A stretch of DNA of 64,000 nt from Rhizobacter sp. SG703 (lineage in GTDB: Bacteria > Pseudomonadota > Gammaproteobacteria > Burkholderiales > Burkholderiaceae_C). The notes beneath the pieces are model-generated. The model was given only the letters and a program-made list of their open reading frames with translations, was not told the DNA's origin and searched no databases. Each line of letters starts with the position of its first letter. Position 1 is the first letter of the stretch. The translations under genes and the position numbers were made by a program. The DNA lies in the NCBI RefSeq assembly GCF_012275445.1, contig NZ_JAAZQK010000003.1:310001-374000 (forward strand), read 5' to 3'. Shown piece by piece: positions 1 through 64,000 of the stretch.

Positions 1-2
1 AC

Positions 3-161
3 AACGACTCCGGCCGGACGTACATGAAGGCGGAGAACCGCCAGTACCCGTATCCGAAGCTGGTGGAAGCGATGAAATCGCTGCGCTACGACGAACTGCA
101 GGTCTCGCACCTGTTCGTCGAGGAGCCGATGGCTGGCGTCGAAGAGGCGCTGCTCCGCTGA
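3..161 (+). CDS. Tyrosine recombinase, C-terminal end only (cut by window start)
   Basis: Open from base 3 to the TGA at 159-161, with no start inside the window. The 52 residues contain a Gly-Arg-Thr-Tyr-Met stretch where the nucleophilic tyrosine of a phage-type integrase sits. They then follow the same pattern as the end of the integrase at 465-2228: RQYP, LVEAM, SL.Y, L..LFV (or LYV) and PM.GVE. This is therefore the tail of a second, related site-specific recombinase lying head-to-tail with the complete one. Paired integrases of this kind are common at one end of genomic islands. Whether the missing part is intact cannot be seen. Confidence 0.72.
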   Translation, partial: NDSGRTYMKAENRQYPYPKLVEAMKSLRYDELQVSHLFVEEPMAGVEEALLR

Positions 162-171
162 CGTTGGCGAT

Positions 172-199
172 GCCGGTCGTGAACAGCTTCACGACCGGC
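172..199. terminator. Hairpin after the partial integrase
   Basis: GCCGGTCGTGAA and TTCACGACCGGC form a perfect 12-bp stem around a 4-base loop, starting 10 bases after the stop codon at 161. There is no T-run after it, so a factor-independent terminator is only one reading. Its position right after a stop codon supports a transcription-end or mRNA-stability role. Confidence 0.5.
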
Positions 200-298
200 G
201 GGCCTCGGCATGGATGACCTGTTCCCGAACGTTGGCTCACCGCCTGGTGACTGCCATCGCCGTGGCCGCGGTCGAAGCTGCAAGCGAGCTCCCTTGGA

Positions 299-314
299 TG
301 TGAGCCGGCTCACA
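299..314. promoter_or_regulatory. CRP-like dyad TGTGA-N6-TCACA (site 1)
   Basis: TGTGAGCCGGCTCACA is a perfect 16-bp palindrome. It has exactly the TGTGA-N6-TCACA layout bound by CRP-family regulators. It lies upstream of the integrase gene and 42 bp, centre to centre, from a second site of the same form. Assignment to CRP is inferred from the consensus; another regulator with the same half-site is possible. Confidence 0.5.
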
Positions 315-340
315 TTCGTGAGTAGATGTTGGTCCTGACC

Positions 341-356
341 TGTGAATGCGCTCACA
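341..356. promoter_or_regulatory. CRP-like dyad TGTGA-N6-TCACA (site 2)
   Basis: TGTGAATGCGCTCACA repeats the half-sites and spacing of the dyad at 299-314. A third, weaker match, GTGATGCGCGTCAC, lies at 412-425. Site 2 covers a GTG at 342 that could be read as the integrase start. Because the region looks like a promoter or operator, a later integrase start (465 or 504) is preferred. Confidence 0.45.
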
Positions 357-464
357 AAGCCGATGAAACAGGCGTTGCGAGCGCGCGGGGCGGTCGGCAC
401 AGTGACGTTCAGTGATGCGCGTCACCCAACCTCGACCTCAACCCCCTTTTGCAACGCAGTCCCA

Positions 465-2228
465 ATGGCCATTTCGACCCAGACTCACGCCAGCTCGCCA
501 TGCATGCCAGCCGCTCCGATACCGCGCGTTCTTTACCTGCATGAGCGCGACGGCTGGTACTACTTCAAGCGGAAGATTCCCGCCGCCATTCAATGGGCGT
601 TCGGTGGGGCCAAGCAAATCTGGAAGTCCCTGGAGACCTCGAGTCGCGACGTTGCAGTCAAAGCTATCGAGACTCAACGAAAGTCGTTCGACGCCGAGGT
701 GGCGAGAGCCCGTCAGGTGAAAGGTGCCGCTGTCGTGAGGCGCGAACAAGTGCGTCAGCGCGGCATTGGCACAAGCAAGTACCTGCTTGATGCGCACATC
801 GAACCGCTGCTCGACCGTTTCGAGCACGCTCATCTGATTACGGATGACGAGGAGCGCAACGGTCTGTCCGTCGTTGAGCGCGCTGAGCGACACGCGGAAT
901 TGGAATCGGCGTTGGCGCAGATGCTCGAGCAAGCGGCGACTGAAGACTTTGCTGGGTACGAAGAGACCGCGCAGGAGCTCTTAACGGGGGAGCAATTGCT
1001 CGCGCCTCCAGGCTCCGCCGTCCGTAAGAGCTTCTTGCAGCGCCTGCTGCAAAGAGATATCCACATCGTTGAGGTTCAGCTCGAGAGGCTGCGCGGCAGG
1101 GTCACGCCTACGGCGAAGGACGCGCCACCGCCGCCGCGGCGAATGCCGACGATGCTTGACATCCTTGAGCATTGGGCGAGTGATAAAACGAATCAGCGCA
1201 CTGTCGACACCTACCGAGGGTTTGTAGCCGAGTTCGAGCATGTCGCTGGTGCGTTGCCGTGCGTTGCAATTCAGGGCGAGGATGCCGACACATTGGTGGG
1301 GCGACTTGCTGGTCGTGAGTGCTCGCGGGAGACCGCCGAAAACTATCTGGGAGGGCTCGCGACGATTTTCCGGCATGGAATCACCCAGCGGCTCGTACCG
1401 CAAGGGAGCCTCAACCCATTCGAACACTGCCACATCGACATCGCAAAGCGCGCGCGTAGTCAGGACCGTCGCGGCTACGAACTGGCGGAGCTCAATGTCT
1501 TCTTTACGTCCCGCTTGTACACATCGCACTACCGTCCTCAAGGGCAGGTTTCCGATGCTGGCTTCTGGGCCCCGCTGGTTGCGGCTTTCACTGGCGGGCG
1601 CATCGAAGAGCTCTGCCAAGCCAGCGTGCAGGATGTGTCGCGCATCAACGGAGTGTGGACGTTGAGAATCGCTGAACTGGATGAGGGTCAAGCCATCAAG
1701 ACCGAAGGTAGCTGGCGATACGTGCCAATCCACGAAGAGCTCATTCGTTGTGGGTTCCTGGTCTACGTCGCATCGGTGCGCGGGGCAGGGAAGCAGCAAC
1801 TGTTCCCGACGCTGCGGAATGACAACAAGTACAAGCTATGGTCAAACGCGTTGGGTAAATGGTTCTCTCGCTACATCGACAGCATCGGCCTGACTGACGA
1901 CCGCCTTTGCTTCCACAGCTTCAGATTTTCGTTTCGGCAATGGTGTACCCATTCCGGCATCAGCGATGAGGTGCGTGATGCCCTGACTGGGCATTGGGTG
2001 TCTGACGCTACGCCGGGGCGGGGCTACATGAGGGTTGCTGAGCGGCAGTATCCGTTCCCGTTGTTGGTCGAGGCCATGCAGTCGCTCCACTACGGCGGGC
2101 TCGACCTTAAGCATCTGTACGTGGCAGACCCCATGAAAGGCGTTGAGCCGGCCTTCGGTCAAGATGCGGGCTTCGCCAATGGGTTGCCGGCGGTGAGGCG
2201 GAAGAGGGCTTCCGGGCCACAGCGCTGA
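465..2228 (+). CDS. Tyrosine recombinase / site-specific integrase
   Basis: DNA-cutting and rejoining enzyme expected to integrate and excise the element. Counting residues from the in-frame GTG at 342, the catalytic set is visible: Arg420 in GGRIEEL, His525 and Arg528 in HSFR, His551 in GHW and Tyr562 in GRGYM. The N-terminal YLHERDGWYYFKR segment resembles the DUF6538-type arm that precedes many island integrases. No start has a clear ribosome site. GTG 342 sits inside a CRP-like dyad, so ATG 465 (587 aa) or ATG 504 is more likely. The C-terminus is homologous to the partial gene at 3-161. The gene converges on the DUF429 gene, with 15 bp between the two stop codons. Confidence 0.85.
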   Translation: MAISTQTHASSPCMPAAPIPRVLYLHERDGWYYFKRKIPAAIQWAFGGAKQIWKSLETSSRDVAVKAIETQRKSFDAEVARARQVKGAAVVRREQVRQRGIGTSKYLLDAHIEPLLDRFEHAHLITDDEERNGLSVVERAERHAELESALAQMLEQAATEDFAGYEETAQELLTGEQLLAPPGSAVRKSFLQRLLQRDIHIVEVQLERLRGRVTPTAKDAPPPPRRMPTMLDILEHWASDKTNQRTVDTYRGFVAEFEHVAGALPCVAIQGEDADTLVGRLAGRECSRETAENYLGGLATIFRHGITQRLVPQGSLNPFEHCHIDIAKRARSQDRRGYELAELNVFFTSRLYTSHYRPQGQVSDAGFWAPLVAAFTGGRIEELCQASVQDVSRINGVWTLRIAELDEGQAIKTEGSWRYVPIHEELIRCGFLVYVASVRGAGKQQLFPTLRNDNKYKLWSNALGKWFSRYIDSIGLTDDRLCFHSFRFSFRQWCTHSGISDEVRDALTGHWVSDATPGRGYMRVAERQYPFPLLVEAMQSLHYGGLDLKHLYVADPMKGVEPAFGQDAGFANGLPAVRRKRASGPQR

Positions 2229-2243
2229 CAGAGCCTCCCGAAC

Positions 2244-2978
2244 CTACCCGACCATTCCACCGGAACCGATGTAAAGCATCTCCATCGGTAGCCCTTCCTC
2301 GTCAACCTGCGGCTCGCCCCGCAGGGACCTCACATTGGCCGGGTCCTCTGCGGCAGTGACGTAGGCAACCAGGGCGTCAAGAACGTCGTCCGCCTTAACG
2401 AGGGTGCGAGGTTGCTCGCGAAGGACCAGCTGCAATAGCTGAGCCGAGCGAGGCTCTCGACGTAAGAGAAGGTCCAGCCGAGCGCGGATGCCGGCTGACT
2501 TGGTCTTGCCGTCCATCAGTGGTGTGCCTCCGTTCAGTGCCCAGAAGCAAACCTCGGGATGCACCTCACGGAAGCGGGCCCGGGCCGAGGCATCAGCGCG
2601 CATCAGGGTGTCAGCCTCGTTCACCTTCAGGCAGATACCGAGCGCCTGCTCGGACAGGCTAAGCCCCAGCTCGCTCATGTTCACCTTGCGTGCATCAAGC
2701 TTGTCTCTAAGCCGAGTCGCGGCACGGCAGGGGGGCGTAAAGACACACACGTGACGGGGCCCCAGGGTTCGCCGAGCTATCACGTCGCAGGGGCGTCTTG
2801 GGCAGTCTTGCCAAGGCAATCCAATGGGGATGTCGACGAACACCCGCTCGGCATCGCGATGGTATTCCGACAGCGCCTCAAGTGAGCTGAATAGGGCGTA
2901 CTGCAGTTCTCGGTCTTTGCCATCAGTCACCGCAATCCAGCCGAACTTGCAACCGTCAACGCCGACAGCCAGTCCCAT
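2244..2978 (-). CDS. DUF429 family protein (predicted RNase H-fold)
   Basis: 244 aa starting at ATG 2978, preceded by a strong AGGGAGGAG ribosome site. It opens with AVGVDGCKFGW, then VFVDIPIGLP, EVHPEVCFWALNG and a late KADDVLDALVAY. Together these are the conserved acidic blocks of DUF429, a family predicted to have an RNase H/YqgF-like nuclease fold; no activity is firmly established. It is transcribed away from the unknown gene at 3109, and 130 bp lies between the two starts. Role in the element is unknown; a nucleic-acid function is an inference from fold only. Confidence 0.8.
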   Translation of the reverse strand: MGLAVGVDGCKFGWIAVTDGKDRELQYALFSSLEALSEYHRDAERVFVDIPIGLPWQDCPRRPCDVIARRTLGPRHVCVFTPPCRAATRLRDKLDARKVNMSELGLSLSEQALGICLKVNEADTLMRADASARARFREVHPEVCFWALNGGTPLMDGKTKSAGIRARLDLLLRREPRSAQLLQLVLREQPRTLVKADDVLDALVAYVTAAEDPANVRSLRGEPQVDEEGLPMEMLYIGSGGMVG

Positions 2979-3108
2979 ATGGCTCCTCCCTCTGCTCACA
3001 CAAAAGCCTATGAAGCGTTTGGCTTCTCGCCGGCCCGCGCCAATTTCAGGTCCCCAGTTTCCCTTGCTACACGTCTTGCGCCGATGGAGGCGCGTATCAA
3101 GGATAAAC

Positions 3109-3777
3109 ATGACTGAAGCAAGCCCCCGCCAAGAACTTGCATTGGCGATGGCCGCTGGTGCGGCAGCAGGGCGCATCACGCACTCGCGCCTGATGTCTCC
3201 CAAGCAGCTCGAGCGAGTTTCTCGGGAGCGTCCCGAGCTCAAGGCGCAGCTGCAAGGCAGTTGGTGCCTCTGCACGGAAGTGCCTGGTGAGATGTGGCAG
3301 CTCGCACTCGCCGCCCGTGCCGAAGGAGTTCCGAACCAAGTGATGGTGGCGCGAGCTCCGTCCGGACGGCCATACATCGTCTTCACCATAAATGCTACTG
3401 GGTGGCAACACCGGGTGTGCGTTCCGATGCTGGGCGCGTTGACGGCCCAATGGTTGGGCTCGCTGCGCGACGGCGGGACGATGATGATGTCGGTTGCCGA
3501 CGCAGCATCGGACCGAACGTTTCTCGCGACATCCGACGTTCCGCTTGCAGCGATTGAGCACCTGATGCAGTGTGAAACTGACCCCCCTGTGGACTTGGTC
3601 GGCTTCCTCGAGGAAGCATTCACGCTCGTCGCCTGGAACGCTGCGGCCAGCACTTCAGTCGACGGCGACCGACCGGAAATGCCTACTGAGGTCAGCGTGT
3701 CGCTGCTGCTGCCGGCAGAGGTCGAGGCTGCACTGGAACTGCGTACCGAAAGGCACCTTGGGCGCAAGCCGAGCTGA
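3109..3777 (+). CDS. Hypothetical protein of the integrated element
   Basis: 222 aa from ATG 3109, chosen because AAGGA lies five bases upstream and because the longer reading begins inside the oppositely oriented DUF429 gene. The protein is soluble, with no signal peptide or membrane segment. It starts with an Ala-rich helix followed by SPKQLERVSRERPEL and has a beta-rich middle that includes GRPYIVFTINATGW. I do not recognise a family. It is divergent from DUF429 and convergent with the TrfA-like gene; a hairpin separates the two converging ends. Confidence 0.6.
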   Translation: MTEASPRQELALAMAAGAAAGRITHSRLMSPKQLERVSRERPELKAQLQGSWCLCTEVPGEMWQLALAARAEGVPNQVMVARAPSGRPYIVFTINATGWQHRVCVPMLGALTAQWLGSLRDGGTMMMSVADAASDRTFLATSDVPLAAIEHLMQCETDPPVDLVGFLEEAFTLVAWNAAASTSVDGDRPEMPTEVSVSLLLPAEVEAALELRTERHLGRKPS

Positions 3778-3799
3778 CCCAGCCGACTGATTCGACGGG

Positions 3800-3822
3800 C
3801 CCCCTGCCTTGTGGCAGAGGGG
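3800..3822. terminator. Candidate bidirectional hairpin
   Basis: A GC-rich stem of C4-TGCC pairing with GGCA-G-A-GGGG (one mismatch) around a TTGT loop. It sits between the converging ends of the genes at 3109-3777 and 3982-5124. There is no T-tract on either side, so this is a weak call. Confidence 0.35.
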
Positions 3823-3981
3823 CTCGATTCGTTGGACGCGGTGGCGCCGCGCATGGACCGAAAGGTCTTTCCTACGGCTCATGCCGTCGGGGTGATGCCG
3901 CAAGAACACCGTCCGTGTTGGGGGCTCTGGTCGGGGGAAGCGACAGGGAGGTTGGTTGAACCACCGTCGTACGCAGTTGTT

Positions 3982-5124
3982 CTACGTCTGCACATGCTTT
4001 GGCGATGCATCTCGCCTTGCCAATTCAGTTTCGACCCGCGCCAAGATGGGGGGCAAATCGGTCCGATTCGCGTATACCTTGGGATAGAGCCGCATCATTG
4101 CCTTGAGTTGCCCGTCGAAGTAGACCTCGACAGGCAGTGGATTCGACCATGGGGCCTCGCCGAGTAGCTCTTGAATGGACGGCACTTCTTCGCCAAGTCT
4201 CAGCCGTGTCCCCTCAAGTCGAACCGATGGCTGGCGCGTCAAGGCGACAGGCGCTGGCAACCTGTGAACGTGCTGAGCTGCGTCGCGACTAGCTCGCGGT
4301 AGGGTCAGCTGGACCTTACCGCGGGCCACGCTGTAGTCAGCCAGGAACTCGGCCTCCTTCAGCTTTTTAAGCGCTTTCCTCAGGTCGCTGCCGAAGTTCT
4401 CTTCGGTCGACTTCGTTCCGGTGAGCTCCATCCACTTCGAGACCGAATATGTGAAGAAGGCGTTCGTCCGTCGGTCCTTCAGGCATTCGATGTGTGCCTG
4501 CAGCAGCCTGGCCAGCTGGGAGGAACCCAGCTTTCTGCGTTGCTCCAGGTCGATTTGCCCGTACCCCATGTGCTGAAAGAGCCGCACGAATTCGATAGGA
4601 ATGGACACGCTGCAGCGCACGCCCTGGGTCAGCTTTTCGCGTGCGCGGAACTGCAGGATGCATCCCGAGAAGAGTGGCCACGAGTCCGGTTTGGCGTCGG
4701 CCGCGCAGACAGTCAGATGCGAACGCGATAAATCCTTGAGTCGGCGGCGCAACCAGTCACGGTTCTGCTTGTTGTAGGTTTTGGTGAGGATGTCCAAAAG
4801 TTCTTTGGCCGAGAACTGGACTTCCACGTAGGCCCGTTGCTGATGGTTGGTCTCGGCGTTCAGCGTCGCCTCGAGGCCAGCAAGCTTCCGGAAGATTGCG
4901 AGTAGCACATCCTGGTGCTCGGCAGTCAGGCCCGCGCCCCAACGCCGGATGCGTACATTGCTGGCCACACCCATTTGAACCTCGACCTCTTCCAGAGTGG
5001 CCAGCTCGCTCTCGCTGCCGCGCCTGGCCAAACAGAAGAGCGGAGCGCCCGCAAGGCTGCGCGGATAGGGGACCCGACCCTGCCTGCCCGTCGGAAAAAT
5101 GACATGCGTGCCATCCTTGCTCAC
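3982..5124 (-). CDS. TrfA-like plasmid replication initiator
   Basis: 380 aa. The middle and C-terminal parts follow the TrfA pattern of IncP-type initiators: an FSAKELLDIL helix, a D-W-L-RRRLKDL stretch, strands leading to IPIEFVRLF, then YGQIDLEQRRKLGSSQLARLLQ (matching the DWEQR...LALWL block), a WMELTGT helix and DLRKALKKLKEAEFL. Initiators of this type bind iterons and open the origin. The start overlaps the stop of the upstream gene by four bases (5121-5124), so the two are translationally coupled. Three direct repeats lie upstream of the pair. The similarity is by pattern only, and a regulatory winged-helix protein is an alternative. Confidence 0.62.
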   Translation of the reverse strand: MSKDGTHVIFPTGRQGRVPYPRSLAGAPLFCLARRGSESELATLEEVEVQMGVASNVRIRRWGAGLTAEHQDVLLAIFRKLAGLEATLNAETNHQQRAYVEVQFSAKELLDILTKTYNKQNRDWLRRRLKDLSRSHLTVCAADAKPDSWPLFSGCILQFRAREKLTQGVRCSVSIPIEFVRLFQHMGYGQIDLEQRRKLGSSQLARLLQAHIECLKDRRTNAFFTYSVSKWMELTGTKSTEENFGSDLRKALKKLKEAEFLADYSVARGKVQLTLPRASRDAAQHVHRLPAPVALTRQPSVRLEGTRLRLGEEVPSIQELLGEAPWSNPLPVEVYFDGQLKAMMRLYPKVYANRTDLPPILARVETELARRDASPKHVQT

Positions 5125-5465
5125 GTACGAAGTCCTCGCTCAAGCAAGTCGGCGCGGGCACGCAGGTCTAAAACCGTGGCGCTCGCGACCGCTTCGGCCT
5201 TGGCCAGAACTTCGCGTAGTTCGTCTGGTGGCAGTCGTCCGACCAAGTCGGGCGGCAAGCCAGCACCGGTCATCGGCATGACGCCGAGCCTCGCTTTGAC
5301 CACCTTCTTGATGGCGCTGTCGTACCGCGAGCGGTAGACGTGCAGCCCGGCGGGCGTCACGCTGCTCTTGCTGCGGTATTGGGTGTAGTAGAGGGAAGCC
5401 ATCCAGCGCTCCATGAGAAGTCGTCTGGACCTATAGACCCGAGTTTTATCTTGCGGTCGGCGCAT
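5121..5465 (-). CDS. Hypothetical protein coupled to the TrfA-like gene
   Basis: About 114 aa if ATG 5465 is used. The frame is open back to 5597, but that would place three tandem repeats inside the coding region, so a later start is preferred; ATG 5414 is also possible and none has a clear ribosome site. The protein is basic, with RVYRSRRLLMERW and HVYRSRYDSAIKKVVKARLG, and ends in a helical PPDELREVLAKAEAV segment, compatible with nucleic-acid binding. It overlaps the downstream initiator by four bases. No family recognised. Confidence 0.5.
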   Translation of the reverse strand: MRRPQDKTRVYRSRRLLMERWMASLYYTQYRSKSSVTPAGLHVYRSRYDSAIKKVVKARLGVMPMTGAGLPPDLVGRLPPDELREVLAKAEAVASATVLDLRARADLLERGLRT

Positions 5466-5492
5466 CCGTTTGACTGACCCAGCCAAGCACAG

Positions 5493-5561
5493 AAGGAGAG
5501 TTTCTCCCCGGCTCGAAAGGGAGTAGCTCCCCGTTCCAGAAAGGGAGTTTCCCCCTACAAG
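5493..5561. repeat. Three tandem direct repeats (iteron-like)
   Basis: Three copies, 22-24 bp apart, of a unit with core AAGGGAG-N3-CTCCCC. They start at 5493 (AAGGAGAGTTTCTCCCC), 5516 (AAAGGGAGTAGCTCCCC) and 5540 (AAAGGGAGTTTCCCCC). Each core is itself a short dyad. The helical-turn spacing and the position just upstream of a TrfA-like operon fit replication iterons or autoregulatory operators. Confidence 0.6.
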
Positions 5562-5868
5562 TCGGACGCTAGCCCGCATGAACACTGGAACCGTCAACTG
5601 CCGGGCGTGCTGCCTACGACCTCTCTACGACCCATTGGCCGCCCCTGGCGGGTCGCCCGTCGAGCCGGCGCCCTGTTGGGCTTGGCTCGGGCTGACCAAA
5701 GCAGCAGCCTGACCCTGCGCCGGGTTGGCGCTCGGGCTCGACGCTCGCAAGAGCCCAGCAGGACGGGGCGAACCTACGGTCAGCCACGCTGAACCCCTTG
5801 ACGCTCATTTCGTGGCCGCTTCGGGTGAACCAGATGGTCGAGTAACAGCTTGTGTTGGATACTGTCGC
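5562..5868. other. Gene-free stretch between replication module and defence block
   Basis: About 300 bp between the repeats and the palindrome at 5869. Short frames on both strands have no ribosome site or recognisable residues. The stretch is rich in GGGCT/AGCCC runs that could fold, but no clean hairpin or A+T-rich melting region stands out. It probably holds the divergent promoters and, if the TrfA-like module works, part of an origin. Confidence 0.4.
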
Positions 5869-5884
5869 AAAACGCTAGCGTTTT
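5869..5884. promoter_or_regulatory. Perfect 16-bp palindrome, likely operator
   Basis: AAAACGCTAGCGTTTT is its own reverse complement. It ends 17 bp before the GTG start of the ribbon-helix-helix gene, where an autoregulatory operator is expected, and it lies upstream of the whole defence block. Confidence 0.55.
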
Positions 5885-5901
5885 CCATACAGGAGTTCCT
5901 C

Positions 5902-6117
5902 GTGGCCGTCACCAAAACTGAAGTCGTCAGCATCCGCGTCCCGCCGGACGTGAAGGCCGCTCTGGTAGCCGCCGCAGAAAAGGAGCGGCGAAGTCTCGCC
6001 ACCATGGTCGAGGTGATGGTGTTGGAGTACTGCAAAGCTCACGGGGTGGTACAGGGGAGGACGGGAATCGCGCAGTCGCCTCGACGAATCAGAGGCGAAC
6101 GAAAGTCCGTCGCCTAG
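5902..6117 (+). CDS. Ribbon-helix-helix (Arc/CopG-like) regulator
   Basis: 71 aa from GTG 5902, with AGGAG six bases upstream. The strand VVSIRVPPDVKAALV followed by two short helices (AAEKERRSLATMVEVMVLEYC) is the ribbon-helix-helix DNA-binding layout. The tail is short and basic. Proteins of this size usually bind palindromic operators as dimers of dimers and repress their own promoter; the perfect palindrome at 5869-5884 is the obvious candidate site. It is followed after 111 bp by the large helicase gene on the same strand, so it may control the defence block. Control of the block is inference. Confidence 0.72.
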   Translation: MAVTKTEVVSIRVPPDVKAALVAAAEKERRSLATMVEVMVLEYCKAHGVVQGRTGIAQSPRRIRGERKSVA

Positions 6118-6228
6118 CGGACGATGAGTCGAACCAATTCGAGAGCGGGCTGCAGCCGAACTCGACAAGTAACGAGCGCAACGAGAGCGGACGCAGAGCC
6201 GCACTTAAAAAAAATCTGGGGAGCTGGG

Positions 6229-9200
6229 ATGGATGTCTTTAAATTCCGCGAACACATCGTCAACGAGTACGAGCAGTTCACGCGCAGTTTTACGCGCATT
6301 CGTGCCGATGACATTCGCGAACATGTGAACGCCCAGTACGCCAGCCAAAGGTACTGGCCCGAGCCGCTCATCCAAATCAACCCGAACTACAGGTCGGGTG
6401 GCACGGTCGATGAGCTTGTGCAGGCTGGGCAGCTCAGCCCAGAGTGCTCTTCCATCTTCCGTCTGGGAAAGTCAGCAAGTTCTGCCGGTGTCGCGCTGCC
6501 CCTGCACAAGCACCAGGGAGAGGCCATCAGCCTGGCGCTTGCCGGCGAGAGCTATGTGCTGACCACTGGAACGGGCTCGGGCAAGTCCCTCAGCTATTTC
6601 ATCCCGGTCGTCGACGCCTGCCTCAAGGCGAAAAAGGCTGACCCAACACCGCGAACCCGCGCCATCGTCATCTACCCGATGAATGCGTTGGCCAACTCGC
6701 AGCTTGAAGAGTTGAAGAAGTTCCTGGGGTCGGACGCAGCAACTCGCGCCGTGAGCTTTGGCCGTTACACCGGACAGGAGTCCGACGAGGAGCGGCAGGC
6801 CATGGCCGCCAAGCCACCGGACATTCTGCTGACCAACTTCATGATGCTCGAGCTGCTGATGACCCGGCAGAACGACATCGACAAGGCCGTGATGCGCAAC
6901 GCCAAGGGCTTGCGTTTCCTGGTGCTCGACGAACTTCACACCTACCGGGGTCGTCAAGGTGCCGATGTGGCTCTGCTGGTGCGCCGCGTCCGCGAAGCGC
7001 TGGCCGACGAGCTCATCTGCATCGGCACGTCGGCCACGATGGCGTCCGACGGCAGCCAGATGGAGCGCAATGCAGTCGTCGCAAAGGTGGCGCGCCGGCT
7101 GTTCGGCACCCCCATCGCCGACCGAAACGTCATCACCGAGACCCTGCGACGCACGACGCCAGAGAGCCAGACGCTCGAGTCCGTCCGGAATAGCCTGGGC
7201 CCGGCCATCCGGGCTGGTGTCCCAACCGACCTCGACTTCAATGCCTTGGCAGCGCACCCGATGTCGGTCTGGGTCGAATTGACGCTGGGCCTGTCCTACA
7301 AAGACGACAAGCCACAGCGTGCCCGGCCGCGCACGCTGGCCGATGCCGCCAAGCTGCTGCACGAAGCCTCCAGCGAGCCCATCGAACGCTGCCTGGCCTA
7401 CCTGCAGCAGTTCATGCTGCGCGCCTATGCCGTCACCGATGGAGCAGGCAAGAGCCTGTTCGCATTCAAGCTCCATCAGTTCATCGCAGGCGGTGGCAAG
7501 GTCTACACCACGCTGGAAGAGGCTGGGCGCCGTGCCATCACGCTCGATGGTCAGCAGTTCGTTTCAGGTGACGACGACCGGCAACGGCGCTACTACCACG
7601 TGCACTTCTGCCGCGACTGCGGCCAGGAGTACATCCCGGTCTGGGACACGGACGGTCACGAGGGTCGAACCTTCAACGTCCGCAGCATCGAAGAGCGGCA
7701 GAGCGACGACGAGCAGGTCAAGTTCGGCTTCCTGATGCCCGATGGACGCGGTCTCTGGGACCCGGAATCCCTGGAGCGCTATCCAGAGTCTTGGCTTGAG
7801 GAGCGCGCAGACGGCGAGTGGCGCATCAAGTCTGGTCAACGCAAGTTCGTCCCCCAAGCGCTCAAGGTTCGGCCGGACGGCGGGGTCAGCACCGTCAGCG
7901 GCCTGCCAGCTTGGTTCATTCCCGGTGCTTTCCGCTTCTGCCTTGCTTGCGGGGTGTCGCACACGACCTCGGGCAAAGATGCACTGCGCTTGACGTCGCT
8001 GTCGGGCGAAGGCCGCAGCTCGGCGACAACCATGCTCACGTTGTCGGCCTTGCGTTACCTGTACGAACAGGACCAGCAACTGTCTGCGGATGCCAAGAAG
8101 GTTCTTGGCTTCTCCGATAACCGGCAAGATGCCGCGCTGCAGGCGGGTCACTTCAACGATTTCCTGCAGGTGCTGCTGACGCGGTCGGCGCTGCTTTCGG
8201 CGGTGCGTAAGGCGGGTAGTAACGCGCTGTCGGAGAGTGAGGTGGCCAACGCCGTCTTCGAGGCGCTTGGGTTTAACCGCGAAGACCCGTCGGTACGGGC
8301 CGAGTACATGCAGCAACCCGAGGTCAAGGGCAACACGCGGCGGCAAGTGCAGGAGGCCATGCGCGGCATCCTCGGCTACCGCAGCTACTTCGACTTGCGT
8401 CGCGGTTGGCGCTTCAACAACCCCAACCTGGAACAGCTTGGCCTGATTCGCATCGGCTACCAAGACATCGACGACCTGGCGGCGGATGCCTCCGAGTGGG
8501 CCGAGGCGCCACAGGTACTGCAAGCGGCCAACCCGGCCGAGCGGGCCACGGTACTGCGAGCCCTATTTGAATTCATGCGCCAGGGCCTGTGCATTGCCAC
8601 GCGCTACCTCGACCGCACCGAACTTGAACAGCTACGCACCCAAAGCTACGCCAACCTGTGCGAGCCCTGGGGCTTCACCGAAGACGAGCGGCCGGTGCCG
8701 TCCCGTTGGTTTGCTACCTCTCGCCCGCGTGAAGAGACCGACCGCCGGGGTCGCCGCGTACTGGTCGAGGACTTCTTGGTCATCGGCTCCAGCCGCTCGC
8801 GCCTGGGCAAGCTGCTTCGTCAGGGCAGCACGTGGGGCGGCAGCAACCCTTACTACAAGCACATCAACGACCAGACCTATCCGGATGTCATCCAGGCGTT
8901 GCTGAAGGCTGCAGAGTCCTACGGCATGGTCAAGCGCGAGGAGACAGATTTCGGCGTGTTGGGTTGGCAGCTGAACGGCACCGCGTTGCAATGGGAGCTC
9001 GGGTCCGGCGAGAGCAAACGCCAGGCCGAAGACAACGCCTTCTTCCGCAGCCTGTACTTGAACATCGCCGGGCTGCTCGACAGCCCTGTGCATCAGCTCT
9101 TCGAATTCGAGGCCCGCGAGCACACCGCCCAGGTTGAGCAAGACGACCGAATGGAGCGCGAGGCACGCTTCCGCTTCACCGATAAGGACCGCGCGGAATG

Positions 9201-11574
9201 GCGCGGCAAAAACGGCGTCGACCTTGAATGGCTGCCGGTCCTGTTCTGCTCACCCACGATGGAGCTTGGCGTCGACATCTCGTCGCTGAACACCGTCTAC
9301 ATGCGAAACGTGCCGCCCACCCCGGCCAACTACGCCCAGCGCAGCGGCCGTGCCGGGCGTGCAGGGCAACCGGCGTTGGTCATCACGTATTGCGCCAGCC
9401 AGTCGCCGCACGACCAGTACTACTTCCGCGACCCGGTGCGCATGGTGCACGGGCAAGTGAATGCGCCGACGCTCGACTTGGCCAACCTGGAACTGGTCAA
9501 GAGTCACATGCACGCCATCTGGTTGGCCGAGACCGGCAAGCGCCTGGGCAACAGCGTGCGCGACCTGCTGGACATGAACCTGCCGGAGGCTTTGCCTGTG
9601 ACCGAGGAGATGGCCACCGAACTGGACAAACCGGAAGCCAAGAAACGCGCGCATCAACGTGGCCTGAAGGTCCTGGGCATGTTGACCAGCGAACTCACGC
9701 CCCAGAACGCGCCTTGGTACACCGAGCAGTGGGCCGAGACGGTGTTCCAGCGGGCGTATCACGAGTTCGGCGGAGCCCTCCAGCGCTGGCGTGACCTGTA
9801 CCGCGCCACAGCGCAAGCCATTGAGCTGAACTTCAAGATTGAAAACAACCCGGCTGCCAGTGAGCGTGAGCGCCGCGAGGCCCAGCAGCGCCACAACGAA
9901 GCTCGCAAGCAGCGCGACCTGCTTCTGGCTGGTGACAGCGCCTTTAACAGCGACTTTTACACCTACCGCTACCTGGCCAGCCAAGGCTTCCTGCCGGGCT
10001 ACAACTTCCCGCGCTTGCCGCTGTTGGCCTACTTGCCTGCGCGGCGCGGCTCCATTGGCCGCGAGAGCTTTCTGTCGCGCCCGCGATTCCTGGCGCTGGG
10101 CGAGTTCGGCCCTTACAGCCTCATCTATCACGAGGGCAGCCAGTACCGCGTTATCAAAGCGCTGCTGACCATCACGGGTTCAGACCAGGTCAGTGAAGGC
10201 GCCAAGCTGCCCACCGAGATTGCTCGCCTGTGCCCGGCTTGCGGCTATGGGCACTTCCGCTCGCAGCGCGATGCCGACCGCTGTGTGTCCTGCGGTGCCT
10301 CGCTGTCCGGAGCCCAGGAAATCAAGAACCTGTACCGTATCGAAAACGTCTCGACCAAACGCGCCGAACGCATCACAGCCAACGAGGAGGAGCGGGTGCG
10401 CCAGGGTTACGAGATGCAGACCACGCTGCAGTTCGCCCTGGCCGAAGGCAAGTTGCAGATGGTCACCACGGTGGTCGAGGACGACCAGGGGCCGCTGCTT
10501 GAAATGCAGTACGGTCCAGCGGCAACCGTCTGGCGCATGAATTTCGGTTGGCGTCGGCGCAAAGAGAAGTCCATCCAGGGATTCATGATGAATCCTGTGA
10601 CGGGCCACTGGGTAGGCGGTGTCGACGACGGCAATGGAGAGAAGGAGGGCGAAGCGGAGGCACCGCCGGACAAGACACCACCACAGCGCATCGTCCCCTA
10701 CGTCGAAGACCGGCGGAACATTCTCATCGTGCGCCCGCACTACCGCCTGGGCGAACTCTCGGCCGACACGCTGACCACCCTGCAGTACGCGCTCAAGCGC
10801 GGCATTGAAGCGGTCTACCAGCTCGAAGAGAGCGAGTTGATGGCCGAGCCGCTGCCCACGCGCGACAACCGCCAGTCCATCCTTCTGTTCGAGGCTGCCG
10901 AAGGCGGTGCGGGCGTGCTGACTCGCCTGGCCACCGAGCCTGACGCTTTAGCAGCCGTTGCTGCGAAGGCCCTCGAGGTTCTGCACTTCATGCCTCCTTC
11001 GACCGGCCAGGTTTGGTCCAAAAAGACGCTGACCGAAGAGCTCGACCACGACGGCAAGCCCTTGTGCGAGGCCGGCTGCTACCGCTGCCTGCTGTCGTAC
11101 TACAACCAACCCGACCACACTCTCATCGACCGCAAGGACAAAGATGCCGGTGGACTCTTGCTCGACATCCTGTGCCGCCTGACGCAGGCGCGTGCCCATC
11201 AAGGAACACAAGGGAGGGAGCCTGTCGAGCACGATGCGCAACTCGCGCGCACCGCGGGCAGCTCACTCGAACAGGCCTGGCTGGACCACGTGAATGAGCA
11301 GGGCTATCGCAAGCCCGACCGTGGGCAGCACACGGTCGTTCTCGGCGCGGCCGGCGCTAAGGCCTCCGCCGACTTCTTCTACGACGACCTGAACCTCGCC
11401 GTCTTCATCGACGGTCCGCATCACGAAGCCGATGCCCAACGCGCGAAGGATGGTGCCATCGACCGCTCGCTCGACGAGCTGGGTGTTTTGGTGGTGCGCT
11501 TCCCCAAGGAGGCGGCTCGCTGGCCAGACATCTTCAAGAACAACGCCGACCTCTTTGGTCCTGGCAAGCCCTGA
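6229..11574 (+). CDS. DISARM-type (DrmA/DrmB-like) YprA family helicase with DUF1998 and C-terminal nuclease-like domain
   Basis: 1781 aa from ATG 6229, chosen because GGGGAG precedes it; ATG 6124 is an upstream alternative. Superfamily 2 motifs: TGTGSGKS (Lys119), DELH 234-237, SAT 268-270, and QRSGRAGRAG 1037-1046. Several CxxC pairs (FCRDC, FCLAC, LCPAC, CVSC) suggest zinc sites. Near the end is the DUF1998/MrfA zinc-binding signature with Cys1613, Cys1617 and Cys1620. In DISARM the helicase (DrmA) and DUF1998 (DrmB) are separate proteins; here they are one chain, as in YprA/MrfA. The last 100 residues (Asp1715, VFIDG at 1725-1729, closing VLVVRFP) resemble a DUF559/Vsr-like nuclease. Six bases separate it from the next gene. 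Confidence 0.85.
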   Translation: MDVFKFREHIVNEYEQFTRSFTRIRADDIREHVNAQYASQRYWPEPLIQINPNYRSGGTVDELVQAGQLSPECSSIFRLGKSASSAGVALPLHKHQGEAISLALAGESYVLTTGTGSGKSLSYFIPVVDACLKAKKADPTPRTRAIVIYPMNALANSQLEELKKFLGSDAATRAVSFGRYTGQESDEERQAMAAKPPDILLTNFMMLELLMTRQNDIDKAVMRNAKGLRFLVLDELHTYRGRQGADVALLVRRVREALADELICIGTSATMASDGSQMERNAVVAKVARRLFGTPIADRNVITETLRRTTPESQTLESVRNSLGPAIRAGVPTDLDFNALAAHPMSVWVELTLGLSYKDDKPQRARPRTLADAAKLLHEASSEPIERCLAYLQQFMLRAYAVTDGAGKSLFAFKLHQFIAGGGKVYTTLEEAGRRAITLDGQQFVSGDDDRQRRYYHVHFCRDCGQEYIPVWDTDGHEGRTFNVRSIEERQSDDEQVKFGFLMPDGRGLWDPESLERYPESWLEERADGEWRIKSGQRKFVPQALKVRPDGGVSTVSGLPAWFIPGAFRFCLACGVSHTTSGKDALRLTSLSGEGRSSATTMLTLSALRYLYEQDQQLSADAKKVLGFSDNRQDAALQAGHFNDFLQVLLTRSALLSAVRKAGSNALSESEVANAVFEALGFNREDPSVRAEYMQQPEVKGNTRRQVQEAMRGILGYRSYFDLRRGWRFNNPNLEQLGLIRIGYQDIDDLAADASEWAEAPQVLQAANPAERATVLRALFEFMRQGLCIATRYLDRTELEQLRTQSYANLCEPWGFTEDERPVPSRWFATSRPREETDRRGRRVLVEDFLVIGSSRSRLGKLLRQGSTWGGSNPYYKHINDQTYPDVIQALLKAAESYGMVKREETDFGVLGWQLNGTALQWELGSGESKRQAEDNAFFRSLYLNIAGLLDSPVHQLFEFEAREHTAQVEQDDRMEREARFRFTDKDRAEWRGKNGVDLEWLPVLFCSPTMELGVDISSLNTVYMRNVPPTPANYAQRSGRAGRAGQPALVITYCASQSPHDQYYFRDPVRMVHGQVNAPTLDLANLELVKSHMHAIWLAETGKRLGNSVRDLLDMNLPEALPVTEEMATELDKPEAKKRAHQRGLKVLGMLTSELTPQNAPWYTEQWAETVFQRAYHEFGGALQRWRDLYRATAQAIELNFKIENNPAASERERREAQQRHNEARKQRDLLLAGDSAFNSDFYTYRYLASQGFLPGYNFPRLPLLAYLPARRGSIGRESFLSRPRFLALGEFGPYSLIYHEGSQYRVIKALLTITGSDQVSEGAKLPTEIARLCPACGYGHFRSQRDADRCVSCGASLSGAQEIKNLYRIENVSTKRAERITANEEERVRQGYEMQTTLQFALAEGKLQMVTTVVEDDQGPLLEMQYGPAATVWRMNFGWRRRKEKSIQGFMMNPVTGHWVGGVDDGNGEKEGEAEAPPDKTPPQRIVPYVEDRRNILIVRPHYRLGELSADTLTTLQYALKRGIEAVYQLEESELMAEPLPTRDNRQSILLFEAAEGGAGVLTRLATEPDALAAVAAKALEVLHFMPPSTGQVWSKKTLTEELDHDGKPLCEAGCYRCLLSYYNQPDHTLIDRKDKDAGGLLLDILCRLTQARAHQGTQGREPVEHDAQLARTAGSSLEQAWLDHVNEQGYRKPDRGQHTVVLGAAGAKASADFFYDDLNLAVFIDGPHHEADAQRAKDGAIDRSLDELGVLVVRFPKEAARWPDIFKNNADLFGPGKP

Positions 11575-11580
11575 TACGAC

Positions 11581-14433
11581 ATGAATGCCCCTACGCCGGA
11601 ATTCCTTCCGGGCAGCCTCGTCGCGGCCCGTGGTCGTGAATGGATAGTGCTGCCCGAGTCAGACACCGAAACGCTGCGCTTGCGCTCCTTGGGCGGTGGT
11701 GAACGGGACGAAACCCTCATCTACCTGCCACTTGAGCGCCAGCCTGTCCAGCCAGCTACCTTTCCTTGGCCGAACATCGCGCAAGCTCGCAACCACGCGG
11801 CCAGTCAGCTGCTACTCGACGCACTGCAACTCAAGCTGCGCAGCGGTGCGGGTCCCTTCCGCAGCTTCGGCAACATAGCCATCGAACCCCGCGCCTACCA
11901 GCTGGTGCCATTGCTGATGGCGCTCAAGCAGCCCACGGTGCGCTTGCTGGTCGCCGACGACGTGGGCGTTGGCAAGACCATCGAAGGTGCCCTCATCGCC
12001 CGCGAGCTGCTTGACCGCGGCGAAATTCAGAGAATGACGGTGTTGTGCCCGCCACACCTGTGCGAGCAGTGGCAGCGCGAGCTCTCCGAGCGCTTCCATA
12101 TTCAAGCAGCGGTGGTCCGGTCAAACTCGGCCGACCGATTGGAGCGAGACCTCCCGCCCGGCACCTCGCTGTTCCATGCCCACCCGTTCACCGTCGTCAG
12201 CCTCGACTACATCAAGTCAGAGCGCCGCCGCGAAACCTTCCAGCGCTCCTGTCCAGAGTTCGTCATCGTCGATGAGGCCCACACGTGCACCCAGGCCGGT
12301 CAGGGTCGGCAGCAGCGCTACCAACTGCTCAAGGGTCTGGCCGCGCAGCCCGAGCGACACCTGGTGCTGCTGACCGCAACGCCGCACAGCGGCGACGATG
12401 AGGCCTTCTTCAACCTGCTCGGCCTGCTGCGCGCTGACTTCACCCAGCTCAAGGACCTGCCCGTTGGCCAACGCACTGACCTGCGCGAAGACCTGTCGCG
12501 CCACTTCGTCCAGCGCCGCCGGCCCGACATCGCCGAGTGGCAAGACACGTCGATGTTCCCCGACCGCCGCACCGCTGAGCTGACCTACAAGCTCACCGGC
12601 GCGTGGGGCCAGCTGTTCAACGACGTGCTGGCCTACGCGCGCGAGTTGGTCGAACGCTCCGAAGGCCAGGGCCTGCGCGAGCAGCGCATGAACTGGTGGG
12701 CGGCACTGGCCCTTTTGCGCTGCATCTCCTCGTCGCCGGCAGCCGCCGTCAACGCACTGCGCACGCGCCTGATGGGCGCGCAAGGTGAAGCCGAAACAGA
12801 TGACACCGCTTCGCTTGAAGAATTCGAAGCCACGGCCAGCGACCGCGTGCTCGACGGCACCGACGACGCGCTGTCCACCGACGACATCGAGCCCGGTGCG
12901 CAGACCGAGGACAGCCAACGCCTCAAGGTACTGATGGTCAGCGCTGCTGCGTTGGCTGGCCAGCAGAACGACCCCAAGCTCGCCAAACTGCAGGAGCACT
13001 TGGCACTGCTGCTGAAGGACGGCTTCCAGCCGGTTGTTTTCTGTCGCTACATTGCCACCGCGCATTACTTGGCGGCAGCGCTGCAAGAGAAGTTCAAGTC
13101 GGTCATGGTCAAGGCCGTGACCGGAGAGCTGACGCCGGACGAGCGCGAAGCCGCAGTCGAACAGCTGGGCGAGAGCGAAACCCGTGTCCTCGTCGCCACG
13201 GACTGCCTCTCCGAGGGCATCAACCTGCAAGGCCTCTTCACTGCCGTCGTCCATTACGACCTGAGTTGGAACCCGACCCGCCATGAGCAGCGCGAAGGCC
13301 GAGTTGACCGTTTCGGCCAGAAGGCGCGCGAAGTGCGCAGCACTATGCTGTATGGCGAGGACAACCCTGTCGATGGCGCCGTGTTGCATGTCATCCTGCG
13401 CAAGGCCGAGAGCATCCGCAAAGAGCTGGGCGTACTGGTCCCTATGCCCGACAACGAAGGCAAGCTGACCCAGGCGCTCATGAATGCCGTGCTGCTGCGC
13501 AAGGGCAGCGCGACGACTTACCAAGCCGAACTCGACCTCTGGGGTGAACCTGCCAAGGAAATCGACCTCGCCTGGCAGAGCGCCAAGGAAAAGGCCAAGC
13601 AGAACCGCAGCATCTTCGCCCAGCGCCGCCTGAAGCCCGAAGACGTGCTGCCGGAGTGGCGCAAGTCTGCCGTCTCGCTCGGTGGTGAAGCTGATGTTGA
13701 GCGCTTTGTCAGCCGCGCTGCCGCCCAACTTGGGGCGCCCCTTCAGCCAGTGAAGCACTATTTCAAGCTGCTCACCGAGCATCTGCCCGCTGCCGTTCGT
13801 GAGCGCCTGGCGGCTGAGGGTATGGCGGGCACTCTGCGCATCGACTTCAAGCAGCTTGCCGCGCAAGGCGCTGCCTTTGTTCACCGCACCCACCCGCTGG
13901 TGGCTGTGCTGGCCGACACGCTGCTAGAGCAAGCACTGGACGATGCACCGAGCAACGCCGACGACGCCCAAGTCGCGCGTGCCGGCGTCGCGTTTGTGGG
14001 TCGGGTTTCGCTGAAGACCACCGTGCTGCTGCTGCGCATCCGGCATCAACTGACGGTCACGCATGGCACCAACTCACGGCTTTTGATGTGCGAAGAGGCC
14101 GTTGCTGTCTCGGCCAGCGGTGCCGAGCCCTTCGCTGAATTGCTGCCTGACCAGACCCGTGCCCTGCTGGGTGCCGAAGCTACCCGCAATCTGCCCGTGC
14201 CGCTGCGCGACCGACAGTTGCAGTCCGCGCTCGACGCCTTGCCATCCTGGCAACCGCAGCTCGAAGCCATCGCCAAAGCTCGTGCCCAGGCCTTGCTGCA
14301 GGACCACCGCCGCGTGCGTGAGGCAGCCGACAGCCGCGGCAGCTACCAGGTCACCGCCAGCCTGCCGGTAGATGTGATGGGTCTTTACGTGCTGCTGCCG
14401 GATACGGCAGCCACCACCTCCATGGGAGCCTGA
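11581..14433 (+). CDS. SNF2-family helicase, DrmD-like
   Basis: 950 aa. Walker A VGVGKT (Lys132), DEAH at 231-234, LLTATPHSGDDE (motif III), ATDCLSEGINLQ (motif V) and QREGRVDRFGQ from 570 (motif VI) define a complete Snf2/RapA-type ATPase. Size and motif details fit DrmD, the extra helicase of class 1 DISARM, and the DEAD/SNF2 helicase of helicase-methylase-ATPase systems. The gene begins six bases after the previous stop and ends four bases before the methyltransferase, so co-translation is likely. The C-terminal third is helical without recognised domains. The enzyme probably moves along duplex DNA and remodels or unwinds unmodified DNA. Confidence 0.85.
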   Translation: MNAPTPEFLPGSLVAARGREWIVLPESDTETLRLRSLGGGERDETLIYLPLERQPVQPATFPWPNIAQARNHAASQLLLDALQLKLRSGAGPFRSFGNIAIEPRAYQLVPLLMALKQPTVRLLVADDVGVGKTIEGALIARELLDRGEIQRMTVLCPPHLCEQWQRELSERFHIQAAVVRSNSADRLERDLPPGTSLFHAHPFTVVSLDYIKSERRRETFQRSCPEFVIVDEAHTCTQAGQGRQQRYQLLKGLAAQPERHLVLLTATPHSGDDEAFFNLLGLLRADFTQLKDLPVGQRTDLREDLSRHFVQRRRPDIAEWQDTSMFPDRRTAELTYKLTGAWGQLFNDVLAYARELVERSEGQGLREQRMNWWAALALLRCISSSPAAAVNALRTRLMGAQGEAETDDTASLEEFEATASDRVLDGTDDALSTDDIEPGAQTEDSQRLKVLMVSAAALAGQQNDPKLAKLQEHLALLLKDGFQPVVFCRYIATAHYLAAALQEKFKSVMVKAVTGELTPDEREAAVEQLGESETRVLVATDCLSEGINLQGLFTAVVHYDLSWNPTRHEQREGRVDRFGQKAREVRSTMLYGEDNPVDGAVLHVILRKAESIRKELGVLVPMPDNEGKLTQALMNAVLLRKGSATTYQAELDLWGEPAKEIDLAWQSAKEKAKQNRSIFAQRRLKPEDVLPEWRKSAVSLGGEADVERFVSRAAAQLGAPLQPVKHYFKLLTEHLPAAVRERLAAEGMAGTLRIDFKQLAAQGAAFVHRTHPLVAVLADTLLEQALDDAPSNADDAQVARAGVAFVGRVSLKTTVLLLRIRHQLTVTHGTNSRLLMCEEAVAVSASGAEPFAELLPDQTRALLGAEATRNLPVPLRDRQLQSALDALPSWQPQLEAIAKARAQALLQDHRRVREAADSRGSYQVTASLPVDVMGLYVLLPDTAATTSMGA

Positions 14434-14437
14434 CACC

Positions 14438-17400
14438 ATGGCCAAACTGCATTCCACGCGCACCACGCACCAGCTTGCCTACCGTGCCATCCGCATCGAA
14501 GGCGGCCTCATCCCCGCCGACGAACTCACCCGCCTTACCCTGCTGACCGACCCTAAAGGTAGCGAGCAGACCGAAGGCCAGTACCGCATCGCTCGCGGCT
14601 TGAAGCTGCGGGACGAAATTGCCCGCGACTTCAAGATTGCGCTGAACCTCTGGCAGGACTTCCAGGCCCTGCGCCAGCGGCAAGATGTGCGCGCCCATGA
14701 CGTGACCGTGCGCGAATGGCTGCTGCCACTGCTGCGCGATGTGCTGCACTTTCATGACGCGGTGCGCTGCCCAGCCATCGAGCATGCTGGCCACCAGTAC
14801 GCCATCGGCCATGCCGGCCTATTCAACAAGTCCGCGCAAGGTCAGATGCACGGCCGGGTGCCTCTGGTGTTCGCAGGCTTCGACCAGCTGCTGGACGAAG
14901 CCGCCGAGCGTTTTGGCGAAACCAACCCCGACACCGGTAAGACCCGTCGACGCAGCCCCTTCATGCTGGCGCAGGAGGCGCTGAACGCCTCCGATACCTC
15001 GCTCTGGGCCATCGTCAGCAACGGCCTGACGCTGCGCATCCTGCGGGACAACCCCAGCCTCACCCGGCCTGCCTACATCGAGGTGGACCTCGAAGCGCTG
15101 TTCACCGAAGAGTTGTTGGCCGACTTCAGTGCCTTCTGGTTGCTGGCCCACGCCAGCCGCTTTGCTGGCGCCGCCGGCAGCACCGATGCCCCACCCACAG
15201 ATTGCCCCTGGGAACGCTGGCGTGCCGCCGGCCAGCAGGCGGGCGTGACCGTGCGCGGAAAGCTGCGCTACCAGGTGGCAGAGGCCTTGCGCGCGCTGGG
15301 CACCGGTTTCCTCTCGCACCCGACCAACGGCGCGCTGCGCGCGGCCCTGCAGTCGGCTGACAGCGGCTATGACCGACAAGCCTTCTTCGAGGAACTGCTG
15401 CGCCTGGTCTACCGCTTCATCTTCCTGGCCACTGTAGAAGACCGGCGCGACCGCGCCACCGGCGAGCACCTCGTCTTCACGCCCGAGGCAACGGCCGATG
15501 CCAAGGCCCGCTACCTCGCCGGCTACTCGCTCACCTGGCTGCGCGAGCGCGCCGTGCGCCGCAGCCAGCATGACCGCCATGCGGACCTTTGGCAGGCACT
15601 GACCATCACATTCGGCGCCCTGGCTCGTGGCGAGCCTGCGCTGGGCCTGCCCGCGCTGGGAGGGCTGTTCGACCGCGACCAGTGCCCGTACCTGGACGCC
15701 GCCCAACTCGACAACCGCCACCTGCTGGCCGCTGTGTTCCAGCTCGGTTGGTTCCGCGCCGATGGCGGCCTCTCGCGCGTCAACTACCGCGACATGGGCC
15801 CCGAGGAATTGGGCAGCGTCTACGAGAGCCTGCTGGAGCTGGTGCCCGACCCGCAAGGCCTCAGCCAACCGGCCGGTGCCCGACTGGCCTTCGTTGGTGA
15901 TGACGAGACCGACGCCTCCACCAAGGGCAACACCCGCAAGCTCACGGGCAGCTACTACACACCCGACAGCTTGGTGCAGGAGCTCATCAAGAGCGCTCTG
16001 GAGCCGGTCATCGCGCAGACCGTCAAGGCCAACCCGCAACGCCCTGTGGAGGCGTTGCTAGCACTCACCGTCTGCGACCCAGCCTGCGGCAGCGGCCACT
16101 TCCTGCTGTCGGCTGCTCGCCGGCTGGCCGACGAAGTGGCGCTGCATCGCGCCGCTACGGAGCGCGAAGGCGGTGCCCCGACGCCCTCCGACTACCGCCA
16201 TGCACTCCGAGACGTGGTCAGCCGCTGCATCTACGGTGTGGACAAGAACCCCATGGCCATCCAACTGGCCAAGACGGCATTGTGGCTAGAGGCCTATTCG
16301 CCTGACCGTCCGCTGAGTTTTGTTGACCACCACCTGCGCATAGGCGACGCGCTGCTGGGTGTACTGGACCCGAAGGTGCTGGAGAGCGGCATCCCCGACG
16401 AAGCCTACACCGCGCTTTCGGGCGACGACAAGGCCGTGGCCAGCGCGCTGAAGAAGCAGAACAAGGCGGACCTGAAGAGCTGGAAGAGCATCGCGTCCGG
16501 CGACTGGGTGACGCCTGCCCGCTTCGCCGCGCAGGTGGTGTCGGCCGATACGCTTGACGATGACACGCCAGAACATCTTGCCGCTAAGCGCCAAGCTTGG
16601 CGGGCTGCCGACGCTGCTGCGCACAGCACCAGCTTTGCACGGCTTGCAGACACCTACGTAGCGGCTTTTCTGGCCCCGAAGCTAGCGGGCACGGTCACAA
16701 CCGTTCCGCTGTCGGGCTATCTGTGGGGGGTACTCAGTGACGAGCCCGCCAACAACGAAATCGAGAGTGCGGCCCAGGTGCTGTGCCGACAGCACAGAGT
16801 TTTCCACTGGTGGCTGGCTTTCCCTCAGGTGGCAGCAAACGGTGGTTTCAGCGTGATGCTGGGAAATCCACCGTGGGAGCGTATCAAACTACAGGAGGAA
16901 GAGTTCTTTGCCACCCGCAGCCCCTTAGTGGCAGAAGCAAAGCACAAGGCTGAGCGAGCGCAGCGCATCGAATGGCTCCGTGAAGGCGTGCTGCTACACC
17001 GCGTGCACCCCGACTTGGAACGCGCCGAAGGACTGACGCCGCCCAATCGGGCCGAGATGGCGTTGTACGCCGGCTTCATCTCCGCTCGGCGTGGCGCCGA
17101 GGCTGCCAGTCTCTATGCGCACGATGGGCGGCGCTATCCGCTTTCCGGTGTAGGTGATGTGAATACCTACGCGCTGTTCGCTGAGGCTTTCTTGCAGGCT
17201 ACTGCGCCACGTGGACGGGCCGGTTTCATTGTGCCGACTGGCATTGCGACGGACGACTCAACAAAGGCCTATTTCGAGCGATTGGCCGTCGGTGGTTATT
17301 TGCGTGGTCTGCTTTGCCTGGAGAACGAAGAGTTCGTATTCCCTTCGGTACATCACTCGTTCCGCTTCGCCTTGTTGACGCTGGGCGGCAGCCCCACCAC

Positions 17401-19468
17401 TGAGCCAGCTAAATTGGTTTTCTTCGCGCGTCAACCCGAGCAGATTCACGATGTGCGCCGTCAATTTCAACTGACGTCGGCTGAGTTCGCCGTCATTAAC
17501 CCGAATACCCGCACCTGCCCAGTCTTCCGTAGCGAGCGCGACGCCGAATTGACCAAGAAGCTCTACCGCTCGGCGCCGGTATTCATTCAAGAGGCGTTAA
17601 CCAACGAAGCGGGCGATGTCGTCCAACCGGCGGTGAACCCATGGGGCGCCCGTTTCCAAGCGATGTTTCACATGTCCGGCGACAGCGGCCTATTTGCTGA
17701 TAGTGCAACCAGCCTCGGCCAGCCTCAGCATCTACCGCTGTACGAGGCGAAGATGCTTCACCAGTACGACCATCGGTGGGCTACCTACGCGGATGCTAGC
17801 GGTGCCTCGGGCAAGGTTGAAACCACGGAACTAACCGAGCAGCAGAAGGGCGACCCCGCCTTTGCCGTACGACCTCGCTACTGGGTGAGCGCGCGTGAAG
17901 TGCTGGCACGTATTGCAAACGTTCCCACGCGCGTATCTCGCGCTTGGCTTGCGCTTCATGCGGCGCAGGACGACGGGTTGCAGGAAGCGTTGGACATCGC
18001 AGTCGCGGACTTGCTGCAGGCGCTCGCGCAATGGGTGGCTGGAGAGTTGTTTCGCCGTAAGGCAGGCGTGCCCACTACTGCAAAGGGGTGGACGCCGAGT
18101 CAGGCTCAGCCGTACATAGCGGCCGTGGAGGCGCAGCTGAATACGCGTTTTCCGGTTCTGGGAGATGTGCTGCGCGGGGACGGCCTGACGACGAAGAAGA
18201 TGCTGGTCGAGTTTCCAAAGTGGGCGATGCAGAACACCGACGCACGCCTTCGTGATGATGAACTGGCTGCCTTGGCTGACGCGTTGCTCGCCGCCACGCT
18301 CTCGGCCGCGCTGCGTGTACTGCTAGACGCTTGGATGGACCAACGCAGTCCGCGCTGGCTCATGGGTTGGCGGGACATATGCCGAAGCACTGACATACGT
18401 ACGCTCATTGCTGGCGTTGCGCCTAGGGCTGCCATCGTCGGTGACTTCCCTTGCATCTTCGTTGAATCCAACATTGAACCTGCACAGGCAGCTCTATTGC
18501 TGGCCAACCTAAATGCCCTCCCACTTGACTATGTGGCCCGTCAGAAGGTCGGTGGCGCCCACCTCAAGCTGTTCCATATGCGGCAACTGCCTTTGCTTCG
18601 ACCTGACGCGTATGACCCTCGTGTAGCTCGGCTCATCGTTTCGCGCGTACTTGAACTGACCTATACCGCATACGATTTAAAGCCCTGGGCCGATGACCTA
18701 GCCGAATTTGACGCGCGCCCAGCCACTGAACGTGGCCAGCCCTTTACCTGGAATGCTGTTCGGCGCGCCCAACTTCGCGCCGAACTGGACGCCTGCTACG
18801 CCCATCTCTACGGTCTCACCCGCGACGAACTGCGCTACATCCTCGACCCAAAGGAGGTGATGGGCGAGGACTACCCCAGCGAGACCTTCCGCGTACTCAA
18901 GGATGTCGAAATGCGAGCCTTCGGCGAGTACCGCACTCGGCGGCTGGTGCTGGAGGCATGGGACCAGCAGGCCAACATGTCACCTGCGACGCAGCCGGCG
19001 CAGGTTTCGTACTCCGAACAGGGGATGATTCGCAATGCCGAGGAAGGTCGGCTGGCTGGCCTCGTGACTGCGCTGGTTGCTGAGCGAACGGAAGGAAGTT
19101 CGCTGGTCGAAATCCAGTCAGTGGTGGGCGCCTTGGTGACGGCGACACACCACCTGGGTCCGGTCGATGGGCCGCGCTTCGATGCTCTGCGGGGTTCGCT
19201 TGGGATTGCAGATGTGGCGTCGTTGCTGAGCCGCATCCTGCCCATCGTGCAGCGCCTGTCGAGCATTGATGTGCTAGTGCGTTCGACACGTGGGGGCGAG
19301 CCTATCTTCACGCGTAGCTCAGGGACGCCACTTAGCGACGTCATCCAACTGCCGGAACATCTCGAAGTCGCTCGACTGCTGTGGCGAGCCGAGGGCCGGC
19401 GTATGGAATCAGAGGGAGCGAAGAGCGTTACCGCGCTCTCAAGCTCTAAGGCGACAGGCACGCAATAA
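14438..19468 (+). CDS. Class I adenine-N6 DNA methyltransferase (Eco57I/DrmMI-like)
   Basis: 1676 aa. SAM-binding motif I DPACGSGHF begins at residue 547 and catalytic motif IV NPPW is at 810-813, the order of gamma-class N6-adenine methyltransferases. The N-terminal part (WAIVSNGLTLRILRDN followed by YIEVDLEALF) resembles the degenerate nuclease-like region of Eco57I and BREX PglX proteins. It probably methylates host DNA so that the helicase system spares self. Codon use between about 16670 and 18690 looks less GC-biased than either flank, covering motif IV and the target-recognition region. This is among the longest members of the family, about 300-500 aa more than typical DrmMI. Start ATG 14438 lies four bases after drmD-like. 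Confidence 0.85.
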   Translation: MAKLHSTRTTHQLAYRAIRIEGGLIPADELTRLTLLTDPKGSEQTEGQYRIARGLKLRDEIARDFKIALNLWQDFQALRQRQDVRAHDVTVREWLLPLLRDVLHFHDAVRCPAIEHAGHQYAIGHAGLFNKSAQGQMHGRVPLVFAGFDQLLDEAAERFGETNPDTGKTRRRSPFMLAQEALNASDTSLWAIVSNGLTLRILRDNPSLTRPAYIEVDLEALFTEELLADFSAFWLLAHASRFAGAAGSTDAPPTDCPWERWRAAGQQAGVTVRGKLRYQVAEALRALGTGFLSHPTNGALRAALQSADSGYDRQAFFEELLRLVYRFIFLATVEDRRDRATGEHLVFTPEATADAKARYLAGYSLTWLRERAVRRSQHDRHADLWQALTITFGALARGEPALGLPALGGLFDRDQCPYLDAAQLDNRHLLAAVFQLGWFRADGGLSRVNYRDMGPEELGSVYESLLELVPDPQGLSQPAGARLAFVGDDETDASTKGNTRKLTGSYYTPDSLVQELIKSALEPVIAQTVKANPQRPVEALLALTVCDPACGSGHFLLSAARRLADEVALHRAATEREGGAPTPSDYRHALRDVVSRCIYGVDKNPMAIQLAKTALWLEAYSPDRPLSFVDHHLRIGDALLGVLDPKVLESGIPDEAYTALSGDDKAVASALKKQNKADLKSWKSIASGDWVTPARFAAQVVSADTLDDDTPEHLAAKRQAWRAADAAAHSTSFARLADTYVAAFLAPKLAGTVTTVPLSGYLWGVLSDEPANNEIESAAQVLCRQHRVFHWWLAFPQVAANGGFSVMLGNPPWERIKLQEEEFFATRSPLVAEAKHKAERAQRIEWLREGVLLHRVHPDLERAEGLTPPNRAEMALYAGFISARRGAEAASLYAHDGRRYPLSGVGDVNTYALFAEAFLQATAPRGRAGFIVPTGIATDDSTKAYFERLAVGGYLRGLLCLENEEFVFPSVHHSFRFALLTLGGSPTTEPAKLVFFARQPEQIHDVRRQFQLTSAEFAVINPNTRTCPVFRSERDAELTKKLYRSAPVFIQEALTNEAGDVVQPAVNPWGARFQAMFHMSGDSGLFADSATSLGQPQHLPLYEAKMLHQYDHRWATYADASGASGKVETTELTEQQKGDPAFAVRPRYWVSAREVLARIANVPTRVSRAWLALHAAQDDGLQEALDIAVADLLQALAQWVAGELFRRKAGVPTTAKGWTPSQAQPYIAAVEAQLNTRFPVLGDVLRGDGLTTKKMLVEFPKWAMQNTDARLRDDELAALADALLAATLSAALRVLLDAWMDQRSPRWLMGWRDICRSTDIRTLIAGVAPRAAIVGDFPCIFVESNIEPAQAALLLANLNALPLDYVARQKVGGAHLKLFHMRQLPLLRPDAYDPRVARLIVSRVLELTYTAYDLKPWADDLAEFDARPATERGQPFTWNAVRRAQLRAELDACYAHLYGLTRDELRYILDPKEVMGEDYPSETFRVLKDVEMRAFGEYRTRRLVLEAWDQQANMSPATQPAQVSYSEQGMIRNAEEGRLAGLVTALVAERTEGSSLVEIQSVVGALVTATHHLGPVDGPRFDALRGSLGIADVASLLSRILPIVQRLSSIDVLVRSTRGGEPIFTRSSGTPLSDVIQLPEHLEVARLLWRAEGRRMESEGAKSVTALSSSKATGTQ

Positions 19469-19477
19469 GGGGGAGCG

Positions 19478-21466
19478 ATGGCAACCTGGCTCAAGGCATA
19501 TGAACGGGTTCGCGCTCAACCTAGGCTCTGGGTCGAGACCCTGTGGCTCGTCGAATCCCGTGAACCGCTTGTGTTCACGCGCACCATCGAATTGCACGCC
19601 GGGCTGAACATCGTTTGGGCCAAGGAGTCCACCTCGAGCGAGGCCTCGGGCTTGTCAAGCGCAGGTCATGGGGTCGGCAAGACGTCGTTGTGCCTGCTGC
19701 TGAGATATGTCCTGGGTGACGATGCCCCGGCCATCGCCACTCTGCGCGGCAAGGCCGCTGGGAGCTTCCCCAAAGGCGGGGTGGCTGTGAAGGTCCATGT
19801 GGACGGCGCCGTCTGGCTGGTCTTCCGACCGTATGGCGCGTACAGCCACTCCATGGCTGCCCGATGCGACGCGTTAGAGCAACTGCTCCAGGGAACGGCG
19901 GCGAACGACTTCAGAGGCTACAGCGACGCGCTGGAGCAGTTCTCTATTGGTCGCCTTGCGGCCCGGTCTCTGCCAGGAACAAATCAAGCGCTTGAGTGGC
20001 GCCATCTGCTGGCCTGGTGCATTCGGGAGCAACGAACTCGCTTTGACGGTTTCTACCACTGGCGCGAGGGCGAAGGCCTGGGCTTCAAGCGGTCACGTCG
20101 CGACCCGCCGCTGTTGGTCGGCTCGGTGCTGGGCCTGGTAGACCTGGAGTTGGACAGGCTGCTGCGTGACATCGAGGCCAAGCAGAAACAGCTCGAAGAA
20201 TGCAAGGAGGGCATTCCTGAACTCGAACGGGCACCTGCCTTTGCGTTAGTCCACGCCGAGCGCCAACTGCGTTTGCGGGTGCGAGCGGAAGATGACGAGC
20301 CCGTCTTCATGACCACGGTCGGCGAGTCCGTCGAGTCACGTGTTCAAGACGCCTTGCAAGCTGCCGAACGGGACGAGCGCGGATGGGAGCGCGACGTGGA
20401 GCAGGCAGAAGATGCCCTGGCAAAGGCGCAGCTCCACCTGCATGAGCTGACCAAGGCCCAGGCACTGGCGGAACTCGCGGTGGGCATCGCCAAGTCCCTG
20501 GTCGATGCGAACCAAGCGGACTTCGAGCGGCTGACCAAGGTTCGGGACCAACTGGAAGGCCTTGAGGGGCGATGCGACCACGGAAATGTCGAGTTCAACG
20601 AGTGCCAGCACATCCAGGAACGTAAGAGCGCGGTCAACATGACGTGGTTTCAGGACGGTCGACAGGCCAAGGCAACGGCACCGGAGCTGGCTGCACGCTA
20701 CGAGGCTCGGACGGTGGAGTTCGAAAGGCTCGTGAAGGCCAAGTCCGACCAAGTGCAGCGCATCTCCGAGAAGAAAGTGGAATTGCGCCGGTTGCGAGTC
20801 CGTGTCGCCACAAGTGAGAGCACGCGAGCGTTGTTGAAGCAGTCTTGGGACCAGCTTCAGGTGCAGCACACGCAAAGGGCCCAGGGCGGCGATACAGCTG
20901 AACTGGTCGAGGCGCGGAAGCGACTCCAAGAGTTCGAGACGGCGTTGAGTTCCCTCCGAGCCGCCGAGGTCAGTCGAAGGTCTCAGCAGTCGTCGAGAGT
21001 GGATGCCATCAAGACCCTGACTGCCGCCGTCTCGACCAGACTCCTTGGTGCAGCAGGACACGCGCGGTTTGTGCGAGGACACGAGGTTCGTCCCTTCGAG
21101 GTTGCACGTGGCGGTGAGGCCTACCAGGTTCTAGAAGTGCTGCTTGGCGACATCGTGTGCCTGCTCGACTCCGCCGTGTCGGATGTCAGCAACCACCCGG
21201 GCTTCCTGGTTCATGACTGCCCGAGAGAAGCCGACATGAGCGAGCGTCTGTATCGGGAGTTCTTCCTCGCAGCGGCAGAAGCTGCGGAGCAACTTTCCAA
21301 GGATGGCGCTGTGCCGTTTCAGTTCATTGTGACGACGACCTCGTCGCCACCTGACAAGCTATCGGCGGCGCCTCACGTCGTCCTAGAACTAGCTCCGGGC
21401 GCAGACCAAGCGCTCCTATTCAAACGGCAACTGGCGCCGGAACTGCCAGGTTTCGATTCGGCGTGA
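19478..21466 (+). CDS. Coiled-coil (DUF2326-like/SMC-type) ATPase of the defence block
   Basis: 662 aa from ATG 19478, with GGGGGAG upstream. Walker A GHGVGKTS at 63-70 (Lys68), and a late FLVHDCPRE segment (Asp580) that matches the Walker B area of DUF2326 proteins. Between them are two long charged helical stretches (about 215-365 and 395-540) expected to fold as an antiparallel coiled coil. At the turn is a Cys366-x-His368-x7-Cys376-x-His378 cluster that could bind a metal like a Rad50 hook. It completes a helicase-methylase-ATPase set (compare the Hma systems). Nine bases separate it from the methyltransferase. Role as a DNA-end sensor or clamp is inference. Confidence 0.72.
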   Translation: MATWLKAYERVRAQPRLWVETLWLVESREPLVFTRTIELHAGLNIVWAKESTSSEASGLSSAGHGVGKTSLCLLLRYVLGDDAPAIATLRGKAAGSFPKGGVAVKVHVDGAVWLVFRPYGAYSHSMAARCDALEQLLQGTAANDFRGYSDALEQFSIGRLAARSLPGTNQALEWRHLLAWCIREQRTRFDGFYHWREGEGLGFKRSRRDPPLLVGSVLGLVDLELDRLLRDIEAKQKQLEECKEGIPELERAPAFALVHAERQLRLRVRAEDDEPVFMTTVGESVESRVQDALQAAERDERGWERDVEQAEDALAKAQLHLHELTKAQALAELAVGIAKSLVDANQADFERLTKVRDQLEGLEGRCDHGNVEFNECQHIQERKSAVNMTWFQDGRQAKATAPELAARYEARTVEFERLVKAKSDQVQRISEKKVELRRLRVRVATSESTRALLKQSWDQLQVQHTQRAQGGDTAELVEARKRLQEFETALSSLRAAEVSRRSQQSSRVDAIKTLTAAVSTRLLGAAGHARFVRGHEVRPFEVARGGEAYQVLEVLLGDIVCLLDSAVSDVSNHPGFLVHDCPREADMSERLYREFFLAAAEAAEQLSKDGAVPFQFIVTTTSSPPDKLSAAPHVVLELAPGADQALLFKRQLAPELPGFDSA

Positions 21467-21527
21467 ACGTCAACTGCCGCGAGCGAACTTCGCGAGCAGA
21501 CCAAGCCAAGTCTGAAAGGGGAACAGA

Positions 21528-24500
21528 GTGTCGGTTGTCAAAGAAGAATACCAAGACCTTCCACCAAGAGGCGAGAAGCTCGCCGATGTGGTCGTTCTCG
21601 CGCAAGCTTGGAAGAAGTCGCATACCTTCATCCGCCGACACAACTGGTACGCGGACGTGCTCGAACTGGACGCATCGACTGTCGACCTGGAGGACCGCTT
21701 GGTGCGCTGGGCCTCGGAAGTCAGTCAGGAGGGTTTTCGACCACAGGAAATGATGCTCGTCCCGGCACCGAAGAATGCTCGTTGGACGTTCCGGCCGGCG
21801 CCTACCATCACGTCGTTCGACGACCTCCTAAATGTCGACCTTGACAGCCTGGGTTCCGAGGCGACCTTTGACGACTGGGGTCCAAGACCATCGGCGCAAA
21901 GCGAGCCATTGATGTCGGGTGGTAGGGCCGCCGCTCCGCTGCAGAAGCTGCGCCCGCTGGCCCACCTTTCCATCCGTGACCAGACCTTGGCCACCGCAGC
22001 GATGATGTGCTTGGCCGAAGCCGTGGAGTCAGCGCAGGGGGACACGACGGGAACTGACGTCCTGGCAATGCGCGCTCAAGGCGTGGTGAGCTACGGCAAT
22101 CGTCTGCAATGCTCTTGGGAGACGAGGCCCAACACACGACCTCGGGCGAAGTTCTCATGGGGCAATAGTCGAACCTATCGTCAGTATTTCCAGGACTACC
22201 GGACGTTCTTGGCGCGTCCGCGACGGGTCTGTGCGGAACTCATGCCGCAACTTGGTACTCGGCGCGAACTTTTCGTGGTGTCGCTCGATATCAAATCGTT
22301 CTTCGACCGAGTGGACCGAAGCGCGCTGCTGAACGAATTGCGCGGGGCGGAACAAGAGCATCGAACTGTGCACGGCTTGCCGGACCGTCTTTCCGCCGAC
22401 GATGTATTCTGGCAGCGCTTGGCTCGCGTTTTCGACTGGCAATGGCGGAACGATGACCACCAGCTGGCCGAATTGACAGGCGGCGACGGTCAGGGCCAGC
22501 TCGAGCTTGGTTTGCCGCAAGGGCTGGTGGCATCTGGGTTCCTGTCAAACGCTTATCTGATTCGGTTTGACCGCGACCTGCATCTGGCTGCGACACAGGG
22601 TGCCAATGTCGGCGACGACGTCCGGTTGCTGGACTATTGCCGCTACGTGGACGACATGCGATTGGTTGTCGAGGCCCGGAGTGGCCCGGGTGGGCTGGGG
22701 CAAAGCGCCGTGTTGGCCCATGTCCAGGAGTACGTGAAGAACGTGCTGAGCGCCCACTGCGAACGCATCGGCGCTCAGCGGGCCTTGGAACTGTCGCCCG
22801 ACAAGTCTGTCGTGACCCCGTACCGTGCGATTTCTGCTCAAAGTCACATGTCGGCTTTGATGGAGATGCTAAACGCGGAACTGAGTGGAACTTTCGACCT
22901 TGAGTCGCTGGCCCAGGCGGCAGGGGGATTAGACGGCATGCTCTGGATGTCGGAGCAAATTGAAGGCGCTGACGAACCCAGGCCGTCACGCCTGGGACTG
23001 GCAACCGTGGCTGTGCCAAACACTGATGTGCGGGACGACACGGTTAAACGCTTCGTCGCAACGCGCCTTGCTCAGCTAATGCGCCATCGCCTCGCGATGA
23101 CAGACACCGAAAGTCGGGCGGGGGCCGAAGAGTCGCTCAGCGAGCGCATAACACAAGGCATGGTTTTGTCGCACGAGTTCGAGTCGACCGCGCGAAAGCT
23201 CATTAAGTGTTGGGCGGAGAACCCAGCCCTCGTGCTGCTTCTGCGATGCGGCTTGGACCTGTTTCCTCATCCGCGCCTGCTCGCTCCAGTGGCCGAGGCT
23301 TTGGGCGTCAAACTCTTTTCGCCGCCGCAGGCCCCGGATTCTGCGCAGAAGCGAGAGGTCAAGGTGGCCGAGTACGTCGTTGCAGACCTCCTGCGCGCTG
23401 GAGCCGTTGAGACCGGTTTCCGCGACTCCGAGGAGTATCCGGAGGCAGTCGACATTGCTGGATACCGAGAAGACTTGGGGTCACTGGCTCGGAGAGTGCT
23501 GAACGAACGCATGGATTCGCCGTGGTACCTCCGCCAGCAGGCTCGTCTGTACTTGGCTTCCATCGGAGACGTGTCGCTTGCAGTGACGACCGAGCACGCT
23601 GCACCGCTCCAGCCCTATGTGGCGCTTCAACGCGCCGCGATGTATGAGCCGGTTCAAGACAGTGACTTGAAAAGTGTCATGCCTTTGGCGCTCGTGGCGC
23701 AGCAACTCCATCCCAACGCTCGAAGGTTTGGCGCATGGTTGGCGGACGGTCTCCGACGCACCGCCTCGGAGACAACGCAGGCTGAGGTTGTGCGAACCGT
23801 CGCGCTAAACCGGCCCGAGTTAGTGCTGGCCGCATTGCATGGACGCAAGGCGCCTGCATGGCGCCAGTTTGTTCCCCGCGCGCTGGTGGAGTCGGGGCGG
23901 CGGCCAGGCTCTTCGCGCCGGGCCGTGGGGGCGGGCAGGAAGGTTCGGCCTCTTCTGCAACTCATGAACGAGCCAGACAATCTGTTCGGCCAGGAGAATG
24001 GTTTGCTGATGTTGGCCGCGGCCTTGCTACGGCACCCTGGCATCGAAGCTCATCTTTCGTCTGCCCTGACCGCCAATGACATCGTGCTGCGGTGCGAGGA
24101 TTGGTCGCGCATCCATGCGATGCCAGGGCCTGACAACTTCCTTTCGATTGAGTCGATTGTGCCAAGCGACTCGGCAAACCCCTTGTATGCGAACCCGCCG
24201 TGGGTGGCCGAGGCGAGCGCGTGGCTGTACGGACTCGGGCGAATTCTGCGCGCGGCCCTGACCGGGGAGTTTGATTTCACTAGCCGCCGCTTTCTGGTCA
24301 CTGAAGAGGTGGGGAGGTACACGGGCCTGAGAAGCACGTGGTTCAAGCGCCGATTCGGTCTGTTGAATTCCGGACGAGGGCTGCTAGACGAGCCGGGGCC
24401 GGTGTCGCCGTGGGTGTCGGGATTGTTGTCCACCCTATTGCAATGGCCCGGCGTTGAGTTCCGGGCCAACGATGCTGCCGCTGCCGGCACTGCGCGAACG

Positions 24501-25505
24501 GCCGGGGAACTGCTGGCTCTGTTTGAACAGCGCATCGCGGTGCAGCGTGCACTGTATGGCAGCCGAAGCAACACGCCGATGTACGTGGTGCCGGTTGATG
24601 ACCGCGCACCATTACAGGACCGACCGTTGCGTGTGGCCATAGTCCAGCCGATGCGGCCTCGACGTGATGAATTTGATGTCAAGGACCCGACACATTGGAC
24701 GCCAGGGGTGCTTGCCGAACATCGACGTCATTTGGCAGAGGTTTGCCGATTGACGCACCAGAAGCTGAAGACCTGGGCATCCGCAGGGGCTGCCGGGTCA
24801 TTCGATTCGGACGATGGAGGTCCCGTTGTCGATGTCGTCCTCTTCCCGGAATTGGCCGTTCACCCTGAACATACCTTTCTGTTGAGGAGGCTGGCGGACA
24901 ACCTACGGGCCAGCATATTCACCGGCCTGACCTTCCTTCACTCGGCCAAGGCTGGCGGCACCGTGAACCAAGGTTTGTGGCTCATCCGAACCGAGTCTAC
25001 TGCGCATGGACGCAGCTTTCAATACGTTTGGCAAGGCAAGCTCCATCCGATGAAGTTGGAAGCCAAAATGGGTGTCAAGGGCTACCGCCCTCATCTGACG
25101 TTGGTAGAACTGCCTATCGGAGCGAAGACGCGGACACGAATTGCGGCCGCCATCTGTTACGACGCCACTGACCTTGACCTTGTCGCAGACCTCCGCGACC
25201 GGTCAGACATGTTCATGGTTGCTGCCCTGAACCAAGACGTGCAGACCTTCGACAACATGATTGCGGCGTTGCACTTTCACATGTACCAGCCGGTGGTGTT
25301 GGCCAATTCTGGGGAGTTCGGAGGGTCCACGGCGCAAGTTCCTCTGCCGAAGCACGAGCGCCTCATTGCTCATGTGCATGGGGGCCACCAAGTTGCCGTG
25401 AGCGTTTTCGAAGTTGACCCGTCGCTGTTCAAGTCCACGGCACCCGCCAAGGTCGGCAAGGAACTGAAAGCGCCGCCTGCCGGCTACAAGGGGCGGCCAT
25501 TGTGA
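21528..25505 (+). CDS. Reverse transcriptase-nitrilase fusion (DRT type 1 / UG1-like)
   Basis: 1325 aa from GTG 21528, with AAAGGGG upstream. The reverse transcriptase core is intact: SLDIKSFFDR (Asp254), LPQG from 329 and YVDD at 373-376. A helical region of about 650 residues follows. The C-terminal nitrilase/carbon-nitrogen hydrolase domain has its full triad: Glu1108 in FPELAVH, Lys1171 in QGKLHP and Cys1210 in ICYDATD. Fusion of an unknown-group RT to a nitrilase is the hallmark of defence-associated RT type 1. It follows the ATPase after 61 bp on the same strand and may be translated from the same message. The nitrilase substrate and any template RNA are unknown. Confidence 0.88.
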   Translation: MSVVKEEYQDLPPRGEKLADVVVLAQAWKKSHTFIRRHNWYADVLELDASTVDLEDRLVRWASEVSQEGFRPQEMMLVPAPKNARWTFRPAPTITSFDDLLNVDLDSLGSEATFDDWGPRPSAQSEPLMSGGRAAAPLQKLRPLAHLSIRDQTLATAAMMCLAEAVESAQGDTTGTDVLAMRAQGVVSYGNRLQCSWETRPNTRPRAKFSWGNSRTYRQYFQDYRTFLARPRRVCAELMPQLGTRRELFVVSLDIKSFFDRVDRSALLNELRGAEQEHRTVHGLPDRLSADDVFWQRLARVFDWQWRNDDHQLAELTGGDGQGQLELGLPQGLVASGFLSNAYLIRFDRDLHLAATQGANVGDDVRLLDYCRYVDDMRLVVEARSGPGGLGQSAVLAHVQEYVKNVLSAHCERIGAQRALELSPDKSVVTPYRAISAQSHMSALMEMLNAELSGTFDLESLAQAAGGLDGMLWMSEQIEGADEPRPSRLGLATVAVPNTDVRDDTVKRFVATRLAQLMRHRLAMTDTESRAGAEESLSERITQGMVLSHEFESTARKLIKCWAENPALVLLLRCGLDLFPHPRLLAPVAEALGVKLFSPPQAPDSAQKREVKVAEYVVADLLRAGAVETGFRDSEEYPEAVDIAGYREDLGSLARRVLNERMDSPWYLRQQARLYLASIGDVSLAVTTEHAAPLQPYVALQRAAMYEPVQDSDLKSVMPLALVAQQLHPNARRFGAWLADGLRRTASETTQAEVVRTVALNRPELVLAALHGRKAPAWRQFVPRALVESGRRPGSSRRAVGAGRKVRPLLQLMNEPDNLFGQENGLLMLAAALLRHPGIEAHLSSALTANDIVLRCEDWSRIHAMPGPDNFLSIESIVPSDSANPLYANPPWVAEASAWLYGLGRILRAALTGEFDFTSRRFLVTEEVGRYTGLRSTWFKRRFGLLNSGRGLLDEPGPVSPWVSGLLSTLLQWPGVEFRANDAAAAGTARTAGELLALFEQRIAVQRALYGSRSNTPMYVVPVDDRAPLQDRPLRVAIVQPMRPRRDEFDVKDPTHWTPGVLAEHRRHLAEVCRLTHQKLKTWASAGAAGSFDSDDGGPVVDVVLFPELAVHPEHTFLLRRLADNLRASIFTGLTFLHSAKAGGTVNQGLWLIRTESTAHGRSFQYVWQGKLHPMKLEAKMGVKGYRPHLTLVELPIGAKTRTRIAAAICYDATDLDLVADLRDRSDMFMVAALNQDVQTFDNMIAALHFHMYQPVVLANSGEFGGSTAQVPLPKHERLIAHVHGGHQVAVSVFEVDPSLFKSTAPAKVGKELKAPPAGYKGRPL

Positions 25506-25540
25506 TTCCGAGTGCTTGGTTGAAAAGAGATTCGACACCT

Positions 25541-25632
25541 ATGACCGACGCACTGTTCAATGAAGTCCGCTACACTTCAGCGGGCTCATAAACGACATTG
25601 AACTTGGCCGAATCGGCTTGCCCGATATTGCT
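25541..25632 (+). pseudogene. Remnant of a DUF262 (GmrSD-type) gene start
   Basis: ATG 25541 begins MTDALFNEVRYTSAG and hits a stop after two more codons. The next frame then reads LINDIELGRIGLPDI. Joined by a one-base frameshift this is the standard N-terminus of DUF262 proteins, which normally continue with QRPFVW. Here the frame ends where the HNH gene begins. About 30 codons survive of a gene of several hundred, so a GmrSD-like nuclease was lost at this place. Confidence 0.55.
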
Positions 25633-25634
25633 GC

Positions 25635-26357
25635 ATGACTCCGCTCGACCGGCTCCGCATCGAAAAGGCTGCGGCGGACTGTGGCTTTGAGATGACGCCG
25701 ACTGAGCATGGCGACGGTCTAAAACTCAGGTCGGCCACGTTCCCTGAGTCGATTTTGGTCCGTTCGGTTGGTCTGTCGACCTTCGAGGTCACAGCCGCAA
25801 ATGCGCTCATGGTGGACGCCCCCGATGGCACCGCTGCGGTCGAGGTGCAGGGCTATGGAGCTCTGTACGACGTACTGAGAACCGCTGCAGCGCACGCTCG
25901 GACGCTGCCCAACCGTGTTGCCGACGCCTTTCGTCGTGACACTGCAGGCATGCCGCGTTCCACCGAAGCAGAGCGCTTAGTTGTTCAGCGTGTTGGTCAG
26001 AATTTGTTCCGTTCGGCGTTGCTCGACTATTGGCAGGGCCAGTGCTGCGTCACTGGTCTTGACGTTCCGGAGCTTCTGCGTGCTTCGCACATCAAACCCT
26101 GGGCGTCATGCGACGGCGATGATGAGCGGCTCGACGTGTTCAATGGGTTGCTGCTCGCACCCCATGTAGACGCACTGTTCGATGGCGGCTGGGTTTCCTT
26201 TGCGGACGATGGACGCGTCTTGGTCTCGGACGCGTTGCTCGGTGAGGCGCAAGCACGGCTCTCGGTGTCGACGCACTGGTGTGCGAAGCTCCTTAGGCCA
26301 GAGCACTGCCAGTACCTCGCATTTCACAGGCTCCATCAATTTCGTCGGTCTCGTTGA
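25635..26357 (+). CDS. HNH endonuclease
   Basis: 240 aa. The C-terminal half carries a complete HNH nuclease of the restriction-associated type: RSALLDYWQGQCCVTG, ASHIKPW (His152), DVFNGLLLAPHVDALFD (Asn170, His177) and ISF-like strands after it. The N-terminal 100 residues are a family-specific domain, probably for DNA recognition. ATG 25635 overlaps the end of a decayed DUF262 reading frame. Lying downstream of the RT-nitrilase and 27 bp before the HEPN gene, it may be part of the defence block or an independent restriction enzyme, such as a type IV-like one. Confidence 0.85.
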   Translation: MTPLDRLRIEKAAADCGFEMTPTEHGDGLKLRSATFPESILVRSVGLSTFEVTAANALMVDAPDGTAAVEVQGYGALYDVLRTAAAHARTLPNRVADAFRRDTAGMPRSTEAERLVVQRVGQNLFRSALLDYWQGQCCVTGLDVPELLRASHIKPWASCDGDDERLDVFNGLLLAPHVDALFDGGWVSFADDGRVLVSDALLGEAQARLSVSTHWCAKLLRPEHCQYLAFHRLHQFRRSR

Positions 26358-26384
26358 CCAAACAGTTTAGAAGGAGCCCCACGG

Positions 26385-27233
26385 TTGGCCGATAGCTCAC
26401 GCCCCGAACTTCAACGCGACGTTCAGCGCTTGATGGGCCGTTGCCTGCTACGCCTCCAGCAATACGAGCGCCTCATGAAGGCGATGCTTGCTCACCAAGA
26501 GCTCGGCGGTCCCATGGACCAACTTGAAGCGCAACGGGCGGCTCGTGTCGAGAAGTTTTCGGACAAGAGCCTCGGGACGCTGGTCAAGGCGCTGTTCGAG
26601 AACTACGTTGTCGTTAAGGGTACCGAGAAGCCCGTGCTGGACGATGCAAAGATTCCGACAGACCGAATTTCGATGAGCTTCCAGTTCCGTATGGAGATGG
26701 CAGAGGAGCGGCGTGCCGAGGTGAAGGCCGCCATCGACGACCTCGTGCTCATGCGCAACGAACTTGTCCACCACCTCATCGAGCGTTTTGATGTCTGGAC
26801 GGATGTAGGGTGCGTCGCCGCGGTGGAGCACCTCAACCGGAGCTACGAGCGCATCGACCGCCACTATGAGGAGTTGCGCAAGTGGGCCGAGAGCATGGAC
26901 GATGCCCGCACCCATGCAACATCTTTCGCGCAGAGCGAGGTGTTTCTGGACATGGTGCTCAACGGCATCGCGCCGGATGGAACGTCTGACTGGCCACACA
27001 CAGGTATCGTCCGCGTGCTACGTGAGGCTGCAAGGGCGAGCGCAGCCGCCGGAGGTTGGACTAAGTTGGCTGACGCTACGGCCTGGATAGCCGAGCACCA
27101 CCCCGAGCAAATGCCGCACAGATACGGCTGCAGGTCATGGCCTCAGGTGCTGAGCGAGTCGAGGAGCTTTCGGCTTGAATACCGGTATACCGATAGCGGC
27201 CAACGAGTGCCGTGGTACCGAGTGCTCGCGTAG
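26385..27233 (+). CDS. HEPN-like / OST-HTH (LOTUS) domain protein
   Basis: 282 aa from TTG 26385, with GAAGGAG upstream. Residues 1-190 are all-helical and include LMRNELVHHLIERFD. Arg124 and His129 give the R-x4-H signature of HEPN ribonucleases. Residues about 217-282 (GWTKLADATAWI, then HPEQMPHRYGCRSWPQVL, then a YR.TDSGQ strand pair) match the OST-HTH/LOTUS fold, which binds RNA. The combination suggests an RNA-targeting effector. It is the last gene of the block and is followed 52 bp later by a strong hairpin. Catalytic activity is inferred from the motif only. Confidence 0.68.
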   Translation: MADSSRPELQRDVQRLMGRCLLRLQQYERLMKAMLAHQELGGPMDQLEAQRAARVEKFSDKSLGTLVKALFENYVVVKGTEKPVLDDAKIPTDRISMSFQFRMEMAEERRAEVKAAIDDLVLMRNELVHHLIERFDVWTDVGCVAAVEHLNRSYERIDRHYEELRKWAESMDDARTHATSFAQSEVFLDMVLNGIAPDGTSDWPHTGIVRVLREAARASAAAGGWTKLADATAWIAEHHPEQMPHRYGCRSWPQVLSESRSFRLEYRYTDSGQRVPWYRVLA

Positions 27234-27285
27234 CGTTGCGGCTTGCTGGACTGTCTTGCTGTACGCCACCGCGCTCCGATAAAGA

Positions 27286-27315
27286 GAAATGGTCCCCTGC
27301 ACAGGGGACCATTTC
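27286..27315. terminator. Strong hairpin ending the defence block
   Basis: A perfect 14-bp stem, GAAATGGTCCCCTG with CAGGGGACCATTTC, around a 2-base loop. It lies 52 bp after the HEPN/OST-HTH stop and is followed by GTTGTT. The symmetric A/T ends allow termination in either direction. Confidence 0.7.
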
Positions 27316-28600
27316 GTTGTTCTCAAGCGCATGGGTCTGGGCATTAACACACACTCGCACTTGGTCATCATCGAAAGAAGAGGGGACGGGCGAGCCGCCC
27401 CCTCTGTGAATGATGAATGAACAAGTCTTGCTTCCGAAATGGGGTTGGCGAACCTTCCCCCGAAAGCAAATCGAGAACACCTCACGTCACAGCCGGCTGC
27501 CAAGCCAGCTTCCACGTGCCTTCCCCGCCAAGGGAAGAGCACAGCCCTTCGTCGCCGCCAAGCAACTTGGGCCATCAGCCATCGAACAAACACAGTCGGA
27601 CGCATTTCGCGTCGGTTAGGACTTTCGGGCCACTCTCTTGCGAGAGCGAACGAGCGGGGTTTTCGTGCGAACCCTCCCGTCGTCTGGCTTGCGCCAAACC
27701 TAGTCATCCTGCAGCCGTCGACACGCCGTGGTTACCCACGACTCAAGTTTCGATGTTGCTCGGGGAAGTCACTCCTCGATTAACGCAATCATCTGAACTT
27801 GGTCAACCTTCCTGTCTTCACCATGGAGTTTTTGCGAGCAAGTAGCCGCGCCTAAGCATCATGAAGTCCGGTTTCCAGCCGGCGAGCTCCCTTGTGGGGT
27901 GCCCCGTCGCGTAGCCAAGAGGCCCAAACGCCTACGCTTCCTTCAAGTGCCAACGGTTCGCACAGTCATTGGGGTACCAACCCTACGACTCACGGCAAGG
28001 ACCTCATGGTCCCTTTCCCAGCTCTACCCAATGCAGCAATGCCTGGCCGGCGGTCATCCCTGACCGCTCGGCTTTAGCCGCAATTACACCCTTAAGCTCT
28101 CCCCGGACCTGAGTGGCTTGCGCCGCCCAGTGCCCCACTGTTGATGCCGCTTCCGTTTCCGGACGCACGGACATGTCGCTTGCGCGAAGTGCACCAGTCC
28201 CTTGCGGGTAGCTGGCAGGGTCCCAGGTGTGGGTAGCTCGCGGACGGTTTCCCGCCGCCGATACGAGTCCACCGGTCAGCGCCGAAGCGCCGTGGTGGTC
28301 TCTCCATAGTTTCGGTTTCAGATTGAAGTCTGAATCGAGTTTCAGACGCAGGGAGCTCACATGGAACACCTGGTCATCCCCCCAAACCGCACTCTCACGA
28401 GGCGGCCCTTTGAGACAGTCGCGCCCTCTCATCGTTCGCGCCTCACTTTGCGCGCTCGCGTAAGCGTGGTGTGGGTCAGCAGGGGAGAGGCACTACCCCT
28501 GCTGCCCGTTATCGCCGGACGGGCACCATTACGTGCATCCGGCGGTTCCGACGCTTCTGCGTTTCGTGTGACTAGCACGAGCAGCAGGGCATCCAACTGT
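27316..28600. other. 1.3-kb stretch without a convincing gene, rich in inverted repeats
   Basis: Open frames on both strands exist, but none has a ribosome site, recognisable domain or natural amino-acid composition. The most continuous one on the minus strand (28004-28432) looks like translated structured RNA. Hairpins include a GC-rich one near 27381-27406 and CAGCAGGGG with CCCCTGCTG at 28477-28504. The minus strand from 28420 to 27840 has many GGAAAC, GGGAAAC and GCAAG elements typical of folded RNAs. I could not match it to a known intron or RNA class. Confidence 0.4.
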
Positions 28601-28606
28601 GTTCAT

Positions 28607-28823
28607 GGCTCGAGGGGTTTGGCGCCCCCTCGAGCCGCATCGCTGTGGCTCGGGGTTGGCGTTCCCCCTACAAATTCCGAACTTATAGAAGTCCTCAGCT
28701 TCGTATAGGCACCAGCGCGATTCGCGCTGGCCTCTTTATAGGTGGCTTCGCCACCGCAATTGAAGTTATGTGGCTCCAGGCTGGAGCCACTGAGAAACAC
28801 GCCTCGCGGGCCTGTCGGCCCGC
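28607..28823. other. Cluster of five perfect hairpins
   Basis: Five separate perfect inverted repeats fall within 217 bp. They are GGCTCGAGGGG with its complement (28607-28636, 11 bp), CCAGCGCG (28712-28730, 8 bp), GGTGGC-TTC-GCCACC (28741-28755), GTGGCTCCAG (28770-28790, 10 bp, one-base centre) and GCGGGCC (28806-28823, 7 bp). The stems differ in sequence, so this is not a REP repeat family. The cluster lies directly upstream of the gene at 28862. Confidence 0.5.
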
Positions 28824-28861
28824 TCACCGTGTCCACGTGGTTCCCGGTGCCTACACGTTGC

Positions 28862-29641
28862 ATGACAACGCCCAACGAGGCCCGAGAAGTGGGCCAGACC
28901 ACGCCGCGGGACCTGGCGGTCCCTGCCACCAAGACCGCCGCAATGAGGTACCTCGCCGAGCAGGCCGGGCACGGATACGTGCTGTTCCAGCATGGCGAGG
29001 TTCCTTCCGACAAGGCGGCAGCACTGCTCGAGAAATTCGATGACCGCTATCGCGTGTTGGCATCGCGCGGTGCACGGGACCATGCACGCTTGCGCGGTCG
29101 CTCATCCGCGCGGCTGGTCATGTTTCCGAAGGATGGCGAGCCGGCGACGGGGACTTGGTACTTTTGGCTTCTGGCAACCGAAGGCGAAGGGGATTTGCCG
29201 GTCGCGCCGAACTCGTTTGATGCGCGCAACCCCGAAACGCGGCTCCGTTGGGCCGACCAGTACGAACTGGTTGGACGTCCCGTTCGGCGCCGCTCGGGCA
29301 CGATTCATCATGTCTGGACCTGGGTCCTCACACGCGCCAGCTACGAGGCTTGGCAAGAGCGCTTGAAGAAGGCGGCCGGGCGCGTTCGCTCCAGCAAGGA
29401 GCGCAAGCCCGATTACCTGGTGCAGCAGGTCGAGTATTTGCGCAAGGTTCCCGGCTTTCACGGCATCAACCGGCAGAAGCGGGAGCTGGTGCTTGGTGCT
29501 GACATCCCAGCACCGTTCCACTCGAGTCTGAACCTACGCAATCTTGGCTCTGTCGTCGACAAGAAGTTGGCCGTCTTTGCAGAGGGGAACACTCTCAAGG
29601 TCATGACGCAGGCGACAACGCAAATCGCGACGACGGGCTGA
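28862..29641 (+). CDS. Hypothetical protein of the integrated element
   Basis: 259 aa from ATG 28862; earlier in-frame codons run into the hairpin cluster. The sequence is soluble and mixed alpha/beta. An N-terminal helix pair (DKAAALLEKFDDRYRVLA) is followed by ARLRGRSSARLVMFP, a TWYFWLLATEGEG strand, TWVLTRASYEAW and a basic helix (EERLKKAAGR-like). The composition is that of a real coding sequence, and parts resemble cargo proteins of integrative elements, but I do not recognise a family. A nucleic-acid role is suggested only by the basic C-terminal half. Confidence 0.6.
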   Translation: MTTPNEAREVGQTTPRDLAVPATKTAAMRYLAEQAGHGYVLFQHGEVPSDKAAALLEKFDDRYRVLASRGARDHARLRGRSSARLVMFPKDGEPATGTWYFWLLATEGEGDLPVAPNSFDARNPETRLRWADQYELVGRPVRRRSGTIHHVWTWVLTRASYEAWQERLKKAAGRVRSSKERKPDYLVQQVEYLRKVPGFHGINRQKRELVLGADIPAPFHSSLNLRNLGSVVDKKLAVFAEGNTLKVMTQATTQIATTG

Positions 29642-29820
29642 TGCCCAGTACGCGGGCTCCCTTCCCGCAATGGACCCACCGACGTTTCGTCGCGAGCGCT
29701 TCTCAATATCTCGAATCGGCCGACCTCCTCAGCCCGAACTGGAAAAGGAGAGGTCTCTCGCGCGGAACTCAGTGACTACACGTTGAGACGACCCCCTCAA
29801 CTCAAAACGGAGAACGCACG

Positions 29821-30597
29821 ATGCGGGACCTCGACGACACGAAACTCCTCGCCGGTAGCATCGCGGTCGCGCAGTCACGCCCGAAAGGGAAGGTGCCTCA
29901 GGCCGTGCGCATTTTGCGTTGCGTGTGGCGCACTACCAAGGGCGACGACGGCCGAACGTTTGGCCGTTCAGACGACACAGAAGTCTTCCGCCTTGCGTCC
30001 GGCACCACCGCTTTGTCCGAAAGGGACGTCGAAGCACTTCGTGAGCTTGGCTTGACTGAAGTGCAACTCGAGTACGTCAATGGTCGTCTGCCAACGCTGG
30101 CTCGCTTGGCTGCCGAGCACCGCGATGAGGTCATCTCTATTCGAGCACGGCGTTCGATTTCCGAAGTGGAAGCTCTCGCTCGCAGCAATCCGCTGATGTG
30201 CGCGACTGTGCAGACGCTGCTCACCCAGTCTGCGTCGCGCATTGCAGACCTTGGTGCGGTCCCGATGACCGCGACAGATTTGCAGCCGTCGGCATCAAGT
30301 ACGCAAGCCAACGCGGGCGACCGGCTCCTTGCAGCGATGCAACAACTGAACGGCGCGGCGGTCGAGGTCCAGACTGCGTACCGTCAACTGGCGAAGGGCG
30401 AAGAACCACCGCCAGCCGCAGCGATTGAGTTCCAGCGCTCTTGGTTCCTCGTTCAGGCAATGGTTGAAGCTTTGCGGAGTCGAGACTGCTTCTATCGGCC
30501 TGGCGGCTGGTCCGGCTTGAAGCATCAGGTCATCGTGGAGGGACGCGCTTGGCGAAAGGGTGAGCCGGTGCCGAAGAAAGAGCGCGCCGGTGCATAA
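29821..30597 (+). CDS. Hypothetical protein of the integrated element
   Basis: 258 aa from ATG 29821 with CGGAGAA nine bases upstream. It is predicted soluble and largely helical, with a stretch of RRSISEVEALARSNPL, a Ser/Thr/Ala linker near residue 155 and a C-terminal domain containing FYRPGGWSGLKHQV and a lysine-rich end. No known domain is evident. It lies on the same strand as the preceding gene, 179 bp downstream, and is followed by a hairpin-rich gap (30598-30862; for example AGTTAG with CTAACT at 30697-30714). Confidence 0.6.
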   Translation: MRDLDDTKLLAGSIAVAQSRPKGKVPQAVRILRCVWRTTKGDDGRTFGRSDDTEVFRLASGTTALSERDVEALRELGLTEVQLEYVNGRLPTLARLAAEHRDEVISIRARRSISEVEALARSNPLMCATVQTLLTQSASRIADLGAVPMTATDLQPSASSTQANAGDRLLAAMQQLNGAAVEVQTAYRQLAKGEEPPPAAAIEFQRSWFLVQAMVEALRSRDCFYRPGGWSGLKHQVIVEGRAWRKGEPVPKKERAGA

Positions 30598-30862
30598 CGT
30601 TGCTGTGTTTGCGGCGGGAGGCCCGCATACCGGCGGCCATGCTTTTGTATGCGTGAGGCCCGCGAAGCAAGCCCGGAGCGGCTTTATAGCGAATGTAGTT
30701 AGTGAAAGCTAACTTTGGCGGCTCGGCCGCGTCACCTGTACCCGTGGAGTCAGGCGATGGCGCGGCTTGGGGTACATGGGCGCCGCTGACTGTTCAGCAA
30801 GGCTACCGCCCTTGACCATAGAATTTCAACGTTGAAACTCGGGGCCAGCGGGCCGCCGATAG

Positions 30863-31282
30863 CTAGCACGCGAAAACCGAGCTGACCAAGCGAGGCCATG
30901 CCTTCGCAAGCGCCGTCTCGTTGATACGCCACTCATCGTCGGCCGTGCCGCTCTCGACCTCATCAAGTGATGCCTCTGGTGCCTTCCAAAGGTCCGGCTC
31001 CTGAAGCACCTTGGCGTACAAGACTCGCCAGGGGCCGTGCAGGGACTCGGGGAGCGTGTCGGCAAGCAACAGGAAGAGCTCCATCGAGTGCCTGCTCCAT
31101 GGCAACTCATGTGTGGGGTCGGTCGGTTCCGCTGAGGCTGCCGCCGTGATGGCCGCGTCCAGGAACTCGTCCAGCTTCAAACCTCGTCGCTGCGCGCTGA
31201 GGATTCCGGTGATATAAACGCTCGGAGAGATATGAAATATCACACGGACCCCTGGCTGTGACGGTTTGTTTGCGACTTGCAT
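30863..31282 (-). CDS. Hypothetical protein
   Basis: 139 aa from ATG 31282, preceded by AAAGGAG six bases upstream, so the gene is very likely real. It begins with strands VRVIFHISPSVYITGIL, then RRGLKLDEFLDAAITAA (a helix), and the rest is acidic and helical with HSMELFLLLADTLPE. No signal peptide or membrane segment. No family recognised. It is divergent from the KfrA-like gene at 31427, and the shared 144-bp gap holds an inverted repeat, so the two may be co-regulated. Confidence 0.62.
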   Translation of the reverse strand: MQVANKPSQPGVRVIFHISPSVYITGILSAQRRGLKLDEFLDAAITAAASAEPTDPTHELPWSRHSMELFLLLADTLPESLHGPWRVLYAKVLQEPDLWKAPEASLDEVESGTADDEWRINETALAKAWPRLVSSVFAC

Positions 31283-31387
31283 CGTCGACTCCTTTGCGAG
31301 GTTGAAGACGCCATTGTTGATTTATACGGTCAAGCGAACAACGAGTTTCTGTTACGAAATCGAGTCCTGAATTCTTCCTATACAGAC

Positions 31388-31407
31388 AGTGCACTTTAGT
31401 TTGCACT
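31388..31407. promoter_or_regulatory. Inverted repeat in the promoter of the KfrA-like gene
   Basis: AGTGCA and TGCACT are separated by eight A/T-rich bases. The repeat lies 20 bp before the ATG at 31427 in an A+T-rich promoter region. A site for the KfrA-like protein itself is the simplest reading. Confidence 0.45.
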
Positions 31408-31426
31408 CATTTAAATTGGAGGAACT

Positions 31427-31705
31427 ATGGGACGAAAAGGGGTCACGTCGATTGACGTGGTGACGGCATGCGTCGAGCTGAAGCGTCAAGGTAGAGCAGT
31501 CGGTGTGCGCAACTTGAGGCTGGAGCTGGCACGCGGTAGCTACGGCACGATTGCCAAGTGCCTGCGGCATCTGGCTCTGGTGGAAATCTTGGCCGGCGAT
31601 TCTGCGTCGGGCGGACGGTATCTTTTTCGCCGTCTTGGATATAAAAACACAATGCCAGCTGGTGCCGATTTGGCCCGTGTTCGCCGAGTATTTAAAGAAG
31701 ACTAG
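31427..31705 (+). CDS. KfrA-like N-terminal DNA-binding protein
   Basis: 92 aa from ATG 31427, with GGAGG four bases upstream. Residues 5-55 (SIDVVTACVELKRQG, then VRNLRLELARGSYGTIAKCL) match the KfrA N-terminal helix-turn-helix of plasmid-encoded regulators, whose GRGSYxTI core is nearly intact. Normal KfrA proteins continue into a coiled coil of 200 or more residues; this one stops soon after, so it is either a short variant or truncated. It fits the plasmid-type character of the element. Confidence 0.65.
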   Translation: MGRKGVTSIDVVTACVELKRQGRAVGVRNLRLELARGSYGTIAKCLRHLALVEILAGDSASGGRYLFRRLGYKNTMPAGADLARVRRVFKED

Positions 31706-31815
31706 AACCACCGGCAGATACTCAAGGCCTTGCGCCGCTACCCTGTCTACGGTAGGCTTCAGCGACACCGATGCACAAAGCAGGTCAGTATTCCGTAGGG
31801 GTTCCGGGGCCCGAT

Positions 31816-31838
31816 ATCGAGCCCCGTCCACTCCGCCA
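31816..31838 (+). other. tRNA-like 3' end, candidate attR of the element
   Basis: ATCGAGCCCC followed by GTCCACTCCGCCA reads like the T-loop, T-stem and acceptor end of a serine-type tRNA (ending ACTCC-G-CCA). The upstream bases do not complete a tRNA, so only the 3' end is present. Such partial copies are left where a tyrosine recombinase integrates into a tRNA or tmRNA gene. A terminator follows four bases later. The matching complete gene would lie left of the window. Confidence 0.45.
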
Positions 31839-31841
31839 ACA

Positions 31842-31878
31842 AAAAGCCCTTGTGAGTCAACGACTTACAAGGGCTTTT
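31842..31878 (+). terminator. Strong intrinsic terminator
   Basis: AAAAGCCCTTGT pairs with ACAAGGGCTTTT (12 bp), and the stem continues through one G-T and four more pairs to a three-base loop. The descending arm ends in TTTT. It follows the tRNA-like end and is probably the original terminator of the target gene. Confidence 0.75.
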
Positions 31879-31900
31879 CCGCTTCCAGGCTTGCCTAAAG

Positions 31901-31940
31901 TTTGAGCATCGCAGCTGCTCAAATTCCAAGTTTGGAATTT
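31901..31940. promoter_or_regulatory. Two abutting inverted repeats
   Basis: TTTGAGCA with TGCTCAAA (31901-31923, 7-base spacer) runs directly into AAATTCCAA with TTGGAATTT (31921-31940, 2-base spacer), and the two share three A residues. Both arms are perfect. The site lies between the element end and the arsenic gene scar; the function is unknown. Confidence 0.4.
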
Positions 31941-31970
31941 GACTGTGATTCTTGCGCCGATGCGGCGCAG

Positions 31971-32096
31971 TCAAGCGAAGCCTTTCGGCATCCGCAGCGG
32001 GGCTTCGTTGTCTTGCAGTTGGCATTGCCACCAACTTACGTCCCGCCATGCGCCGAGTTTGAAGCCGACCTCGCGGAACGTGCCCACGGGTTCGCA
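31971..32096 (-). pseudogene. C-terminal fragment of a GNAT acetyltransferase (ArsN1/PAT-like)
   Basis: 42 codons reading CEPVGTFREVGFKLG, then WRDVSWWQ, ending at TGA 31971-31973. This is the conserved end of phosphinothricin/arsinothricin acetyltransferases. No start or N-terminal part is present. The fragment begins eight bases past the point where the arsN2 fragment stops. Confidence 0.6.
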
Positions 32097-32103
32097 CAGC
32101 CGT

Positions 32104-32298
32104 CTACTTCGCCATGGGCGTCGAGGGACACCGCTCCAGCGTCGCGCAGCCCACTACCGTCGACGCCTCCTCGGCGACGACGAAGTGCTGCAGGCATTCA
32201 TGAGCGCCGTCGGTCGGAAGCTTCGACTGGGTCAGCAAGTCCGTGATGGCCGGCCAGTCCATCGACAGCGCCGGACGGAGGGCCGCTGTGCTAGCCAC
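32104..32298 (-). pseudogene. arsN2: N-terminal fragment of arsN2 (GNAT acetyltransferase)
   Basis: 64 codons from GTG 32298, which overlaps the arsC stop (GTGGCTAG, 32291-32298) as in coupled genes. It has DWPAITDLLTQSKLP, FVVAEEASTVVGCATLER, the usual start of ArsN2, an acetyltransferase common at the end of ars operons. After Glu-Arg the match ends and TAG follows ten codons later. The remaining two thirds, including the acetyl-CoA site, are missing. Confidence 0.6.
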
Positions 32299-32713
32299 GG
32301 CGCACCCCGTCGTCCAGCACCAGTTCGCCGTCTTCCTTCGTGAACGGCGGAAGCGCCTCGACCGGCAGCAGTGCGAGCACGGCCTCGGAGGGGCGGCACA
32401 GCTCAGTCCCCAAGGGCGTGGCAACGATCGGCCGGTTCAACAGGATGGGATGCTGGACCACGAAGTCGAGCAATTGCTCGTCGGTCCAGTGGGGCTTGTC
32501 CAGCCCCAGCTCGGCGAACGGCGTGCCCTTCTCGCGCAGCAGCGCGCGCACCGGCTGCCCTGTGGCAGCGACCAGCTCGCGCAGACGTTCCTTGGAGGGC
32601 GGGTTCTTCAAGTACTCGATGACGGTCGGCTCGATGCCGGCATGCCGGATCAAGGCGAGCACGTTGCGCGAGGTTCCGCAGGCCGGGTTGTGGAAGATCG
32701 TGATGTCACTCAT
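32291..32713 (-). CDS. arsC: Glutaredoxin-coupled arsenate reductase
   Basis: 140 aa. It reduces arsenate to arsenite. The N-terminus ITIFHNPACGTSRNVL carries the single catalytic cysteine of the glutaredoxin-dependent (ArsC/Spx fold) family, and NRPIVATPLGTELCRP provides the conserved arginine region. The length is normal. Its ATG lies eight bases inside the aquaporin gene and its stop overlaps the arsN2 fragment start, so the operon is tightly coupled. No arsenite pump gene is seen in the operon; the aquaporin is the likely exit route. Confidence 0.92.
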   Translation of the reverse strand: MSDITIFHNPACGTSRNVLALIRHAGIEPTVIEYLKNPPSKERLRELVAATGQPVRALLREKGTPFAELGLDKPHWTDEQLLDFVVQHPILLNRPIVATPLGTELCRPSEAVLALLPVEALPPFTKEDGELVLDDGVRRG

Positions 32714-33395
32714 GGTGCTGCGTCGAAGAAGGTTTGGCTGAACCAGGCTCGGGTGGCAGGAGCCAGCGGTGCGCAGCCACGGCCAGCGCCGCGCCAGCCA
32801 CCTCGGCCGCTATGAAGGCGGGAGCACTGCTCGGCGCGATGCCTGCGAAGCTGTCGCTGAGCATGCGTCCCGCCACCGCCGCAGGGTTGGCGAACGAGGT
32901 GGACGCGGTGAACCAGTACGCGGCACCGATGTACGCGGCGACCGCGGCGGGGGTGCGGGAGGGCGGCGCGCGCAGGATGACCAGCAGCAGGCCGAAGGTC
33001 GCAACGCCTTCGGCGAGCCACTGTCCGGGGCTGCTGCGTGTCCTGGCCGCGAGCTGCAGCAGCGGCAGGTCGAACATGCCGTGCGCGAGCCATGCGCCGC
33101 AGGCCGCACCGAGCAGTTGGGCCCCGACGTAGGTGGCGAGGTCTGCGCGCGACAGCCGGCCCAGGGCGACCATCACGCCCGACACCGCCGGATTGAAGTG
33201 CGCGCCGCTCACCGGGCCGAACACCTCGATCAGCACGTACAGCCCACCGACGGTGGCCAGTGCATTCGCGAGCAATGCGATGGCGACGTTCCCTCCGGCC
33301 AGGCGCTCCGCCATGATGCCGGAGCCGATGACCACCGCCAGCAGCAGGCCCGTGCCGAGGAGCTCGGCGCAGGCCCGTCGGGTCAGGCTGTGCAT
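32706..33395 (-). CDS. aqpS: Aquaporin-family channel of the ars operon (AqpS-like)
   Basis: 229 aa inner-membrane protein with six hydrophobic segments and the two pore loops of the MIP family: HFNPAVS and, later, FANPAAVAGRMLSDSF. In several bacteria an aquaporin replaces ArsB/Acr3, letting arsenite made by ArsC flow out down its gradient. The arsI-aqp-arsC order fits that scheme. It overlaps arsC by eight bases and follows arsI after 12 bp. The first codon context has no strong ribosome site, again suggesting coupling. Confidence 0.88.
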   Translation of the reverse strand: MHSLTRRACAELLGTGLLLAVVIGSGIMAERLAGGNVAIALLANALATVGGLYVLIEVFGPVSGAHFNPAVSGVMVALGRLSRADLATYVGAQLLGAACGAWLAHGMFDLPLLQLAARTRSSPGQWLAEGVATFGLLLVILRAPPSRTPAAVAAYIGAAYWFTASTSFANPAAVAGRMLSDSFAGIAPSSAPAFIAAEVAGAALAVAAHRWLLPPEPGSAKPSSTQHHE

Positions 33396-33407
33396 TGCGG
33401 TCGAAGG

Positions 33408-33893
33408 TCAGCAGCAGGAGGGCGAGGGCGCTGCGCTGACCGGAATGCTCAACGGTTTGCCTCGGGGCGTGTTGCTCGCGCAGCAGGCGGCCGAGCTGGA
33501 CTCCGCCGCCTGCGGCTTCTCGCTGAACACCGGAATGTTGCCGAGCGTGCGGAACTGCTCCCACGCGATGCCCTGCGGATCGGTCACCCAGTACTTGTCG
33601 CTGCGCGCGTAGCAGCAACTCGTTTCGCCGACATCGAGCAGCGTCATGTCGGCGGCTTCGGCACTGGCCTTCAGCGCGGCGAGCTCTTCCTCGGTGTCGG
33701 CCTGGATGCCGAGGTGGTCGACGCCCGGCGCGCCGCCTCGCGTCGAGATGGCGAAGTTGATGCGAGGATCTTCGATCATCCACTTCGCGTAGTCGCTCTC
33801 GACCCGGGTGGGCTCCGCGGAAAACATCTTCGAATAGAAGGCGATGCTCGCCTGCAGGTCCTGGACGTGGGCGTGGACATGGAAACGCTTCAT
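33408..33893 (-). CDS. arsI: Methylarsenite C-As lyase (dioxygenase)
   Basis: 161 aa vicinal-oxygen-chelate protein. It begins KRFHVHAHVQDL and has GETSCCYARSDKYWV, the vicinal cysteine pair that binds methylarsenite in ArsI, then DPQGIAWEQF with the metal-binding glutamate; the iron ligands His5 (HVH) and His62 (VDHLG) are also present. Family members demethylate trivalent organoarsenicals in an iron-dependent reaction. The tail is cysteine-rich (SSAACC, near the end SCC) and may carry arsenic. It sits between arsR and the aquaporin in a four-gene operon. Confidence 0.88.
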   Translation of the reverse strand: MKRFHVHAHVQDLQASIAFYSKMFSAEPTRVESDYAKWMIEDPRINFAISTRGGAPGVDHLGIQADTEEELAALKASAEAADMTLLDVGETSCCYARSDKYWVTDPQGIAWEQFRTLGNIPVFSEKPQAAESSSAACCASNTPRGKPLSIPVSAAPSPSCC

Positions 33894-33912
33894 GGGGACT
33901 CCTGAGGGTGGA

Positions 33913-34239
33913 TCAGCATCCGCAGCCGGTGGCTGCGGCAGGGACTGCGCAGGATTCGCCCGCGCAGCAGTTCTCGGTGAGGTAGCCGATGACGCCGTTC
34001 ATGCGCTCATAGGCCGCGCGGTAGACCAGGTGCCGGCTCACGCGCTCCTGCGAGACGAGACCGGCATTCACCAGTTCCTTCAGGTGGAAGGACAGCGTCG
34101 TGCCGACGATGCCCAGTCCTTCGCTCATCACGCCGGGGGTCAGGCCGGCGGGTCCGGCCACCACCAGCGCGCGGAAGACGTCCAGGCGGACCGGATGGGC
34201 AAGGGCGGCGAGGGCGGCGATGATTTCGTCCTGGTTCAT
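33913..34239 (-). CDS. arsR: ArsR-family arsenite-responsive repressor
   Basis: 108 aa from ATG 34239. Winged helix with LAHPVRLDVFRALV, the recognition helix TTLSFHLKELVNAGLV and a wing RHLVYRA. Instead of the classic metal box in helix 3 it carries cysteines after the dimer helix (TENCCAGESC and a final GCGC), the arrangement of the Acidithiobacillus-type ArsR, which senses arsenite through C-terminal cysteines. It is first in the arsR-arsI-aqpS-arsC operon. An in-frame ATG further upstream exists but would cover the likely operator. Confidence 0.9.
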   Translation of the reverse strand: MNQDEIIAALAALAHPVRLDVFRALVVAGPAGLTPGVMSEGLGIVGTTLSFHLKELVNAGLVSQERVSRHLVYRAAYERMNGVIGYLTENCCAGESCAVPAAATGCGC

Positions 34240-34247
34240 CTGAGCGA

Positions 34248-34267
34248 CTATACGAGGATTATCGAAA
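34248..34267 (-). promoter_or_regulatory. Probable ars promoter/operator
   Basis: Directly before arsR the minus strand reads TTTCGATAATCCTCGTATAG, with a TATAGT -10-like end and imperfect CGATAAT/CCTCG half-sites. Position and A+T content fit an ArsR operator; the consensus match is partial. Confidence 0.35.
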
Positions 34268-34369
34268 TGAGGCTGGATTTTTTTGGCGGGCCGTGCCATG
34301 CGGAGCCACCAGCTGGTGGTGGCTCTTCGTCGTGGAGGCGTCGGGCGACCCGACGCCGGCCGACCTCGT

Positions 34370-34822
34370 TCAGGCCGGCGGAAACTTGACGCCGCGCAGC
34401 AGCAGTCGCATCGAGCGATCGACTTCGGGGTCTCGCCTGTCCTGCTCCGCCGGCCGTCCGTTCGCGACGAAGTGCGCCACCAGCTGCAACAGGCTCTCGG
34501 CCTCGATCGGCTTCTTGACGAAGGCATCGTAGTCCTTGAACAGCTCGTGAACGACGGCCTCGTCGCTGGCGCTGACGAAGACGAACGGGATGTCGGCGAG
34601 CGCAGGATTGGCGCGCAACGCGAGGCCCAGTTCGCTGCCGGTCATGTGCGGCATCATGAAATCCGAAAGAATCGCGGCCGGCTTCTCGCCGGCCAACAAG
34701 TCCAGCGCGGCCTTGCCGTTCGCTGCCGCGGCCACCCGGTAGCCTTCCGCCTCCAGCAGCATCTGCAGCACTTCGGCGTTTCCGTACTCGTCTTCGACTA
34801 TCAGGATCAACTTCATCGGCAT
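34370..34822 (-). CDS. Stand-alone response regulator receiver protein
   Basis: 150 aa. CheY-like fold with acidic pocket (VEDE), phosphorylatable Asp in ILSDFMMPHM, a Ser in FVSAS and Lys in FVKKPIE. There is no output domain; about 25 polar residues follow the receiver. It begins 15 bp after the KaiC-like gene on the same strand, so the two are likely co-transcribed. Pairing of a receiver with a KaiC-like ATPase is a recurring arrangement in proteobacteria, where it is thought to link phosphorelay input to the ATPase. Confidence 0.87.
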   Translation of the reverse strand: MPMKLILIVEDEYGNAEVLQMLLEAEGYRVAAAANGKAALDLLAGEKPAAILSDFMMPHMTGSELGLALRANPALADIPFVFVSASDEAVVHELFKDYDAFVKKPIEAESLLQLVAHFVANGRPAEQDRRDPEVDRSMRLLLRGVKFPPA

Positions 34823-34837
34823 GGCGCTCCCGAAAAG

Positions 34838-36223
34838 TTACGACACCGTCAGCCCGGATGCGCCACACCCGAACTGAAACCTGGTGCGAGTCACGCGCAC
34901 CCCACGCATCTTGCGGATGGCCAGTTCGCGACCCTCCTCCGCCCGGACAGCCTGCGAAATCTCCAGCACATTGTCGAACCAGGCCTTCAAGCCCTCGGCC
35001 GAGGACCTGCCCGCCGCCGATCCGAGCGCAGCCGGATCCAATGTGAACACCGACGTGACGCCCCTGGCCTTCAATTCGCGAAGCAGGCGCCCGATGAACC
35101 GATAGCCCCGCTCGGGAAACGCGACGGTGTCGGCGAGTGCGGCCAGGCCGTCGATCACCAGTCGTTTCGAGCCGAACTCGTCGACGAGCCGCAGCAGCTT
35201 GTGCCCGATCTCGTCCATGCCCTCGTCTTCCTGCGGCTCCCACTGGATCTCCAGCGCGCCGCTGTCGATACCGTCGGCAATGGGCAGCGAGAAGGCTTCG
35301 CCGAAACGGACGAGATCGCCGGGAGCGTCGGCGCTCGTCAGCAGCAGGCACCGCTGCTGCAGGCTGGCCTGCGCGGCAAAGGCCAACGCGAACAAGGTCT
35401 TGCCGGCGCCGCTGTCGCCGACCACCACCGTGCTGCTGCCGCGAACGAAGCCGCCGTGCAGGCAGGCGTCATCCAGCGCCGCCATCCCCGACGACACAGG
35501 CCGCTCGTCTGCGTGCGCATCGGCGCGCGGGGTCCAGGGCAGGCCCTCGAGCCGCGGGAAAAAGCGCAGGCCCTCGTCGGTGATGCAAAACGTGTGCTTG
35601 CCCCGCTCGACCGCACTGCCGCGGAACTTGCGGATCTGGATCCGTCGCTCGGCGCGCCATTGGTAGACGTAGTCCTCGAACGCAAAGATGCCGTCGACCA
35701 TCGTCTGCTCGGCGTTGAGCGAGCGGTTGCCGCCGCTGGTCAGCAGCAGGCCGGTGCAGGTCATCGCGGACGCCACGCTCTGCAAGCCATGGACGAACTG
35801 CCGGATGCGCTCGTCGGGCCCCAGTTCCTGGTTCTCGACGACCAGGCCGTCGACGACGAACAGCGAGGCCTTGTGCCGGGCCAGTTCGCCGCGCACCAGG
35901 TCGACGACGGCCTTCAGGCCTTGCTGTTCCAGTTCGCGGTAGGCGCTGACGTAGATCACCGCGGAATTGACCGCTTCGGGCTTGAAGTAGGCCTGGCCCT
36001 GCATGTGCTGCACCATGCGCGAGTGCGACTCGGCGAGCAGGGTCACGTAGAGCGTCTTGGTGCCGTCGTTGGCATGCGCCTGGTAGGCGATCTGGTTCGC
36101 GAGGGTCGTCTTGCCGACGCCCGGGGGCCCTTCGAGGATGTAGACGCCGCCTTCGAACAGACCTCCGTGCAGGATCTCGTCAAGTCCGGGAACGGCCGTC
36201 GGCAACCTTTTCATCTCAGTCAC
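34838..36223 (-). CDS. KaiC-like double-domain ATPase
   Basis: 461 aa from GTG 36223, chosen because AGGAGG lies four bases before it; a GTG at 36244 is in frame but lacks this. Two RecA-like KaiC domains are visible. The first has GPPGVGKTT and LFVVDGL; the second has GDSGAGKT and LVIDGLAAL, with HGGLF and HGGFV at the start of each. Length is normal for non-cyanobacterial KaiC proteins, which act in signalling or stress rather than a clock. The Ser/Thr autophosphorylation site after domain 2 is not obvious. Operon with the receiver protein at 34370. Confidence 0.85.
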   Translation of the reverse strand: MTEMKRLPTAVPGLDEILHGGLFEGGVYILEGPPGVGKTTLANQIAYQAHANDGTKTLYVTLLAESHSRMVQHMQGQAYFKPEAVNSAVIYVSAYRELEQQGLKAVVDLVRGELARHKASLFVVDGLVVENQELGPDERIRQFVHGLQSVASAMTCTGLLLTSGGNRSLNAEQTMVDGIFAFEDYVYQWRAERRIQIRKFRGSAVERGKHTFCITDEGLRFFPRLEGLPWTPRADAHADERPVSSGMAALDDACLHGGFVRGSSTVVVGDSGAGKTLFALAFAAQASLQQRCLLLTSADAPGDLVRFGEAFSLPIADGIDSGALEIQWEPQEDEGMDEIGHKLLRLVDEFGSKRLVIDGLAALADTVAFPERGYRFIGRLLRELKARGVTSVFTLDPAALGSAAGRSSAEGLKAWFDNVLEISQAVRAEEGRELAIRKMRGVRVTRTRFQFGCGASGLTVS

Positions 36224-36253
36224 TTTTCCTCCTGGCACTGCCACGAGGCCATC

Positions 36254-36820
36254 TTATCGCCGCATCGCAGCGACGCCGCGGCAGACGCCGGTGGCGACGA
36301 GGCCGGTGGTGGCCAGCATCGCCGCCGTGTGAACCAGCACGGCCGCCAGCGCGAGGCCCAGCGAGCCCGATGCGGTGATCTCGCGCGCCGGGTTCCCGGC
36401 GAGGCACAGCGGCATGAACGCCGGCACCAGCATCAGGCCGGCGCCGTGCGCGGTGGTCATCAGGAACGACCACGTCGCCATCAGCGCGCGGCCGGCGTTC
36501 GAGGCGCCGGCCGCGGCGGGTGCTGCCGGGCCCCGCAGCGCGCGGCAGGTCGCCACCCCGATGAGCAGCACGACCAGCAGCACACCGGCCACCCGCCAGA
36601 CGCCGTCCCGGTCCACCGACCCGCCGTGCGCGAACACGAACGCCACCGCCACGATCGACGCCACGTGCCCGAGGCCGATCGCCCACAGCGCCCGGCGCAC
36701 CGGCGTTCTCTCCCGTGTGCGCAGGCCGCAGGCCGCCGCCAGCCCCCAGCCGTTGAGCGGACTCAGCCCGTGCAGGGCGCCGAGCCCGGCGAGCGCCACC
36801 CACGGCCACAGGCTGGCCAT
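36254..36820 (-). CDS. Multi-pass membrane protein, unknown function
   Basis: 188 aa with about five hydrophobic segments, beginning at ATG 36820. It has a conserved-looking HGLSPLNGWGLAAACGLR motif and a second histidine motif, TTAHGAGLMLVP. The two histidine motifs inside membrane segments recall metal or small-ion exporters of the LysE/RcnA-like fold, but this is only an impression. It starts three bases after the DUF899 stop, so the two are probably one transcript. Confidence 0.7.
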   Translation of the reverse strand: MASLWPWVALAGLGALHGLSPLNGWGLAAACGLRTRERTPVRRALWAIGLGHVASIVAVAFVFAHGGSVDRDGVWRVAGVLLVVLLIGVATCRALRGPAAPAAAGASNAGRALMATWSFLMTTAHGAGLMLVPAFMPLCLAGNPAREITASGSLGLALAAVLVHTAAMLATTGLVATGVCRGVAAMRR

Positions 36821-36823
36821 GGC

Positions 36824-37594
36824 TCAGGCATGCGCCGAGCAGCACGAAGCCGCTGCTGCCTTCGCGGCCGGCGCGGTCTCGTAGCGGTCGTGGTGGCGCA
36901 CCCACTCCATCGTGTGGCTCATGCCCGCCTCGTCGCGGCCCTTCGGCGTCAGGTCCAGCAGGTCGTAGGTGCCCATCATCAGCTCGACGCCGCGCCCGAA
37001 GGTCGAGTAGGTGTGGAACACCCGGCCGGCGTCGTCCTTGCAGAACACGCTGATGCCGGGCGCCTCTTCGGCCGGGAACGGCTGCAGCTTGTAGTTGTAG
37101 TAGGCCTCGCCGCGCGCCACTTCGTCCGGCGTGAACGTGACGCCGAAATCGCGATTGAAGTCGGTGCCGTTCGACGACACCCAGCGGAACTGCCAGCCCA
37201 TGCGTTCGCGAAAGCGCTCGATCTCGGCCAGCGGCGCGCGCGACACCACCAGCATCGAGACATCGCGCTGCGCCAGGTGCGGCACGGCCCCGTCGAGGTG
37301 GTCGGCCATGAACGAGCAGCTCTTGCAGCCCGCTTCCCAGCCGGGTGCCAGCATGAAGTGCTGCACCACGAGTTGCCGGCGGCCCTCGAACAACTCGGCC
37401 AGCGAGCGCTTGCCGGCGGGCGTGTCGAAGATGTAATCGGTCTCGACGCGCACCCACGGCAACGCGCGGCGCTGGCGTGCCAGCTCGTCGTGCTGGCGGG
37501 TCAACGCCTTCTCGCGCTCGAGCAGCGCCTTGCGCTCGGAGATCCAGCGGTCACGGGAAACGACGGAATGGTTCATGGTGTTGTCGGTGTTCAT
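36824..37594 (-). CDS. DUF899 thioredoxin-like protein
   Basis: 256 aa from ATG 37594, with AGGAG upstream. Characteristic DUF899 blocks: RALPWVRV near the start, DYIFDTPAGKRSLAELFEGRRQL, HFMLAPGWEAGCKSCSFMADHLDG, and YYNYKLQPFPAEEAPGISVF. The C-K-S-C pair sits where thioredoxin-fold enzymes carry their redox cysteines. The C-terminus is Ala-rich and ends in CCSAHA. Family members are widespread in soil bacteria; function is unproven, possibly thiol redox. Coupled with the membrane protein at 36254. Confidence 0.85.
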   Translation of the reverse strand: MNTDNTMNHSVVSRDRWISERKALLEREKALTRQHDELARQRRALPWVRVETDYIFDTPAGKRSLAELFEGRRQLVVQHFMLAPGWEAGCKSCSFMADHLDGAVPHLAQRDVSMLVVSRAPLAEIERFRERMGWQFRWVSSNGTDFNRDFGVTFTPDEVARGEAYYNYKLQPFPAEEAPGISVFCKDDAGRVFHTYSTFGRGVELMMGTYDLLDLTPKGRDEAGMSHTMEWVRHHDRYETAPAAKAAAASCCSAHA

Positions 37595-37696
37595 GGCGAT
37601 GCTCCTCGGCTCGGCGAGCCGTTCGTGGTGGAAGGACGGGGTGAGGGGAGGGATGACGAGAGGGATGAAGAGAGGGCGATGCGAGCGTCCAGCCGC

Positions 37697-38362
37697 TCAC
37701 GCCTTCGGGCGCCGCACGGCGCGGACCTTGCCGGTGCCGCCGCCGCCGCAATAGAACAGGCCCGCGCCATCGGATTCGAGCCCGCTGACGTTGATGCCGG
37801 CCGGCATCGTCAGCCGGTCGAGCACGGCACCGCTTTGCGGGTCGATGCGACGCACCTCGCTCTCGTCGCCTTCCCAGGTGCCGTGCCACAGCTCGCCGTC
37901 GACCCAGGTCACGCCGGTGACGAAGCGGTTGGATTCGATGGTCCGCCGGATCGCGCCGGTGGCCGGATCGATCTGGTGGATCTTGCGTTCGCGGTGCTGC
38001 CCGACCCACAGGCTGCCCTCGGCCCATGCGAGCCCCGAGTCGCCGCCGCGGCCGGGTGCCGGAATCGACGCCAGCACCCGGCCGGTGGCCGGGTCGATCT
38101 TGTCGATGCGCGATTCGGCGATCTGGTACAGGTGGGTGCCGTCGAACGCGGTGCCGGCATCGCAGGGCAGCTCCAGCGTGCGCGTGGTGTCGCCGCTCGC
38201 CGGATCGAACGCCACCAGCGCGGCGCCGGTGGCGGCCCACACCTGGTGGCCGTCATGCGTGACGCCGGCCACCTTGGTGGATTCGCCGAACGGGCCGTAC
38301 TCGCGCACGATCTCGGCCGTGCGCACCCGGGGGGCCGGGCTCTGCGGGGTCTTGAGGTTCAC
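37697..38362 (-). CDS. Beta-propeller (Vgb/glutamine-cyclotransferase-like) protein
   Basis: 221 aa, no signal peptide. Repeating blade motifs of about 40 residues, each with W-x-G/A and IDPATG-type turns (FDPASGDT, IDPATGRV, IDPATGAI, IDPQSGAV), indicate a small propeller of the streptogramin lyase/glutaminyl cyclase-like group. Catalytic residues of either enzyme cannot be assigned. It follows the regulator at 38408-39637 by 45 bp on the same strand, so the regulator may control it. Confidence 0.68.
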   Translation of the reverse strand: MNLKTPQSPAPRVRTAEIVREYGPFGESTKVAGVTHDGHQVWAATGAALVAFDPASGDTTRTLELPCDAGTAFDGTHLYQIAESRIDKIDPATGRVLASIPAPGRGGDSGLAWAEGSLWVGQHRERKIHQIDPATGAIRRTIESNRFVTGVTWVDGELWHGTWEGDESEVRRIDPQSGAVLDRLTMPAGINVSGLESDGAGLFYCGGGGTGKVRAVRRPKA

Positions 38363-38407
38363 TGCTGCTCCTTGTCTCGCGCCGCGGATCGGCGCCGTGA
38401 GACAACT

Positions 38408-39637
38408 CTATGCAATCGGCAGCGCAGCAGGGAGTAACAAGATCGTCGTGAATCCGGCCAGCGGCGGTGCGAGCCAGCGGCGCGAACGCGCCTGCCCGAT
38501 CGCCCGCACGCGGCCGGCGGCTTCGAGCTCGGCGAGCGCGCGCTGCACGGTGCGCTGGCTGGCACCGAGCGCCAGCGCCAAAGCCGAGGTCGACCAGGCC
38601 GCGCCGTCGCACAGCAGCGCCAGCAGCGAGCCCGGGTCGCCATCGATCGGCGGTGCGAGCAGCACGACCTCGCGCGCGCCGCGCGGCTGGAGCACGAAGC
38701 CGCGCGAGGTCGCTTCGAGGTCGGCCAGCGGCTTGACCAGCGCGCGCAGCCGGCCGATCTCGACCCGCAGCCGCGCCCGGTGCGTCGCGTCCGGGCGGCG
38801 GGTGTTGAACACGCGCTCGATCAGCTCGTCGCGGTCGACGTCGCCTGGCCACGCCTGCGCCAGCGCGCGCGCCAGCCCGAACAGCACCGGCCGGCGGGCC
38901 AGCGGCAGCCAGGTGTCCGCGGCCTGCAGCCCGTGGCGGCAGGCATCGACGACCAGTGCGTCGGAGGCCAGCAGCGCCGCGACCTCGTCGATGCGCAGGG
39001 CCTGTTCGCCGCCGGCCTCGGCGCGGCGCACGCGGCGCGCGGCCGGCTGGTCGAGCGCGGCCTGCGCCTCGGCCACCTCGGCGGCGAGCGCGGGCACGCC
39101 GGCACGCTCCGCGGCCGCCTGCGCGCGAACGAGCGCCGCACGCGCCGGCACCGGCCGCAGCGAGCGCAGCGCGAGTTCGGCGGCGCTCAGTTCGGCCACG
39201 GCGGCGAGCGATGCCGGCAGCCCGCGCACATCGAGCTGTGCGAGCGCGGTGCCGGCCTCGTCGAGCCGGCCCAGCAGCAGCAGCCGGCGCGCCGCGATCA
39301 GGCGCGCCTGCAGCGCATTCGCGTGGTCGTCGCGCGCTTCCAGCACGATCGCGGCGTCGGCCAGCGCGCGCGGCGAGCCGCCGAGGTCGCGCATCGCCAG
39401 CGCCACCTCGGCCTCGGCCACGACGCAGCGCGCCCGCGCCAGCCCTTCATGCGCGCCGAAGCCGCGGGCCGCGCTGCGCAGCAGCTCGCGGGCGCGTGGG
39501 TGCTCGCCGAGCTGGGCCATCGCGATGCCGCGCAGCGCCAGCGCCGGCGGGTCGTCGCGCAGCGCGATCCGCTTCAGCGCGCCGAGCGGGTCGCCAGCGG
39601 CCAGCGCGCGCGCCGAGGCGGTGATCAGTGAATCCAT
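38408..39637 (-). CDS. Transcription regulator with TPR-like helices and winged helix
   Basis: 409 aa, strongly Ala/Leu-rich. Residues 1-200 are tandem helical pairs of TPR type (LGEHPRARELLRSAARGFG and similar). About residues 265-315 have RARLRVEIGRLRALV, a winged-helix feature as in OmpR or BTAD-type activators, and the last 70 residues contain a second helix-turn-helix, ALALGASQRTVQRALAELEAAG. No receiver or kinase domain. Probably a ligand- or partner-sensing DNA-binding protein. Linked to the beta-propeller gene downstream. Confidence 0.65.
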   Translation of the reverse strand: MDSLITASARALAAGDPLGALKRIALRDDPPALALRGIAMAQLGEHPRARELLRSAARGFGAHEGLARARCVVAEAEVALAMRDLGGSPRALADAAIVLEARDDHANALQARLIAARRLLLLGRLDEAGTALAQLDVRGLPASLAAVAELSAAELALRSLRPVPARAALVRAQAAAERAGVPALAAEVAEAQAALDQPAARRVRRAEAGGEQALRIDEVAALLASDALVVDACRHGLQAADTWLPLARRPVLFGLARALAQAWPGDVDRDELIERVFNTRRPDATHRARLRVEIGRLRALVKPLADLEATSRGFVLQPRGAREVVLLAPPIDGDPGSLLALLCDGAAWSTSALALALGASQRTVQRALAELEAAGRVRAIGQARSRRWLAPPLAGFTTILLLPAALPIA

Positions 39638-39683
39638 CGCGCAAGGCTACCTCGGCCCGCGCCGGCGCCCGATGCCGAGCCGT

Positions 39684-40364
39684 TCAGGCCATCTCGGCCG
39701 GCTCGGTGTCGGTGCGCGGCCGCAGTGCCAGCGACAGCAGCTCGTCGAGGCGGTGGTACGCGAGGCTCGCGCCCGACACGAAGTCGGTGCCCTGCCCGTG
39801 CGAGAAGCGGGCCGAGTCGAGCACCGCGGCCAGGCTGCGCCAGGCGCGGGTGCGGTTGGCCAGCGGTGACAGCAGGTGGCGCCCGCCATGCGTCTCGCTC
39901 AGGCCGAGCTGCTCGCCGAGGTTCTGCGCCTGCGCCATCATGTCCAGGCTCAGCATCAGGCCCTCGCTCGCATACAGCCAGCCCAGCGCCTCCATCAGCC
40001 CGAGGCCATGGGTCGCCGGCGTCGCGCCGGGGTTCGGCGGCCAGGCCCGCAGGTCGTGCAGGTCGGCCTCCATGCGGCGCGCGCGCGGTGCGTCGACCAG
40101 CTCCGGATCGGGGATCACGCGCCAGACCTCCTCGTCGGCATAGAGCCGCCGAACGTCGGCGAGCATGTGGTACAGCACCGTCAGGAAGCCGGCATAGTGT
40201 TCGGCGGTCCGGAACGGCTCGATCAGGTTCAGGCCGTCGCGCAGGTAGTCGTGCAGGAAACCGGCGTCTTCGCTGAGCCGCTGCGTCAGGGTCCTGCCCG
40301 ACGGCGTCGGCGCGAACGGTGCCGGCACGGTCGGGAACTGCAGGGCGATGTACGGGATGTGCAT
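39684..40364 (-). CDS. Heme oxygenase-like protein
   Basis: 226 aa, all-helical and soluble. The layout fits bacterial biliverdin-producing heme oxygenases (HmuO/PigA fold): an N-terminal LSEDAGFLHDYLRDGL, then FLTVLYHMLADVRRLYAD and a kinked distal helix with GWLYASEGLMLSLDMM. The expected proximal histidine near the N-terminus is uncertain: His38 in FLHD is a candidate. A TenA/CADD-like helical-bundle oxygenase is the alternative. It lies 30 bp after the stop of the small membrane-protein gene on the same strand. Confidence 0.55.
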   Translation of the reverse strand: MHIPYIALQFPTVPAPFAPTPSGRTLTQRLSEDAGFLHDYLRDGLNLIEPFRTAEHYAGFLTVLYHMLADVRRLYADEEVWRVIPDPELVDAPRARRMEADLHDLRAWPPNPGATPATHGLGLMEALGWLYASEGLMLSLDMMAQAQNLGEQLGLSETHGGRHLLSPLANRTRAWRSLAAVLDSARFSHGQGTDFVSGASLAYHRLDELLSLALRPRTDTEPAEMA

Positions 40365-40394
40365 GGGCGCGCGTGGGGTCTCGGTGATCGGGGG

Positions 40395-40790
40395 TCAGCG
40401 GTTGGCATGCTGCATCGGCTGCGTCGGCGCGAAGCCGTGCTCCGGCAGCGTCGGCTTGTCGGTCAGCGAACTCAGCGAACTCAGCGAACGGGGTGTCGCC
40501 TGGGGATACCCCGGCGAGCGCGCCTGCACCTGCGTGCCCACCAGATGGTCGGCCGCCTCGCGCAGGCGTTGCTTCGCCCGCACCTCCTTCAGCTCCTGCG
40601 CCTGTTTCGCGAAGGTGGTCTGGAAGCGGTTCAGCTCCTTCCTGTGCCGGCGCTCCACCTGGCCCAGCACGATGGAGACGCGGCGCGACACCCGCTTCAT
40701 CTCGCGCGCCCGCCCGAAGTGCCAGCCGGTCGCCACGCCGGCCGCCAGGAACACCGCCGCACTGCCGACCCACAGCAGCAGCTCGGTCAT
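40395..40790 (-). CDS. Small membrane-anchored protein
   Basis: 131 aa from ATG 40790. One N-terminal transmembrane helix (LLLWVGSAAVFLAAGVATG) is followed by a basic coiled-coil region (MKRVSRRVSIVLGQVERRHRKELNRFQ, KEVRAKQRLREAADHL; read as two segments) and a low-complexity Ser/Leu-rich tail. Its ATG overlaps the stop of the AraC-type gene (ATGA, 40787-40790). It resembles YhcB-like small inner-membrane proteins only in architecture. Function unknown. Confidence 0.6.
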   Translation of the reverse strand: MTELLLWVGSAAVFLAAGVATGWHFGRAREMKRVSRRVSIVLGQVERRHRKELNRFQTTFAKQAQELKEVRAKQRLREAADHLVGTQVQARSPGYPQATPRSLSSLSSLTDKPTLPEHGFAPTQPMQHANR

Positions 40791-41881
40791 GCGGGTTCTC
40801 CTTGCGGACGGATCTCGTGCTGCGCCAGCGGCGCGCGACGCGTGTGCCGTTGCCCGGAACTCGGCTTGCGGGCGCGCAGGTCCGCGCCGCCCAGGCGGGC
40901 GCGGTATTCGGCCGGCGTGCAGCCGAGCTGGCGCACGAAGGCCCGGCGCATGCGTTCGTCGTCGACGAAGCCGCTCTGGGCCGCGATCGCCTTGATCGAC
41001 ACCGGCGACGACTCCAGCAGGTGGCAGGCGCGCTCGACGCGCAGCTGCTCCACCACCTTGGCCGGCGTCTGCCCGGTGCTGCGCACGAAGAAGCGCGCGA
41101 AGTTGCGCGGGCTCATGCCGGCGCGCCCGGCCATGTCGGTCACCGTGGTGGGCTGGCTCAGCCGCGTCGCGACCCAGCCGAGCAGGTCGGTCAGCATGCT
41201 GTCGGCGCCGCGTTGCGCGAGGCGCTCCTGCAGGTTCAGCAAGGTGCTGCGCTGCGCCTGGCTGCCGGAGCGCGCCATGAACACGACCAGCGTGCGGGCG
41301 ACGTCCAGGCCGATCTGCGGACCCAGGTCGGCACGCACCAGCGCGAGTGCCATGTCGATGCCGGCCGTCATGCCGGCGGCCGTCCAGAACTTGCCCGACT
41401 GCACGTAGATCGGGTCGTCTTCGAGTTGCACGCGCGGGAAGCGCGCCCTGAAATCGTCGCCATGCCCGGCCAGCGTGACGGCGCGCTGGCCATTCAACAA
41501 GCCGGCGGCGGCCAGCAGGAACGAACCGGTGCCGATCGAGCCGACGCGCCGCGCCTTCGGGGCGGCCTGGGCGATCCAGTCGACCAGCACCGCATCGCGC
41601 AGCGCCGGCCCGATCTCCGGGCCCCCGCACACCAGCAGCGTGTCGACGGTGGCCGGCGGCACGCTGTCCAGCGGCTGGGTCTGCAGCGCGAACCCCGCCG
41701 AGGTGGCGACCCCGCCGCCGTGCCGCGAGACACAGGCGACGCGGTAGGCCGGCGGCCGGTTGGCCCGCGCGAGCAGCGCATTGGCCACGGTGAACACTTC
41801 GGTCGGACCGGCCACGCCGACGATGCTGGATCCGTCCGGTACGAGCACGGCCATGCATCGCACATCCGGGATAGCTTCCAT
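40787..41881 (-). CDS. GlxA/FtrA-type transcriptional regulator (DJ-1 plus AraC domain)
   Basis: About 364 aa from ATG 41881, which has AGGGAG upstream; longer frames to 41974 are possible. Residues 1-190 form a DJ-1/PfpI amidase-like domain (VLVPDGSSIVGVAGPTEVF, LLVCGGPEI, and GSIGTGSFLLAAAGLL with a Thr where the nucleophilic Cys usually is). It is followed by a double helix-turn-helix AraC domain (MSPRNFARFFVRSTGQTP and the second motif IAAQSGFVDDERMRRAF). Such regulators sense small metabolites. Coupled to the membrane-protein gene downstream by an ATGA overlap. Confidence 0.85.
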   Translation of the reverse strand: MEAIPDVRCMAVLVPDGSSIVGVAGPTEVFTVANALLARANRPPAYRVACVSRHGGGVATSAGFALQTQPLDSVPPATVDTLLVCGGPEIGPALRDAVLVDWIAQAAPKARRVGSIGTGSFLLAAAGLLNGQRAVTLAGHGDDFRARFPRVQLEDDPIYVQSGKFWTAAGMTAGIDMALALVRADLGPQIGLDVARTLVVFMARSGSQAQRSTLLNLQERLAQRGADSMLTDLLGWVATRLSQPTTVTDMAGRAGMSPRNFARFFVRSTGQTPAKVVEQLRVERACHLLESSPVSIKAIAAQSGFVDDERMRRAFVRQLGCTPAEYRARLGGADLRARKPSSGQRHTRRAPLAQHEIRPQGEPA

Positions 41882-42059
41882 TCTTTTTGTACTCCCTGTC
41901 CCAACATTGTTGCTGTTCGTAACAGGGCTATCTTCTCCGGCGAGTGTGGGATTCGACTGTGTACTTTCTCGCACATCGACCTCCCTTGGCGCGAATGGAG
42001 GTCGTATTGGCCTTAACCGATGGGTCGGGAGGGGCGGGTCCTCCCGGGGGTGGGGGCGC

Positions 42060-42461
42060 TCAGGTCATCGTCGCGCGGACGTCGTCCGGCGCATCGGCAC
42101 GGGTGTTGATCTCGACCAGCAAGCCGCCGGGCGCGACGCAGAAGAAGCGCGTGCCGCGCGGGCTGCGCACCAGATCGACCTGGATCTCGATGCCGTCGGC
42201 CTTGAAGCGCTCGTACAGCGTGCGCACGTCCTCGGCCGTCGGCAGCTCGAAGCCGATGTGGAAGTTGTGCGGCCAGTCGACCTGGAAGCCCTGCGCCTGT
42301 TCGAGCACGATGTCGAAGCCGGGCCGCTTCAGGATGTTGTAGCCCGGGTGGGCGGTGGACGTGCAACCGAGCCGCTGTTCGAAGAAGCGGGTGCTCGCGG
42401 CGAGGTCGTTCGACGGGAAGCTCAGGTGGTTGAGCTTCATGGTGGTGGTGATGTGGTTCAT
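42060..42461 (-). CDS. VOC (glyoxalase/dioxygenase superfamily) protein
   Basis: 133 aa from ATG 42461; a second ATG at 42440 gives MKLNHLSF. One VOC module pair: LNHLSFPSNDLAASTRFFEQRLG with the first metal-ligand His, HNFHIGFELPTAEDV with the second, and GTRFFCVAPGGLLVEIN with the Glu ligand. The metal site appears complete. Substrate unknown; relatives act on methylglyoxal adducts, fosfomycin or catechols. It stands 103 bp from the TetR gene on the same strand and may be its target. Confidence 0.8.
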   Translation of the reverse strand: MNHITTTMKLNHLSFPSNDLAASTRFFEQRLGCTSTAHPGYNILKRPGFDIVLEQAQGFQVDWPHNFHIGFELPTAEDVRTLYERFKADGIEIQVDLVRSPRGTRFFCVAPGGLLVEINTRADAPDDVRATMT

Positions 42462-42564
42462 CGGGCGATGCCTGTGGTGGGAAAGGACGGCATCGTAGGA
42501 AACGGGGGCCGTTCGATCTACTCGCATCGACGGGTGCGGCGCGGCCCCTGGGACAGGCGGTGGC

Positions 42565-43194
42565 TCAGCGCTTGCCCGACTCGCTTTCGGGGCTGACGGC
42601 GGCCAGGCGCAGGTAGCCGAAGACGGCGGCCTCGACGCGCCGGCGCAGCGCCGGCTCGTCGGATTCGCCGCGTTCTCCGGCACCGTCGACGAGGCCGCGC
42701 ACGATGGCGCCGACGTCGTCGACGGCCCGCTCATGGACCGGCTGGCGGGGCAGGTCGGCGCGGCCCAGTATCTCGGAAACGAGCGCGCGGAACGCCCCCT
42801 TGACTACCGCGGCGCGCAGCTCCGGGCGGCTCTCTTCCACGTCGAGCAGCCGCGCCAGTTCGGGCCGCCGCAGCTGCTGCGCCACCGACGCGGCGATCAG
42901 CACGCGCAACGCGGCCGCGCCGTCCGGCTGCGCCAGCGCGGCCCGCGCCTCGGCATGAAAGCGCTCGCCTTCGCGCTGCATCAGCCCGAGCGTCAGCGCC
43001 TCCTTGGACGGGAAGTATTGGTACAGCGAGCCGATGCCGACGCCGGCGCGCTCGGCCACCGCGTTCGTGTTGAAGCTGGCCATGCCGCGCGCTTCGAGCA
43101 CCTGCGCCGCGGCCTCGAGCAGCGCTTCGACCGTGCGCTGCGAACGGGCCTGCTTCGGTGCCTTGCGGGGTGTCAGCGGAGGAGGGCGGGGCAT
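42565..43194 (-). CDS. TetR-family transcriptional regulator
   Basis: 209 aa. N-terminal HTH: RSQRTVEALLEAAAQVL, then NTNAVAERAGVGIGSLYQYFPSKEAL, the classic TetR recognition helix. The C-terminal ligand domain is helical and ends in VFGYLRLAAVSPE. The gene is divergent from the exported protein at 43271, with a 76-bp gap suited to a shared operator, and is followed by the VOC gene. Either could be regulated. Confidence 0.88.
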   Translation of the reverse strand: MPRPPPLTPRKAPKQARSQRTVEALLEAAAQVLEARGMASFNTNAVAERAGVGIGSLYQYFPSKEALTLGLMQREGERFHAEARAALAQPDGAAALRVLIAASVAQQLRRPELARLLDVEESRPELRAAVVKGAFRALVSEILGRADLPRQPVHERAVDDVGAIVRGLVDGAGERGESDEPALRRRVEAAVFGYLRLAAVSPESESGKR

Positions 43195-43270
43195 GGGCGG
43201 ATTCTCGCGCGTCGTCGGCTATGCTGCGCCGTCCCCTGCGTCCCTTGTCCCGCATCACCGAAGGATGACC

Positions 43271-43753
43271 ATGACCCGACTGCCCCTCATTCGCGCGACC
43301 TGCCTGTCCGCGCTGTCGCTGCTGGCCCTCGGCACCACGCTGCCGGTCCAGGCCGAGAGCTTCGCTTCGTCGGCATCGAGTGCCGGGTCGGCCTCGTCCG
43401 GCAGCGTGTCCGATTCGATCAAGGGATCGAGCAACAGCTCCCGGCGCGACAAGGACGTCGCCGAAGGCCAGTACCGCGTGATCGAGGTGGCCGAGGTGGC
43501 GGAAGTCGCCGGCCGGCCCGCGATGATGCAGCTGACGCTGCGTGCCACCGAGGACGGTGCGTCGCGCGAGTTCATCCTCGAGCTGCCGCGCCAGGCGCTG
43601 GCTGCCCGGCCGCTCGGCACCGGCGACCTGGTGCAGGCGAATCAGCGCCCGTACGGTTTCGAGTTCGCCCGCGTCGACACCCGCGAGGCCTTCTTCCTCG
43701 TGCTGACCGACGACTGGCGGCGCGACCTCGATTCGCGCGTCGTCACGCTGTGA
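43271..43753 (+). CDS. Exported protein, unknown function
   Basis: 160 aa from ATG 43271, preferred over ATG 43265 because GAAGG then sits at the right distance. Signal peptide: basic MTRLPLIRATC, a hydrophobic core LSALSLLALGTTL and cleavage near VQAES. A Ser-rich linker (about residues 25-55) precedes a small beta-rich domain with YRVIEVAEVAEVAG and REFILELPRQAL. It overlaps the DUF2145 gene by four bases (43750-43753), so they are co-translated and likely work together in the periplasm. Confidence 0.75.
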   Translation: MTRLPLIRATCLSALSLLALGTTLPVQAESFASSASSAGSASSGSVSDSIKGSSNSSRRDKDVAEGQYRVIEVAEVAEVAGRPAMMQLTLRATEDGASREFILELPRQALAARPLGTGDLVQANQRPYGFEFARVDTREAFFLVLTDDWRRDLDSRVVTL

Positions 43754-44664
43754 CGGTGCCCCGCGGCCGCACGGCGGTCGCGGCGGCGGTGCTGGCCTGC
43801 GGTGCCTGGTTCGGCAGCGCGCAGGCCGCCAGCGTGCAGTTCTGCGATCGCCCGGCGGCGATCGATGCCGGCCAGCAGGACAAGCTGCTGCGCTTCGCCG
43901 CCGTGGTGCGCCAGCAACTCGACCGCTCGGGCCGTCGCGTGGCCTTGATCTCGCGCTCGGGGCTGGACCTGAGCCGCTTCGGGCTGCTCTACTCGCATGC
44001 CGGCATCCTGCTGAAAGCCGATGCCGACAGCGCCTGGTCGGTGCGCCAGCTCTACTACGCCTGCGAGGAATCGCGCCCGCGCCTGTTCGACCAGGGCGTG
44101 GCCGGCTTCCTGCTCGGCGCCGACCGGCCGTCCATCGGCCACGTCTCGATCGTGCTGCTGCCCGAGGCCGAGGGCGCCGCGCTCGCGCGCACGTCGCTCG
44201 ACCGTCGGCTGGCGCTCGACCTGCTGGCGGCCCGCTACAGCGCCAACGCCTACGCGTTCAGCACGCGCTACCAGAACTGCAACCAGTGGGTGTTGGAGCT
44301 GATCGCCAGCGCCTGGGGCGGCTTCGATGCCGGGCCGGTGTCGCGCGAGCAGGCGCAGCAGTGGTTGCAGGCGCAGGGCTACTCGCCGGCGCCGGTCGAG
44401 ATCGGCTCTCACGGGCTGATGTTCGCGGCGCAGTTCGTGCCGCTGATCCACGTCGACGACCACCCGCGCGACGACCTCTACGCGATGAAGCTGCGCATCA
44501 GCACGCCGGCCGCGATCGAGGCCTTCGTGCACCAGCGGCTGCCGCAGGCCGAGCGCGTGGAGCTGTGCCACGACGAGCGCAAGGTGGTGGTGCGCCGCGG
44601 CTGGCAGCCGCTCGGTCCCGGTTGCGAAGCAGGCGCGGGCGACGAGACCTTGGCGCTGGATTGA
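43750..44664 (+). CDS. DUF2145 family exported protein
   Basis: 304 aa from GTG 43750 (overlap GTGA with the upstream stop). Signal peptide with hydrophobic AAVAAAVLACGAWFGSAQA, then family blocks: QDKLLRFAAVVRQQL, the SRSGLDLSRFGLLYSHAGILLK stretch (read in two halves), QLYYACEESRPRLFDQG, and YQNCNQWVLELIASAWG. A conserved Cys-Asn and Tyr-Ser-His suggest an NlpC/P60-like hydrolase fold, but this is unproven. Normal length for the family. Confidence 0.82.
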   Translation: MTVPRGRTAVAAAVLACGAWFGSAQAASVQFCDRPAAIDAGQQDKLLRFAAVVRQQLDRSGRRVALISRSGLDLSRFGLLYSHAGILLKADADSAWSVRQLYYACEESRPRLFDQGVAGFLLGADRPSIGHVSIVLLPEAEGAALARTSLDRRLALDLLAARYSANAYAFSTRYQNCNQWVLELIASAWGGFDAGPVSREQAQQWLQAQGYSPAPVEIGSHGLMFAAQFVPLIHVDDHPRDDLYAMKLRISTPAAIEAFVHQRLPQAERVELCHDERKVVVRRGWQPLGPGCEAGAGDETLALD

Positions 44665-44679
44665 TACAAAGTTGAATGA

Positions 44680-45001
44680 CCGGGCTTCGGATTCGGCCCG
44701 TCGCCGTCGCGCTCGTCGGCCATCGGCATCCCGGGCGGCGGCGGCCGTCGCCGGCGCGACAGCTTCGATTCCATCTCGTCGGGCGACGAGTCGGACGGCG
44801 GCTACCGGCGTCCGAGCGCGTCGACGCTGGCGCCGCGGCGCAACCTGCCGCGTCCGCAGGGCGTCGAGGTCTACCGGCACACGACGGATGAAGACAACTA
44901 CGCGAGCATCGCCGGTCAGCAGCGTCAGCTACAACACGCCGCCGCGCGGAAGCTTCATCCCGTCGCACCGCCATCCCGACGATCCGTACTGCGGCCGCTG
45001 A
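44680..45001 (+). pseudogene. Frameshifted remnant of a small gene
   Basis: One frame reads GFGFGPSPSRSSAIGIPGGG, then DSFDSISSGDESDGGYRRP and VEVYRHTTDEDNYASIAG, with plausible composition. It has no start codon after the TGA at 44677-44679. The sense then continues in the +1 frame as SVSYNTPPRGSFIPSHRH to TGA 44999-45001. A single indel near 44925 would join them. No family recognised; it may be a decayed exported protein linked to the DUF2145 pair. The rest of the gap to 45103 shows nothing. Confidence 0.3.
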
Positions 45002-45103
45002 GCGGCTTGCGCTGCCATCGTTCTGACCGCGTCGGGTCATCGACGCGACATCGGCGCTCCTTACCCTCGCGGCCACATCAACCGTGGCACGAGGGGAGAG
45101 AGC

Positions 45104-46195
45104 ATGCTGAAGAAGACCATCGCCGCGCTGGCGGCGGGCCTGGGCCTGTCATTCGCGAGCATCGCGGCGCAGGCCCTGACGACGGCGGAACTCGCGTTCC
45201 GCCATGCGCCGGTGCACTACCAGGACACCGACTCGAGCGACTACCCGTCGGAGTACATCACCGCGTACGACTACGACAACGACCGCATCACGACCAACAA
45301 CTGGGACAACCGCGGCAACGGCCAGTGGCCCGCGACGGTGTACTACTCGGTGGTCGAGAGCTGCACGCACTGGTTCATCGGCTATTCGTTCTACCACCCG
45401 CGCGACTGGTCGGACACCGCCTTCGACCAGGAGCACGAGAACGACCTCGAAGGCGCGATCATCTCGGTGCGCAAGGACGGCACGCCGTTCGGCACGATGG
45501 AAGGCATGATCACCGTCTTCCACACCGATTTCTTCGCGTTCACGCCGGCCGGCAGCCCGTACCGCAACGGCCACGAAACCATCGACGGCACGGTGTCGTT
45601 CGAGATGGACAACGGCATCAGCCGCATGAAGACCGTGCAGGAGGCCAAGGGCCACGGGCTGAAGGCCTGGCCGTATGCGTCGAACTTCAACGGCGCGGCC
45701 AACCAGGACGGCATCGTCTACTACCCGACGCTCGGCACGCCGGGCCACCCGCTGTCGGGCAACGACCGGCACGTGGCCTACCGGCTGGTCGACCTGAACC
45801 AGCCGGACGGCCTGTACGCCGCCGCGCTGGGCGACGCGCTGCAGCCTGCCGCGCAGGCGCAGACCTTCGCGACCTGGGGCACCTTCCGCGGCGACACCAG
45901 CGGCGGCTGCGGCTCGGGCCTGAAGACCTGCAGCACCAACGCGGCCAACACGCCGTGGGGCTGGGACGACGGCAACGACGGCGAGAGCTACCGCGGCGAG
46001 TTCGCGCTCGACCCGGCGCACCTGTTCTCGTTCTACTTCAGCGGCACCGGCAACTTCAGCCAGCAGTACCTGAGCAACCCGTTCCTGAGCGGGCTGCGCA
46101 GCACCGGGTTCCATTCCGGGCACGCGCCGGCAGGGTTCGCGACGCAGCTCGACCTGAACACGCTGTACGCGAAGCTGGTGAACAGCTGCTCGTAG
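45104..46195 (+). CDS. Secreted protein, unknown function
   Basis: 363 aa from ATG 45104, with GGGGAGAGAG upstream. Clear signal peptide (MLKKTIAALAAGLGLSFASI, cut near AQALT). The mature part has HAPVHYQDTDSSDY, a THWFIGYSFYHPRDW strand, EHENDLEGAIISVRKDG and paired cysteines in SGGCGSGLKTCS. The H-x-N-D-L-E-G block resembles the necrosis/Vps62-like calcium-dependent surface proteins found in some bacteria and fungi, but I cannot assign a family with confidence. It stands alone. Confidence 0.72.
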   Translation: MLKKTIAALAAGLGLSFASIAAQALTTAELAFRHAPVHYQDTDSSDYPSEYITAYDYDNDRITTNNWDNRGNGQWPATVYYSVVESCTHWFIGYSFYHPRDWSDTAFDQEHENDLEGAIISVRKDGTPFGTMEGMITVFHTDFFAFTPAGSPYRNGHETIDGTVSFEMDNGISRMKTVQEAKGHGLKAWPYASNFNGAANQDGIVYYPTLGTPGHPLSGNDRHVAYRLVDLNQPDGLYAAALGDALQPAAQAQTFATWGTFRGDTSGGCGSGLKTCSTNAANTPWGWDDGNDGESYRGEFALDPAHLFSFYFSGTGNFSQQYLSNPFLSGLRSTGFHSGHAPAGFATQLDLNTLYAKLVNSCS

Positions 46196-46226
46196 CGTGG
46201 CTGGCTCGCGCCGATGTCCGCAACGG

Positions 46227-47546
46227 TCAAGCGTGCAGGTTGATTGAAACCTGCCTCAAGCGCTTTGCAATGGTGGCCGCCACGCGAGATGGGGCGTCGG
46301 CCAGCAGCGCCGGCCACAGCGCACGCGCGCGTTCGCGCGTGTCGCGCACGATGCGCCGGAACCGGTTGAACGCCAGCAGGCCCGCCGCCTTGGCCAGCGC
46401 CTCGGCGGCGTCTTCGTTCCAGGCCTGCAGCGATTCGTCCATCCTGCGGTTCTGCGACAGCGCGCGCGGGTCGTCCGGGTCGAAGTAGGCCGCAACGCAC
46501 ACCATGTCGTAGGCCGGCGCGAGCCGCGGGTGCAGGCCGTCTTCGTACAGCAGTGCCCAGTTCTTCGAATGCGCGTCGGTGTTGCCCATCAGCGCATACG
46601 CCGTCCAGCGGCGGAACACCTCGTCGAGATCGCGCACGTCGCTGGCCGGGGATTGCTTCAGCAGCACCAGCAAGGCCCGCATCGCGGCCGGCAGGTCGCG
46701 GTACTTGCGGCGGCTGTCGATGCCGAGCGCCTGCGTCAGCTCCTCGAAGTGCACGCGCTGCGTGCGGCCGTCGAGCAGCGGCCGGCGGTCGAAGCGCGGC
46801 ACGTGCAGGTAGTGGCTGAACGGCAGCGCGATGCCGGGCAGCTCGAGCTCGGCCACCGGGCGCGCGCTCGCGCCGGCGGTGCGCACGCCGACCGCCTCGG
46901 CCAGCCGGTAGCAGCAGGCCTCGTTGTGCACCAGGTCCGGGTACGCCGTCGACGGCAGCTTCACCAGCACCTCGCCGGCCTCGGTACCGCTGCGCACCAC
47001 GTAGCGCGCGCCGCGATGCACCATCGAGAACTTGGTGACGAAGCCGCCGAGCGAGAAGCCGTCGTCGACCGGCGCCGCTACCGCCGACGGCTCCAGCGGC
47101 TCGAGCCGCTTCGTCGCATGCAGCTCGACCACGCCGGCCGGCACCCCGTGTGCCGGCAGCACTTCGAGCGCGCCAGGCAGGTCGTGGCCGGCGGCGGCCA
47201 GCAGCTCGAACTCGTCGTCGCGCTCGACGCCGCGCCGCTCGGCCAGCCGGTCGCGGTTGTGGCCCTCGGGCAGCATGTTCTCGAAGAACACCGGCAGCCG
47301 GCCGATGCGCACCAGGCGCTCGTCGTTGACGGCCGTCAGGATCGCGCGGGTCTGCGCTTCGTCGGCACCGCGGTACAGCTGCGACAGCGTCGGTCGGATC
47401 GCGTCGCCGACGTAGGCCTCGTCGAACGACACGCGGATGTTGTCGCCCACCTGCGACAGCCAGCCGATGCGCCGCGGCTGCGCGGCATCGGGCACGTGCA
47501 GCCGCAGCTCGGCCATCGTGATCGGATCGGTGGCGTTGCGGCTCAT
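46227..47546 (-). CDS. hipA: HipA-type serine/threonine kinase toxin
   Basis: 439 aa from ATG 47546, which overlaps the hipB stop (ATGA). Features of HipA kinases: N-terminal FFENMLPEGHNRDRLAERRG, a VLVKLPS lysine strand, a catalytic loop ALMGNTDAHSKNW (Asp and Asn present) and the metal-binding AYDMVCV in place of DYDL. HipA enzymes phosphorylate aminoacyl-tRNA synthetases and stop translation. A length near 440 is usual. The pair lies on the chromosome side of the window, not in the element. Confidence 0.88.
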   Translation of the reverse strand: MSRNATDPITMAELRLHVPDAAQPRRIGWLSQVGDNIRVSFDEAYVGDAIRPTLSQLYRGADEAQTRAILTAVNDERLVRIGRLPVFFENMLPEGHNRDRLAERRGVERDDEFELLAAAGHDLPGALEVLPAHGVPAGVVELHATKRLEPLEPSAVAAPVDDGFSLGGFVTKFSMVHRGARYVVRSGTEAGEVLVKLPSTAYPDLVHNEACCYRLAEAVGVRTAGASARPVAELELPGIALPFSHYLHVPRFDRRPLLDGRTQRVHFEELTQALGIDSRRKYRDLPAAMRALLVLLKQSPASDVRDLDEVFRRWTAYALMGNTDAHSKNWALLYEDGLHPRLAPAYDMVCVAAYFDPDDPRALSQNRRMDESLQAWNEDAAEALAKAAGLLAFNRFRRIVRDTRERARALWPALLADAPSRVAATIAKRLRQVSINLHA

Positions 47547-47923
47547 GACGGGGCTTCGTCCTCGTCGAGGTCGCCCGCGGCGGCCCGGAACGCCTGCTGC
47601 CCCACGCCCAATGGCGCGCTGATGCCCGCCGGCAGCGACACCGACTGCCCCTGGTTGGCGATGAACGCGACCGTCTCGGCCAGCAGCGCCTTCGGCACCG
47701 GCACCAGCGTGTAGCCGAGTTCGTCGAACAGCGCGGTCAGCGTCGACAGCCGCGCATCGGCCTGGCCTTCGGCCGCCGCCACGGTCAGCCGGCTCAGCCC
47801 GGTGCGCTCGGCCAGGCTCACCAGCGACCGCCGGTGGGCACGGCGCAAGGCCTTCAGCTGTGCAGGCAGTGGCTGCTGCGGCTCGGCGACCTGGGATACC
47901 CGCGGCGTGGCATTGATTTGCAT
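47543..47923 (-). CDS. hipB: HipB-like antitoxin and autorepressor
   Basis: 126 aa from ATG 47923. Xre-type HTH at about residues 20-75: LRRAHRRSLVSLAERTGLS, then RLTVAAAEGQADARLSTL. The tail contains GVGQQAF and an acidic end, DLDEDEAPS. It overlaps hipA by four bases. Its own start codon lies in the outer arm of a nested dyad (47915-47989) expected to be its operator. Confidence 0.85.
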   Translation of the reverse strand: MQINATPRVSQVAEPQQPLPAQLKALRRAHRRSLVSLAERTGLSRLTVAAAEGQADARLSTLTALFDELGYTLVPVPKALLAETVAFIANQGQSVSLPAGISAPLGVGQQAFRAAAGDLDEDEAPS

Positions 47924-47989
47924 GGCAAAGCAATCATTTTCATTGGAATGATTGCTTCACTATACATTGATAGGAAAACCATGCAAATC
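47915..47989. promoter_or_regulatory. Nested dyad operator of hipBA
   Basis: The inner dyad is GCAATCATT (47930-47938) with AATGATTGC (47947-47955). The outer dyad is GATTTGCATGG (47915-47925) with CCATGCAAATC (47979-47989). All arms are perfect. The left outer arm includes the hipB start; the right one overlaps the end of the EamA gene. Confidence 0.6.
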
Positions 47990-48881
47990 AAGCAAAATGT
48001 CTGGAAAACCAGGCGGGCGGCTTCAGCACGCCGGTCGTCAGGCTGGTGCCGAGCAGGATCACCGCGCAGCCGGCCAGCATCTGCGGCGTCAGGCCTTCAT
48101 GCAGGAACAGCCAGCCCCACAGCACCGCGAACACCGGGATCAGGAAGGTGACCGACAGCGCGTTCGCCGGCCCGATGTGGGCGATCAGCCGGAAGAACAG
48201 GATGTACGCGATGCCGGTGCAGCCGACCGCCAGCAGCGCGGCGGCCGACCACGCGGCGAGCGACGGCATCGCGGCGGGCCACCACACCAGCGCCGGCACC
48301 GCCAGCAGCAGCGCCGACGACAGCTGGCTGCCGGTGGCGACCGCCAACGGCGCAACGCCGGTCAGGTAGCGCTTCGTGAAGCTGCCCGAGAAGCCGTACA
48401 GCAGCGTCGCCGCCAGGCAGGCCAGCACCGCCCAGCCGCTGCTCGCGCCCGGCTTGAAGCTCGCCTTGTCCCACGCGAGCCACAGCACGCCGACGAAGCC
48501 GATCGCGAGGCCCGCCACGCGCGCGGGCGTCAGCGTGTCGCGCAGCCAGAGCCACGCGATCAGCGCGCCGAACAGCGGCGTCGCGGCATTGAAGATCGAC
48601 GACAGCCCGGCCGTGATCGACAGCGCGGCGTAGCTGAAGCACAGGAAGGGCAGCGCCGAGTTCGTGATGCCGACGACGAAGATCGGTCGCCAATGGGCGC
48701 GCAGCACGCCGGCCTGGCCGCGCAGCGCGAGCAGCGGCAGCAGGAACAGCGTGGCGCCCCAGACGCGCACGGCCGCCAGCGCGACCGGGCCGAACTCGGC
48801 CGCGCCCATGCGCATGAACAGGAAGGACGCGCCCCAGATCGCCGCGAGCCCGGTCAGTTCGACCGCATCGGCGCGCTTCAA
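47988..48881 (-). CDS. EamA/DMT-superfamily transporter
   Basis: 297 aa inner-membrane protein with ten hydrophobic segments in two EamA repeats: IWGASFLFMRMGAAEFGP opens the first and ATLLYGFSGSFTKRYL the second. Relatives export amino acids or other metabolites; the substrate cannot be read. ATG 48881 overlaps the ogt stop (ATGA), placing it as the last gene of the ada/alkA-ogt operon. Its 3' end runs into the hipBA operator by two bases. Confidence 0.87.
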   Translation of the reverse strand: MKRADAVELTGLAAIWGASFLFMRMGAAEFGPVALAAVRVWGATLFLLPLLALRGQAGVLRAHWRPIFVVGITNSALPFLCFSYAALSITAGLSSIFNAATPLFGALIAWLWLRDTLTPARVAGLAIGFVGVLWLAWDKASFKPGASSGWAVLACLAATLLYGFSGSFTKRYLTGVAPLAVATGSQLSSALLLAVPALVWWPAAMPSLAAWSAAALLAVGCTGIAYILFFRLIAHIGPANALSVTFLIPVFAVLWGWLFLHEGLTPQMLAGCAVILLGTSLTTGVLKPPAWFSRHFA

Positions 48882-49426
48882 GACGCGGCCTCGGTGGCGG
48901 CGACGCGCTCGACGCCTTCGAGTTGCAGCAGCGCCTGCTTGCGCTGCAACCCGCCGGCATAGCCGGTGAGGCTGCCGTCATGGCCCAGCACGCGATGGCA
49001 CGGCACGATCACCGACACCGGGTTGCGTCCGACCGCCGCGCCGACCGCCCGCACTGCCTGCGGCGCGCCGACCTCGCGCGCGATCGCGGCGTAGGTGCAG
49101 GTGCCGCCGGCCGGGATGCGCAGCAGCGCCTGCCAGACGATCTGCTGGAACGGCGTGCCCTGCAGGTCCAGCGGCAGCTCGAACTGCGTGCGCCGGCCGG
49201 CGAAGTAGTCGCTCAGCTGCTGCGCGGCCTCCTTCAGCAACGGGTCGTCCGGGTCGTGCGGCACGGTGGGCAACTCGCCCGGATGGGCCTTCTGCCCGTC
49301 GAACCACATGCCGGCAACGCCATGGGCGGTGCGGGCGAGCAGCACCGGGCCGAGCGGCGATTCGAAGGCGGCTTGCGCGGTGCAGACGGTCCGCAGCCGG
49401 CGGGCGAGGGTGGAGGTGGTGGTCAT
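48878..49426 (-). CDS. ogt: Methylated-DNA-[protein]-cysteine methyltransferase
   Basis: 182 aa suicide repair enzyme that moves alkyl groups from O6-alkylguanine to its own cysteine. The active-site motif IVPCHRVLGHDG is intact, with the upstream helix QIVWQALLRIPAGGTCTYAAIA and the RAVGAAVGRNP arginine finger. Start ATG 49426 overlaps the stop of the Ada/AlkA gene, and its stop overlaps the EamA start, so three genes are translationally linked in one alkylation-repair operon. Confidence 0.92.
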   Translation of the reverse strand: MTTTSTLARRLRTVCTAQAAFESPLGPVLLARTAHGVAGMWFDGQKAHPGELPTVPHDPDDPLLKEAAQQLSDYFAGRRTQFELPLDLQGTPFQQIVWQALLRIPAGGTCTYAAIAREVGAPQAVRAVGAAVGRNPVSVIVPCHRVLGHDGSLTGYAGGLQRKQALLQLEGVERVAATEAAS

Positions 49427-50961
49427 CGTGTGGCTCCTGAAGCAGGTGGTGTCGACGGGGTCGCGTCGGGTGGCAAGGGCGCCAGGCTGTTCCACAACCT
49501 GAGCACCGCATACGAGCGCCAGGGCCGCCAGGCCTCGGCACGGGCGTCGGCCTCGCGCTGGTTCTGCGTGCCGAACAGGGTCTTCATCGCGTTCAGCACC
49601 GCCACGTCCTTCGGCGGGAACGCATCGGGCCAGCCGAGCGCTCGCATCGCGAGGTAGTGGGCGGTCCACGGGCCGATGCCGGGCAGCGCGGCCAGCGCCG
49701 TCATCAGCGCCTCGGGCCGGTGCGGCAGCGCCAGCAGCCGCGTCAGCTCGGGCCAGGCGTTGGCAAGCGCCTGGATCGCGCCGACGCGGGTGCGGATGAT
49801 GCCGAGCTCGGCGATGTGCTCGAGCGGCGCCGCGGCCAGCACGGCCGGCGACGGGAAGCCGCGGGCGATGTCGTTCCACGGCGTGGCGAGCGGCTCGCCG
49901 AAGCGCTCGATCAGCCGCCGCGCCAGCGTGCGCGCCGCGGCCACCGTGACCTGCTGGCCGAGCACCGCGCGCACCGCCATCTCGAAGGCGTCGATGCTGC
50001 CGGGCAGCCGCAGCCCGGGCGCGCCGGGCAGGTCGCGCAGCGCGTCGTCGATGGTCTGGGGCGCGGCGTCGAGGTCGAGCCAGCGCCGCACCGCCATCAC
50101 GACGCGGCCGCTGTGCGGCGCGAGCGTCGCCGCGTAGCGCAGCCGCAGGCTGGCCGGACGCGTCGGCGTCTCGTCGATGAACGAGGCCTCGAGCCAGCCG
50201 GCCTCGGGCCCGAGCACGCCGGCGCGCACGCTGCGCCGCACCCGCGCGGCCTCGACTGCCTCGACGCCCGGCACCGCGCGTGCGGTCAGGAAGCGCAGCA
50301 TCGCCGCGGTGTCGTACGGCGAGCGGAAGCCGAGCGACACGGTCACGCCGTCGTCGGGCGACAGCGGATCGGCACGCCCATCGGCATCGCCGCGCAAGCG
50401 CGTCGGGCTCATGCGGTAGCTGTCGGCAAAGGCCGCGTTGAAGCGCCGCAGGCTGCGAAAGCCGCTGGCCAGCGCGACCTGCGCGACCGGCAGCCGGGTG
50501 TCGGTCAGCAACTGCTTGGCCAGCAGCAGGCGGCGCGTCTGCACGTACTGCAGCGGCGTCACGCCATGCTCGGCCGCGAAGATGCGCCGCAGGTGGCGGT
50601 CGCTGACGCCCAGGTGCGCGGCCAGCGCCGCGATCGACGGGGTTTCTTCCTCGGCCGCCGCATGGTCCAGCCAGTGCGCCGCCTGGCGGGCCAGTGTGCG
50701 CGATGCATCCATCACGGTCCACGCGAGCCCCGGCCCGGGCGCGACTTCGGGCCGGCACTTCATGCACGGCCGGAAGCGCGCCGCCTCGGCCTGGGCCGGC
50801 GTGTCGAAGAACACGCAGTTCTCTCGGCGCGGCGTGCGCACGCGGCAAATCGGTCGGCAATAAATGCCGGTGGACGTGACGCCGACGAACCACTGGCCGT
50901 CGAAGCGGGCGTCGCGGGCCTTGATGGCCAGGTAGGCGGCATCGGAGTCGAAGGAAGGCAT
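49423..50961 (-). CDS. alkA: Ada-type regulator fused to AlkA DNA-3-methyladenine glycosylase
   Basis: 512 aa from ATG 50961. Order of domains: an Ada zinc/methyl-phosphotriester domain with four cysteines (GIYCRPICRVRTP and FRPCMKCRPE), an AraC-type HTH (LGVSDRHLRRIFAAEHG, then VALASGFRSLRRFNAAF), and an AlkA glycosylase with a helix-hairpin-helix, LPGIGPWTAHYLAMRALGWPD, whose last Asp is catalytic. The methyl group on the Ada cysteine would switch on the operon while the C-terminal part removes damaged bases. Fusions of this kind are common in proteobacteria and actinobacteria. Coupled to ogt by an ATGA overlap. Confidence 0.92.
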   Translation of the reverse strand: MPSFDSDAAYLAIKARDARFDGQWFVGVTSTGIYCRPICRVRTPRRENCVFFDTPAQAEAARFRPCMKCRPEVAPGPGLAWTVMDASRTLARQAAHWLDHAAAEEETPSIAALAAHLGVSDRHLRRIFAAEHGVTPLQYVQTRRLLLAKQLLTDTRLPVAQVALASGFRSLRRFNAAFADSYRMSPTRLRGDADGRADPLSPDDGVTVSLGFRSPYDTAAMLRFLTARAVPGVEAVEAARVRRSVRAGVLGPEAGWLEASFIDETPTRPASLRLRYAATLAPHSGRVVMAVRRWLDLDAAPQTIDDALRDLPGAPGLRLPGSIDAFEMAVRAVLGQQVTVAAARTLARRLIERFGEPLATPWNDIARGFPSPAVLAAAPLEHIAELGIIRTRVGAIQALANAWPELTRLLALPHRPEALMTALAALPGIGPWTAHYLAMRALGWPDAFPPKDVAVLNAMKTLFGTQNQREADARAEAWRPWRSYAVLRLWNSLAPLPPDATPSTPPASGATR

Positions 50962-51097
50962 GGCGGGATTATCGAACCCTCGCGCGGCAAGACTCGCCGT
51001 TTTCGGACATGTCGCGGACGCGGGTGGGGACCCGTGCTGGCCCGAAGGCTGCATGTCAGACGCTCCCTACAATGCGCACCTCTCCAGGAGAAACCGA

Positions 51098-52489
51098 ATG
51101 CAAGTGACTGCGTCCAACTTCAAGGCCTATGACATCCGCGGCATCGTCGGCAAGACGATCGACGAAGCGTTCGCGGAGCACCTGGGCCGTGCCTTCGGCA
51201 GCGAGGCACTGAAGGCGGGTGAAAAGGCCGTGGCGGTCGGCCGCGACGGCCGCCTGTCGGGGCCGGGCCTCGTCGCCGCACTGATCCGCGGCCTCGCGTC
51301 GACCGGGCTCGACGTCGTCGACATCGGCGCCGTGACCACGCCGATGCTGTACTACGTGGCTGCCACGCGCGGCCAGCATGGTTGCAACAGCGGCATCCAG
51401 GTCACCGGCAGCCACAACCCGAAGGACTACAACGGCTTCAAGATGGTGCTGGCCGGCCGCGCGATCTACGGCGACGAGATCCAGGCACTGCGCATCCGCA
51501 TGGAAGCCGAGAACTACACCGTGGCCAATGGCCGCACCGGCACGATGGACGTGCTCGCCGAATACCGCGCACGCATCGTCGGCGACTGCAAGCTGGCCCG
51601 CAGGATGAAGATCGTCGTCGACTCCGGCAACGGCATCCCCGGTGCGTCGGCGCCCGGCATCCTGCGTGCGCTCGGCTGCGACGTGACCGAGCTCTACTCC
51701 GAGGTCGACGGCGATTTCCCGAACCACCACCCGGACCCGAGCAAGCCCGAGAACCTGGCCGACCTGATCCGCACCGTGAAGGAGACCGATGCCGAGCTGG
51801 GCCTCGCGTTCGACGGCGACGGCGACCGGCTCGGCGTGGTCACGAAGGAAGGCAACATCATCTACCCGGACCGCCAGCTGATGCTGTTCGCCACCGACGT
51901 GCTGTCGCGCAACCAGGGCGGCACCATCATCTTCGACGTGAAGTGCACGCAGCGCCTCGCGCCGACCATCCGCGCCGCCGGCGGCAAGCCGCTGATGTGG
52001 AAGACCGGCCACTCGCTCGTCAAGGCGAAGATGAAGGAGCTGAAGGCGCCGCTGGCCGGCGAGATGAGCGGCCACATCTTCTTCGGCGAGCGCTGGTACG
52101 GCTTCGACGACGCCACCTACACCGCGGCGCGGCTGCTGGAGATCCTGTCGCGCGGCAAGAACCCGAGCCAGGTGCTGAATGCGCTGCCGACCAGCTTCAG
52201 CACGCCCGAGCTGAACGTCGCGTGCGACGAAGGCGAGCCGAAGCAGGTCGTGCAGAAGCTGCTCGACGGCGCGCGCTTCCCCGGCGCGAAGGAGATCATC
52301 ACGATCGACGGGCTGCGTGCCGAGTACGACGACGGCTTCGGGCTGATCCGTTCGTCGAACACCACGCCGGTGCTGGTGCTGCGCTTCGAAGGGCACACGC
52401 AGGAGGCGCTGCATCGCATCGAGGCCGACTTCATGGCCGCGCTGCGCGTGGCCAAGCCCGACGCGCAGATCGCTGCCGCCGCGCATTGA
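51098..52489 (+). CDS. manB: Phosphomannomutase/phosphoglucomutase
   Basis: 463 aa from ATG 51098 with CAGGAG upstream. All four alpha-D-phosphohexomutase signatures are present: the active-site serine loop TGSHNPKDYNGFKM, the metal loop DGDGDR, the sugar-recognition loop GEMSGHIFF and the phosphate loop RSSNTTPVLVLRFE. It interconverts sugar 1- and 6-phosphates, feeding GDP-mannose and LPS or exopolysaccharide synthesis. It heads a same-strand run with waaC and waaA (16-bp gap, then overlap). Substrate choice (Man versus Glc) cannot be read. Confidence 0.93.
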   Translation: MQVTASNFKAYDIRGIVGKTIDEAFAEHLGRAFGSEALKAGEKAVAVGRDGRLSGPGLVAALIRGLASTGLDVVDIGAVTTPMLYYVAATRGQHGCNSGIQVTGSHNPKDYNGFKMVLAGRAIYGDEIQALRIRMEAENYTVANGRTGTMDVLAEYRARIVGDCKLARRMKIVVDSGNGIPGASAPGILRALGCDVTELYSEVDGDFPNHHPDPSKPENLADLIRTVKETDAELGLAFDGDGDRLGVVTKEGNIIYPDRQLMLFATDVLSRNQGGTIIFDVKCTQRLAPTIRAAGGKPLMWKTGHSLVKAKMKELKAPLAGEMSGHIFFGERWYGFDDATYTAARLLEILSRGKNPSQVLNALPTSFSTPELNVACDEGEPKQVVQKLLDGARFPGAKEIITIDGLRAEYDDGFGLIRSSNTTPVLVLRFEGHTQEALHRIEADFMAALRVAKPDAQIAAAAH

Positions 52490-52505
52490 CCGCGTCGCCG
52501 TCGTC

Positions 52506-53477
52506 GTGCGCGTCCTGATCGTCAAGCTGTCGTCGCTCGGCGACGTGGTGCATGCGATGCCCGTCGTCCACGACCTGCGGGCGGTCTACCGCCATGCGCA
52601 GGTCGACTGGGTCGTCGAGCCGGGCTTCGCGCCGCTGGTGCGGCGCGTGCACGGCGTCAGCGAGGTGATCGAATGCGCGCAGCGCCGCTGGCGCCGCGCC
52701 TGGTGGACGCGCCCGGTGCGCGACGAATGGCGCGCATTCCGCCAGCAGCTGGGGCAGCACCGCTATGACGCGGTGCTCGACCTGCAGGGCCTGACCAAGT
52801 CGGCGCTGGTTGCGCGGCTGGCCGACGGGCCGAGCTTCGGCCTCGCGAACCGCACCGACGGCTCCGGCTTCGAATGGCCGGCGCGCTGGCTGATCGACCA
52901 GCCGCTCGCGATGGAGCCGCATGTGCATGCGCTCGATCGCTCGCGCAAGCTGGCCGGCATGGCGCTGAACTACCCGGTGCAAGGGCCGCCGCAGTTCGGA
53001 CTGCGCGCCGATGCGCAACCGCTGCCGCTGCCGACGCTGGTGTTCGTGCACGGCAGTTCGCGCGACGACAAGCTGTGGCCCGAGCAGCACTGGATCGAGT
53101 TCGGCCAGCGCTGCATCGGCGCGGGCTGGCGCATCGCGCTGCCGCATGCGGGACCCGCGGAGCTGGCGCGCGCGCAGCGCCTGCAGCAGGCGTTCGGCGC
53201 GCATGCCGAGGTGTGGCCGGCGATGTCGCTCGACGCGCTGGTCGACCGCATGGGCGCGACGCAGGGCGTGATCGGCGTCGACAGCGGGCTGAGCCACATC
53301 GCGGTCGCGCTCGGGCTGCCGCATGTGCAGCTGTACAACTTTCCGACCGCGTGGCGCACCGGCCCGCAGATCGCGCACGGCCACCGGCACCAGGTGTCGG
53401 TCGAGCGCACGCCGACGCCGGAGGTCGACCTGGTGTGGGCCGCCTGGCAGGTCGTGCGCGCCGCGTCGCGGGCATGA
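52506..53477 (+). CDS. waaC: LPS heptosyltransferase I
   Basis: 323 aa from GTG 52506. GT9 fold: N-terminal VLIVKLSSLGDVVHAMPVV, a DLQGLTKSALVARLA acceptor loop, FVHGSSRDDKLWPEQHW and the nucleotide-binding GVIGVDSGLSHIAVALGLP. It adds the first L-glycero-D-manno-heptose to Kdo2-lipid A on the inner face of the inner membrane. The start lies 16 bp after manB and the stop overlaps the waaA start by four bases. Confidence 0.92.
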   Translation: MRVLIVKLSSLGDVVHAMPVVHDLRAVYRHAQVDWVVEPGFAPLVRRVHGVSEVIECAQRRWRRAWWTRPVRDEWRAFRQQLGQHRYDAVLDLQGLTKSALVARLADGPSFGLANRTDGSGFEWPARWLIDQPLAMEPHVHALDRSRKLAGMALNYPVQGPPQFGLRADAQPLPLPTLVFVHGSSRDDKLWPEQHWIEFGQRCIGAGWRIALPHAGPAELARAQRLQQAFGAHAEVWPAMSLDALVDRMGATQGVIGVDSGLSHIAVALGLPHVQLYNFPTAWRTGPQIAHGHRHQVSVERTPTPEVDLVWAAWQVVRAASRA

Positions 53478-54793
53478 CGGGCGCCGTGGATCCCGCACGC
53501 GACGTTCCGGCCGCCACCTGGCGGCAATGGCTGGCACGGCAGGCCTATTCGCTGCTGCTGGCATCGCTGAAGCCGGCCTACCTGCTGCGGCTGTGGCTGC
53601 GCGGCCGGGCCGAGCCGCTGTACCGGCACAAGGTGCTGGAGCGGCTGGGCGACTACCGCGGCGAGCGCTGGGTCGGCGACGTGTGGGTGCATGCGGTGTC
53701 GCTCGGCGAGACGCTGGCGGCTGCGGCCTTGATCGATGCGCTGCGCGCCGAGCGGCCGAACCTGCGGCTGCTGCTGACGCACGGCACCGCCACCGGCCGC
53801 GAGGCCGGCAAGGCGTTGCTGCGCGACGGCGATGCGCAGGCCTGGCTGCCGTACGACACGCCGGGCGTCGTGCAACGCTTCTTCGAGCAGTTTCGTCCGC
53901 GCGTCGGCGTGCTGATGGAAACCGAGATCTGGCCCAACCTGCTGCGGCGCGCGCAGGGCAGCGGCATTCCGGTGGTGCTGGCGAATGCGCGGCTCAGCGA
54001 GAAGAGCCGGCGCCAGGGCGAGCGGTTGGCAGCGGTGCTGCGGCCGGCGGTCGAGGCGATCACGCTGGTGCTGGCGCAGACCGAGGCCGATGCGCAGCGG
54101 CTGCGCGAATCGGGCGCGCGCGAGGTCGTCGTCTGCGGCAACCTGAAGTTCGACATGGCGCCGGACGAAAGCCTGCTGGCGCGCGGCCGCGCGTGGCGGC
54201 ATGCCCTGGCGCGGCCGGTGCTGCTGGGTGCGGTGATGCGCGAGGGCGAAGAGGCGATGCTGCTCGCCGAGTGGGCGAAGCAGGCGCCGGCGAACCGGCC
54301 GCTGCTGCTGATCGTGCCGCGCCATCCGCAGCGCTTCGACGAGGTCGCCGCGCTGGTGCAGGCGGCCGGGTTCACGCTCGCGCGGCGCAGCGGCTGGGGC
54401 GACACGCCGCCGGCCGATGCGTCGGGCGCCGACGTGTGGCTGGGCGATTCGATGCGCGAGATGGCGCTGTACTACGCGATGTCCGACGTGGCACTGCTGG
54501 GCGGCAGCTTCGCGCCGCTGGGCGGGCAGAACCTGATCGAGGCCGCGGCCTGCGGCTGCCCGATCGTGATGGGGCCGCACACCTTCAACTTCGCGCAGGC
54601 GGCCGAGCTGTCGCAGGCGGCCGGCGCGGCGCTGCGGGTGGCGGACATGGGCGAGGGTGTCGCGAGCGCGATGAGCCTGCTGGCCAGCCCGCAACGCGAG
54701 CAGCGGGCCGCACAGGCGAGGGCGTTCGCGGCCGCGCACCGCGGCGCGGCGGCGCGCATGGTGCAACGCATCGTCCGCTGGATACCCGCGTAG
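53474..54793 (+). CDS. waaA: 3-deoxy-D-manno-octulosonic acid (Kdo) transferase
   Basis: 439 aa from ATG 53474 (ATGA overlap with waaC). N-terminal membrane-associated helix SLLLASLKPAYLLRLWLRG, then VWVHAVSLGETLAA with the catalytic Glu, LLLTHGTATGRE, METEIWPNLL and the C-terminal nucleotide site FAPLGGQNLIEAAACGCP and GPHTFNF. It moves one or two Kdo units from CMP-Kdo to lipid IVA. Length is at the upper end of normal. Start context shows no separate ribosome site, consistent with coupling. Confidence 0.92.
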   Translation: MTGAVDPARDVPAATWRQWLARQAYSLLLASLKPAYLLRLWLRGRAEPLYRHKVLERLGDYRGERWVGDVWVHAVSLGETLAAAALIDALRAERPNLRLLLTHGTATGREAGKALLRDGDAQAWLPYDTPGVVQRFFEQFRPRVGVLMETEIWPNLLRRAQGSGIPVVLANARLSEKSRRQGERLAAVLRPAVEAITLVLAQTEADAQRLRESGAREVVVCGNLKFDMAPDESLLARGRAWRHALARPVLLGAVMREGEEAMLLAEWAKQAPANRPLLLIVPRHPQRFDEVAALVQAAGFTLARRSGWGDTPPADASGADVWLGDSMREMALYYAMSDVALLGGSFAPLGGQNLIEAAACGCPIVMGPHTFNFAQAAELSQAAGAALRVADMGEGVASAMSLLASPQREQRAAQARAFAAAHRGAAARMVQRIVRWIPA

Positions 54794-54933
54794 GCCGGAT
54801 ATTCGTCCGATGGTGCCGAACCGCCGTCGAACCGACAGTTCAGCCCATCGCCCTCACGGCCCCTGCAACCGCGGCATGATGCGGACCTGCCCCGCACGGC
54901 AGGCCCTCGCCCATCCCGACACGCCCGCTCCCG

Positions 54934-56394
54934 ATGTCCACCCCGTCCACCGCCTCGCCCGACGCCCAGGTCCTCGTCTTCGATGCCGTCAAGGCGCTTG
55001 CCTTCGTCGGTGACCTCAGCATGGGCCAGCCGGTCGACCATTCGGCGCGCACCGCGTGGATCGCGGCCCAGCTGGCGGCCACGCTCGGCCTCGGCGGCGA
55101 CGCCTGCGCCAACGCCGCTTACGTCTCGCTGCTGCGCTGGTCGGGCTGCACTGCGAACGCGCCGGAATTCTCCGAGCTGATGGGCGACGACGTCGGCGGC
55201 CGGCACGCGATGCTGGCGGCCGGGCTGCCGTCGCACCTGGCCGGCTCGATGATGCCGCTCGCGCAGATCCATTGCGAAGTCTCCGGCGACGTTGCGCGCA
55301 CGCTCGGCATGCCGCCGGCCGTCGAGCTGCCGCTGCGCCGCATCTTCGAGCGGCCCGACGGCCACGGCCAGCCGAACGGCCTGCGCCCGCCGGACATCCC
55401 GTTCGAGGTGTTCATCGTCTCGGCCGCGAGCGACCTGGAGATCTTCAGCCGTGTCTACGACCTCGAGCGCGCGCTCAGCTACCTGGCCGCGCGCGCGGGC
55501 GCGGCCTACCCCGCCGAGGTGGTCGACGCGGTGAGCCGCCATGCCGTCGACTGGCTGCACACGCTGGAGCAGGACCCGGCCTGCGTCGACACGGCGCCGG
55601 CGATGGCGGCCGGTCCCCACGGCGGCAGCACCTCGCTCGAACTGATCGCCGACGTGATCGACCTGAAGCTGCCGTGGCTGACCGGCTACTCGCGCCGTGT
55701 CGCGCAGGTGGCGGCCGCCTGTGCCGAGCGCCTGGGACTGCCAGCCTTGTCGCGCCAGCGGCTGTACCGCGCGAGCCTGGTGCACGGCATCGGCCGCGCG
55801 GCGGTGCCGAACGCGCTCTGGGACCAGCCCGGCGCGCCGAGCGAATCGGCGATGGAACGGCTGCGGCTGGTGCCGTACTGGACGGCGCGGGCCGCGCGCC
55901 GCATCGGCAGCCTGGCCGACGAGGCCGAGCTTGCATCGCATGCCGACGAACGGCTCGACGGCTCGGGCTACTTCCGCGGACTGTCGGGCGCGGCGCTCGG
56001 CATCGAGGCCCGCGTGCTGGCCGCGGCGGCGCATGCGGTGCTGCTGCAGACCGCCCGCCCGGGCCGCGCGGCGCTGTCGTTCGACGAGGCGCAGGCGCAG
56101 CTGCAGCGCGAGGCGCAGCGTGGGCTGTTCGACGCCGACGTGGTCGCCGCGCTGGGCGGCGCCTCGCGAGCCCCCGAGCCGCCGCAGGCGACCGAGCCCG
56201 CGGCCCTGCTGACCGGCCGCGAGGTGGAGGTGCTGCGCCGCATCAGCCTCGGCGAGAGCAACAAGGAAGCGGCCCGCACGCTCGGCATCAGCCCGAGCAC
56301 CGTGCGGGCCCACCTCGAGAACATCTTCCGCAAGCTGGAGTGCACCACCCGCGCCGCCGCCACCCTGAAGGCGATGACGACCGGGCTGCTCTGA
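54934..56394 (+). CDS. LuxR-type regulator with degenerate HD-GYP domain
   Basis: 486 aa. The middle region aligns with HD-GYP phosphodiesterases, but key residues are changed. HDIGK reads HGIGR, HHExxDGxGYP reads HADERLDGSGYF, and the DALT stretch reads AHAVLLQTARP. Loss of the metal-binding Asp suggests a sensor without enzyme activity. Residues about 420-486 are a LuxR/NarL HTH (LTGREVEVLRRISLGESNKEA, then LGISPSTVRAHLENIFRKL). No receiver domain. It ends one base before the convergent lipoprotein gene. Confidence 0.82.
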   Translation: MSTPSTASPDAQVLVFDAVKALAFVGDLSMGQPVDHSARTAWIAAQLAATLGLGGDACANAAYVSLLRWSGCTANAPEFSELMGDDVGGRHAMLAAGLPSHLAGSMMPLAQIHCEVSGDVARTLGMPPAVELPLRRIFERPDGHGQPNGLRPPDIPFEVFIVSAASDLEIFSRVYDLERALSYLAARAGAAYPAEVVDAVSRHAVDWLHTLEQDPACVDTAPAMAAGPHGGSTSLELIADVIDLKLPWLTGYSRRVAQVAAACAERLGLPALSRQRLYRASLVHGIGRAAVPNALWDQPGAPSESAMERLRLVPYWTARAARRIGSLADEAELASHADERLDGSGYFRGLSGAALGIEARVLAAAAHAVLLQTARPGRAALSFDEAQAQLQREAQRGLFDADVVAALGGASRAPEPPQATEPAALLTGREVEVLRRISLGESNKEAARTLGISPSTVRAHLENIFRKLECTTRAAATLKAMTTGLL

Positions 56395-59163
56395 TCAGTG
56401 CCCGCGGGCCGCGGCCCTGGCGAGCGAGCGGGCCACCGCCGTGGCCGACGACGCCTTCGCCGGCGGCAGGCTGCCCAGCAGCCCGCCGTCGACGATCTCC
56501 ACCACCAGCCCGCCGGCGGTTCCGCGCACGCGGCCGATCACCTGGCCGTTGCCGCTGATCGTCACGGTGCCGCTGCCGCTGCTCGGCAGCCCTTGCGTGC
56601 CGAAGTCGAGCTGGAAGAAGCCGTCGACCTGGTAGTTCACGCCGCCGCGGCTGAACGCGAGCTGCGCGTACTCCTCGCGCGTCAGCAGCAGTCGCTGCTG
56701 CGGGGCCACGCCTTGCATCACCGTCTGCATCAGCGCAGTGCCGCCGCTGAAGCTCGCCACCGACTGGGTCGCCATGTCGGTCACCGTCAGCCCGCTGGCC
56801 GGGAGGTAGCGCAGCGTCGTCGTCTCGGTCGTGCCGTTCAGGCTGCCGTCGAGCTCGACCTTCGCGTTGCCTTGCACGCGGCTGGTCTTCGCGACGCCGT
56901 TGATGTCGTCGGCCGTCACGCGGAAGTCGCTCGCGGTCGACTGCGCCGAGCCGACGCGGTGCGCCAGGTCGGCGAAGCTGTACGCCAGGCTGCTGCCGCC
57001 GGTGTAGACGGACGCCCCCTCGGTCTGGCAGCCGGTGAACTGCGCGGCCAGCGTGTGGTTGCCGGTGGGCAGCGTCGTGCCCGCCGCGGGCGCGGCGGCG
57101 CCGTCGAGCGTGACCGAGGCGGTGCCGCCGGCACACACCGCGTCGAGCCCGAGCATCCTGAAGTCGTCGTCGGCGAACTGCAGCGGTGCGCCGGCGGCCT
57201 CCATGCCCGGCAGCCACAGCGTCATCAGCGCCAGCAGCTTCGCCTGCTGGTCGCTGCTCGCCTGGTTGACCGTCAGCGTCGCGGCGGCGCTGGTGACGCT
57301 GCCCTTCGCGTTCGTCACGACCACCTGGAACTGCGCGCCGTCGTCGGCCGCGGTCACTGCGTCGAGCGTCAGCAGGCTGCCGGTCGCGCCGCCGATGGCG
57401 ACACCGTTGCGCTGCCACTGGTAGCTCAGCGGTGCGCTGCCCTTGGCCTCGACGGCGAAGCTGGCCGGGCTGCCGACGTTGACGACGATGCCGTGCGGCT
57501 GCGTCGTGATCACAGGGGCCGATTGCGCCGGCACCACGGTCAGCTTCGCGGCGTCGGTCTGCAGCGAACCGCTGGCATTGGCGACGCTGACGCTGAACAG
57601 CGCGCCGTCGTCGGCATCCGCCGTCGCGAAGGTGTAGACCGCGGCGGTCGCGCCGGCGATCGGCTGGCCGTTGCGCTTCCACTGGTAGCTGAACGGCGCG
57701 CTGCCGTCCACCGCCACCGAGAAGACCGCGGTCTCGCCGGACGCGACGGTGAAGGGCTGCGGGCCGAACACCAGCGTCGGCGGCAACGGCGTCGCACTGA
57801 CGGTGAGCTTCGCGGTCAGCGTGGTCACGCTGCCGGCGGCGTTGGTGCCGCGCAGGCTGTAGACGGCGCCGTTGTCGGCCAGCGTCACCTCGGGCAGCCA
57901 CAGGTACGGGCCGTCGGCGCCGGCGATCTCGACGCCGTTGCGCAGCCAGGCGTAGACCATCGGCTGCGTGCCGTCGATGGTCGCGCTGAACATCGCCGTC
58001 TCGCCGACCGCCACGGTCAGCGCTCGCGGGTTGCTGGTGACCTTCGGTGCGAGCTTGCTGCCGCTGGTCGCGGGCGCCAGCACCATGCATTCGGTCATCG
58101 CGCCGTTCTCGCTGCCCATCGTCACCTGGTGGATCGGCGTGACGAGCTTGTCGGTCGCGGCCCACACGCTGGTGGTCGAGTCCTTGCGCACCAGCACGAC
58201 GAAGTGGCCGTTGTCGTCGGTCACGGCCGCGCTGCGGCCGGAGTAGTCGACGCCGCTGGTGCTGACGAGCACGTTGGCTGCCGGCTTGCCGTCGGCGGTC
58301 TGCACGCAGCCTTCGAGCGCCACCGTCTCGGCGATCCGGTCGGCGTTCCAGTAGCTGAAGTGCGTGACCGTGCCTTCGTAGTACTGGTTCGCGCCGCTGC
58401 CGGTCAGCGTCGCGCTGCCTTCCTGCACCCAGCGCGCGCTGGCTTCGTCGAAGTGCCACAGCGGCACGCTGGCCGGCGGGTTCGGCGAGCGGGTCGACAG
58501 CGGGATGCGCACGGTGGCGCTGCTGCCGGGCTTCAGGTTCAGGCGCTTGCCGTCGGCATCGCGCAAGTCGACCTTGACGGCGCCGAAGCTCTCGATCGTG
58601 CGCTCGCTGCCGTTCTGCAGCGTCGTGTAGCCGCCCGGCATGCGCTCCGGGTCGCGCGCCGGGTCGATCGGCGTGACGCTGACCGATACGGTGCCGGCCA
58701 CGGCCGCCCCGGTCGTCGCATCGACCAGGCTGTTGGCGGGCAGCGCCACCTGCGCGGTGCCGGCGGCGTTGCCGATCGTCGCGCTGGCCGCGGCGTCGAA
58801 GCTCTGCGGGGCGGCGAGCTTCAGCAGGCGCACGCGGACGTCGGCTGTGCCCTTGGCCGCGAGCTTCACGACGGCGACGTTTGCGCCGTGCCGAGCGGCC
58901 TCGACCTTCACCGTCACGCGGTCGGCCGGCGCGACGCCGTTCAGCGTGAAGCTGCCGTCGGCGGCGGTGGTCGTGCTGGCGCTACCGGCGCTGACGGTGG
59001 CATCGGCCACCGCCTGGTCGCTGTCCATGTCGACGACCTGGCCGGTGACGCTGGCGGTGGCTGGCGGCGGTGTGCTGCCGCCGTCGTTGGAATCGCCGCC
59101 GCCGCATGCGGCGAGGACGACGCTGGCGAGCAAGGCGGCCAGGCCGTGGGTGAATTTTTTCAT
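56395..59163 (-). CDS. Ig-like repeat lipoprotein, surface or periplasmic
   Basis: 922 aa from ATG 59163. Lipoprotein signal: LLASVVLAACGGGDSNDGG with the lipobox Cys. An N-terminal carboxypeptidase-regulatory-like module (ASVTGQVVDMDSDQAV, ADGSFTLNGV) is followed by a large beta region and then three immunoglobulin-like repeats, each with GETAxFSxxxDGSxPxxYxW and NGxxIxGA. The C-terminal 250 residues are beta-rich and unique. Probably a cell-surface adhesin or polymer-binding lipoprotein. Ser/Thr/Ala-rich composition is normal for this type. It is divergent from nothing close; 97 bp precede the cupin stop. Confidence 0.78.
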   Translation of the reverse strand: MKKFTHGLAALLASVVLAACGGGDSNDGGSTPPPATASVTGQVVDMDSDQAVADATVSAGSASTTTAADGSFTLNGVAPADRVTVKVEAARHGANVAVVKLAAKGTADVRVRLLKLAAPQSFDAAASATIGNAAGTAQVALPANSLVDATTGAAVAGTVSVSVTPIDPARDPERMPGGYTTLQNGSERTIESFGAVKVDLRDADGKRLNLKPGSSATVRIPLSTRSPNPPASVPLWHFDEASARWVQEGSATLTGSGANQYYEGTVTHFSYWNADRIAETVALEGCVQTADGKPAANVLVSTSGVDYSGRSAAVTDDNGHFVVLVRKDSTTSVWAATDKLVTPIHQVTMGSENGAMTECMVLAPATSGSKLAPKVTSNPRALTVAVGETAMFSATIDGTQPMVYAWLRNGVEIAGADGPYLWLPEVTLADNGAVYSLRGTNAAGSVTTLTAKLTVSATPLPPTLVFGPQPFTVASGETAVFSVAVDGSAPFSYQWKRNGQPIAGATAAVYTFATADADDGALFSVSVANASGSLQTDAAKLTVVPAQSAPVITTQPHGIVVNVGSPASFAVEAKGSAPLSYQWQRNGVAIGGATGSLLTLDAVTAADDGAQFQVVVTNAKGSVTSAAATLTVNQASSDQQAKLLALMTLWLPGMEAAGAPLQFADDDFRMLGLDAVCAGGTASVTLDGAAAPAAGTTLPTGNHTLAAQFTGCQTEGASVYTGGSSLAYSFADLAHRVGSAQSTASDFRVTADDINGVAKTSRVQGNAKVELDGSLNGTTETTTLRYLPASGLTVTDMATQSVASFSGGTALMQTVMQGVAPQQRLLLTREEYAQLAFSRGGVNYQVDGFFQLDFGTQGLPSSGSGTVTISGNGQVIGRVRGTAGGLVVEIVDGGLLGSLPPAKASSATAVARSLARAAARGH

Positions 59164-59260
59164 CGCGTTCTCTCTGGTATCCGATGGGGTGTTGCGGTGA
59201 GGTTCGCAGTGTTCCGGCGCCACCGCCGCGCGGCATCGCCCGAAGGAGCCAGCGGCCGCG

Positions 59261-59605
59261 TCAGCGAGGAGCCACCCCTTTCGGGGGAGCCGCGACGATG
59301 ACCAGCTGCAGCAGCCCGCCGCCGTGGTTGACGACCTGGTGCTCGGCATCCGGTGGCACGACCAGCGTGCACGGCGCCTGGAAGCGCTGCGGGCCGTCGG
59401 GCAGCTGCAGCTTCCCACTGCCCTGCAGCACCAGGATGGCCAGCTCGCCGTCGTGGCGCTGGCTGCCGGTGACCGCGCCCGGCACCAGCTGCTGCGTCCA
59501 GGCTTCGAAGCCGCGGATGCCCTGCGCGAACCCGGCGACGCCGACGCGCGGGTTCGGGCCGTCCGGCGGGTCGCGGGGCAGGGCGCTGTGGTTGATGACG
59601 AGCAT
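59261..59605 (-). CDS. Cupin-domain protein
   Basis: About 114 aa from ATG 59605; ATG 59656 is an upstream alternative and neither has a clear ribosome site. A single small beta barrel: QQLVPGAVTGSQRHDGELAI has the first cupin motif with its His residues, and PPDAEHQVVNHGGG has the second. Such proteins bind a metal or small ligand, often as a dioxygenase or a sensor. It is divergent from the MalT-type regulator at 59741, which may control it. Confidence 0.72.
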   Translation of the reverse strand: MLVINHSALPRDPPDGPNPRVGVAGFAQGIRGFEAWTQQLVPGAVTGSQRHDGELAILVLQGSGKLQLPDGPQRFQAPCTLVVPPDAEHQVVNHGGGLLQLVIVAAPPKGVAPR

Positions 59606-59740
59606 GTCGCGATGCTGCAGGCCACGGCGCCGCACCGCATCGGCCGAAAGAGCCATCCGGTCGCGGGACGGCGGGCCATCCCCCCATTTGAGGAGGTCGT
59701 GTGCGGGCTCGGCGTCGCCTGGCGCCATCAGAATCCCGCG

Positions 59741-62458
59741 ATGTCGTCCGCTCCCGCACCCGCTCCCCACGCCTTCGCGCTGGCCAAGATCCAGCCGCCG
59801 CGGCCGCGCACCAGCCTGGTCGGCCGGCCGGCGCTGGAACTCGCGCTGGGCACCTCGCTGCTGCAGCGGCGGCTGACGCTGCTGCTCGCGCCGGCCGGCT
59901 ATGGCAAGACCTCGGCGCTGGCGCGGCAGATCCGGTGGCTGCCGCCGGGCACCGCGCTCGCGTGGGTCAGCGCCGACGAGGACGACCAGTTGCCGCGCTT
60001 CCTCGCGTGCCTGGGCCGCGCGCTGGAGCCGCACGACCTGCCGTGGCGCGTCGACCCGGATGCGCTGGCCACGCTGGCGCTCGGCGAGCGCGGGCTGCGC
60101 GCGGTGGCCGACGAGCTGATCAACGCGCTGGCTGGTGCCGAGGCGGCGCGCGGCCTGCTGGTGCTCGACGACGTGCACCGCATCGCCGATCCGCAGGTGT
60201 TCGAGCTGCTGCAATGGGTGATCGAGCGGCTGCCGGCGCGCTGGGGCGTGGCGATGGCAAGCCGGCTCGAGCCGCCGCTCGCAATGGGCCGCTGGCGCGC
60301 GGCCGGCGAGCTCGGCGAGTTCCGCCAGTACGAGCTGCGCTTCAACCAGGACGAGGTGGTCGCGTTGCTGGCCGGCGCCGGGCTGCCAGCGGATGCCGGT
60401 GTCGCGCGCGAACTGCTGGAGCGCACCGACGGCTGGGCCGCCGGGCTGCGCCTGAACCTGTCGGCACGGCCCGGCGGCAACGGCGCGCGGGCCGGCGTGC
60501 TGACGCAGCGCCACCTGTTCGACTACCTCGCGGCCGAGGTGCTCGACGACATGCCGGCCGAGCTGCGCAGCTTCCTGCTGTGCTGCGCGGTGCTGCCGGA
60601 GCTGACCGCCGCGCGCTGCGCCCGCGTCAGCGGGTCGCCGCATGCCGCGCGACTGCTGGCCGAGGTGGAACGGCGCGGCCTGTTCGTCAGCGTGCTCGAT
60701 GCCGACGAGCTGACGCTGCGGCTGCACGACCTGTTCCGCGATTTCCTTGAAGACCGGCTGCAACGCGAGTGCGCCGGCGAGCTGCCGGCGCTGTTGCGCC
60801 GCGCGGCCGAGGGCGAAGACGACCTGCCGCGCGCCGTCGGCTACCTGGCGCGTGCTGGCGCCTGGGATGAAGCGGCGCAGGCAGTGGCCGGGCGCGGTGC
60901 CGAGCTGCTGGCGATCGGCGGCGGGCCGAGCCTCGCGCGCATGCTGGCGCTGTTCCCGCCGGCCGAGTTCGAGCGCCGGCCCGAGCTGCATTTCCTGCGC
61001 GGGCTGAGCTGCTTCCCGACCTTCGCGTTCGACACGATGCTGGCCGCGATGCAGCAGGCCGAGGCCGGCTTCCGGGCGGCCGGCCGGGAGGCGCAGGCAT
61101 GGCGGGCACGGGCGTATGCCTGCCTCGCGATGGAGAACATGGCGCAGACCGAGGTGGCCGCGCGCGAGCTGCCGAAGCTGCTGGCGCTGCCGCTGGACGA
61201 CGGCACGCGCGCCATCGTGTGCTTCGGCGCGGCCTGGGCGGCGTATGCGCAGGCGCGCGCGGCCGACGTGGCGCCATGGTTCGCGCAGATGCTGCAGGCG
61301 CTGGAACGCGTGCCCGAGCCGGCGGTGTGGGACGCCTGCTTCTTCCATAGCCTGTGGGTTGGCATGCCGGGCATGGACGGGCTGCTGGAGCGCTTCGGCG
61401 AGCGCGCGACCGTGTTGTTCGGCGACACGCCGACGCAGCTGCGCGCCGGCGTGCTGCATGCACGGGTTTGGCTGGCGTTCTCGGCCGGCCGGCTCGACGA
61501 GGCCGGGCACTGGCTGGCGCGCGCCGACGAAGACTGCCGCTGGCTCGGCCGGCCGCGCAGCGTGCTGACCGAGAACCACCTGGCGCACACGCTGATCGAT
61601 GCGGTTGGCGGCCGGCGCGACGCGGCGTATGCGGCGGCGCTGGAATGCCGGCACGACATCGCCGAACACGGCTCGGCACCGAACCGGCTGACGCACGAAT
61701 GCGAGGCGATCTTCACGCACGGCCGCGCCGCGTGGATCCTGCAGGACGAGGCCACGCTGCGCGAGCTGGACGCGCGGCTCGCGCAGGTGCCGGACCCGTG
61801 CGGATGGGCGGCGGCCGACGACGGCCGGCGCTTCAGCCGCGCGTTCGTCGCGCTGGTCGACGGGCGGCTGCACGACGCGCAGGCGCTGCTGGCGCCGCTG
61901 GCGATCGACCACGAGCCGTCGTGCTTCTTCCCGGCCGCGCAGGCGACGGTGCTGCTGGCCGATGTGCGGCTGCGGCTGGGCGCGCTCGACGAGGCCGCGG
62001 CGACGCTGCGGCCGTGGATTGCACGGGCGATGGCGGGCGGCTCGGTCGGCGGCGCGCTGCTGTGCGGCTGGCCGGTGCTGCAGCGGCTGCGCGACACGCG
62101 CTGGGGCGAGCGGCTGTCAACGGACCAGAAGGCGGTGCTGGGCCGGCTGGCCGCGACGCTCGCGCCGCGCGAAGACCCGGCCGTGCGCGCGGCACGGCCC
62201 GGCGGTGCGGCGGCGCGGGCACCGCAGGACGACGATGCGGCCGCGCCGCGTGGTGGGCGTGCGCAAGGCCTGGCCGGCCTCAGCGAACGCGAGCGCGAGG
62301 TGCTCGCGCGCCTGGCCGCCGGCGACAGCAACAAGCTGATCGCGCGCGGGCTCGAACTGAGCCCGCACACCGTGAAGCGGCACGTGGCCAACCTGCTCGG
62401 CAAGCTGGGCGTCGAGACGCGCGGCCAGGCGGCGGCGCGCTGGCGCCATGGTCCGTAG
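59741..62458 (+). CDS. MalT-type LuxR-family ATP-dependent activator
   Basis: 905 aa from ATG 59741. N-terminal STAND-type ATPase: LAKIQPPRPRTSLVGRP, Walker A LAPAGYGKTSA, Walker B LLVLDDVHRI. It is followed by long helical repeats (TPR/SUPR-like, about 300-800) and a C-terminal LuxR HTH (LSEREREVLARLAAGDSNKLI, then LELSPHTVKRHVANLLGKLG). Proteins of this class oligomerise with ATP and an inducer to activate promoters. The usual length is about 900. The inducer is unknown; the divergent cupin gene is a candidate target. Confidence 0.9.
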   Translation: MSSAPAPAPHAFALAKIQPPRPRTSLVGRPALELALGTSLLQRRLTLLLAPAGYGKTSALARQIRWLPPGTALAWVSADEDDQLPRFLACLGRALEPHDLPWRVDPDALATLALGERGLRAVADELINALAGAEAARGLLVLDDVHRIADPQVFELLQWVIERLPARWGVAMASRLEPPLAMGRWRAAGELGEFRQYELRFNQDEVVALLAGAGLPADAGVARELLERTDGWAAGLRLNLSARPGGNGARAGVLTQRHLFDYLAAEVLDDMPAELRSFLLCCAVLPELTAARCARVSGSPHAARLLAEVERRGLFVSVLDADELTLRLHDLFRDFLEDRLQRECAGELPALLRRAAEGEDDLPRAVGYLARAGAWDEAAQAVAGRGAELLAIGGGPSLARMLALFPPAEFERRPELHFLRGLSCFPTFAFDTMLAAMQQAEAGFRAAGREAQAWRARAYACLAMENMAQTEVAARELPKLLALPLDDGTRAIVCFGAAWAAYAQARAADVAPWFAQMLQALERVPEPAVWDACFFHSLWVGMPGMDGLLERFGERATVLFGDTPTQLRAGVLHARVWLAFSAGRLDEAGHWLARADEDCRWLGRPRSVLTENHLAHTLIDAVGGRRDAAYAAALECRHDIAEHGSAPNRLTHECEAIFTHGRAAWILQDEATLRELDARLAQVPDPCGWAAADDGRRFSRAFVALVDGRLHDAQALLAPLAIDHEPSCFFPAAQATVLLADVRLRLGALDEAAATLRPWIARAMAGGSVGGALLCGWPVLQRLRDTRWGERLSTDQKAVLGRLAATLAPREDPAVRAARPGGAAARAPQDDDAAAPRGGRAQGLAGLSEREREVLARLAAGDSNKLIARGLELSPHTVKRHVANLLGKLGVETRGQAAARWRHGP

Positions 62459-62584
62459 CCCGGACGCCCATCCGGGCTACATGACAACCCCTCGCCCGGT
62501 GGGTACACCGGTCGATCCCCCGAGGGGATGCGGTCCGGCTTGGGGCGGCCCGGCGCTCGGCCCGCTTGACGCCAGACATGGAAC

Positions 62585-64000
62585 CTACAGCAGCCCGAGC
62601 TTCACGCACAGGTCGCGCGTGATCCCCATGTGGCGGTCCAGCTCGTCGAGCAGCGGCTCGACCGGTGTCGTGGAGCCTTCGGCCGCGGCCTCCTGCAGCC
62701 GCGTCGCGCTGTCGGCCACGCTGCGCAGCCCGAGGCTCAGCGCCGCGCCCTTCAGCGCATGCGCCTGGCTGCGCATGCTCTCGTGGTCGCGCCGGCCCTG
62801 GGTCTGCCGCAGCGATTGCAGCGTGCCGCCGTGCAGGCCGAAGAAGCGGCCGAGCAGCTCGGCGTACTTGCCCGGCGACAGCGCGACGCTGACGTTGTCG
62901 ACCGTCGCCTGGTCGAGCGGCGAGGCCGATGCGGCCGCCGTGCCGCCGTCGACCGCGGTGAACACCGGCGTCGCCTGCTGCCCGTAGCGGCCGAGCACCT
63001 CGCGCAGTTGCGGCAGGTGCGCCGGCTTCGTCAGGAAGCCGTTCATGCCGGCCTGGCGGGTGCGCTCCTGCGACTCCTGGAACGCGTCGGCGGTCAGCGC
63101 GATGATCGGCAGCTCGCCCTTGGGCGGCGGCATCGCACGGATCGCGCGCGCCGCCGCGAAGCCGTCCATCAACGGCATGTGCAGGTCCATCAGCACGACG
63201 TCGAACTCCTGCGCCTGCACCGCGCGCACCGCCTGCTCGCCGTCTTCGCTGAATACCGCCTGGTGGCCGAGCTTGTCGAGCACCGCCTCCAGGTAGGCGC
63301 GGTTCACCGGATGGTCTTCGGCGACCAGCACGCGCAGCGGTCGGGTGGGCGCCGTGCCGTCGGCGGCCAGGCCCGGCATGGCGCCGGCCGGTGCGGCGAC
63401 CTCCGGCAGCGGCAGCGTCACGACGAAGCGGCTGCCGACGCCGGCCTGGCTGCTGACCGCGATGTCGCCGCCCATCAAGCGCGCCAGGCTGCGCGAGATC
63501 TCCAGCCCGAGGCCGGCGCCGCCGTGGCGGCGCGAGGTGGTGTCGTCGCCCTGCGAGAAGCGTTGGAACAAGCGAGAGAGCATCGCGGCGTCCATGCCGA
63601 TGCCGGTGTCGACCACGCTGAACAGCAGCGCACCGCCGGCCTGCCGCGTCACCGCCAGGCTCACCATGCCGGCGTTCGAGAACTTCAGCGCGTTGCTCAG
63701 CAGGTTGAACAGGATCTGCTTCAGCCGCGTCGCGTCGGCATTCACCCAGTGCGGCACGTCGGGTGCGATGCTGACCTGCAGCTGCAGGCCCTTGGCATGC
63801 GCCTGCACCCGCATCAACGCGTCGACCTGGCCGAGCATCGCCACCAGGTCCAGCGGCTGCGGCGCGACCTGCAGGTTGCCCGATTCGAGCTTCGAGATGT
63901 CGAGGATGTCGTTCAGGATCGCGAGCAGGTGGTTCGCCGACTCCTTCGCGGTGGTGAGGAAGCGGGCCTGCTGCTTCGACAGCGGCGTGTCCTGCAGCAG
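62585..64000 (-). CDS. Hybrid sensor histidine kinase (N-terminus beyond window)
   Basis: 471 residues visible, open to the window end. Starting mid-HisKA (TPLSKQQARFLTTAKESANH, then LNDILDISKLESG), so the phosphorylated His lies just outside. Next is the HATPase domain with N box (NLLSNALKFS), G1 (VVDTGIGMD) and G2 (GGAGLGLEIS). A receiver domain follows (LVAEDHPVN, Asp in VVLMDLHMPLMDG, Lys in FLTKP), and a C-terminal Hpt domain with QAHALKGAALSLG. All phosphorelay parts seen are intact. Partner and stimulus unknown. Confidence 0.92.
   Translation of the reverse strand: MLQDTPLSKQQARFLTTAKESANHLLAILNDILDISKLESGNLQVAPQPLDLVAMLGQVDALMRVQAHAKGLQLQVSIAPDVPHWVNADATRLKQILFNLLSNALKFSNAGMVSLAVTRQAGGALLFSVVDTGIGMDAAMLSRLFQRFSQGDDTTSRRHGGAGLGLEISRSLARLMGGDIAVSSQAGVGSRFVVTLPLPEVAAPAGAMPGLAADGTAPTRPLRVLVAEDHPVNRAYLEAVLDKLGHQAVFSEDGEQAVRAVQAQEFDVVLMDLHMPLMDGFAAARAIRAMPPPKGELPIIALTADAFQESQERTRQAGMNGFLTKPAHLPQLREVLGRYGQQATPVFTAVDGGTAAASASPLDQATVDNVSVALSPGKYAELLGRFFGLHGGTLQSLRQTQGRRDHESMRSQAHALKGAALSLGLRSVADSATRLQEAAAEGSTTPVEPLLDELDRHMGITRDLCVKLGLL

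Follow-up and report, generated by a model that had tools for sequence, protein, structure and literature searches.

Is a reverse transcriptase that lies within an operon of helicases, a methylase, and an ATPase a part of the machine that these genes encode, or is it a guest among them? The question is raised by eight genes at positions 5902-27233 of the 64,000-nucleotide stretch of DNA analyzed here (the window), which an earlier note had taken to be one composite defence unit. The eight genes do all lie on the + strand, as do the other segments described below except where noted, and the gaps the note gave between consecutive genes from g1 to g7 (6, 4, 9, 61, 129, and 27 bp) match the measured coordinates. 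The block falls within a stretch of lower GC content, and an integrase is encoded close to its left end. I propose, with good confidence, that g1 through g4 together with g6 constitute an extended ARMADA Type I system, and that the interval between g4 and g6 is an exchangeable slot for cargo, occupied here by a guest of DRT type 1, g5.

The helicases and the methylase

The block begins with a gene for a small ribbon-helix-helix protein (5902-6117), possibly a regulator of the operon, whose match to RHH_1 (E=5e-4; 20.3 bits) lies just under the cut-off of 20.5. A longer reading frame extends over 5725-6117, 5902 being an internal GTG, and in two related systems, G400 and G454, tblastn places a match (34-42%) immediately ahead of the core genes. 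The frame of g1 (6229-11574) opens at 6124; alignments with homologues start only at residue 33-37, and nucleotide identity with two close relatives sets in at 6228-6230. The true start is most likely 6229.

The product of g1 appears to be a YprA-type DEAD helicase, with Pfam domains DEAD, Helicase_C, and MZB (the MZB/DUF1998 zinc domain), followed by a candidate Vsr/DUF559-like nuclease. Its best seven PADLOC matches are all DruE models, DruE1 at the top (2.9e-92, a profile score only). The C-terminus bears the pattern DF.Y..[IV]DG..H, and the residues DF.Y, D, H, and V.RF are invariant in 20 sequences picked for carrying the domain; the motif is present in 37 of 57 related g1 proteins and absent from 20. 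The profile match of this region to 3hrl is weak (HMM E about 0.07; 0.073), and a Foldseek search with its structure model gave no match at E 0.001, the hits being PvuRts1I, AbaSI, and I-Bth0305I, which I take to be Vsr-like nucleases, at weak E values of 0.03-0.1.

The next gene, g2 (11581-14433), encodes a predicted SNF2/RapA-type helicase resembling BrxHII, DrmD, and DpdE. Among its listed PADLOC matches, DpdE is best (4e-210), followed by DrmD (2e-89), and its score of 337 bits against the NCBIfam model DISARM_DrmD is below the cut-off of 610. A putative adenine-N6 methyltransferase, PglX/DrmMI-like and of a type IIG-like kind, is encoded by g3 (14438-19468), which matches Eco57I in Pfam (3.9e-14) and DrmMI in PADLOC (9.6e-65). 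The motifs DPACGSG and NPPW can be found in its translation by eye.

A YprA-type helicase, then a BrxHII-like helicase, then a PglX-like methylase is the order described for ARMADA Type I in a 2025 preprint (PMC12458937), and it is the order of g1, g2, and g3. The YprA protein of ARMADA Type I also carries a C-terminal Vsr-type nuclease (PMC12458937), to which the weak match in g1 would correspond, and the resemblance to Druantia DruE, here by profile score only, is common to both. The block differs in adding a conserved SMC-like ATPase and an HNH protein, with a cargo slot between them: term searches of the preprint's main text turned up no SMC, HNH only in the title of a reference, and no cargo inside the system (PMC12458937). 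ARMADA Type II, with the order BrxHII, PglX, YprA, and a RelE-GajB-like helicase, was considered and set aside, as YprA comes first here and g4 is SMC-like.

Other names suit the locus less well. The earlier note's DISARM label is not upheld, the DUF1998/MZB domain being fused within g1 with no separate DrmB gene. Gene by gene, g3 scores best with DrmMI and Eco57I, g2 with DpdE before DrmD, and g1 with DruE. Druantia was rejected as the best label because g1, though it matches DruE, is accompanied by genes for a RapA-type helicase, a methylase, and an SMC protein; Druantia partners (e.g. DruH, Type III) are not among the PADLOC matches listed. Hma too is a helicase-methylase-ATPase operon that hosts defence genes (Payne 2024, as cited in PMC12988326 and PMC12255303). 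However, HmaC is a DUF499 ATPase (PMC12839542), whereas g4 is SMC-like, and its complete PADLOC list contains LmuB only, so this label of the earlier note also has to be given up.

Two further core genes

The protein of g4 (19478-21466) has no Pfam match at 0.01 and no NCBIfam match, and the LmuB models that make up its PADLOC list at 0.01 are weak. Nonetheless, a Walker A motif (GHGxGK) and the motif HDxPREA are invariant in 32 aligned sequences, and its AlphaFold model (pLDDT 86.5) retrieves YydD (2e-15), Lamassu LmuB (9e-14), and Rad50 (1e-6) in Foldseek. A profile search of the PDB returned coiled-coil proteins and weak DUF3732 matches. These results point to an SMC/Rad50-like coiled-coil ATPase with a predicted LmuB-like fold. 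The likeness to Lamassu ends there: g4 lies in a helicase-methylase operon, and no LmuA or LmuC is among the matches listed for the eight proteins.

On genome contigs, a methylase gene lies upstream of the SMC gene in 73 of 80 SMC loci. Four of the remaining seven have at most 1.5 kb of contig upstream and one is a truncated SMC match, leaving L126 and L128 as the only real misses. Conversely, there is no SMC match in L158, L159, L161, or L162 (L160 is cut), and the SMC gene is therefore a marker of a subgroup of ARMADA Type I. SMC loci also occur on plasmids (six of eight records examined, H4 and H6 left out) and on viral contigs (three loci, of which L155 was compared).

The last core gene, g6 (25635-26357), encodes a putative HNH endonuclease (HNH_2, 7e-13). 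Of the 80 SMC loci, 48 have it downstream, its absence from the other 32 being due in part to contig ends; of 95 systems, 58 have it after g4 or after the cargo. Ten plasmid records cover at least 95% of g6, at least nine of them among the 60 g1 matches listed. The co-occurrence of large genes that the earlier note envisaged thus holds for g1 through g4, along with g6, but DRT1 accompanies them in only 10 of 58 systems. Recurrence as a unit suggests that the SMC-like ATPase and the HNH protein belong to the core. The title of the earlier note omits the HNH gene, which it had overlooked as a core part.

The cargo slot

The interval between g4 and g6 (21467-25634) is unlike the others. Among the 58 systems with both genes, it is shorter than 500 bp in 30 and measures 0.9-8.7 kb in 28. 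Inserts of at least 700 bp occupy this junction in 28/58 cases and the other junctions of the same systems in 1/53, 5/54, and 0/56. Over all 95 systems the other junctions give 1/74, 12/79, and 1/88, with a script that at g2-g3 and g3-g4 was blind to inserts larger than roughly 4 kb, and the slot differs from them with Fisher p values of 2e-11, 5e-5, and 8e-13, if loci are taken as independent. Either the SMC gene or close relatedness led to each of the 95 systems, and they include close pairs. The count omits L022, L023, L024, and G452, as well as G449 and G444, which, by their equal lengths, are the contigs of L076 and L103; G430 was counted but fell out for want of an SMC match. The g2-g3 junction is a second, weaker insertion point, four of its 12 inserts (L114, L123, L130, L136) being a methylase with an unaligned N-terminus. 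Because the short core junctions are kept in relatives and the junction holding the reverse transcriptase is the variable one, the order of the block goes beyond chance.

What fills the slot? The cargo comprises DRT1 (10 systems), GmrSD, Hachiman, Mokosh, Lit, a HEC-03-like trio, HEPN-RES, and Schlafen-type genes, with guests matching the models HEC-03, HEC-05, and HEC-06 (HEC standing for Hma-embedded candidate). In 25 of the 28 filled slots, at least one gene clearly matches a defence family, known or candidate, either by itself or via a blastp cluster. Of the rest, L102 and L110 hold only a weakly matched UvrD-like gene and L084 has no family match. All assignable guest genes are on the operon strand. 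Foreign defence modules thus lie between the core genes of another system. Such embedding is already known (PMC12255303, PMC12988326), for example of DarTG2 between hsdS and hsdR of a Type I R-M system, likewise a second system at a fixed site, though between core genes unrelated to those of the block (PMC12255303). A literature search found no report of defence genes embedded in ARMADA.

The guest in the window, g5 (21528-25505), is a reverse transcriptase-nitrilase of DRT type 1 (UG1), as the earlier note had recognized. It matches PADLOC Drt1a at E=0 and the DRT1 structure 9yfd at 3e-152, its YVDD aligned with the YVDD of 9yfd, whose D324 and D325 are active, and its nitrilase cysteine, C1210, is conserved in at least 90% of alignment A2. 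It resembles the published DRT type 1 in joining the two domains with active residues kept, and departs from it in its setting, DRT1 being described as a single-gene system (PMC13275509) and g5 lying within another operon.

DRT1 is rare, found in four of 369 genomes of the order, two of those four outside the slot. With the Drt1a profile at E 1e-60, a search across the class found only the window's own genome (1/369). A sample of the phylum gave 12 matches, seven bearing the reverse transcriptase and five the nitrilase part only; the six other RT-bearing genomes show no g4 or g6 in flanks of up to 1.5 kb (shorter in G153 and G097, where the contig ends). Ten plasmid records match DRT1, four at full length, and these four have no match to g1-g4 or g6 within 5 kb. 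Near one plasmid DRT1, L146, an HNH gene is annotated, but it does not match g6.

Turnover of guests

Close relatives differ in what the slot contains. Of two close systems, with core proteins 73-90% identical, one has Hachiman and GmrSD and the other a DRT1 only 38% identical. Similarity of DNA is lost 127 bp (G400) or 13 bp (G454) short of the SMC gene's end and returns within the HNH gene. The window and G454 share 80% identity in SMC and 38% in DRT1, while for the window and L093 the values are 35% and 52%. On a tree of 57 systems (L143, with a truncated SMC, left out), the slot state changes 21 times, the state of DRT1 alone eight times. The states are scattered nearly as in shuffles, 22 of 200 of which had as few changes, which leaves the exact count of events uncertain.

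The eight intact slot DRT1s fall into only two clades among 21 DRT1s, compared with 6.7 changes when labels are shuffled. This tree includes both DRT1 loci from viral contigs and leaves out L074 and L101 (DRT1 broken or split) and L150 (a copy of L077); an AU test was applied to one slot clade, chosen after the tree had been seen.

The window itself retains a trace of an earlier occupant at 25541-25629, where the beginning of a GmrSD (DUF262) gene survives with its reading frame broken. The intact slot GmrSD of L072, used in tblastn, matches 22 amino acids at 25570-25629 (77%, E=5e-4), the next best place in the window having an E value of 0.62. A further piece, in another frame, can be seen by eye at 25541-25569. 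Larger remnants lie just before the HNH gene in G454, L104, and L065. The remnant indicates, from the letters of the DNA, that a GmrSD gene occupied the slot before DRT1.

Machine, island, or slot?

The reading of the earlier note, that the helicase-methylase-ATPase machine has DRT1 as one of its functional subunits, draws on the 10 of 58 systems in which DRT1 holds this same position and on the two clades, which look as if slot-adapted. It is nonetheless quite improbable. Of the 58 systems, 48 have the core but no DRT1, 30 of them with the slot empty, and other defence modules fill the same place, so that one fixed composite system including the reverse transcriptase fails, core and RT being mostly independent, just as the note said would undo it. 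A same-genus relative with a g1 90% identical and Hachiman and GmrSD in place of DRT1 speaks against a subunit, DRT1 lies outside the slot in six of the seven RT-bearing genomes of the phylum sample, and in E. coli DRT1 is active by itself (PMC13275509). Judged by gene neighbourhoods, the association of core and DRT1 is specific and recurrent, though not one fixed system. At the other extreme, the reverse transcriptase might have landed by chance in a defence island with no special slot. Defence genes do cluster in general, and the low GC content and the integrase fit an island, but this is the least credible account, given inserts concentrated at a single junction in a set of five conserved genes, assignable guests on the operon strand, and broken pieces of an earlier guest beside HNH in several systems.

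An alternative view is that HNH is no antiviral effector but drives the exchange of cargo by cutting alleles that lack the slot, much as a homing endonuclease would. Its fixed position at the edge of the slot would be accounted for, as would slot DRT1s that look swapped between slots. This seems improbable, if less so than the other two: HNH also follows the empty slots (30/58), it follows the methylase in the SMC-less systems L159 and L161, and its only NCBIfam match is to a model of a restriction enzyme for phosphorothioated DNA (30 bits, cut-off 180).

How the system might work

An extended ARMADA Type I system with a slot would act as follows. The methylase probably marks self DNA, while incoming DNA that is unmarked is probably cut by the C-terminal nuclease as the two helicases translocate along it. 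Cutting without killing the cell is proposed by analogy with ARMADA Type II, for which anti-phage protection without cell death was reported (PMC12458937). The SMC-like ATPase probably recognizes DNA ends or replication structures, as its predicted LmuB-like fold suggests, and then licenses the HNH nuclease. The interval between them receives, loses, and swaps defence modules, probably under transcription of the operon. DRT1, its present occupant, protects E. coli by itself through abortive infection (PMC13275509). With such a guest, the operon would carry a direct first line of defence and a suicidal second line.

A bolder version treats the SMC- and HNH-bearing form of ARMADA Type I as a chassis with a built-in exchange slot. 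Its guests would spread from slot to slot as a gene pool of their own, and each would be coupled to the core as an exchangeable second-line effector, set off once the SMC sensor signals failure of the helicase-nuclease line. I regard this as unlikely, though not as far-fetched as the rivals above. Whether nested systems are coupled or merely share a promoter becomes testable at one locus.

Two conserved genes would be added to the ARMADA family, and a site where defence systems are taken up and swapped is located. The slot may also be used as a trap, its unassigned residents forming a ranked set of candidate defence genes: the 888-aa UvrD-like protein, a 377-aa ORF of L101, and the short ORFs of L084.

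The end of the block

The last of the eight genes, g7 (26385-27233), was described as a HEPN/OST-HTH protein. The OST-HTH/LOTUS part stands (1.2e-6); the HEPN-like part comes down to a motif, RNxLVH, invariant in six aligned sequences including that of the window, with no Pfam HEPN match. Homologues occur in 6 of 100 relatives, the window's own included, and the other five have no core gene in 1.5-kb flanks. None is found in the ARMADA loci examined, and on plasmids the g7-type gene is placed elsewhere. It was rejected as a part of the system on these grounds and is probably an independent neighbour.

A scan for sigma-70-like promoters on the + strand found no site in 19300-27300; as none was called in 5400-6500 either, ahead of the operon, the scan says little. 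Positions 1-33000 of the window gave no Rfam match at gathering scores. A hairpin scan found, after g7, a 13-bp hairpin (27286-27315, strand not assigned) that may be a terminator.

Gene content of the block

The gene map bears out the eight-gene, same-strand block claimed in the earlier note, spacings included. Only the start of gene 1 had to be moved, most likely to 6229, as judged by homologue alignment and DNA identity to close relatives; the rest of that map stood. By profile scans, a small RHH protein, scoring just below the cut-off, precedes gene 1, a YprA-type helicase with a fused MZB/DUF1998 domain and DruE as its best profile. Then come a SNF2/RapA-type helicase (gene 2; best profile DpdE, second DrmD), a DrmMI/PglX-like methylase (gene 3), a protein without any Pfam or NCBIfam match (gene 4), Drt1a (gene 5), HNH_2 (gene 6) and OST-HTH (gene 7). 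GC content is 58-67% in the stretch holding the block versus about 70-76% beyond 36 kb. The left end of this lower-GC stretch (342-5597) carries an integrase with DUF6538 (342-2228 by domain scan), a DUF429 gene and two minus-strand ORFs without family assignment.

ARMADA Type I, as described in PMC12458937, has the order YprA homologue, BrxHII-like helicase, PglX-like methylase, its YprA homologues being closest to Druantia and ending in a Vsr-type nuclease. The order and predicted domains of genes 1 to 3 fit that type. The window's operon lacks the RelE-GajB-like fourth gene that follows YprA in Type II and distinguishes that type. At the C-terminus of gene 1, DF.Y, D, H and V.RF are invariant in 20 sequences, picked because the domain is present, and the nuclease motif occurs in 37 of the 57 gene 1 proteins with a readable C-terminus, the window's included, and is absent from 20. 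The modelled window C-terminus (pLDDT 84) lies nearest PvuRts1I, AbaSI and I-Bth0305I, which I take to be Vsr-like, at E 0.03-0.1 amid unrelated hits; a structure search with this model gave no match at 0.001. The 20 proteins without the motif keep full length. In some of them the nuclease may be inactive, like that of Druantia Types I and II; others may be misread frames.

SMC and HNH as core genes

Genes 4 (SMC) and 6 (HNH) are core members of a subgroup. A profile made from the gene 4 alignment was searched against genome contigs, and in the best 80 of 264 relatives the methylase stands upstream of SMC in 73 loci and an HNH homologue downstream in 48. Six of eight SMC plasmid records were examined: L013, L014 and L015 have the order YprA helicase, helicase, methylase, SMC, HNH; the unannotated L018 has SMC then HNH; L016 and L017 carry SMC systems without HNH. 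Five further ARMADA plasmids were reached through gene 1. HNH directly follows the methylase in L161 and L159, and in L158 an ATPase set stands ahead of HNH, all three having no SMC match; L162 has neither gene, and L160 is a cut locus.

The model of gene 4 (pLDDT 86.5) shows an ATPase head with a coiled coil, and its closest structural matches are a YydD model, Lamassu LmuB and Rad50. Its cysteines 366 and 376, ten residues apart, are invariant in 32 SMC sequences. They sit in a loop of low model confidence between the two arms of the coiled coil and may form a zinc hook.

A cargo slot between SMC and HNH

Junctions were measured in 95 systems, 80 of them from genome contigs and 14 from genomes and plasmids, besides that of the window. 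Inserts of at least 700 bp occupy 1 of 74 junctions between genes 1 and 2, 12 of 79 between 2 and 3 (four of these being alignment artefacts), 1 of 88 between 3 and 4, and 28 of 58 between 4 and 6. Within the 58 systems having both genes 4 and 6, the corresponding counts are 1/53, 5/54, 0/56 and 28/58, the remaining 30 junctions between 4 and 6 being under 500 bp. The script is blind to inserts above about 4 kb at the second and third junctions, but few can be hidden there, since only two of the 58 lack gene 3 and only four lack gene 2.

Cargo in the 28 filled slots was identified by scanning one or two members per cluster, the remainder by blastp clustering or tblastn. DRT1 occupies ten: the window (slot 21467-25634, plus strand), G454, L074 (split), L076, L077, L079, L083, L093, L101 (in pieces) and L104. 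Full-length GmrSD of one family occupies seven (G400, L066, L072, L073, L076, L078, L079). Further contents are Hachiman HamAB (G400), Mokosh MkoAB (L066), PDC-S39 (L065, L066, L071), a HEC-03AB-like pair with an RNA ligase (L097, L111, L120, L121), HEPN-RES (G433, L078, L089), AlbA-type Schlafen (L089, L093), Lit protease with a different GmrSD (L138), PDC-M65AB (L109), a UvrD-like 888-aa protein (L102, L109, L110), and short ORFs without family assignment (L084). The slot DRT1 of a Polaromonas (L074) is interrupted at 13033-16278 by three ORFs on the minus strand that may be an insertion sequence; in the close relative L083 the gene is continuous.

A second, smaller insertion point lies between helicase 2 and methylase (L105, L108, L112, L103; L159:26728-27362), occupied by an ORF that by eye resembles AlbA/Schlafen or an AAA ATPase, or by a VapBC pair known from the annotation. 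The Acinetobacter soli set ahead of HNH (L158:30125-32782), an AAA ATPase/DUF3696 set resembling the HEC-03 trio by annotation, lies in an ARMADA operon without an SMC match, and therefore HNH alone may define the cargo site.

Published work already describes defence genes or effectors embedded in Hma systems, in type I R-M and in systems of BREX type (PMC12255303, PMC12988326, PMC12629846 and PMC12839542). Cargo inside ARMADA is not reported in the titles and abstract openings of the literature matches listed; the supplementary tables of PMC12458937 may include SMC or HNH neighbours.

Turnover of the cargo

The SMC tree (a quick method with one model, long branches flagged) holds 57 systems: 29 empty, 18 with other cargo and 10 with DRT1. 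Slot state changes 21 times on it, DRT1 alone 8 times, and well-supported branches by themselves force 12 changes for empty and 8 for DRT1. Slot state is near-random relative to the core, because shuffled labels average 23.9 changes and give as few as observed in 22 of 200 shuffles.

In G400, of the window's genus, core proteins are 73-90% identical and DNA 82% identical across 10.8 kb, and over the 33 kb compared blastn matched nothing but the core and HNH; despite this close core, its slot holds Hachiman and GmrSD. L065, whose SMC (85%) is the closest one on the tree, has PDC-S39 in its slot. Compared with the window, G454 is 80% identical in SMC and 38% in DRT1, and L093 35% in SMC and 52% in DRT1. 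On a tree of 21 DRT1s the eight intact slot members form two clades; a single clade was rejected (AU p 0.0007). Transfer of DRT1 from slot to slot is likely, not proven, the free (non-slot) sample numbering only 13.

Earlier occupants have left traces. GmrSD remnants stand directly ahead of HNH in the slots of the window (25541-25629, in two frames), G454, L104 and L065, and ahead of DRT1 in L077. In the window, 25570-25629 is the sole match to GmrSD queries below E 0.1 in 64 kb (best E 5e-4; next place 0.62).

Proposed mode of action

ARMADA Type II protects without cell killing and requires all four genes, according to PMC12458937. DRT1, according to PMC13275509, synthesizes DNA on itself without a template, and its filaments keep the nitrilase dormant, the outcome being abortive infection. 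Combining non-killing protection with abortive infection, I propose that the ARMADA core would be a direct line of defence and DRT1 a suicidal back-up, both in one operon. The LmuB-like fold modelled for gene 4 suggests a sensor of DNA structure, and the adjacent HNH suggests itself as its putative natural effector.

DRT1 and OST-HTH genes elsewhere

DRT1 searches hit 12 of 398 genomes in a phylum-wide sample, seven of them, the window's own included, bearing the RT; in the available flanks of the other six there is no gene 4 or 6. In the order-level sample, four of 369 genomes have DRT1, two in the slot (that of the window and G1005; the SMC piece of G1005 does not differ from L077) and two outside. 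Ten plasmid records match DRT1; around the four full-length ones no core gene lies within 5 kb. In marine bacteria, each of the free DRT1 genes L146, L147 and L149 has a short hypothetical ORF (about 140-170 aa) behind it, perhaps the membrane partner drt1b that PMC13275509 mentions.

Gene 7 (26385-27233) has an RNxLVH motif that is invariant in six aligned OST-HTH sequences, and is a candidate RNase in its own right. Among its homologues, that of L163 has genes of an integrating element nearby, and that of L164 lies on a large plasmid.
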